From a virus, in the IMG/VR virus record IMGVR_UViG_3300042879_005054, positions 1 to 24,954 of that record: DNA of 24,954 nucleotides, one strand, 5' to 3'. The position numbers and the translations under genes were made by a program. Below are positions 1 to 24,954 of the stretch, piece by piece (position 1 is the first letter of the stretch; each line of letters opens with the position of its first letter). Below the pieces are notes generated by a model. It was not told the DNA's origin. It saw only the letters and a program-made list of their open reading frames with translations, and searched no databases.

Positions 1-521
1 GCGTTGGTTATCCTCAGCTTAGTGCTATTATTGAGTGCGCTGATGCTGCTCATGGTCTTGGCGCTCATGTTATGGCCGATGGTGGATGCACCTGCCCTGG
101 AGATGTCGCTAAGGCTTTCGGAGCTGGTGCTGACTTTGTAATGCTCGGTGGTATGTTTGCTGGGCATGACGAAGGTGGCGGCGAGATTATTACCAAGTAT
201 TATGATACACTCGAATTGGAGTTAGGTGACAAGGGATTTGAAGCCAAACTCGCTGCTAAGAAGCTTATGAAGTTCTACGGCATGAGTAGCGACACGGCTA
301 TGAACAAGCATCACGGCGGCGTTGCTGATTATCGTAGTAGCGAAGGGCGCACTGTAGAGATTCCGTATAAGGGTGCAGTCAATGCTACGGTGCTAGATAT
401 TCTTGGTGGGCTTCGCAGCACCTGCACCTATGTTGGTGCGCCATCGCTAAAGCAACTGTCTAAGTGTACCACGTTCATTCGGGTAAATAGGCAGATCAAT
501 GATGTATTCGTAAAGGGGTAA
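1..521 (+). CDS. guaC: GMP reductase, C-terminal part (5' end outside window)
   Basis: GMP reductase converts GMP to IMP with NADPH, allowing guanine nucleotides to be recycled into adenine nucleotides. The reading frame is open from base 3 and gives the last 172 residues of a protein that is about 345 residues in bacteria. It follows the E. coli GuaC pattern closely: [20 protein letters not shown], then [15 protein letters not shown] and [14 protein letters not shown] (the phosphate-binding part of the IMPDH/GMPR barrel), FYGMSS, and the C-terminal [15 protein letters not shown] and TTFIRVN. The catalytic Cys loop would lie upstream of the window. The next gene starts 5 bp after the stop, so the two are probably co-transcribed. 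Nothing in the visible part looks broken. Family assignment is very secure; that it is the reductase rather than IMP dehydrogenase rests on the FYGMSS and C-terminal match. Confidence 0.95.
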
Positions 522-526
522 ATGAT

Positions 527-1498
527 ATGCTAAATCGACGTGATGTGATGCTTGCTGGCGCTGCTATGCTTTCGACGCCAGCACTAGCGCAGAGCCAGTG
601 GCCCAACAAGCCAGTGCGGGTTGTAGTCGCATTTAATTCTGGTGGCGGTATTGATATCATGACACGCCTTGCGTGTCAGGTGCTGACCAATCGTCTTGGT
701 GTGCCGTTTGTGGTTGAGAATCGACCTGGCGCATCTGGTAACATTGGCACTGCGCAAGTTGCACGTGCTGAACCCGATGGGTATACTCTATCAGCTATTA
801 GTATTGGCAACGTGACATTTAATCAACAGATGTTCACCAGCCTTGGCTATGACCCTGTCAATGATTTCTCATACGTTGCTGGGCTTTGGGAGCTCCCAAA
901 TTTTCTCATTGTCCCGACTGCCCATGTGCCTGCAACAAATATGGCAGAGTTTCTTGCGTGGGCTCGCTCTCGCCCAGCTGGTACTATCAATTTCGCAACT
1001 CCGGGTTCAGGTAGTACCGTAAATCTGACGGGCGCAACATTTGCGAAGAAAGCTGGCTTTGATGCAACCTCTGTTTCGGCTTCCGATGCTCAGGCGCTGC
1101 AACTTCTGCTTCGCGGTGATATTCATTATGTGACAAATCAGCTTCCACCGTTTGCTGATCTTATCAGAGACGGGCGCCTCCGTGTGCTTGCTGTAGCCGA
1201 TAGACAGCGATGGGCTGCGATGCCTGATGTGCCTACGATGGAAGAGGCTGGCGTACCTGATCTTGCTGTGTCGTCTTGGCATATGCTTGGTGGTCCGCGT
1301 GGTCTGCCGCAAGAGATTGTTCAGCGACTCAATGCTGAGCTTCGTGCCGGTCTACTGACAGATGAATTCCGTTCGCGTGTAGCCGTTCTTGGTGCGCGGG
1401 TTCTTGTATCGTCCCCGCAGGAGGTTGATGCTCGTCTCGCGCGCGAGCGACCCATCTGGGCTGAGATGGTTCGACTCTCTGGAGCTAGGGCTGAATAA
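527..1498 (+). CDS. TctC/Bug-family periplasmic solute-binding protein, Tat-type signal
   Basis: This 323-residue protein resembles the extracytoplasmic receptor (TctC, Bordetella uptake gene family) of tripartite tricarboxylate transporters, which binds carboxylates or similar small molecules in the periplasm. The start has a good Shine-Dalgarno (AAGGGG). Residues 1-21 form a signal peptide with twin arginines at 4-5, a hydrophobic stretch and an ALA cleavage site before QSQWP. Family signatures follow: the NKPVRVVVAFNSGGGIDIM loop, VVENRPGASGNIGT, DGYTL, and a late DVPTMEEAG motif. Length is normal for the family. No TctA or TctB membrane partner is in the window, so it would have to work with host transporters or act as a scavenger. 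A second, divergent copy lies at 5832-6800. The ligand cannot be read from the sequence. Confidence 0.92.
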   Translation: MLNRRDVMLAGAAMLSTPALAQSQWPNKPVRVVVAFNSGGGIDIMTRLACQVLTNRLGVPFVVENRPGASGNIGTAQVARAEPDGYTLSAISIGNVTFNQQMFTSLGYDPVNDFSYVAGLWELPNFLIVPTAHVPATNMAEFLAWARSRPAGTINFATPGSGSTVNLTGATFAKKAGFDATSVSASDAQALQLLLRGDIHYVTNQLPPFADLIRDGRLRVLAVADRQRWAAMPDVPTMEEAGVPDLAVSSWHMLGGPRGLPQEIVQRLNAELRAGLLTDEFRSRVAVLGARVLVSSPQEVDARLARERPIWAEMVRLSGARAE

Positions 1499-1502
1499 GC
1501 CA

Positions 1503-1531
1503 TTGACATTGCGGTTTACCTGTGATATCAT
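1503..1531 (+). promoter_or_regulatory. sigma70-like promoter
   Basis: TTGACA (1503-1508), a 17-bp spacer and TATCAT (1526-1531). Predicted start of transcription is near 1538, so the leader of the gene at 1560 would be about 22 nt. Confidence 0.7.
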
Positions 1532-1560
1532 GCTTTCATAATCACAAAGGTAAACCGCAA
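1509..1560 (+). promoter_or_regulatory. long inverted repeat overlapping a promoter and masking the RBS of the next gene
   Basis: TTGCGGTTTACC (1509-1520) is perfectly complementary to GGTAAACCGCAA (1549-1560), and TGTGAT (1521-1526) to ATCACA (1541-1546), with a two-base bulge and a 14-nt loop. The 3' arm holds the Shine-Dalgarno AAAGG and the A of the ATG. Transcripts reading through from upstream would fold and hide the ribosome site. Transcripts from the local promoter start near 1538 and lack the 5' arm. The same repeat could also be a DNA operator, since its left arm fills the promoter spacer. Confidence 0.65.
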
Positions 1561-1799
1561 TGTCTGATGATGTAAAGTTCTGCAAGGACTGCAAATTCTA
1601 CAAGCTTACATGGGCCGATAAGCTCCTTGGGATGAATCGATTTGGATTGTGTTCGGCATCGGCTTATAATGATACACCCAAGGTTGATTACCTGATTACA
1701 GGTAAGAGGGGTAAAGATCAATACTATTTTGCCTCAACGATGCGTTCATTTAGTCATGAATGTGGTGAGGATGCTAGGTGGTATGAACCTAAGGAATAA
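1560..1799 (+). CDS. small Cys-rich protein, probable zinc-binding
   Basis: A 79-residue protein with FCKDCKFY at residues 7-14, a further Cys in GLCSAS (about 31) and one in HEC (about 68), the spacing of a four-cysteine zinc-ribbon-like fold. It has a Shine-Dalgarno (AAAGG) nine bases before the ATG, and that site lies inside the 3' arm of the inverted repeat described at 1509-1560. It is the first gene of a short operon with the two tiny genes that follow. I recognise no named family; the fold suggestion is inference from the cysteine pattern only. Confidence 0.75.
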   Translation: MSDDVKFCKDCKFYKLTWADKLLGMNRFGLCSASAYNDTPKVDYLITGKRGKDQYYFASTMRSFSHECGEDARWYEPKE

Positions 1800-1917
1800 A
1801 AGGCGCTTGCCGCCAGCCTGGCATCCGTTCCAGCAGCGCCTTCGCCGCTGGCTCGTGTTTGGAGGACCTAGGGGTGCTCATTACTCCTGGTATGAAGTCG
1901 TCAAGAGGAATACGTAA
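1783..1917 (+). CDS. small basic hypothetical protein
   Basis: A 44-residue Arg/Trp-rich peptide that overlaps the end of the previous gene by 17 bp. Its stop shares bases with the ATG of the next gene (TAATG). In-frame ATGs also exist at 1756 and 1771, and 1771 has GAGG directly before it, so the start is uncertain. No family recognised. The chained overlaps with both neighbours are the main support that it is translated. Confidence 0.5.
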   Translation: MNLRNKRRLPPAWHPFQQRLRRWLVFGGPRGAHYSWYEVVKRNT

Positions 1918-2084
1918 TGCGTTGGTACCCGCATGACCATTGGCGAAAGTGGTACGCATGGTATCCTGTCATAACCGAATCAAATGTCACGGTGTGGCTA
2001 GAAACAGTCTGGCGAAGTCATAATGGTGTGCAATATAAGTACCATTTGCGCGACGAATGGAGTGATGGCGACGCGCCGATATAA
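1917..2084 (+). CDS. small Trp/Tyr-rich hypothetical protein
   Basis: A 55-residue protein beginning MRWYPHDHWRKWYAWYPV, very rich in aromatic residues. It has a Shine-Dalgarno (AGAGGA) eight bases before the ATG and a TAATG junction with the gene before it. It is the last gene of the 1560-2084 operon. Its stop codon lies inside a short hairpin that may end the transcript. Small aromatic-rich proteins of this sort are common in phage early regions, but none has a function I can assign here. Confidence 0.7.
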   Translation: MRWYPHDHWRKWYAWYPVITESNVTVWLETVWRSHNGVQYKYHLRDEWSDGDAPI

Positions 2085-2104
2085 CCACTGGTTATATTGG
2101 TTTT
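2080..2104 (+). terminator. possible weak terminator
   Basis: TATAACC-ACT-GGTTATA forms a 7-bp AT-rich stem, followed by TTGGTTTT. It sits directly at the end of the small-gene operon, but the stem is weak and the T-run short. Confidence 0.3.
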
Positions 2105-2149
2105 GCCCACTTTTCGCCTTTTAGTTTCAATGGCTTGCAGACCACCCTG

Positions 2150-2167
2150 TGTGACAAAAATGTCACA
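2150..2167. promoter_or_regulatory. 18-bp palindromic operator-like site (copy 1)
   Basis: TGTGACAAAAATGTCACA, a perfect palindrome apart from its central AAAA, and extended by one matching pair on each side. The centre (2158.5) is 45.5 bp before the first base of the -35 box at 2204. Copies at three other promoters keep exactly this distance, so it is read as a protein-binding site linked to the promoter. Confidence 0.7.
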
Positions 2168-2203
2168 CCCACCCTAGATGAATATCTTTTCATAAAATAA
2201 CCC

Positions 2204-2232
2204 TTTACAACTGTCACGCCTCGTGGTATAAT
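2204..2232 (+). promoter_or_regulatory. sigma70-like promoter with upstream palindrome
   Basis: TTTACA (2204-2209), 17-bp spacer, TATAAT (2227-2232), preceded by AAAATAACCC. Predicted start near 2239. Drives the small-gene run beginning at 2261. Confidence 0.85.
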
Positions 2233-2260
2233 GGTCACATCAAGAGAGGAGAGAGTTACC

Positions 2261-2437
2261 ATGACTTTCAATCAAATCATGATTGCACTGGCTGAGCGTG
2301 GTAAGGTTCACGTGCCGACGGCCGATGCGCGCAATGCGCGCGAAACTATCAACATTCTTGCCGCCGAAGATGGTGTCTCGGTTCGCATTGATACCGTTGC
2401 AGGTGGGGTCGATGTTCGCCTGCGTCGTTTCGCATGA
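2261..2437 (+). CDS. small hypothetical phage protein
   Basis: A 58-residue protein (begins MTFNQIMIALAERGKV) with a strong Shine-Dalgarno (AGAGAGGAGAG) and an expected leader of about 22 nt from the promoter at 2204-2232. Longer in-frame starts would lie inside the -10 box and are rejected. The C-terminal half reads as two short beta strands (VSVRIDTVAGGVDVRLRRF). Its stop overlaps the ATG of the next gene (ATGA), which points to coupled translation. No family recognised. Confidence 0.75.
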   Translation: MTFNQIMIALAERGKVHVPTADARNARETINILAAEDGVSVRIDTVAGGVDVRLRRFA

Positions 2438-2682
2438 ATGTAGTGAATAGGCACGCGACCGACCGAGATATCGAACTCCTGTTCGGTCCGTTGGAGTCGC
2501 ACGAAAAGGTCACCCGCGTGGACACGGTCGAATTGTCTTTCGAGGACATAGCCGTAGCCGTTGGCGCATGGCCTTCACGTGGGCAGGCTCGTAAGAACGG
2601 TTGGTCGGGTCGCGTGCCTACCCGCTTTGGTAACCGCAAGCTTGGTAAGCGTACAATCTGGTGGCTAGAAGCCGTACCTTAA
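2434..2682 (+). CDS. hypothetical protein with GQARKNGW motif
   Basis: An 82-residue protein whose ATG overlaps the preceding stop by four bases. The middle and C-terminal part carries SRGQARKNGWSGRVPTRFG and a GKRTIWWLE tail. The QARKNGW element with a nearby small-residue turn recurs in short early proteins of many phages, but I cannot attach a function. It is read as the second gene of the operon starting at 2261. Codon use resembles the neighbouring GC-richer backbone genes. Confidence 0.75.
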   Translation: MNVVNRHATDRDIELLFGPLESHEKVTRVDTVELSFEDIAVAVGAWPSRGQARKNGWSGRVPTRFGNRKLGKRTIWWLEAVP

Positions 2683-2696
2683 CACAGGAGAGACAT

Positions 2697-2837
2697 ATGC
2701 GTTACGAAGTTACGATCCTTGACGGCCGCCGTATTATTCGGCGCGAGACGTTTAACTCCTACGAGGCTGCTATGGCTTTCTTTGATGTGCAGCGCGATAA
2801 GCACACCTGCGAATTCCGCGACCTGCGGGCTGCCTAA
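2697..2837 (+). CDS. small hypothetical protein
   Basis: A 46-residue protein (begins MRYEVTILDGRRIIRRETF) with an excellent Shine-Dalgarno (CAGGAGAGA) before the ATG. The pattern strand-turn-strand followed by a helix (SYEAAMAFFDVQRD) suggests a compact alpha/beta mini-domain. It sits two bases before the next ATG. Function unknown. Confidence 0.7.
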   Translation: MRYEVTILDGRRIIRRETFNSYEAAMAFFDVQRDKHTCEFRDLRAA

Positions 2838-2839
2838 TC

Positions 2840-2998
2840 ATGGAACGCAAGCTGTATTATTGTGAGTGTGATCCACACGGTGACTCCGTGTGTGATCGCC
2901 CATGCACGCGCTCCGCCCAGGAACGTAAGGCCGAGGCTGATGCTCTCGTAGAAGCTGCTCGCCAAGCAAGGCTTGCTGCTGACAAACAGAAGCCGTAA
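2840..2998 (+). CDS. small Cys-containing hypothetical protein
   Basis: A 52-residue protein with an N-terminal cysteine group (YYCECDP, then VCDRPC) and an Ala/Arg-rich helical tail. Four closely spaced cysteines suggest metal binding, which is inference. Its stop codon shares a base with the next ATG (TAATG). No separate Shine-Dalgarno is obvious, so translation is probably coupled to the gene before it. Confidence 0.6.
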   Translation: MERKLYYCECDPHGDSVCDRPCTRSAQERKAEADALVEAARQARLAADKQKP

Positions 2999-3204
2999 TG
3001 CTAGAGGACCTAGCCGTCTGGTTTGGGTGTAACCCATCACTGCAGGACCCAATCCTGTGTGTGATCAATACCACACTCATAATACCAGGCGTCATGGGTA
3101 TGTTCTCTGTTTTTATTTTATACATTATCGCAATACCCATAGCCCTATGGGTATTGTGTAGAAATCTTGTGGAATATATACGGCAAAGAGTATTAGGAGA
3201 TTAA
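2998..3204 (+). CDS. small membrane protein
   Basis: A 68-residue protein with a hydrophobic stretch at about residues 24-53 (IINTTLIIPG to VLC region), long enough for one long or two short membrane helices, followed by a basic tail (RNLVEYIRQR). It overlaps the preceding stop by one base. Role unknown; small membrane proteins in phage early operons often alter host envelope functions, but nothing here shows that. Confidence 0.65.
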   Translation: MLEDLAVWFGCNPSLQDPILCVINTTLIIPGVMGMFSVFILYIIAIPIALWVLCRNLVEYIRQRVLGD

Positions 3205-3205
3205 C

Positions 3206-3355
3206 ATGGCGCCTTATGGTGGCGGCCGCGATCATCCACCCAGGCCGCGCGATAGTTATATCGAGAATCAGCATGTACACGATTTATCCGCAGTCGATAG
3301 CGCGCTGGCCGTGCTATTCATTGTGGGTGTATTGGTCGCAATCATGCTATGGTAG
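3206..3355 (+). CDS. small single-pass membrane protein
   Basis: A 49-residue protein with a strong Shine-Dalgarno (TTAGGAGA). The N-terminal half is polar with Gly, Pro and His (MAPYGGGRDHPPRPRD). The C-terminal half is one membrane helix (ALAVLFIVGVLVAIMLW) ending at the stop. It overlaps the next tiny gene by seven bases. Topology is probably N-in with a short C-terminus. No family recognised. Confidence 0.65.
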   Translation: MAPYGGGRDHPPRPRDSYIENQHVHDLSAVDSALAVLFIVGVLVAIMLW

Positions 3356-3441
3356 GTATTGAACACTTTTTTGTCGGCCTAATCTTAGGGCTTGTAATAG
3401 GCTGCACATTGACTGCTCATTATCTAATGAGAAAAGAATAG
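3349..3441 (+). CDS. tiny membrane peptide
   Basis: A 30-residue peptide: a short N-terminus, one membrane helix (FFVGLILGLVIGC) and a basic tail (HYLMRKE). It overlaps the end of the previous gene and ends exactly one base before the tRNA-Gln gene. Support is the chained overlap and the clean membrane-helix composition; no clear ribosome site of its own. Confidence 0.5.
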   Translation: MVGIEHFFVGLILGLVIGCTLTAHYLMRKE

Positions 3442-3512
3442 TGCCTGATCGTCTAATGGTAGGACTACAGGTTTTGGTCCTGTGTATGTTGGTTCGAATC
3501 CAGCTCGGGCAG
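3442..3512 (+). tRNA. tRNA-Gln (UUG)
   Basis: A complete cloverleaf: acceptor TGCCTGA with TCGGGCA, anticodon stem ACAGG/CCTGT around loop TTTTGGT (anticodon UUG), T-arm with GGTTCGAATCC. No encoded CCA. It begins immediately after the stop codon of the preceding gene, so it is probably cut out of a longer transcript. Confidence 0.93.
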
Positions 3513-3522
3513 TATTGAATTT

Positions 3523-4296
3523 ATGATGAAACTCATTTCATATAATGATGATATTCATCATAAAGAATTTCGCACCGGACCAATGAAACCGCTAACAACA
3601 GAATATTGGGTCCCGGCCGATACCGAAAAATTATTTGATGAAAATTGGAAAAACCCTGATACCAAAACCAAATTAATTAATCATGGTTGGACTAAGAATA
3701 ATATTCTGTATAAATCCAATGATTTTGGTTTTCGTATGAATGTAAATATTTTTGATATTATTCCAGGTGAATGCGATTTCTATCTTGGGTGTAGTATAAC
3801 CTTTGGTATAGGTCTAAATCTAGAAGATACTTGGGCCTGGAAAATTTCAGAAAAAACCGGGCGTGCTTGCGTAAATCTTGGGTGGGGTGGTTCAGGTATT
3901 GAAACACAATACCGCTTATTGCGGGCCTGGGCAAAAAAACTAAAACCTAAACATGCCTATACATTAGGTTATTTTAATGGTAGACGAGAATTACTAGAAT
4001 CTAAAAACAAAATTCAAAATTTAGGTGTATGGACAGCAAATACAAAACCATGGGATGAAATATACCCAAAGTTAACGACCACCCATGAATTGTTGATATC
4101 GCATATTAGAACCTTTGATGCCATGAGAGCCGTATGTATGGATTATAATATAGAATTATATACTTTAAATGATTTTTATCGAAAAGAGATATTTAATACC
4201 ACTGATAATACTGCGCGCGACCTTCAACATTTTGGGTGTTCTTGGCATACGCAAATTTCAGAATTGCCAAAAACTTATTGGCAGAGATTAGTATAA
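3523..4296 (+). CDS. SGNH/GDSL-hydrolase-like protein
   Basis: A 257-residue protein with an SGNH-type layout. A nucleophile block DFYLGCSITFG lies near residues 85-95 (Ser91 in the place of GDS). An NLGWGGSG block at about 118-125 corresponds to the block II glycine, and a C-terminal ARDLQHFGCSWH (about 231-242) could supply the Asp/His pair. SGNH enzymes remove acyl groups or cut esters from sugars and lipids; the substrate here is unknown. The gene is clearly more AT-rich than the genes on either side, has no good Shine-Dalgarno, and sits between a tRNA and a promoter, all signs of an inserted cargo gene. The hydrolase call is by motif only. Confidence 0.65.
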   Translation: MMKLISYNDDIHHKEFRTGPMKPLTTEYWVPADTEKLFDENWKNPDTKTKLINHGWTKNNILYKSNDFGFRMNVNIFDIIPGECDFYLGCSITFGIGLNLEDTWAWKISEKTGRACVNLGWGGSGIETQYRLLRAWAKKLKPKHAYTLGYFNGRRELLESKNKIQNLGVWTANTKPWDEIYPKLTTTHELLISHIRTFDAMRAVCMDYNIELYTLNDFYRKEIFNTTDNTARDLQHFGCSWHTQISELPKTYWQRLV

Positions 4297-4301
4297 AGCC
4301 C

Positions 4302-4330
4302 TTTACATCACGCCGACTATATGTTAGTAT
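4302..4330 (+). promoter_or_regulatory. sigma70-like promoter
   Basis: TTTACA (4302-4307), 17-bp spacer, TAGTAT (4325-4330), with the CCC before the -35 box seen at the palindrome-bearing promoters. No palindrome is present at the expected upstream position, which falls in the preceding gene. Predicted start near 4337. Confidence 0.7.
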
Positions 4331-4353
4331 GCTTATATCAAGAGGAGAGTGAC

Positions 4354-4605
4354 ATGAAGCTTGAAATTGACGATGACCTGGTTGACAAGATTGTTGTCGA
4401 GGCGCTTCGACGCCAATATGAAAGCCTGTGTAATTCCATTCATGATCTTGAGGGTCGCCGTAGCCTCGCTAAGTATGAAGAGGAAGACCTGAGGGATAAT
4501 ATCATGTATGCCCGCGCGATTCGAAAGGCTGTGGAGTATTTCTCAGTGGCCAGTGATCATGAGCGTTGGCTTACCAGTGTAGAGGATGAAATCAATGACC
4601 GCTAA
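4354..4605 (+). CDS. acidic helical hypothetical protein
   Basis: An 83-residue protein, mostly charged helix (KIVVEALRRQYESLCNSI and EEEDLRDNIMYARAIRKAVE), with a strong Shine-Dalgarno (AAGAGGAGAG) in the expected place for the promoter at 4302-4330. An upstream in-frame ATG at 4321 precedes the predicted transcription start and is rejected. It overlaps the next gene. No family recognised. Confidence 0.75.
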   Translation: MKLEIDDDLVDKIVVEALRRQYESLCNSIHDLEGRRSLAKYEEEDLRDNIMYARAIRKAVEYFSVASDHERWLTSVEDEINDR

Positions 4606-4810
4606 TATCGCATATGGCATTGCAGCATTTTTTGCCGTTATCTTTGGCGCACCTGGTGTTGTCTATCTACATAACCTGTATCTTGGGTTTTTGTTCAATG
4701 ACGTATTCTTTTGGACTAGTCTGTGGCTGATCATCATTGGCGTTGCGATTGCATCCATGGTCACCGAGATTCTTAGCCTGAAGAAGAAGTCCGATGGGCA
4801 AAACAACTAA
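4595..4810 (+). CDS. two-helix membrane protein
   Basis: A 71-residue protein with two membrane helices (IAYGIAAFFAVIFGAPGVVY and FFWTSLWLIIIGVAIASMV) and a lysine-rich tail (LKKKSDGQNN). The start at 4595 is chosen because AGAGG lies about ten bases upstream; an alternative ATG at 4586 is possible. It overlaps both neighbours. Two helices with a basic tail is a holin-like layout, but such proteins are too generic for that call. Confidence 0.65.
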   Translation: MTANIAYGIAAFFAVIFGAPGVVYLHNLYLGFLFNDVFFWTSLWLIIIGVAIASMVTEILSLKKKSDGQNN

Positions 4811-4943
4811 CATTGGTGGTAAGACGAAAGTCTATCAAGGTAAGAATGGGTTCACCTCGACATTCACTAAGATCAAGGTGAACCAGGGTAGTAAGTGGGT
4901 ACGATCTGGTGGCACATCAAAAACGCCGAGGAAATCAAAGTGA
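4794..4943 (+). CDS. small basic hypothetical protein
   Basis: A 49-residue Lys/Gly/Thr-rich protein (begins MGKTTNIGGKTKVYQGKNGF; ends with a KTPRKSK tail), predicted strongly positive. It starts inside the end of the membrane-protein gene and ends with a four-base GTGA overlap with the next gene. Such overlaps on both sides support translation. Nucleic-acid binding is possible from the charge but not shown. Confidence 0.6.
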   Translation: MGKTTNIGGKTKVYQGKNGFTSTFTKIKVNQGSKWVRSGGTSKTPRKSK

Positions 4944-5347
4944 GCGAATTTGACCCCGAGCTTCAAAAGATTGTTGATGCTTGTGACTATGACACCAAGC
5001 TTGCTGTAGCCGCGTGGGTTATCTCCAAGATTGATGATCATGGTGAGGGTGGTGGTTCTTTTCGTTATCTGATCTACAATCGTCTTGGCTTTGGCCCTGA
5101 TGCCTACGTGCCTCTGTATGAGGCTGGTGGTATGAATATTACGAATGAGCTTGACTATGATGCCATGAGTAACATTGCCGAAGTCATGCGCGAGGAGAAG
5201 ATCGAGTCGGTAAAGCTAAAGGGTATGGTCGGACTTTGCGACGAACCTGGTTGCTTTGATTTTATTAGCTGTGGTACGCCGACCGATAATGGTTATCGCA
5301 GCACTTGTAGTAAACACGCTCCGAACCGTGTGAGTTCGGGCCCGTAG
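4940..5347 (+). CDS. hypothetical protein with C-terminal zinc-ribbon-like motif
   Basis: A 135-residue protein from a GTG start, chosen because GAGGAAA lies about nine bases upstream and the GTG overlaps the preceding TGA. The N-terminal two thirds is mixed alpha/beta. The last 30 residues hold LCDEPGC, ISCG and TCSKH, a four-Cys pattern typical of a zinc ribbon. Its last ten bases, including the stop, are also the first bases of the tRNA gene at 5338, so maturation of that tRNA would cut this mRNA at its 3' end. Function unknown. Confidence 0.75.
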   Translation: MSEFDPELQKIVDACDYDTKLAVAAWVISKIDDHGEGGGSFRYLIYNRLGFGPDAYVPLYEAGGMNITNELDYDAMSNIAEVMREEKIESVKLKGMVGLCDEPGCFDFISCGTPTDNGYRSTCSKHAPNRVSSGP

Positions 5348-5411
5348 CCCAACCGGCAGAGGCAGAGGACTTAAAATCCTCACAGTGTCGGTTCGAATCC
5401 GACCGGGCCTA
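5338..5411 (+). tRNA. tRNA with Leu-type UAA anticodon and short variable arm
   Basis: Acceptor GGGCCCG pairs with CGGGCCT, anticodon stem GAGGA/TCCTC encloses CTTAAAA (anticodon UAA), and GTCGG/CCGAC is the T stem. The variable region is only five bases (ACAGT). Bacterial tRNA-Leu is a class II tRNA with a long variable arm, so this is atypical. It overlaps the 3' end of the preceding CDS by ten bases. No encoded CCA. Confidence 0.85.
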
Positions 5412-5412
5412 C

Positions 5413-5485
5413 GGACCTGTAGCTCAATGGTTAGAGCTGGCCGCTCATAACGGTCTGGTTGGGGGTTCGAATCCCTCCGGGTCCA
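5413..5485 (+). tRNA. tRNA with CAU anticodon (Met or Ile2)
   Basis: Acceptor GGACCTG/CGGGTCC, D arm GCTC/GAGC, anticodon stem GGCCG/CGGTC around CTCATAA (anticodon CAU), normal T arm with TTCGAAT. No encoded CCA. Sequence alone does not settle whether it is elongator Met or the AUA-reading Ile tRNA that needs lysidine. Confidence 0.9.
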
Positions 5486-5643
5486 TCAGATTATGATGTG
5501 GTTGCTAGATGCTGCATCATATACCCGAGTATCCGCGATTAGGGTGCGGGGTTTAGTCATCTAGCTATGCTTGCGCTGGGTGGGGGTGCAGGCAAGATTA
5601 ATCCTTACTGCTGCTTGCGGTGGGGATAGCCCACCCCAATTTT
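5486..5643 (+). other. 158-base gap inside a tRNA cluster, structured, no clear gene
   Basis: No convincing gene. Direct reading shows several pairings: TATGATG (from 5492) with CATCATA, CTAGATG (5505-5511) with CATCTAG (5558-5564), CTTGC (5569) with GCAAG (5591), the same GCAAG with a second CTTGC (5613), and GGTGGG with CCCACC near the end, followed by AATTTT. Two mini-ORFs of about 20 codons are present without ribosome sites. It may be a processed small RNA, decayed tRNA material or spacer. Confidence 0.35.
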
Positions 5644-5720
5644 GGTCCCGTAGCTCAGCTGGATAGAGCAACAGACTTCTAATCTGTGGGTCGCACGTTC
5701 GAGTCGTGCCGGGATCGCCA
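5644..5720 (+). tRNA. tRNA-Arg (UCU)
   Basis: Acceptor GGTCCCG/CGGGATC, anticodon stem ACAGA/TCTGT around CTTCTAA (anticodon UCU), T arm GCACG/CGTGC with TTCGAGT, discriminator G at 5717 and an encoded CCA at 5718-5720. Reads AGA and AGG codons. Confidence 0.93.
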
Positions 5721-5725
5721 GGTTA

Positions 5726-5784
5726 GCAAGAGGGCCACCTCGGCAGTCGTATTGAAAGATACCAAACGGAGCCTCTTGCTGTAT
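5726..5784 (+). repeat. inverted repeat in the leader between tRNA-Arg and the second tctC-like gene
   Basis: AGCAAGAGG and CCTCTTGCT are complementary over nine bases around about 40 nt of spacer. No T-run follows, so it is not a standard terminator. The right arm overlaps the candidate -35 element of the promoter at 5776. May fold in RNA or serve as a DNA site. Confidence 0.35.
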
Positions 5785-5804
5785 CGGTCGTAGCTCTATA
5801 TACG
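5776..5804 (+). promoter_or_regulatory. weak candidate promoter
   Basis: TTGCTG, 17-bp spacer, TATACG. Four of six consensus bases match in each box. Placed sensibly before the gene at 5832, but clearly weaker than the other promoters in the window. Confidence 0.3.
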
Positions 5805-5831
5805 AGTAGGGATATTCTAGCGAGGTTTGAT

Positions 5832-6800
5832 ATGATTAGTCGTAGAAACATTATGATTGGTATTGGTGCATTAGCATTTACAGATAATGCTAATTCGCAA
5901 AGTCTAGCGCGGGCGAGCGAACTTACATTTGTGGTGCCGGCTTCGCCTGGCGGGTCAGCTGATATTAGTGGTCGCTTACTTGCACGTGAGATATCATCAA
6001 TTAGATCACTCCCAATTATCGTCACCAATAGATCAGCTGGTCAAGGAATTGAAGGTACACTTCATGTATTCAATTCCAGTTCGGACTCAGGAAATGTTTT
6101 GGTCGGCGGACCCAATGGATTATTTTTTGCACCGGCAAGAGAAAATCTACCGTATAATGTAGATAGCTTTGAACCTGTATGTATGTTTAGTGCCGCATCA
6201 TTTGTATTGGTATCTCGTACCGATAGATTTCAAAATATCAATGAATTAATTTCTGCGATGCAATCGCGGCGCGTAAATTTTGCATTTAGTGCAGCCGATG
6301 GTAGATATTTAATTGAGCGAATGTCTGCATCACTAAATGCAAAAGATACGGTAGCTGTATCTTATCGCGGTGGTGGTGATGCTGTAAGAGATGTTCATTC
6401 TGGTGTGGTTGATGTTGCGATTACATCATTGGCATCAGTTATTGGGTTGGTGCAAAGTGGGTCTTTAAATCTTTTGGCGCATACACTTGATCACGGCAAC
6501 ATTGATGTCTACCCAAATGTACCACGATTAAGTAATATTCTTAATAGTACTGACCCAGCACTAACAACATTTCATTGGCACGGCCTCTATATGCCAAAAG
6601 GTTCTTCGCAATCCGTAATCCAGGCATTGCAAGATGCATCCAAAATTATATGCACAAGTCAATCGTTTATTAATAATCACGTCGAACGTGGTATGACTTC
6701 TCGTTATATGGATTCTATTCAATTACGCGAGCATCATATCAGAATGAATGAATATATGGTTGGGTATAACAATTGGTTGAAAGGGATTACTGTACGATGA
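5832..6800 (+). CDS. second TctC/Bug-family periplasmic solute-binding protein
   Basis: A 322-residue homologue of the extracytoplasmic receptors of tripartite tricarboxylate transporters. GCGAGG lies six bases before the ATG. The N-terminus has twin arginines at 4-5 (ISRRNIMIGIGALAF), so export is probably by Tat. Family features: LTFVVPASPGGSADISGRLLA at about residues 31-51, NRSAGQGIEGT in place of the usual RPGA-G-G loop, VSYRGGGDAVRDV, and a late DVYPNVPRLS. It is much diverged from the copy at 527-1498 and more AT-rich, so the two look separately acquired rather than a recent duplication. No transporter membrane subunit is nearby. Ligand unknown. Confidence 0.88.
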   Translation: MISRRNIMIGIGALAFTDNANSQSLARASELTFVVPASPGGSADISGRLLAREISSIRSLPIIVTNRSAGQGIEGTLHVFNSSSDSGNVLVGGPNGLFFAPARENLPYNVDSFEPVCMFSAASFVLVSRTDRFQNINELISAMQSRRVNFAFSAADGRYLIERMSASLNAKDTVAVSYRGGGDAVRDVHSGVVDVAITSLASVIGLVQSGSLNLLAHTLDHGNIDVYPNVPRLSNILNSTDPALTTFHWHGLYMPKGSSQSVIQALQDASKIICTSQSFINNHVERGMTSRYMDSIQLREHHIRMNEYMVGYNNWLKGITVR

Positions 6801-6991
6801 TTAAAGATATTCGAATTGTTCAGGATCATGGTTGGTTGCAACAACCTGACGGTAGACTGGAATGGGGCCCAACTCAATTTTGGATTGAATACCAGAATGA
6901 ATTAAATGAGTGGAAAAAGCTTGATGTGGTTAAGATCAATGAACTGCCGCGTGAAGATGACCCTCTTTATGATCCACCAATTAGCCATTGA
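6797..6991 (+). CDS. small hypothetical protein, coupled to the TctC-like gene
   Basis: A 64-residue protein whose ATG overlaps the TGA of the TctC-like gene (ATGA). It contains several Trp and acidic residues (DHGWLQQPDGRLEWGPTQFW) and reads as a small beta-rich domain with a Pro/Asp-rich tail. No signal peptide, so it is probably cytoplasmic. No family recognised. Confidence 0.7.
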   Translation: MIKDIRIVQDHGWLQQPDGRLEWGPTQFWIEYQNELNEWKKLDVVKINELPREDDPLYDPPISH

Positions 6992-7016
6992 CATTTGATG
7001 CACACTAATATAGTAT
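6988..7016 (+). promoter_or_regulatory. sigma70-like promoter for the tRNA cluster
   Basis: TTGACA (6988-6993), 17-bp spacer, TAGTAT (7011-7016). The predicted start near 7023 leaves only about four bases before the first tRNA at 7027. Confidence 0.75.
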
Positions 7017-7026
7017 GACACTATAC

Positions 7027-7117
7027 CGGCGTGAGGGTTGGTACTCACCAGGAGCTTATACCTCCTTAGGCAGCTGATTACTGTTGGGATAGGGTTCGAT
7101 TCCCTACATGCCGACCA
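7027..7117 (+). tRNA. class II tRNA with UAU anticodon
   Basis: Acceptor CGGCGTG/CATGCCG, three-pair D stem GGT/ACC, anticodon stem AGGAG/CTCCT around CTTATAC (anticodon UAU), T arm TAGGG/CCCTA with TTCGATT, encoded CCA. The variable region is 23 bases, as in Leu, Ser or Tyr tRNAs, while UAU is an isoleucine anticodon (AUA). The body and the anticodon therefore disagree, and the amino acid it carries is uncertain. Confidence 0.8.
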
Positions 7118-7123
7118 AGTTTT

Positions 7124-7198
7124 GGGTGATTAGCTCAGCGGTAGAGCACCGCCTTTACACGGCGAGGGTCGGGAGTTCAATCCTCTCATCACCCACCA
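7124..7198 (+). tRNA. tRNA-Val (UAC)
   Basis: Acceptor GGGTGAT/ATCACCC, D arm GCTC/GAGC, anticodon loop TTTACAC (anticodon UAC), encoded CCA. The outermost pair of the anticodon stem is a mismatch (C opposite A). Confidence 0.92.
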
Positions 7199-7204
7199 GT
7201 TTTT

Positions 7205-7293
7205 GGGGAAGCTGCTCGGATGGCGGACGGGCACCGGACTGTAAATCCGGCACATAAGAAACACAGTAGGTTCGAATCCTACCTTCCCCACCA
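7205..7293 (+). tRNA. tRNA-Tyr (GUA)
   Basis: Acceptor GGGGAAG/CTTCCCC, anticodon stem CCGGA/TCCGG around CTGTAAA (anticodon GUA), long class II variable region, T arm GTAGG/CCTAC with TTCGAAT, encoded CCA. Confidence 0.94.
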
Positions 7294-7299
7294 TTATTT

Positions 7300-7371
7300 G
7301 GACCCTTAGCTCAGCGGTAGAGCATCGGACTTTTAATCCGTGGGCCCCGGGTTCGAATCCCGGAGGGTCCT
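7300..7371 (+). tRNA. tRNA-Lys (UUU)
   Basis: Acceptor GGACCCT/AGGGTCC, anticodon loop CTTTTAA (anticodon UUU), T arm CCGGG/CCCGG with TTCGAAT. No encoded CCA. Confidence 0.94.
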
Positions 7372-7398
7372 TTATTTCATTACCTGATAAATAATTGA

Positions 7399-8244
7399 AT
7401 GATAGCATATATTACAACATACAAATTGAATATCAAATCATATTCGATTTCGACTATTGCAACTGAATTGGTATCAAGAGGTATCAAAGTTAGATTTTTT
7501 GATATTAGTTCTGATGATATTAGATTAAACCCAACACCCAATTTAATCTATGTTTGTCACCCGATGTTATCATCGATGATTCCCTTATATCGAGAAATGG
7601 AAAATAGAGGGTGTGTAGTTCTAAGTGATATTGAATCATCATTGATTGCTAGTGATAAGTGGTTATCATATAAATCACTAATTTCTTCAAATATTAGAAC
7701 ACCAGTAACACAATTAATTCGTCAGAATGAAATACCTAATGTGGGATGGCCATGTGTTATCAAACCAACATGTAGATGGTTTGGTGAGGGTGCATCATTA
7801 GTATTTTCATCTAATGATGTTCATGCTGCTTATATCAAAGCATCCTCATATCATGAAAATCAAGTTATTGCTCAGGAATATTTGGGGTATATGCACAATC
7901 TTGTAATTGTTGCAAATACTATAGGTGATAATATTTTTAGTTCATATATGAGTATTGGTAGAGGTGGGTTTATGTCAGCCATTGATGAAAAGCAAAGAGC
8001 TGTTATACCAATGGCACCACCCGATGATATAATTGATATTACCAAAAGGGTAATTAAATCAATTCCAATTGATATATCAAGAATGGAGATGATGCTTACG
8101 GAGCATGGACCAAGTATTATTGATATTAATTCTGGTGGTGCTAGAATGTGGGTAGATGTTTGTAGTAAGAAAAATTCTGCTAGATATCTTGCAGATCATT
8201 TAATATCAAAATATGAGAAATGCAATGTTAGAAACTATAGCTAG
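7399..8244 (+). CDS. RimK-like ATP-grasp ligase (A)
   Basis: A 281-residue ATP-grasp protein of the RimK type, a family that joins an amino acid or amine to a carboxylate through an acyl-phosphate. Motifs in order: SDIESSLIASDKW with the linker RTPVTQLI (about 76-107), WPCVIKP at 117-123 (ATP-binding lysine), a glycine-rich loop RWFGEGASL, AQEYLG at about 158-163, SIGRGG, a basic KQR near 200, and the metal-binding IDINSGGA at 241-248. The two small genes downstream overlap and follow on the same strand. Two more ATP-grasp genes lie on the opposite strand just beyond. The block is strikingly AT-rich. The substrate is unknown; peptide or side-chain modification is a reasonable inference. Confidence 0.85.
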   Translation: MIAYITTYKLNIKSYSISTIATELVSRGIKVRFFDISSDDIRLNPTPNLIYVCHPMLSSMIPLYREMENRGCVVLSDIESSLIASDKWLSYKSLISSNIRTPVTQLIRQNEIPNVGWPCVIKPTCRWFGEGASLVFSSNDVHAAYIKASSYHENQVIAQEYLGYMHNLVIVANTIGDNIFSSYMSIGRGGFMSAIDEKQRAVIPMAPPDDIIDITKRVIKSIPIDISRMEMMLTEHGPSIIDINSGGARMWVDVCSKKNSARYLADHLISKYEKCNVRNYS

Positions 8245-8428
8245 AAATATGTGGATAGCTCCACGTAGAAATCAGTGTGAATACTTTGATGATATTTTAG
8301 ATTTAATTGATAATTGGGAAAAAACTGATAAAAGCCAATTATTAGAAGCAAAAAATTTTATCGAAGAATTAAAAAAGTCACACCCCAGAGTATATGAATA
8401 TGTAAGGACTTATTATCATGAATCATGA
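8213..8428 (+). CDS. small helical protein, paralogue 1
   Basis: A 71-residue protein overlapping the end of ATP-grasp gene A (ATG at 8225 is an alternative start). It shares a clear pattern with the next gene: LETIARNMWIAP here against LRTIARCMFITP there, then a Trp, an Ala-Asn-(F/W)-(I/L) helix and a closing PRVYEYVRTYY against PDAYEFYITY. The two are therefore probably duplicates. Lying between ligase genes they could be partners or substrates of the ligases, which is speculation. Confidence 0.7.
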   Translation: MRNAMLETIARNMWIAPRRNQCEYFDDILDLIDNWEKTDKSQLLEAKNFIEELKKSHPRVYEYVRTYYHES

Positions 8429-8678
8429 TTGGGAATTATTAAGAACAATAGCACGTTGCATGTTTATAACACCAATGCAGCATGTCCATACAGGATATGA
8501 TTGGCCTACAAAACAAAGAGAATGGGAATCTCTTTCAGATAATCAAAAACAAATTTGGTATGATAAAGCAGAAAATTGGTTAAATGATCTTAGCTTAAAA
8601 ATGCCAGATGCGTATGAATTTTATATCACTTACGGAATCCCTGATCTAGGTGATCGGAATCATCTTTTTAATAACTGA
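8418..8678 (+). CDS. small helical protein, paralogue 2
   Basis: An 86-residue protein overlapping paralogue 1 by 11 bases, with the shared TIAR-x-M-x-I-x-P start, an acidic helix containing KAENWLNDLSLKMPDAYEF, and an extra C-terminal tail (GIPDLGDRNHLFNN) missing from paralogue 1. Its 3' end overlaps the 3' end of the opposite-strand ATP-grasp gene B by 19 bases. No family recognised. Confidence 0.7.
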   Translation: MNHDWELLRTIARCMFITPMQHVHTGYDWPTKQREWESLSDNQKQIWYDKAENWLNDLSLKMPDAYEFYITYGIPDLGDRNHLFNN

Positions 8679-9625
8679 TATTTTTCGATAGCACGATCGA
8701 CCATATGACCGGCAAGATTTTTTAGCGAGCAAGCTTCTGTCATAGGAAAATTTGCTGACGGGTTAACTTCACAGAGTTTCAACCCATCTTTTGTCGGAAA
8801 CATATCTACACGACCCCATTCAACATCTAAAGCATCTAATGAATTAATTATTAAGTCTCGCATTTCTTTGCTTGTTGCAATAGGCAATTGCACACGACCC
8901 TCAGCATTAGCAAAATTCGCTTGAAATTTTTCATACCCTACAAATGATGGAGGAATTGCTTGCATTGTGCTTTGTATATTTCTATCCCTAACTGCGTGGG
9001 CAGTTAACATATAATTTAAATTGAGATATTCTTGCGCTATTACAGTTGTATTATGTTTACTATTTGGTATTTTTGGGTCAGATGAAAGTCGTCTCGTAAA
9101 TTGAGCATTCGATAAAGATTGTATTAAATTTCCACTTATTGATTGTAGCTCAAATTCATTCAAACATAAAAATACCTTTTCCGAACCAGCAGCAAATCTC
9201 CATTTAATCACGCAAGGGTACCCTATGATATCACCAATTTGTTCGGCGGCAGTATCTTCTAAAATGTCTATGAATAAAGTTTTAGGTGTGGGTAACCCAG
9301 CTTTAACATATTTTTTGTGAGCATTGATCTTATCAAGAGCTTCTATGTGGGGTTCAATATCTGTAACAAATATTGTTCCGTGTTTTCTCAATACTCCTAA
9401 TTTTTTTAGATTGTCAGGGTTCCAAACAGCATGTCGCATTATAACCAAATTAGGTGGTATAATTTTTTTTCCGTCAATAAAAATATCATCACCAATAACA
9501 GTACACATATCAGGGTGTACATGCTCAGCATCTAAATTGCGTTTTTGCATTTCATCTAAAAATCGCCACGTTTCATAAAAATATGATTTAGGCCAGGGTG
9601 ATGTCAATAACCAAGCTTTCAACAC
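8660..9625 (-). CDS. RimK-like ATP-grasp ligase (B)
   Basis: A 321-residue ATP-grasp protein. Motifs: FVTDIEPHIEALDKINAHK with GLPTPKTLFI (about 86-119), YPCVIKW at 136-142, AGSEK loop at 146-150, VIAQEYL at about 195-201, EWGRVDMFP, and CEVNPSANF at 285-293, the Glu-x-Asn metal site. Length and order match RimK-type ligases that add amino acids to proteins or peptides. It is convergent with the small paralogues and overlaps ATP-grasp gene C upstream by seven bases, so B and C form one minus-strand unit. AT-rich like the rest of the block. Substrate unknown. Confidence 0.88.
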   Translation of the reverse strand: MLKAWLLTSPWPKSYFYETWRFLDEMQKRNLDAEHVHPDMCTVIGDDIFIDGKKIIPPNLVIMRHAVWNPDNLKKLGVLRKHGTIFVTDIEPHIEALDKINAHKKYVKAGLPTPKTLFIDILEDTAAEQIGDIIGYPCVIKWRFAAGSEKVFLCLNEFELQSISGNLIQSLSNAQFTRRLSSDPKIPNSKHNTTVIAQEYLNLNYMLTAHAVRDRNIQSTMQAIPPSFVGYEKFQANFANAEGRVQLPIATSKEMRDLIINSLDALDVEWGRVDMFPTKDGLKLCEVNPSANFPMTEACSLKNLAGHMVDRAIEKYQLLKR

Positions 9626-10578
9626 GAGTTATCTTTCTTATATTTTTCCAAAGTATATTTGGCTGTTAGTAACCCACAATCCATATTCATAAAAAGATCA
9701 TATGATATAAATGAACCGGGTGAATTTACTTCACCTATTAGATAGTGTTTACCATTGTGAAAAATATCTAATCTTGACATCTCAATATTATTCATACATT
9801 CCAAAGCATCTAAAGTTATATCATGCAATTCCTTATCTAATTTATATTCAGTTCTAATAGAATTTTGTCTATGGTTTGATATAAAAAAATCTGTTTCTTC
9901 TTTTGGTATTCTCTGCTGAATCCCTATAATTTCTTTTCCTAATGTTAATACTGATAATATACCCTTTGTTCTATGATCAATCCATTCTTGTAATATTGCT
10001 ATTCTAGAATAAGGGTATAATTTATATATTTTATACAAAGATTCAAAAATATCATCAATTGTAAAACATTTAAAAACACTATCGGCCCTAGACCCACAAT
10101 TTGATTTTACTACTATAGGAAATTTTAATTTTGCAATTTTCATAGCATCTTCAATTTGATCTGATGATGAATCTAAAAAAATTGATGTTGTTATAGGTAT
10201 TGGTATATTTGATTCCCATAATTTCTCATATTGTTTATGTTTAAATACACAAAAAACTAATGATTGTGGGTTATTAATTACCATCACCCCACGGGTTTGA
10301 TACAAATTTAAAATTTCGATTTCTTTGTATGAATAGATCATACATCTTACGATAATTATATTTGGTAGATTCTTAATAGGGATTGTTGATACATATAAAC
10401 TGCTACCCAATTCCGTCATGCTAACTATTTTAGCACAAATATTCATTTTCAATAGACCAGTTTTTACTTTTAAAGCTTCAAAAATGCTACTTTGCTTTTC
10501 CTGAATTAGATTATTAATATCCAATTCATTAGCATTTTCATCATTTAAATAACGGGTTACTACCCAAGCCGATATCAT
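9619..10578 (-). CDS. RimK-like ATP-grasp ligase (C)
   Basis: A 319-residue ATP-grasp protein. The start at 10578 is chosen because AGAGGG lies nine bases upstream; a longer frame would run into the nuclease gene. Motifs: VINNPQSLVFCVFKHKQYE with NIPIPITTSIF (about 100-134), FPIVVKS at 153-159, ILQEWID at about 195-201, MSRLDIFHNG, and GEVNSPGSF at 282-290. The glycine-rich loop (CGSRADSVFK) is less typical than in B. Its position directly upstream of B, with overlap, points to co-expression. Very AT-rich. Substrate unknown; A, B and C are probably related ligases working on linked substrates. Confidence 0.85.
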   Translation of the reverse strand: MISAWVVTRYLNDENANELDINNLIQEKQSSIFEALKVKTGLLKMNICAKIVSMTELGSSLYVSTIPIKNLPNIIIVRCMIYSYKEIEILNLYQTRGVMVINNPQSLVFCVFKHKQYEKLWESNIPIPITTSIFLDSSSDQIEDAMKIAKLKFPIVVKSNCGSRADSVFKCFTIDDIFESLYKIYKLYPYSRIAILQEWIDHRTKGILSVLTLGKEIIGIQQRIPKEETDFFISNHRQNSIRTEYKLDKELHDITLDALECMNNIEMSRLDIFHNGKHYLIGEVNSPGSFISYDLFMNMDCGLLTAKYTLEKYKKDNSC

Positions 10579-10588
10579 AAAATACCCT

Positions 10589-11035
10589 CTAATTACACCA
10601 GCTAGTTTTGGCCTCACCAAAATACTCGCGCGCGAGACCTTCTCTGATTAGCATCGCGCGTAGTGATCTACCATCAATCATAATATCACCTAATACTCGC
10701 CCACCATACTTGTCCCATTCTCTAAGCATCACCGTTACTCTAGATGCCGAAGCTACAGCATTCGTTGTGTATTCTGATGCGCGCTGCCCTAGTGCTGCTT
10801 CTCTTGGGCATAAAGCACGATGACCCTTTTCTGGTGTATCAACCCCAAAGACGCGAACAGATATTCGTTGTGCAATTGGGGCTGGCACCCATGGCGCTTC
10901 AAACTGAACCGTGTCACCATCGACAACGCGAATCACTCTCCACGAATGCTCGACAGGTTCGATGTTTCGTCCTTGAGCCAATGCGGTATTGATACCGATC
11001 ATTAGCCCGAGAAGCGCCATGAGAATACGCATCAT
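10589..11035 (-). CDS. thermonuclease (SNase-like), exported
   Basis: A 148-residue staphylococcal-nuclease-like enzyme that cuts DNA or RNA. The start at 11035 (with AAGGG upstream) gives a 20-residue signal peptide (MRILMALLGLMIGINTALA, then QGRN). The fold signatures are complete: VIRVVDGDTVQF (Asp39, Asp41), RVFGVDTPE (Arg61, Asp66, Glu69), and DKYGGRVLGDI (Arg113), followed by LREGLA-type helix text (MLIREGLAREYFGE). All catalytic residues are in place. The predicted site of action is the periplasm or outside the cell, where it might degrade competing phage DNA or recycle host nucleic acid; that role is inference. It follows the coiled-coil gene by one base. Confidence 0.92.
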   Translation of the reverse strand: MMRILMALLGLMIGINTALAQGRNIEPVEHSWRVIRVVDGDTVQFEAPWVPAPIAQRISVRVFGVDTPEKGHRALCPREAALGQRASEYTTNAVASASRVTVMLREWDKYGGRVLGDIMIDGRSLRAMLIREGLAREYFGEAKTSWCN

Positions 11036-11036
11036 A

Positions 11037-11366
11037 TTAGCCCTTAGCCTTTCTACCGCGCTTAGCTGGTGCAGGTGGCGGGGCTGCCTTAGGTGTGCGC
11101 GGCTTACGCACAACATTTTCCTTGACCTTAGCGACCTTAACCTCAACCTTTTCGACAGCCTTCTCAACTTCGACTTGGGCGGCCTCAACCTTAGCTTCGA
11201 CCTTTTCGATAACCTGCTTTACTTCGGCCTGCGCTGCTTCGACCTTAGCCTCTACCTTGGCCTCAACCTTGTCAGCAATTTCCTTGACTTCAGCCTTCAC
11301 CTCATCAAGCTTCTTCTCGGCCTCGATCTTCTTTAGACCCAGCCACACAAGAATTTTTGTAAACAT
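11037..11366 (-). CDS. Lys/Glu/Ala coiled-coil protein with basic Pro/Ala tail
   Basis: A 109-residue low-complexity protein. Residues 1-13 are hydrophobic (MFTKILVWLGLKK). About 14-85 is a coiled coil built from degenerate repeats of VEAKVEAAQAE and VEKAVEKVE. The C-terminus is basic and Pro/Ala-rich (RKPRTPKAAPPPAPAKRG). The start has a strong Shine-Dalgarno (GGAGGAG). The layout resembles histone H1-like or phasin-like host proteins, and DNA or membrane association is possible. The repeats also produce long spurious open frames on the other strand. Confidence 0.8.
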   Translation of the reverse strand: MFTKILVWLGLKKIEAEKKLDEVKAEVKEIADKVEAKVEAKVEAAQAEVKQVIEKVEAKVEAAQVEVEKAVEKVEVKVAKVKENVVRKPRTPKAAPPPAPAKRGRKAKG

Positions 11367-11463
11367 ATCTCCTCCTTATAGCGAATAAATCGCAGTTTAT
11401 GTATATAACATATTCGCATCAATTGATAGGGCTAACTAAGGTCAAGATAGCCAAATTTAATTC

Positions 11464-11492
11464 TTGACAAATGCCATAATCACCTGTATAAT
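11464..11492 (+). promoter_or_regulatory. near-consensus sigma70 promoter
   Basis: TTGACA (11464-11469), 17-bp spacer, TATAAT (11487-11492): both boxes are perfect. No palindrome at the expected upstream position. Predicted start near 11499. Confidence 0.85.
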
Positions 11493-11513
11493 TTCCTATT
11501 GAAGGAGTCAGGT

Positions 11514-11717
11514 ATGAATAGTATAGTCAAGATCCAAGTACAGCATCTTGCTAGCAATGGTCAGCCAATTACTAATTGGTCTGATCAAACACATCTGAGC
11601 TACCCAACAGACCAATCGATCTATAATCATATGTTGGCTGCTAAGCGATGCTGGAGAAACGCTAGGGTCAGAGCCGTTGATGGTAGAGGTAATATTTTGG
11701 ACATGATGTATGCTTGA
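11514..11717 (+). CDS. small hypothetical protein
   Basis: A 67-residue protein with a strong Shine-Dalgarno (AAGGAG) and a predicted 15-nt leader from the promoter at 11464-11492. It reads as mixed alpha/beta, starting MNSIVKIQVQHLASNGQPI and ending RVRAVDGRGNILDMMYA. The stop overlaps the start of the methyltransferase-like gene, so the two are probably translated together. No family recognised. Confidence 0.75.
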   Translation: MNSIVKIQVQHLASNGQPITNWSDQTHLSYPTDQSIYNHMLAAKRCWRNARVRAVDGRGNILDMMYA

Positions 11718-12369
11718 CCCAGAAGAATTACACATTGACGGTAAGCTATGGGGTGCAAAGGATAATAGATTTTGGTGTCTATTATCCACACTTCTCATTA
11801 AGACTAAGCCTCAATCCATTTTAGAGATTGGTGCAGGTCGCAGCACAACATTTTTTAGCGAATACGCTGTTAATACTGACATACCATTCGTCTCCATAGA
11901 GCAATCTGTTGATTGGTATAGAGAAATACATCGCTCATTAAGGTTTATGTTTTTACCTGGCAGTCACATAAGACACGTCCCAATCGATCATGAATCTGGG
12001 TGGTATGATTATGATATGGCGTCAGACACTATAGGTCATACTGCATATGATCTGGTTATGATTGATGGACCTACAGGTAGAACGGGTCGTAGAAATCAAC
12101 GAGGTAATGATATTCTGGAGCTAGCGTGTCGCAAATCTAGAATGGTTATCATTGACGATACACACCGCGATGAATGTCTTAGTTTTGCCAATCATATTTG
12201 CGACAGAAGGCAATTTCAAACCGTTGTCAACATAAATTATCGGCAGCGCCGCAAGGGTGTATACGATTCAAATATGTTAACAATTGCAACTTCAGAATGG
12301 TCCGACATTGTAAAGAACCGGGTTCAAGACATTTACGGTGCCGAGGGTGTGACATTTAAGTCACAGTGA
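11710..12369 (+). CDS. class I SAM-dependent methyltransferase-like protein
   Basis: A 219-residue protein with a Rossmann-type SAM-binding core: SILEIGAGRSTTFF at about 37-49 (motif I), FVSIEQS at about 60-66 (acidic end of strand 2), DLVMIDGPTGR near 114-124 (motif IV region) and RMVIIDDTHRDE near 143-154. This arrangement is like small methyltransferases acting on sugars or small molecules that share the family's IDG and IDD acid pair. No target-recognition domain for DNA is visible. It overlaps the preceding small gene by eight bases. Its TGA stop lies inside palindrome copy 3. Substrate unknown. Confidence 0.75.
   Translation: MLDPEELHIDGKLWGAKDNRFWCLLSTLLIKTKPQSILEIGAGRSTTFFSEYAVNTDIPFVSIEQSVDWYREIHRSLRFMFLPGSHIRHVPIDHESGWYDYDMASDTIGHTAYDLVMIDGPTGRTGRRNQRGNDILELACRKSRMVIIDDTHRDECLSFANHICDRRQFQTVVNINYRQRRKGVYDSNMLTIATSEWSDIVKNRVQDIYGAEGVTFKSQ
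12348..12365. promoter_or_regulatory. 18-bp palindromic operator-like site (copy 2)
   Basis: TGTGACATTTAAGTCACA, in tandem with copy 3 (centres 17 bp apart). The outer arms of the pair, GAGGGTGTGA and TCACACCCTC (12343-12387), are also complementary over ten bases. Confidence 0.6.
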
Positions 12370-12382
12370 CATTTTTATCACA
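12365..12382. promoter_or_regulatory. 18-bp palindromic operator-like site (copy 3)
   Basis: AGTGACATTTTTATCACA. The centre (12373.5) is 45.5 bp before the -35 box at 12419, the same distance as at the other three promoters. It contains the stop codon of the methyltransferase-like gene. Confidence 0.65.
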
Positions 12383-12418
12383 CCCTCTGAAGGTTAACAC
12401 AAATTAATAAAATACCTC

Positions 12419-12447
12419 TTTACAAACGCCATAATGCCCTGTAGTAT
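12419..12447 (+). promoter_or_regulatory. sigma70-like promoter with upstream palindromes
   Basis: TTTACA (12419-12424), 17-bp spacer, TAGTAT (12442-12447), preceded by AAAATACC. Predicted start near 12454. Confidence 0.8.
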
Positions 12448-12473
12448 GCCTACAAATGAGAGGAGCAACTAGC

Positions 12474-12656
12474 ATGGAATATGGGGTTGACACCGAACGC
12501 AATCTTTCTACCCTCGACCTTGAATGGGTAGAGTATGTGGCGGGGCGCAAGGTCTCCACGGCCGAAGCTGCCCAGCTTATTCGCGAGTATAACGAATGGT
12601 TGGATCAGATGGAGGCAAATGATGTCGGTCCGGAATTGTATACCGAAGCATCGTGA
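12474..12656 (+). CDS. small acidic protein, possible UGA readthrough extension to 12746
   Basis: A 60-residue protein (helical, acidic: LEWVEYVAGRKVSTAEAAQL) with Shine-Dalgarno AGAGGAG and a good match to the promoter at 12419-12447. The frame stays open after its TGA (12654) for 29 more codons that look protein-like (EIPPGYGYEGGPRKARPGF), ending at a TGA at 12744 inside palindrome copy 4. No start codon of standard type lies between. The extension may be readthrough (TGA is followed by C), a recent nonsense change, or coincidence. No family recognised. Confidence 0.7.
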   Translation: MEYGVDTERNLSTLDLEWVEYVAGRKVSTAEAAQLIREYNEWLDQMEANDVGPELYTEAS

Positions 12657-12741
12657 CCCTTCCTGGAGATTCCTCCGGGCTATGGGTACGAAGGTGGTCC
12701 GCGCAAAGCGCGGCCGGGGTTCGTATACCCGCAAGGGTCGG

Positions 12742-12759
12742 TGTGATAAAAATGTCACA
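12742..12759. promoter_or_regulatory. 18-bp palindromic operator-like site (copy 4)
   Basis: TGTGATAAAAATGTCACA with flanking G and C extending the dyad. The centre (12750.5) is 45.5 bp before the -35 box at 12796. Confidence 0.65.
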
Positions 12760-12795
12760 CCGCATCGGTACCCTGGCTGACGCCCAATTTTACCC

Positions 12796-12824
12796 TTTAC
12801 AAATGGCTAAACCCGCGCTATAAT
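12796..12824 (+). promoter_or_regulatory. sigma70-like promoter with upstream palindrome
   Basis: TTTACA (12796-12801), 17-bp spacer, TATAAT (12819-12824), preceded by TTTTACCC. Predicted start near 12831. Confidence 0.85.
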
Positions 12825-12857
12825 GGCGACGTTGACAACATGAAAGGCTCTTATATC

Positions 12858-13418
12858 ATGACGATGAAGCGTAACGACAAGGTTCAGATTATCATCGACC
12901 TGCTTGCCGACGGCAACGGTCGGTTCACCGTAGCTGAGCTACTGGCCAAGGCTGGCTCCGAGCGGCGCGCTCGGTCGGCTATCTTCCTGGCGCGTCAGGC
13001 GGGCACCGGCCTCGAACCCATCCGCGATGGTCGCGAGGTTATCTCCTACATTAGTGCCAAGATCGGCGCCGAGCAGCGCGCGGTTGCTAATGCGGCCGCC
13101 AAGGCTGTCGCAGCCACCAAGGCGACCAAGCCTGTCAAGGTCAAGGCTGTCAAGCCGCCGAAGCAGGTCAAGGTTAAGGTTGACGCCCCGACCCCCGTCA
13201 AGCGCCCGAAGGGTGCGACTCCGGTCCCGGGTCAGCCGACCCAGTATGACATGCCGATGCCGGCGCGTAGCTCCTGGCGTGGTAAAAAGAGCTATGCCGA
13301 AGAGCTGGCCGATATCCTCAAGGAAGATGGCCCTGCCATCGTGGCTATGGGTAAGCGTAACCTCGGTCCTGAGGGTGCGCTTGAGGTCGAGGAGATTACC
13401 GAAAAGAAGGTGGCCTAA
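12858..13418 (+). CDS. Lys/Ala/Pro-rich protein with N-terminal helix-turn-helix-like domain
   Basis: A 186-residue protein. Residues 5-65 read as a small winged-helix-like domain (IIIDLLADGNGRFTVAELLAKAG, then RRARSAIFLARQAG and a REVISYI strand). About 75-130 is a basic, Ala/Lys/Pro-rich linker with KPVKVKAVKPPKQVKVKV, and the C-terminus is an acidic helical segment. The start at 12858 is favoured by AAAGG about 11 bases upstream; an in-frame ATG at 12840 would have almost no leader. DNA binding is likely from this layout, as in histone-like or regulator proteins, but not proven. The DNA ligase gene follows with a TAATG overlap. GC-rich codon use. Confidence 0.75.
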   Translation: MTMKRNDKVQIIIDLLADGNGRFTVAELLAKAGSERRARSAIFLARQAGTGLEPIRDGREVISYISAKIGAEQRAVANAAAKAVAATKATKPVKVKAVKPPKQVKVKVDAPTPVKRPKGATPVPGQPTQYDMPMPARSSWRGKKSYAEELADILKEDGPAIVAMGKRNLGPEGALEVEEITEKKVA

Positions 13419-14314
13419 TGGCCTCCTCCTTCCGCCCCATGCTGGCCTGTCAATATGACAAGGCCAAGGTGCGCTGGCCCATGCTCGCTAGCCCGAAGCT
13501 TGATGGCATCCGCTGTCTAGCTTTTGGCGGCGTAGCTATGGCTAGGTCGATGAAGCCGATCCGCAACCGCTATATTCAAGCTTGGTTTAAGGCTAATGCT
13601 GAGGTATTGCAGGCATTTGATGGCGAGCTAATTGTCGGCCCACCCAATGCTGCCGATGTGTTCAATGTGACCTCTTCGGCTGTCAATAGCGAGGACGGCG
13701 AGCCCGACTTTACGTATCACGTATTTGATCGGGTTGCGCTCGGTGATTATACCCATCGTTTTGACTATCTTCGCCAAGAGGATATGCCTGATCGTGTCAA
13801 GATTGTTGCAAATTTCACCATCTTTAGCGAGGGTGATCTTGGCTTTTATGAATCCAAAGCACTAGATGAAGGCTATGAGGGTGTCATGCTACGCCACCCA
13901 ATGTCGCCTTACAAGCAGGGTCGATCTACGCCAAAGGAAGCTTACCTTCTTAAGGTCAAGCGGTTTTTTGATGCCGAGGCCGAGATCATTGACCTGCTAG
14001 AGGAAATGCGTAACGATAACCCGCTGACGACAAATGAATTGGGTCTTGGTAAGCGGTCAAGCCATCAAGCCAATCTAGTTGCTAAGGGTACCATGGGCAC
14101 CCTATGTGTCCGTGGCATCAATGGTGAATTCAAGGGTGTGGAATTTGGTATTGGGTCTGGCTTTGATCAGGCTACACGCCAAGCACTCTGGAATGATCGT
14201 CAAAACATGCTAGGCAAGATTGTGACATATAAGTACTTTTCGATTGGCGTAAAGGACAAGCCACGGTTCCCTGTCTTCAAGGGACTCCGTGACCCGATTG
14301 ATATCGGAGGGTGA
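13418..14314 (+). CDS. ATP-dependent DNA ligase, T7-like short form
   Basis: A 298-residue ligase that seals nicks in double-stranded DNA through an enzyme-adenylate. It has the nucleotidyltransferase motifs: SPKLDGIR at about 25-32 with Lys27 as the predicted AMP-carrying residue, FDGELIVG (67-74), YHVFD (100-104), EGVMLR (154-159) and LLKVKRF (177-183). The rest is an OB-fold domain with GTLCVRG and KYFSIGVKDKPRFPVF. Length is a little under that of T7 ligase (about 359). It overlaps the preceding gene by one base and is followed by the GNAT-like gene after two bases. Likely role: replication and repair of phage DNA. Confidence 0.93.
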   Translation: MASSFRPMLACQYDKAKVRWPMLASPKLDGIRCLAFGGVAMARSMKPIRNRYIQAWFKANAEVLQAFDGELIVGPPNAADVFNVTSSAVNSEDGEPDFTYHVFDRVALGDYTHRFDYLRQEDMPDRVKIVANFTIFSEGDLGFYESKALDEGYEGVMLRHPMSPYKQGRSTPKEAYLLKVKRFFDAEAEIIDLLEEMRNDNPLTTNELGLGKRSSHQANLVAKGTMGTLCVRGINGEFKGVEFGIGSGFDQATRQALWNDRQNMLGKIVTYKYFSIGVKDKPRFPVFKGLRDPIDIGG

Positions 14315-14316
14315 CA

Positions 14317-14763
14317 ATGGACATGAAAGAATACCGAGCACCCGAAGCTTGGCTAAATGAATTACTCATGTCCGACCCAGTTAGACCTTCTATATCAATA
14401 CCCGATAGGTATGGGCATAATCGTGCCGTATTTGTCTTGTGGCAAGATGAAAAGCCAACGGCTGTATGCTGCGTGGTGCTGCTAGATTACGTCCCGGCTG
14501 CCGAGTCGGAGTTATTCTATGAGGGCAATGAACACTATGACCATGCCTGCATGTATACGATCTGGGCATTGCGCCCTGGGGCTGGGCGCGCTCTAGCCTC
14601 GCGCCTTGTGCCGCATCTTCGCCAGAAATACGCCGTGGCTCGCGTGGTGACCCTGTCACCAAACACCGCCATGGCAAAACGGTTCCATCTTAATAACGGC
14701 GCCGTAATATTTCGGGATAATGAAGATTTCGAAACCGTAAATTACGAATATGAGGCGGTGTGA
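14317..14763 (+). CDS. GNAT-like acetyltransferase
   Basis: A 148-residue protein with GNAT-type features: a beta-strand core AVFVLWQDEKPTAVCCVVLL, the YTIWALRPGAGRALASRLVPHL segment resembling the acetyl-CoA-binding loop and helix, and VVTLSPNTAMAKRFHLNNGAV, a typical final motif in which a residue after the helix packs on the cofactor. GGAGGG lies before the ATG at 14317. GNAT enzymes transfer an acetyl group to an amine; the target is unknown. Its TGA stop lies in palindrome copy 5. Assignment is by motif only. Confidence 0.7.
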   Translation: MDMKEYRAPEAWLNELLMSDPVRPSISIPDRYGHNRAVFVLWQDEKPTAVCCVVLLDYVPAAESELFYEGNEHYDHACMYTIWALRPGAGRALASRLVPHLRQKYAVARVVTLSPNTAMAKRFHLNNGAVIFRDNEDFETVNYEYEAV

Positions 14764-14776
14764 CATTTATGTTACA
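14759..14776. promoter_or_regulatory. 18-bp palindromic operator-like site (copy 5)
   Basis: TGTGACATTTATGTTACA, 28 bp (centre to centre) upstream of copy 6. One mismatch in the right arm. It contains the stop codon of the GNAT-like gene. Confidence 0.6.
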
Positions 14777-14786
14777 CTGAGGGTGG

Positions 14787-14804
14787 TGTGACATATATGT
14801 CACA
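14787..14804. promoter_or_regulatory. 18-bp palindromic operator-like site (copy 6)
   Basis: TGTGACATATATGTCACA, a perfect palindrome. Its centre (14795.5) is 45.5 bp before the -35 box at 14841. A second dyad, TTCTTAAC-AAAA-GTTAAGAA (14813-14832), lies between it and the promoter. Confidence 0.7.
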
Positions 14805-14840
14805 GGGGTCGATTCTTAACAAAAGTTAAGAAAATAACCC

Positions 14841-14869
14841 TTTACATACCCCTAGAACCGTGGTATAAT
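14841..14869 (+). promoter_or_regulatory. sigma70-like promoter with upstream palindromes
   Basis: TTTACA (14841-14846), 17-bp spacer, TATAAT (14864-14869), preceded by AAAATAACCC exactly as at 2204. Predicted start near 14876, which is the A of the next ATG. Confidence 0.85.
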
Positions 14870-14875
14870 GGCCTC

Positions 14876-15001
14876 ATGAAAGAGAGAGAAATACCGTTCG
14901 CGTTTATGATGCTAGCTGGCTTCGCCGCCGGCTGGCTTCTCGCGGACCTTCTCCAAGGCATCATAATCATCATCGTGGCGCTGGTCGCCCTAGGAGCCTG
15001 A
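14876..15001 (+). CDS. small membrane peptide, possibly leaderless
   Basis: A 41-residue peptide: charged start (MKEREIPF), then hydrophobic sequence almost to the end, with LAGFAAGWLLADLLQG and a second run IIIIIVALVALGA, so one long or two short membrane helices. The predicted transcription start coincides with its ATG, so the mRNA may be leaderless; the internal ATGs at 14906 and 14909 are possible alternatives. It ends two bases before the next ATG. Function unknown. Confidence 0.6.
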   Translation: MKEREIPFAFMMLAGFAAGWLLADLLQGIIIIIVALVALGA

Positions 15002-15002
15002 T

Positions 15003-15692
15003 ATGAAGCTTTTGAACATTGACGCCAACGCCAAGACCGTCAAGGGTCAGGGTCGCGGTTATATGACAGCCATCCTCTACCTCGCCCCGGCCGATGAATC
15101 CGGGTATGAGGTCTGCCCGATGGCTAGCCAGGGCTGCCGCAAGGCCTGCCTGAACAAGGCTGGCATGGGTGCCTTTAGCAACGTCCAGGCGGCTCGCATC
15201 GCCAAGACAAAGTGGTATTTCGAGGACCGCTCGGCCTTCATGGCCCAGCTTATGACCGAGGTCCGCGCCTTCATCCGCAAGGCTTTCAAGGCGGGCTTGA
15301 TCCCCGTGGTACGTCTCAATGGCACCTCCGATATCCCGTGGGAGCGGGTGCCTGTCGAGGGTAAGCCAAATATCATGGCGCATTTTCCGACGGTGCAATT
15401 TTATGATTACACCAAGCGGCACAACCGTCGCGACCTGCCTGACAATTATCACCTGACCTTCAGCCTGGCTGAGGACAATGATACGCGCGCGAGCGCGGCC
15501 GCGAGCAACGGCGCAAATGTTGCCGTGGTGTTCCGCACCGACAAGTTTCCGGTCACCTTCATGGGTATGCCCGTGGTCGATGGCGACGCCGACGACCTGC
15601 GGTTCCTCGACGGCAAGGGTGTCGTTGTCGGCCTGAAGGCTAAGGGTCCTGCCAAGAAGGACACCAGCGGCTTTGTGAGGGACGCGGCATGA
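15003..15692 (+). CDS. conserved phage protein with N-terminal cysteine cluster
   Basis: A 229-residue protein of a family I recognise as widespread in phages and plasmids without known function. Conserved features: a Cys cluster CPMASQGCRKACLNKAGMG at about 38-56, SNVQAARIAKTKWY, RLNGTSDIPWE at about 104-114, VQFYDYTKRHNR, LTFSLAEDND, VAVVFRTDKFP and a C-terminal VVDGDADDLRF plus GLKAKGPAKKDTSGFV. The three closely spaced cysteines could bind a metal or iron-sulfur cluster, which is inference. GC-rich, like the ligase region. It overlaps the next gene (ATGA). Confidence 0.8.
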   Translation: MKLLNIDANAKTVKGQGRGYMTAILYLAPADESGYEVCPMASQGCRKACLNKAGMGAFSNVQAARIAKTKWYFEDRSAFMAQLMTEVRAFIRKAFKAGLIPVVRLNGTSDIPWERVPVEGKPNIMAHFPTVQFYDYTKRHNRRDLPDNYHLTFSLAEDNDTRASAAASNGANVAVVFRTDKFPVTFMGMPVVDGDADDLRFLDGKGVVVGLKAKGPAKKDTSGFVRDAA

Positions 15693-15922
15693 GCGAAGAA
15701 AACCACACCCAACCCTCATGCTTCACTTTTGAGGCTTATGTGCCTCAATATGTGGCTGATGATGGTACACCAATGATGCATAATGTCAGGCATCAAGTTC
15801 AGTCTAGGGATATGACCTTAGGTGCTTTGCTTGAGGCCTTTGAAAATTTCCTTAAGGGTGCTGGCTATGCTGCACAGCTTAGGGAAAAATATATTGATCT
15901 TGTTGATATTGAAAAGGGGTGA
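15689..15922 (+). CDS. small acidic hypothetical protein
   Basis: A 77-residue protein (begins MSEENHTQPSCFTFEAYVPQ) whose ATG overlaps the stop of the Cys-cluster gene. A helical second half (TLGALLEAFENFLKGAGYAA) follows a beta-like first half. No family recognised; the four-base overlap suggests coupled expression. Confidence 0.7.
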   Translation: MSEENHTQPSCFTFEAYVPQYVADDGTPMMHNVRHQVQSRDMTLGALLEAFENFLKGAGYAAQLREKYIDLVDIEKG

Positions 15923-15924
15923 AC

Positions 15925-16074
15925 ATGCTTCCGTTTAGCTATATGGTTCTTGGTCTCAATGTGATGGCCACATTTGTTAATGCTGTAACTGGTAATGTCA
16001 CCCAGACGCTGCTCGGTATTCTTGTGGCTGTCGTCATTGGGTATCATGTGTGGAAGGATAGTCAAAATGCCTGA
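15925..16074 (+). CDS. small two-helix membrane protein
   Basis: A 49-residue protein with two hydrophobic segments (YMVLGLNVMATFVNAV and LLGILVAVVIGYHVW) joined by a short Gly/Asn/Thr turn, and a short polar tail. AAAAGGGG lies five bases before the ATG. It overlaps the next gene by eight bases. Function unknown. Confidence 0.65.
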   Translation: MLPFSYMVLGLNVMATFVNAVTGNVTQTLLGILVAVVIGYHVWKDSQNA

Positions 16075-16372
16075 GATTTTTCTTGTCGAATGTATCACCC
16101 AACACCGCATTGTGTATGCTGTTGAGGCTGAGAGCAGAGAACATGCGTCCGACATTGTAGCTATCGAATCAGGTGATAGCACTAATTTTCAAGAGCTTGG
16201 TCAGCAATGGCTCGGTGAGACAATTGTTAGCGCCCGGCCTGTCGATGAAGCTACATACCTCGAAGAGTTCGACCTGATTAATGGTTATCTTGAGAGTTGG
16301 CCTACAGAACAGAAGTTGTCCTTTATAAACAAGGAGTCTGCACGTGAAAGTCACCATCGGAACCTACCCTAA
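16067..16372 (+). CDS. hypothetical protein
   Basis: A 101-residue acidic protein (begins MPEIFLVECITQHRIVYAVE) with a ferredoxin-like strand-helix-strand rhythm in the first 60 residues. It overlaps the membrane-protein gene before it and runs 29 bases into the next gene. No family recognised. Confidence 0.7.
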   Translation: MPEIFLVECITQHRIVYAVEAESREHASDIVAIESGDSTNFQELGQQWLGETIVSARPVDEATYLEEFDLINGYLESWPTEQKLSFINKESARESHHRNLP

Positions 16373-16823
16373 GAGCCCAAAAAGGGAACGTAAGGTATCT
16401 GTGCATATTGATAGGTCAGATGTGTGGAATATGGACCACACTCTGGCCTTAATTGTCGTGCCCATGCTTAAGATGCTTAAGGAAGATAAGCATGGGTCTC
16501 CATATGTTGACAATGACGATGTGCCTGATCATCTTCATGATACCCAAACCGGGTTTAGCTATGATACTGACGAAAATCATCATGCCAGATGGGTATGGGT
16601 TCTTGATGAAATGATTTGGGCCTTTGAGCAACACGCCAGTTCCGAGTGGGAACTTCAGTATTATAGCGGTGAAACTGATCTAAAGATTGATGATACTGGT
16701 CTGATGTATGAGGGCCCTGACCACACCTTTAAAGTAGATTATGATGGTATGACCGCGCATCGCGCGCGAATGAAAAATGGCCTTCGGCTTTTTGCTAAGT
16801 ATTATGACGGGCTGTGGACGTGA
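16344..16823 (+). CDS. conserved phage protein of unknown function (DVWxMDHTLA family)
   Basis: A 159-residue protein from a GTG start, fixed by AAGGAG eight bases upstream even though it lies inside the preceding gene. It carries RSDVWNMDHTLALIVVPML, DNDDVPDHLHD, RWVWVLDEMIWAFEQH and a terminal GLRLFAKYYDGLW, a signature I associate with a family common in tailed phages and without a known role. It is acidic and rich in Trp and His. It overlaps the next gene by four bases. Confidence 0.8.
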   Translation: MKVTIGTYPKSPKRERKVSVHIDRSDVWNMDHTLALIVVPMLKMLKEDKHGSPYVDNDDVPDHLHDTQTGFSYDTDENHHARWVWVLDEMIWAFEQHASSEWELQYYSGETDLKIDDTGLMYEGPDHTFKVDYDGMTAHRARMKNGLRLFAKYYDGLWT

Positions 16824-16966
16824 AGGAAGAGGTCACCCCTGAGTGGATAAGGTCTCTTATCCCTTATACTGTTTTTAATGCTGATCGTGAAAACTATCGC
16901 GTCATAGCAGATGTGATGGAAAAAATGCTCGATGAAATTAAAAGGGCTAAAAATAAAAATGAATGA
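16820..16966 (+). CDS. small hypothetical protein
   Basis: A 48-residue protein from a GTG start that overlaps the preceding TGA (GTGA). It reads EEVTPEWIRSLIPYTVFNAD, then a helix ending in a lysine-rich tail (KRAKNKNE). It overlaps the start of the radical SAM gene by eight bases. No family recognised. Confidence 0.6.
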   Translation: MKEEVTPEWIRSLIPYTVFNADRENYRVIADVMEKMLDEIKRAKNKNE

Positions 16967-18230
16967 AGAATTTTTGAGCAAGACAGCATGTGGTGCAGTT
17001 TGGGCTTCAGTATCGACTGATACTATGGGTCGATTGCGCCCATGCTGCACGATAAATTCTGTTATTACTGATTCAAAAGGTGAGCCCTATAAGATTGATA
17101 GAATTGGTGATCTTGAAAGATTTTGGCATTCTGATACGATGCGCGAAATAAGAAAAGCGGGATTAGAAAATCGATGGCATAAATTGTGTTTTAAATGCGA
17201 ACAGCAAGAAAATGGTGGTTCTTTCTCGCAGCGCCTGTTGTATGTTCACCTCTTAGAAAAGGTGAGATTTTCAAAAAAATCAAACCCGGATTCGGTCATA
17301 CCTAATATAAAAATGCTCAATCTTCTTTTGAGCAATAAGTGTAATATGAAATGTAGAATGTGTAGCCCTAAAAATTCACATCTTATAGGTCGTGAATCTA
17401 AAACTCATAATCTTTCTGATATATGGGGTAATGATGTCTGGGGTAAAGATCAAACATCAACATATAGCGAACCTGTCTCAATAGATGATGATGCCATGAT
17501 TGAGCTTGTTGAAGCTTATCATGAATCAATAGATGAAATACAATTTGCCGGCGGCGAGCCCTTTTTGTCTGATACGCAATATCTTATTTTGAAAAAATTA
17601 GTCGATCTTGGTGTTTCTGATAAAATCACAATCACATATAATACCAATGGTACAATACCAATGGATCAGTATTATGAATTATGGTCAAAATTTAAAAAGG
17701 TATCATTGTCTGTTAGTTTAGAAGCTGTAGGTGATCTTGCAAATTACATAAGATACCCAACAAATTGGGATAATATTAATCGTGTTATGAAATCTTTGGA
17801 TTTGGTATCAAATAATATTATTCAAGTTAAAGTAAACTGTCTTGTTCAAGCATTAAATGTTTTGAGATTGCGCGAATTTATGGAATGGTTATATCAATAT
17901 GATAATATATGCAGAATCCCCTCCTTTAGTACATTGGTTCTACCAAAACATCAACATATTAGAAATATACCGATAGAGCTTAGGGAAGAATCAGCATCTA
18001 ACTTAAAAAATTTTATGGAAACTCATGATCTTAATAGTGATAGGGGGAAAATTATATGGCCTTATCGGTGGTATAAGAGTAGAATGAAAAAAACTATTCA
18101 CTACATTAAAAATGAACCTGATGCTATTAATACTACAGAATTTATAAAATTCAATACCACCTTAGACAGAGTGCGAAAGCTTGATCTTTTTGCAGTATTA
18201 CCTGAGCTTAACGGGTATTATAAAATTTAA
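16959..18230 (+). CDS. radical SAM protein with extra Cys motifs (twitch-type)
   Basis: A 423-residue radical SAM enzyme. The core cluster motif is CNMKCRMC at 128-135 (Cys128, 132, 135), with GGEPF at 198-202, ITYNTNGT and a SVSLEA strand. In front is an N-terminal cysteine region: C11, the pair CC at 29-30 and CFKC at 77-80. That layout fits auxiliary iron-sulfur binding as in phage twitch-domain radical SAM proteins. Such enzymes use a 5'-deoxyadenosyl radical for difficult modifications; the substrate here is unknown. The gene is clearly more AT-rich than its neighbours, suggesting transfer. An in-frame ATG at 16932 could add nine residues. Confidence 0.88.
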   Translation: MNEEFLSKTACGAVWASVSTDTMGRLRPCCTINSVITDSKGEPYKIDRIGDLERFWHSDTMREIRKAGLENRWHKLCFKCEQQENGGSFSQRLLYVHLLEKVRFSKKSNPDSVIPNIKMLNLLLSNKCNMKCRMCSPKNSHLIGRESKTHNLSDIWGNDVWGKDQTSTYSEPVSIDDDAMIELVEAYHESIDEIQFAGGEPFLSDTQYLILKKLVDLGVSDKITITYNTNGTIPMDQYYELWSKFKKVSLSVSLEAVGDLANYIRYPTNWDNINRVMKSLDLVSNNIIQVKVNCLVQALNVLRLREFMEWLYQYDNICRIPSFSTLVLPKHQHIRNIPIELREESASNLKNFMETHDLNSDRGKIIWPYRWYKSRMKKTIHYIKNEPDAINTTEFIKFNTTLDRVRKLDLFAVLPELNGYYKI

Positions 18231-18231
18231 A

Positions 18232-18576
18232 TTATTTTAGATTTTTGCGAATATCGCTTATGGCTGAAAGCGCATCTGTATTTTCACGATCATATTTTTT
18301 TAGAGTTCTTGCGATCATTGATAAAATAGACCATGAGAAAAACCCTATGACAGCACCAGCCACTAATATAATATGCATATTCAAACTTAATTCAAAAAAT
18401 TCTAAAGTAGGGACCGCAAAAATAATTGCTGAGCCAGTTGATATGCCAGATCGAATGCAAGCATCTAGCATGTTTAGTGGTCTCCAAAATGCGAAGAGGG
18501 CTAAACCACCTAGCAGACCACCAATACCAGATATAATTTTATGCATAAGAAAGGCGCTAGCACCTGTGACTGACAT
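18232..18576 (-). CDS. holin-like three-helix membrane protein
   Basis: A 114-residue protein with three hydrophobic helices (IISGIGGLLGGLALFAFW, ISTGSAIIFAVPTLEFF and HIILVAGAVIGFFSWSILS) and a charged tail (KKYDRENTDALSAISDI). The size, helix number and GGLLGGLA opening look like holins that make membrane holes for the lysis enzyme, but a holin call from topology alone is tentative. It converges on the radical SAM gene with one base between stops. AT-rich. AAGGG lies upstream of the start. Confidence 0.55.
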   Translation of the reverse strand: MSVTGASAFLMHKIISGIGGLLGGLALFAFWRPLNMLDACIRSGISTGSAIIFAVPTLEFFELSLNMHIILVAGAVIGFFSWSILSMIARTLKKYDRENTDALSAISDIRKNLK

Positions 18577-18626
18577 GTGGTTTAGCCCTTAAAAATATTT
18601 TTATTATTTATTCAAAGGAGCATGTT

Positions 18627-19211
18627 ATGAATTTGATCGGTATCTGTGGTCTAATAGGTTCGGGTAAGGATACCATCGCTGGTACTCTTGTCGGTATTGG
18701 TTGGACGCGATATAGCATGGCTAAACCGCTCAAGGATATGACGGCTGCACTATTCAATTGGCCGCGCGATATGGTTGAGGGTGATACTGCGGAATCAAGA
18801 GCGTGGCGTGAGCAACGTGATGACTGGTGGTCTGAACGTCTCGCGCGCGAGATAACACCACGTTCGGTGTTACAATACATGGGCACAGAAGTTATGCGCC
18901 AAAACTTTCATGATGACATTTGGGTTGCGTGCATGGAAAAATTCTATGCAGAAAATGGACCTCATATTGTTATTAGTGATGTCAGATTCCCAAATGAAAT
19001 TGCAGCCATTCGTCGTCTTGGTGGGGAAATTTGGCATGTGTATCGCCCACCACTCCCATATTGGTTTGAACGCGCAGCTATGGGTAAAGATATACCTGAA
19101 GTGCATTTGTCAGAACGTGCATGGCTTGGTATTGAACCCGATCAAACATTCTGGAACACAAGTAGCCTTCAAGATTTAAAGAATGCCGTGTACAAGGCTG
19201 TCAAAGTCTGA
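18627..19211 (+). CDS. deoxynucleoside monophosphate kinase (T4 gp1-like)
   Basis: A 194-residue P-loop kinase. GLIGSGKDTIAG at 8-19 is the Walker A loop, YSMAKPLKDMTAALF is the dNMP-binding segment, RSVLQYMGTEVMRQ follows, and VISDVRFPNE resembles a Walker B strand. The pattern matches the phage dNMP kinase family (T4 gene 1), which phosphorylates dNMPs to supply DNA synthesis. CAAAGGAG lies before the ATG. It opens the T4-type core gene run. Also contains one of the three CTCGCGCGCGAG palindromes. Confidence 0.9.
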   Translation: MNLIGICGLIGSGKDTIAGTLVGIGWTRYSMAKPLKDMTAALFNWPRDMVEGDTAESRAWREQRDDWWSERLAREITPRSVLQYMGTEVMRQNFHDDIWVACMEKFYAENGPHIVISDVRFPNEIAAIRRLGGEIWHVYRPPLPYWFERAAMGKDIPEVHLSERAWLGIEPDQTFWNTSSLQDLKNAVYKAVKV

Positions 19212-19223
19212 TATGATGTTCTT

Positions 19224-19790
19224 ATGAACAGATTCATTCTCTCCACAGACCCCGTCGAAGCCGCGCAGATGCATTGCGATAAGCATGTCGTCAAGATGAT
19301 TCTTGAAGAGGCTCAGATGCTATCCACAGCACACCGCGTGCTTGACGGCTCAATGACAATCGAGCAGCGATATGTGCAAGGCTCTCTGCCGGCGCGCTTT
19401 CGAAATGTCAAGCGATGGGTGCATCCTAACCCCGATCTTGATGGTGTTCTCTATCAGGCTACGCACATCAATCACCCGTGCGCTGTTTGGTCGCGTGTTT
19501 GCCGAGATAATTATCTCTGGGGTTATGAATTGCTTGAGGCTTTGTGCAAAGAATACACTTTACGTTATGGTAAGACGCACTTGGTTGAGACTAAGCTAAT
19601 TGATGTGCTGTCTCACCCGCCGCACAAGATTCAATATGGTCAAATTCTTACAAATTTTCCGCAGGCCATGCCTGATGAATGTAAGCATGAAGACCCTGTT
19701 GAGGCTTATCGTAAATATTATATCGAAAAGAAGGTTCGTTTTGCAAAATGGACCAATCGTCAGCCACCTAGCTGGTGGCCTAATAGCTAA
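19224..19790 (+). CDS. conserved phage protein, function unknown
   Basis: A 188-residue protein of a type common in T4-like phages of water bacteria: DPVEAAQMHCDKHVVKMILEEAQMLSTAHRV near the N-terminus, THINHPCAVWSRVC, YTLRYGKTH, and FPQAMPDECK with DPVEAYRKYY and WTNRQPPSWW at the C-terminus. Many conserved His, Cys and Trp residues suggest an enzyme. I recall such proteins being listed under DNA-repair glycosylase names, but cannot support that from the sequence. No clear Shine-Dalgarno before the ATG. Confidence 0.8.
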   Translation: MNRFILSTDPVEAAQMHCDKHVVKMILEEAQMLSTAHRVLDGSMTIEQRYVQGSLPARFRNVKRWVHPNPDLDGVLYQATHINHPCAVWSRVCRDNYLWGYELLEALCKEYTLRYGKTHLVETKLIDVLSHPPHKIQYGQILTNFPQAMPDECKHEDPVEAYRKYYIEKKVRFAKWTNRQPPSWWPNS

Positions 19791-19793
19791 ATA
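19787..19793 (+). promoter_or_regulatory. candidate T4-type late promoter
   Basis: CTAAATA followed by CC, about 22 bp before the next ATG, resembles the TATAAATA-type late promoter box of T4-like phages. A gp33-like co-activator is encoded in the window. One short motif only, so weak. Confidence 0.3.
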
Positions 19794-19815
19794 CCACTAT
19801 GAAAAAGGAGCAGTA

Positions 19816-20049
19816 ATGCCGACGTATAATATCGAAGATACCGAAACTGGTATCATCACCACGGAAATGATGACCGTGGCTGAGATGGAACAGCTCCTCA
19901 AGGGCAACCCGAATAAGCGATTAATTATTGGGTCACCTAAAATCGTCTCTGGTGTAGCCTCGAAGCATAATAAGCCTTCTGAGGGCTTCCGCGACCTCCT
20001 AAAGACTATCAAGAAACACAATCGAGGGTCTACCATGAATACGTGGTAG
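19816..20049 (+). CDS. small conserved T4-like phage protein (FmdB-like pattern without cysteines)
   Basis: A 77-residue protein beginning MPTYNIEDTETGIITTEMMTV, followed by EMEQLLKGNP, IGSPKIVSGVASKHNKPSEG and FRDLLKTIKKHNRGSTMNTW. The opening MPTY and layout recall FmdB-type zinc-ribbon proteins, but the cysteines are absent. I recognise this form from T4-like phages of aquatic hosts; its function is unknown. AAAGGAG lies upstream. Confidence 0.75.
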   Translation: MPTYNIEDTETGIITTEMMTVAEMEQLLKGNPNKRLIIGSPKIVSGVASKHNKPSEGFRDLLKTIKKHNRGSTMNTW

Positions 20050-20090
20050 ACCTGTTTTGCTATGTCAACCCTAACCAACGGGAGTAGCAC

Positions 20091-20876
20091 ATGGGGTTTG
20101 CTCAAACTGTCGATATCGAAAATGAATTTTTACCTGAATTTCTAACACGAAATCAGAAAAAGAAACTAAAGAAACAGGTTCGACAGCACAAGCAGCCAAA
20201 TAAGGCTCAACCTCAGCAAAATATTATGCAATTACCAAAGATAAACCCTCTAACCTCCGGTCAGGCTCGCACATTTCAAGCCTTCGATGACGGAAAAAAT
20301 CTGATTTTACATGGTGTGGCTGGTACTGGTAAGACTTTCATGTCAGTCTATCTTGCACTTCGCGCCGTTTTAGACGGTGATGCGCCAAAACCAGTCGTAA
20401 TTATTCGATCAGTTGTGCCAACCCGCGACATGGGCTTTCTCCCGGGCACACAGAAAGAGAAATCCGCTGTCTATGAGGAACCATATTCAGCAATATGCAA
20501 TGAGCTTTTCAAGAAGCCCGGTGCATATGATACACTTAAGCGCGATGGTACCATTCAGTTTGCCACTACTTCATTCCTTCGCGGCTTGACTTTTAGAGAT
20601 AACATTGTTATAGTCGATGAATGTCAGAATATGACGTTTCATGAGCTGGATTCTGTCATCACTCGCATGGGTACTGGGTGCAGAGTCATCTTCTGCGGTG
20701 ATTTTCGCCAGAGTGACCTTTGGAGAAATGACGAACGAGAAGGGCTACATACATTCATGTCTGTCATAAAGCATATGCGTAGCTTCGCGCGTGTAGAATT
20801 TACGAAAGATGATATTGTGAGGTCTGACCTCGTTCGGGAATATATTGAGGCGAAGCTGGAAGAAGGGCTTGTGTGA
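20091..20876 (+). CDS. phoH: PhoH-family P-loop ATPase
   Basis: A 261-residue PhoH-like protein. A lysine/glutamine-rich N-terminal stretch of about 50 residues precedes the ATPase: GVAGTGKT at 75-82 (Walker A), IIRSVVPTRDMGFLPGT at about 104-120, FLRGLTFRDNIVIVDECQNM at about 162-181 (Walker B with DE), and TRMGTGCRVIFCGDFRQSDL (sensor region). PhoH is very common in marine and freshwater phages; an RNA-helicase-like role in RNA processing is proposed for the family. It has GGGAG before its ATG and overlaps the exonuclease gene (GTGA). Confidence 0.93.
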   Translation: MGFAQTVDIENEFLPEFLTRNQKKKLKKQVRQHKQPNKAQPQQNIMQLPKINPLTSGQARTFQAFDDGKNLILHGVAGTGKTFMSVYLALRAVLDGDAPKPVVIIRSVVPTRDMGFLPGTQKEKSAVYEEPYSAICNELFKKPGAYDTLKRDGTIQFATTSFLRGLTFRDNIVIVDECQNMTFHELDSVITRMGTGCRVIFCGDFRQSDLWRNDEREGLHTFMSVIKHMRSFARVEFTKDDIVRSDLVREYIEAKLEEGLV

Positions 20877-21541
20877 GATTTGTTCATGATTTGGTGACAC
20901 TACCAGAGCTTACCGCGGTTCAAACAGATCGCGGTAGGCTCTATAACACACCTTCTGGTGAAGCTTACCCATCAATTACCACAGTCTTAGGTGCACGCCC
21001 AGAAAAGAAGCGTATTATCGCTGAGTGGCGCGCTCGCGTTGGTGAGCAAGAGGCAAATCGCGTGTCTGCGCAAGCTTCACGCCGCGGAACTTCGATTCAT
21101 ACTATGATGGAAAAATACATCGTAGGTGAAGACCCAACAATTGGTGAAATGCCTAACAATGTCACGATGTTTAATTCGATCAGGTCTGTGCTTGATAAGC
21201 ATCTTACGCATGTTTATGCTATGGAAGCGCCACTATACTCCGATCGCATGAAGGTTGCTGGTCGATGTGACTTGGTTGGTAAGTGGGCTGGTACAGATTG
21301 CATCATTGATTTCAAGACTTCAAAGCGCCTTAAGACCGAAGAGCATATTGATAACTATCTTCTGCAGGCCACTGCATATTCTCTGATGTTTGAGGAGCGT
21401 ACTGCTCGGATTATACCGGGTATAGTCATTCTTATTGGTGTTGATGATGAGGTAAAACCTCAAATGTTCTGTCGATACCGCGACAAATATGTGGAAAAAT
21501 TGTGCGATGTCATACTCGAATATCACAGAGACAACATATAA
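20873..21541 (+). CDS. PD-(D/E)XK nuclease, RecB/Cas4-like exonuclease
   Basis: A 222-residue nuclease from a GTG start overlapping the phoH stop. Core motifs: PSITTVLG near 33-40, RGTSIHTMMEKY at 71-82 (first helix with His and Glu), GRCDLVG at 130-136, IIDFKTS at 144-150 (Asp and Lys of the active site) and NYLLQATAYS at 161-170 (QxxxY). This order is that of the RecB-family exonucleases found beside PhoH in T4-like aquatic phages. Likely acts in DNA degradation or recombination. All active-site residues are present. The next gene overlaps it by 35 bases. Confidence 0.9.
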   Translation: MRFVHDLVTLPELTAVQTDRGRLYNTPSGEAYPSITTVLGARPEKKRIIAEWRARVGEQEANRVSAQASRRGTSIHTMMEKYIVGEDPTIGEMPNNVTMFNSIRSVLDKHLTHVYAMEAPLYSDRMKVAGRCDLVGKWAGTDCIIDFKTSKRLKTEEHIDNYLLQATAYSLMFEERTARIIPGIVILIGVDDEVKPQMFCRYRDKYVEKLCDVILEYHRDNI

Positions 21542-22100
21542 GCCTCTGCGCGATTATATTGTCGTAGCGAGTAATATTCTGTCGCATGATGTGTGTCGTC
21601 GTGCTATGTCACTATTTGACAATATGATATCAAATCATGAACATCATGCGACAGATGGATATAATTTCTCGCAGTTAAATGTCACCAGACATTCTTCTAT
21701 CAATCAGGAATGCAAAATTATGCATGATGAATTGGTTCATGCTAGCTTGAATGCGCTTAAGTTTTATAAGCAGCGTGTATCGGAATCTTCATTCTGGCCA
21801 GATAGAACTGCGCTTGAAGAATTTAGAATAAAGAGATATTTGCCAAATAGTAATCATAGATTTGATGATCATGTCGATGCTGCGGGTCTATCAACATCAA
21901 AAAGATACCTAGCTTTTTTCTGGTATCTAAATGATGTCACAGAAGGTGGTGAGACATGTTTTCCTTCTCTTGACATATCTGTCAAACCACAGGCTGGTCG
22001 TGCATTAATTTTCCCGCCGATGTGGATGTTCCCACATCGTGCGAATACGCCAATCTCAGGACCAAAGTACATGGTTGGGTCATATCTACACTTTACATAG
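21507..22100 (+). CDS. 2-oxoglutarate/Fe(II)-dependent dioxygenase, prolyl-4-hydroxylase-like
   Basis: A 197-residue double-stranded beta-helix oxygenase. The iron site is visible as His122 and Asp124 (DDHVDAAG) with the distal His177 (FPHRANTP), and Lys187 (KYMVGSYLHF) is the expected 2OG-binding basic residue. GGETCFPSLDISVKPQAGRALIFP is the standard core segment. Length is typical for phage P4H-like proteins, which hydroxylate proteins or small molecules; the target is unknown. Start at 21507 is preferred over an ATG at 21489, both inside the preceding gene. Confidence 0.88.
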   Translation: MSYSNITETTYKPLRDYIVVASNILSHDVCRRAMSLFDNMISNHEHHATDGYNFSQLNVTRHSSINQECKIMHDELVHASLNALKFYKQRVSESSFWPDRTALEEFRIKRYLPNSNHRFDDHVDAAGLSTSKRYLAFFWYLNDVTEGGETCFPSLDISVKPQAGRALIFPPMWMFPHRANTPISGPKYMVGSYLHFT

Positions 22101-22103
22101 CCA

Positions 22104-22132
22104 TTGACAAAATAGCAAATTTGTTGTATAAA
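22104..22132 (+). promoter_or_regulatory. promoter for the tmRNA, overlapping a late-promoter box
   Basis: TTGACA (22104-22109), 17-bp spacer, TATAAA (22127-22132). The -10 region also reads TATAAATA (22127-22134), the T4 late-promoter consensus. Predicted start near 22139. Confidence 0.7.
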
Positions 22133-22138
22133 TATTCT

Positions 22139-22475
22139 TGTCATCGTTGATGGCGATATAATAGATACTACGGACCGCGGGGCAGTGCCGCGCAGCTCCA
22201 CCAATAATACGGCCGTGACCTCTGCCTTAGGTACGTCACGGTTTTCTTTGGTAGCGTACCCCAAGTTCCGGGTGCTTTAATGCGTAAGAGGAAAACTCTA
22301 CCGCCAATATGGGGCTGAAACAGAATCGACGGGTATGGTAAAGGTTGACCGGAGATGACGGCTAGCGGCCTAACCGCTATTGATAAGTGCCAATGACAAC
22401 GGCTTTGCCGTAGCACTCGCTGCCTAATAGGTAAGCGCGGTTTGGGGAGCACCGGGCAACAGAAGCTCCCCACCC
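22139..22475 (+). ncRNA. ssrA: two-piece (circularly permuted) tmRNA, phage-encoded
   Basis: tmRNA rescues stalled ribosomes and tags the unfinished protein. The gene is permuted. The acceptor piece comes first and ends CAGCTCCACCA at 22203, with a T stem CGCGG/CCGCG (22176-22192). After an intervening segment the coding piece starts GGGGCTG at 22311. GGGGCTG and CAGCTCC pair over seven bases, and the third pair is G-U, the alanine identity element. The tag frame (22389-22427) encodes ANDNGFAVALAA then TAA. A GGGGAGC/GCTCCCC hairpin (22444-22471) follows. The T loop (GGCAGTG) is unusual. Outer ends are approximate; the permuted form is characteristic of alphaproteobacteria. Confidence 0.93.
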
Positions 22476-22524
22476 TACTCAATGTATCCTCTTGAATAGG
22501 GCCACAACAGAAGGACAAAACATC

Positions 22525-23103
22525 TTGACGGAAAGGATTATAAGCGTTGCCCTGGGCGCGCTCGTAGGCGCAGCTTTAGTTGTTTTTGGTAGCGATATGC
22601 TACATCACTCGGCTGAAGCTGCACCAAGAAACAATCAATCTGAGATTAGAGAAGCTAGAATTAGCGTCCCTCAGTTTGATATTGGTATTGATCTAACACC
22701 GCCTGAGTTTGAAGATCATATCACTACAAGTCAGGCTGATCTGCATTGCATGGCCCACGCTATATACTATGAGGCTCGCGGTGAAAGATTTGTCGGTATG
22801 CTTGCAGTGGCTAATGTGATCTTAAATCGTTCACAAGACCCAGATTACCCTAATACGATCTGTGGTGTCACTCGACAGAGAACCCGAAACATTTGTCAGT
22901 TTGAATATTACTGCAAGGTTGGTAATCGAGTCCCGCCAGCAAATGACCCTCAGTGGCAAATGGCCAATGATATTGCGATGCATGTCATGTCTGGTAATCT
23001 ACCCGATATCACAGATGGCGCAATACGTTTTCATGCCGTGAGTGGGTCTTCGCCGCAGAGAAATGCACTGCGTATTGGGTCGCATATGTTTTATAGGAGA
23101 TAA
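22525..23103 (+). CDS. SleB-type cell wall hydrolase (probable endolysin)
   Basis: A 192-residue protein with the Hydrolase_2 (SleB) domain that cuts peptidoglycan. Residues about 5-22 form a membrane or signal-anchor helix (IISVALGALVGAALVVFG). The domain begins at about 70 with DLHCMAHAIYYEARGE, where Glu83 is the expected catalytic residue, followed by GMLAVANVILNRSQDPDYPN, TICGVTRQ and ICQFEYYCKVG. A TTG start at 22525 is chosen because AAGGA lies ten bases upstream; an earlier TTG at 22492 would fall close to the end of the tmRNA. SleB-type endolysins are common in phages of alphaproteobacteria. The N-terminal helix suggests a signal-arrest-release mode, which is inference. Confidence 0.88.
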   Translation: MTERIISVALGALVGAALVVFGSDMLHHSAEAAPRNNQSEIREARISVPQFDIGIDLTPPEFEDHITTSQADLHCMAHAIYYEARGERFVGMLAVANVILNRSQDPDYPNTICGVTRQRTRNICQFEYYCKVGNRVPPANDPQWQMANDIAMHVMSGNLPDITDGAIRFHAVSGSSPQRNALRIGSHMFYRR

Positions 23104-23106
23104 GTT

Positions 23107-23955
23107 GTGAGTCTTTTTTATGATAATTGTCGAAATGAATTTAACTTGAGTGTGATTGCCGGGCCATGTGTGTTTGAGTCCAAGCAACATGCGCTTGATA
23201 TGGCAGGTCAGTTATCTGAAATCTGCAAAGACTTAAATGTAAACTACATCTATAAGACTTCTTTTGACAAGGCAAACCGAACAAGTGTCACTTCATATCG
23301 TGGTGCGGGGTTTGATGAAGCATTCTATGGGTTTGTTGCCGTCAAGGAAATGTTTGGGCTTGAAGTTTTGACTGACGTGCATGAGCCGTGGCATTGCGAA
23401 ACTGTACCCGCGGATATTATTCAAATTCCAGCATTTCTCTGCCGTCAAACTGACCTGCTGCAGGCTGCTGCTGCATCAGGCAAGCCTGTAAATGTAAAGA
23501 AGGGTCAGTTTCTCTCGCCGCGTGAGATGGTCAATATCGTGCATAAGCTGGAGTCATCTGGTTGCACTAAGGTCATGATGACTGAGCGTGGCACTACATT
23601 TGGTTATAACGATCTTGTTGTTGACATGCGGTCGCTTGATATCATGCGCGGCAACACGCCAATGAATTACCCTGTCATCATGGATTGCACCCACGCGGTA
23701 CAGTCGCCTGGTGGTAACGGTATTTCGTCTGGTGGCAATCGTTCGATGGTGCCCGTCATCGCGCGTGCAGCCACAGCTGTCGGTATTGCTGGCGTGTTTA
23801 TGGAAGTGCATCAGGACCCAGACAATGCACCGTGCGATGGTCCGAATATGCTGCACTTAGCCAATTTTAAGTCTGTACTTCAGCAGCTACTTGAGTTAGA
23901 TTATGTCGTGAAGGCTCATATGTCATCTAGAGGAGAACAAAGTGAAGCTTGGTAA
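23107..23955 (+). CDS. kdsA: 3-deoxy-D-manno-octulosonate-8-phosphate synthase
   Basis: KdsA condenses phosphoenolpyruvate with arabinose-5-phosphate to Kdo-8-phosphate, precursor of the inner core sugar of lipopolysaccharide. The 282 residues match the family throughout: AGPCVFES at 18-25, YKTSFDKANRTS, TDVHEPWHC, IIQIPAFLCRQTDLL, VNVKKGQFLSPREM, TERGTTFGYNDLVVDMR, MDCTHAVQSPGG and a GVFMEVHQDPDNAPCDGPN end. The Cys in AGPC and the later Glu and Asp are those of the metal-dependent class. Nothing is missing, so it should be active. GTG start with TAGGAG upstream; it overlaps the cupin gene by 14 bases. A rare auxiliary gene in a phage, placed among T4-type core genes. Confidence 0.95.
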   Translation: MSLFYDNCRNEFNLSVIAGPCVFESKQHALDMAGQLSEICKDLNVNYIYKTSFDKANRTSVTSYRGAGFDEAFYGFVAVKEMFGLEVLTDVHEPWHCETVPADIIQIPAFLCRQTDLLQAAAASGKPVNVKKGQFLSPREMVNIVHKLESSGCTKVMMTERGTTFGYNDLVVDMRSLDIMRGNTPMNYPVIMDCTHAVQSPGGNGISSGGNRSMVPVIARAATAVGIAGVFMEVHQDPDNAPCDGPNMLHLANFKSVLQQLLELDYVVKAHMSSRGEQSEAW

Positions 23956-24322
23956 GGTTTGGGGTGATACCGAGGACCTGTTTACATCACCGAATGTAGA
24001 GGTTCATCGCATCAATACTAAGGCGGGCTTTCGATGCTCGCTGCATAGTCATCGTCATCGTTGGAATGGCTTCTATGTGATTAGCGGCATTATCGAAATT
24101 CACACCGAAAAGCAGTATGGGTTGACAGATGTAACTGTGCTTCGCCCTGGTGACTTTACTGCGGTGCCGCCAAATGAGGTGCATTGCTTTGTCTGCACCC
24201 AAGATGCTCAGGCCCTTGAGATTTACTGGCCTCAGCATATGGAGTCGATTGATATCGTTCGCAAGGATGTCGGCGGGTTCATTGCTGCATTAGCTGCTAA
24301 GTCGGTTGATGATGCAGCCTGA
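23942..24322 (+). CDS. cupin-domain protein
   Basis: A 126-residue single-domain cupin. The metal-site motif is CSLHSHRHRWNGFYVISG at about 32-49, with HxH and a downstream Glu/Tyr region, and the second motif DFTAVPPNEVHCF (about 82-94) gives the last His. It resembles the mannose-6-phosphate isomerase-like cupins. GTG start with GAGGAGA upstream, inside the end of kdsA, so the two are co-translated. Its link to kdsA suggests sugar metabolism, such as supplying or handling a pentose or hexose phosphate, but that is inference. Confidence 0.85.
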   Translation: MKLGKVWGDTEDLFTSPNVEVHRINTKAGFRCSLHSHRHRWNGFYVISGIIEIHTEKQYGLTDVTVLRPGDFTAVPPNEVHCFVCTQDAQALEIYWPQHMESIDIVRKDVGGFIAALAAKSVDDAA

Positions 24323-24551
24323 ACTGTCTATCATGACGCCTGAGCGGTTTGCCTCGACAATCGAGAAGACCGTCATCGAAAAGAACATGACGTATCTTGA
24401 TGCGATCATGCATGTATGTGATACTACGGGTTTGGAGGTCGAGGTGATCCCTCGCCTCCTCTCGCCGCGAATTAAAAAGATTCTGACCAGTGAAGCTAAT
24501 GGTCTTAATCTACTAAAGCGCAAGCCTGGTGAGGTTAGGTTACCGATTTAG
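24309..24551 (+). CDS. 33: late-transcription co-activator, T4 gp33-like
   Basis: An 80-residue protein. In T4, gp33 binds RNA polymerase and links it to the sliding clamp gp45 for late transcription. The middle is close to T4 gp33: FASTIEKTVIEKNMTYLDAI parallels its IEKMVEEFGMSYLEA segment, then LLSPRIKKILTSEANGLNLL parallels IPSGIIEKIQSEAIDENLL. It ends in a hydrophobic LPI. The protein lacks about 30 residues of the T4 N-terminus. The next gene is gp59-like, as in T4. The start is uncertain (24309, 24312 or 24333) because no good ribosome site is visible. Confidence 0.82.
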   Translation: MMQPELSIMTPERFASTIEKTVIEKNMTYLDAIMHVCDTTGLEVEVIPRLLSPRIKKILTSEANGLNLLKRKPGEVRLPI

Positions 24552-24561
24552 GATGGAAGGT

Positions 24562-24954
24562 ATGAAGGCATATCAAGAATATGTCGCCTTGCGGCTACAC
24601 TTTACGCAGGATAGCTATGACTATTTCAAATATCAAGGTAAAGTGAAGCCAATCAAGGGTTCTACGTTTGAGGCGCGAAATGATGTATTTCATTTTCGTC
24701 GCCTTGAGCGCAGATATAAAGATGACCTCACTGGGTTCTATGTCGCAAACATGTCTCAGGGCGTCAGATTTATTCGTGAGATGGTTACTGTCGAAGCCGA
24801 GAAGCGATATGTTGACTGGAAGCGCCACATGGAGTCAATCACATATCGCTTCAAGCAAGATATGCAGAACGTCGCTGAAAGCTGCAATGATGTAGCCAAA
24901 GCGTGGTCAACAAGTGGTGACCACCCTGAGATATTGCGTCTTTATCTTGGCGGG
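24562..24954 (+). CDS. 59: helicase loader, T4 gp59-like (3' end outside window)
   Basis: The first 131 residues of a protein cut off by the window end. T4 gp59 loads the replicative helicase gp41 onto forked DNA. Several stretches align by eye with T4 gp59: YFKYQGKVKP (T4 YDVIKYNW), FHFRRLERRYKDDLTGFYVA (T4 YFFQKLSEKYKLKELALIFI), and YVDWKRHMESITYRFKQDM (T4 YREYIGRLKQIKFKFEEDI). The start at 24562 is chosen because AGGATGG precedes it; an ATG at 24553 would add three residues. The order 33 then 59 supports the call. Confidence 0.82.
   Translation, partial: MKAYQEYVALRLHFTQDSYDYFKYQGKVKPIKGSTFEARNDVFHFRRLERRYKDDLTGFYVANMSQGVRFIREMVTVEAEKRYVDWKRHMESITYRFKQDMQNVAESCNDVAKAWSTSGDHPEILRLYLGG

Follow-up and report, generated by a model that had tools for sequence, protein, structure and literature searches.

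An 18-bp palindrome, TGTGAYA-W4-TRTCACA, stands at a fixed distance upstream of four promoters in the DNA analysed here. Many other phages likewise have this palindrome before strong promoters of the sigma70 type, and there its distance to the -35 box falls into three classes (25-27, 35-37 and 45-47 bp) that lie about one helical turn apart. Written as STGTGAYA-W4-TRTCACAS, it is probably bound, as double-stranded DNA, by a symmetric (dimeric) class I-type activator that serves a subset of sigma70-type promoters, presumed to be early ones. More tentatively, we propose that a previously undescribed activator, of host or phage origin, recognises TGTGAYA-W4-TRTCACA and uses class I geometry to turn on some of the promoters of a large set of uncultured aquatic T4-like phages. 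A dimeric protein would bind the palindrome on double-stranded DNA and the bound dimer would contact RNA polymerase from a single helical face, with the alpha-CTD as the probable target; the presumed effect would be activation of promoters that may act in the early phase of infection.

Palindromes and promoters in the window

The window, that is, the whole stretch of DNA that was analysed, is a 24,954-base fragment of a viral contig. Since it carries a DNA ligase, a dNMP kinase, PhoH, a gp59-like N-terminus, eight tRNA genes and an alphaproteobacterial permuted tmRNA, the phage appears to be T4-like and its host is likely an alphaproteobacterium. All six palindromes listed in a preliminary description of this DNA, two of them tandem extras, were recovered (Table 1). 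Copies 2150, 12742 and 14787 match TGTGAYAWWWWTGTCACA without mismatch, whereas copies 12348 and 14759 differ from it at one position, as does 12365 on its better strand. With up to three mismatches allowed and both strands counted, the window holds 13 matches, compared with a mean of 0.76 and a maximum of 4 in shuffled sequences. The four promoters came out as described, three with TATAAT and P2 with the weaker TAGTAT. The distance of 45.5 bp between palindrome centre and -35 box given for them was reproduced as well, since exactly 36 bp separate the end of the palindrome from the -35 at all four; the centre lies at about -80.5 from the expected start. The first genes behind these promoters encode short proteins, for which family matches were sought and none found.

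Table 1. Palindromes, promoters and adjoining genes in the window
Feature	Position	Strand	Remarks
Palindrome TGTGACAAAAATGTCACA	2150..2167	.	36 bp upstream of P1 -35
P1 promoter	2204..2232	+	TTTACA-N17-TATAAT, extended -10 TG
First ORF of P1	2261..2437	+	58 aa, without family match
Palindrome, tandem copy TGTGACATTTAAGTCACA	12348..12365	.	gap of 53 to P2 -35
Palindrome AGTGACATTTTTATCACA	12365..12382	.	gap of 36 to P2 -35
P2 promoter	12419..12447	+	TTTACA-N17-TAGTAT, weaker
First ORF of P2	12474..12656	+	about 60 aa, without family match
Palindrome TGTGATAAAAATGTCACA	12742..12759	.	gap of 36 to P3 -35
P3 promoter	12796..12824	+	TTTACA-N17-TATAAT
First ORF of P3	12840..13418	+	192 aa, no Pfam or PHROG match
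ATP-dependent DNA ligase	13418..14314	+	second gene behind P3
Palindrome, tandem copy TGTGACATTTATGTTACA	14759..14776	.	gap of 64 to P4 -35
Palindrome TGTGACATATATGTCACA	14787..14804	.	gap of 36 to P4 -35
P4 promoter	14841..14869	+	TTTACA-N17-TATAAT, extended -10 TG
First ORF of P4	14876..15001	+	41 aa, hydrophobic peptide
GP88-family gene	15003-15692		second gene behind P4

Distance phasing and distribution of the site

Scans for the motif covered 2.9 million viral contigs. For an unbiased set, contigs were retrieved by the palindrome alone and strong promoters, called by consensus match, were then sought on both sides; similar contexts were removed by shared 8-mers before promoters were counted, at a threshold that may leave some related contigs in the counts. 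In this set, 31 of 45 strong promoters fall within the three distance classes, which occupy 9 of the 90 gap positions, and for gaps of 0-59 bp the fraction is 31/37 (binomial p of about 3e-20, assuming uniform gaps). When contigs retrieved with a -35 at any distance from 20 to 51 bp were added, 60 of 77 promoters in the combined set belonged to these classes, and the gap period that best fits the larger set is 10.25-10.5 bp. Tallied separately, the -10 and -35 signals each peak at the expected offsets, and the palindrome centres of the three classes lie near -70, -80.5 and -91. At loci from bacterial genomes the gap between palindrome and TTKACA is distributed flatly, without phasing. Each of two versions of the motif occurs in at least 120 stretches of the viral collection, and a compositionally matched control palindrome in 38. 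At these distances, a strong consensus promoter is absent from both flanks of most palindromes that were retrieved by sequence alone, and the motif may therefore serve other purposes as well.

The fixed distance in the window could in principle be simple homology within a duplicated promoter cassette, an account that draws on cassettes that look copied within one phage cluster and on the sequence next to the -35. Between the four window promoters the 36-bp intervening sequences share 9-22 positions in pairwise comparison, and the preliminary description had held that most of this stretch differs; this is true of the first 24 bp (2-13 identical positions), whereas the 12 bp adjoining the -35, which resemble AAAATAACCC, agree more closely (pairs share 5-11 of 12). 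Simple copying, however, would not be expected to yield three distance classes one turn apart. Many pairs within one class have unalignable gaps and unrelated neighbouring genes, and in contexts filtered by shared 8-mers the gap sequences differ while their length is kept. We therefore give duplication hardly any credence. Independent contigs keep the distance with different sequence in between, in agreement with the original reading of a protein site rather than simple duplication, and two further classes, one helical turn to either side, in such contigs strengthen the view that the distance is under selection.

Among relatives whose ligase is 80-100% identical, palindromes occur at matching places with gaps of 36 or 37, often before a TGTACA -35, so the spacing is exact within the window and varies by +/-1 across relatives; in L083, a 17-kb contig with a ligase 85% identical, no palindrome was found. 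In a 155-kb relative, eight copies depart from the A/T-centred consensus at no more than two positions. Of these, six precede a promoter, with gaps of 37, 37, 37, 37, 39 and 64 (the last being a tandem copy), and two have no promoter; a minority of the strong promoters of this relative is preceded by the site. The preliminary description had named copies at random distances from promoters as the result that would speak against its reading, and in this relative the distances before promoters are mostly 37.

Shared proteins tie 84 of the 86 loci with a phased site to the T4-like set, including three (L271, L530 and L558) that have no direct match to a T4-like reference; L271 is part of G031, a 54.8-kb contig with very few genes in common with other carriers. 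The phased site is also present in the L181/L221 pair, which is unrelated to the T4-like set. Sites occur at chance level in 13 T4-like records, three from single cells and ten from cultured phages of known hosts (HTVC008M, Mosig, Melnitz-1, P-SSM2, P-TIM40, S-SCSM2R, DSL-LC03, phiM12, Ochrobactrum OC and Stenotrophomonas DLP_6). Of 385 Alphaproteobacteria genomes searched, 2 have a near-perfect palindrome before a -35-like hexamer on the chromosome; of 369 Gammaproteobacteria genomes, none does. This count, which concerns near-perfect sites only, argues against a host regulon of such sites and not against one of degenerate sites; a host global regulator with near-perfect chromosomal sites was accordingly rejected, while degenerate sites could escape the search. 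In the Clostridiales genome L466, tandem TGTGACA repeats precede an AcoR-like gene, an observation that serves only as a lead.

Nature of the site and its presumed binding protein

A palindrome of this kind might act as an RNA hairpin, as a 3' end or processing signal of the upstream gene. RNA folding is good (z-scores of -2.9 to -5.2 over four regions), which is expected of any such palindrome, and the stop codon TGA of the upstream ORF lies within two copies, at 12367-12369 in copy 12365 and at 14761-14763 in copy 14759; these two are clear, whereas the "several" of the preliminary description is not. The variable pair of the palindrome, at positions 6 and 13, was tallied over 61 independent phased sites: it is C/G in 18, C/A in 21, T/G in 20 and T/A in 2. 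Given that an RNA hairpin read toward the promoter tolerates U-G and not C-A, the near equality of the pair-breaking C/A variants and the T/G wobble (21 vs 20) fits a double-stranded DNA site better. A test for intrinsic terminators (GC-rich hairpin plus T tract) found no T tract behind any window copy, and the window copies are absent from the list of a terminator scan of the + strand. In several marine relatives a distinct terminator-like hairpin and its T tract occupy part of the gap between palindrome and promoter, and yet the gap measures 36, 37 or 45-47 bp. Helical phasing to a downstream -35 would not be predicted for an RNA hairpin either. Phasing and the equal C/A and T/G counts thus contradict the possibility, raised at the outset, that the motif acts only as an RNA 3'-end hairpin, and we regard this function as very unlikely.

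The sign of regulation does not follow from phasing alone, and the palindrome could instead be the operator of a repressor or silencer, or the site of a DNA-bending protein, with phasing that results from looping or from wrapping around RNA polymerase. With their good extended -10, many of the phased promoters could be strong unaided, and their sequence gives no evident sign that an activator is needed. Copies also come in tandem, spaced by 17 bp at P2 and by 27-28 bp at P4, the latter both in the window and in the 155-kb relative. Across sites, however, the tandem spacings are inconstant (17, 20-22 and 27-34 bp), most phased sites are single with no second, downstream operator evident, and a single site at -70 to -91 is clear of the core promoter. 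A repressing or architectural role is, on balance, unlikely, and activation is the reading that we prefer.

Concerning the identity of the activator, we lean only slightly towards a host protein rather than a phage-encoded one, because phages that share little else carry the site. An early regulator encoded by the phage and acting on its own and other promoters would be a narrower version of the class I-type explanation. The product of the first gene behind P3 is a candidate DNA-binding protein, with a three-helix, HTH-like N-terminus predicted by a low-confidence model (mean pLDDT 57) and a tail rich in K, A and P. Proteins of similar plan, with an HTH-like start and a basic tail, come first behind the phased palindrome in L186, L530 and L539, and the phased arrangement is nearly missing from proteobacterial genomes. 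On the other hand, the profile of the P3 product matches only its freshwater relatives and homology to the L186, L530 and L539 proteins was not detected, its model is weak, and G031 has the same phased site despite the few genes it shares. When motif carriers, whose contigs are incomplete, were compared with the pelagiphages HTVC008M, Mosig and Melnitz, no HTH protein common to the carriers was found. The Pfam and PHROG matches listed for 88 accessory proteins of the 155-kb relative, which comprise the first 25 families of each table, include no HTH regulator; a single WYL_2 SH3 protein turns up in six groups. An early regulator encoded by the phage, for example the P3 product, seems improbable to us.

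Comparison with known regulatory systems

No account of this motif emerged from searches of the literature. To our knowledge, class I activator geometry has not been described for T4-type phages, in which early transcription is treated as activator-free and MotA/AsiA act at the middle stage. The conserved helical phasing of the site to promoters in many uncultured marine and freshwater T4-like phages suggests a further level of regulation: the phages may heed a host signal or possess a regulator of their own that has escaped notice. With a motif and a geometry this simple, regulated promoters could be marked in metagenomic phages and the protein could be sought by DNA pull-down.

At class I CRP promoters of E. 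coli, too, a dimer binds a palindrome that lies upstream of a sigma70 promoter, its position varying in one-turn steps, with centres at -61.5, -71.5, -82.5 and -92.5 (PMC11894529). The phage palindromes of all three gap classes lie within about 2 bp of such positions, in line with the class I-like position first noted in the window. A dimeric activator is the simplest reading; the classes and their period also place the upstream positions on the same helical face, as at class I promoters. In contrast to CRP, no -61 class was seen among the viral sites. The motif is also longer, with an A/T centre, and TGTGA and TCACA are separated by 8 bp, not 6, in the window copies and the collected viral sites, as the preliminary description had stated in setting it apart from CRP and FNR; the CRP regulon (TGTGA-N6-TCACA) was rejected on this spacing. 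The FNR regulon (TTGAT-N4-ATCAA) was likewise rejected, the copies reading TGAYA-N4-TRTCA with one extra base per arm and no TTGAT.

TyrR activates via the alpha-CTD of RNA polymerase (PMC4374768), and its boxes (TGTAAA-N6-TTTACA) are, like the phage motif, 18-bp palindromes with TGT-N12-ACA and G-N14-C. The inner half-site of the phage motif, however, is GAYA instead of AAA, and with a half-site of TGTGAYA the motif does not fit the TyrR consensus despite the shared G-N14-C. The sites of RegA/PrrA/RegR are inverted repeats bound by a Fis-like domain (PMC4263372), with a published half-site of G-W-C-R-M (PMC5435760). The right half of the phage motif, GTCAC, fits this half-site, whereas the left half lacks the conserved CGG; RegA/PrrA was rejected as the binder, palindromes of the GC-rich TGCGACA version before TKKACA numbering only 4 in all viral contigs, 0 of them with a recognisable -10.

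Units of 7 bp, TGTCACA, and an A/T-rich spacer of 4 bp make up the Pho box, and both elements recur in the phage motif. The units are nevertheless inverted in the window copies rather than directly repeated, for which the Pho box was rejected, and the phage site lies far upstream instead of overlapping the -35. The middle promoters governed by MotA/AsiA in T4 also belong to T4-like phages and form a promoter subset with an extra protein site; there, the MotA box sits near -30 and replaces the -35, whereas the promoters described here retain the -35 and have their site at -70 to -91.

Spacing and variants of the palindrome

At marine loci L113, L117, L009, L014 and similar ones, the stretch between the palindrome and the -35 box holds a hairpin that resembles a terminator and has a T tract. 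The total palindrome-to--35 length there is still 36, 37 or 45-47 bp. The variant sites of locus L106 precede strong promoters, with gaps of 37 and 39 bp. In a Clostridiales genome (L466), TGTGACA-N4-TGTCACA repeats occur in tandem upstream of an AcoR-like activator gene.

Other features of the window

The inverted repeat around the TTGACA-N17-TATCAT promoter is possibly an operator. Two of the three RimK-like ATP-grasp genes, adjoining the nuclease-like gene, lie on the minus strand. The window also carries metabolic genes of a host-like kind, namely the partial IMPDH/GMP reductase-family gene, both TctC/Bug genes and the DAHP synthase gene. For the permuted tmRNA of the window and of the 155-kb relative, the predicted tag is ANDNGFAVALAA.

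Features of the window and of related loci
Feature	Source	Positions	Remark
Half-site variant TGTTGCA/TGCAACA, partner TGTGACA	L106	719-736, 2941-2958	G001 60719, 62941
Promoter TTGACA-N17-TATCAT in inverted repeat TTGCGGTTTACCTGTGAT ... ATCACAAAGGTAAACCGCAA	window	1503-1560	immediately 5' of ORF 1560-1799
IMPDH/GMP reductase-family	window	3-521	partial
TctC/Bug substrate-binding (two)	window	527-1498, 5832-6800	
Group including three RimK-like ATP-grasp and nuclease-like (SNase) genes	window	7399-8244, 8660-9625, 9619-10620, 10589-11188	
DAHP synthase	window	23107-23955	
Permuted tmRNA	window	22100-22474	alphaproteobacterial-type
Permuted tmRNA	L107 (155-kb relative)	4564-4837	alphaproteobacterial-type
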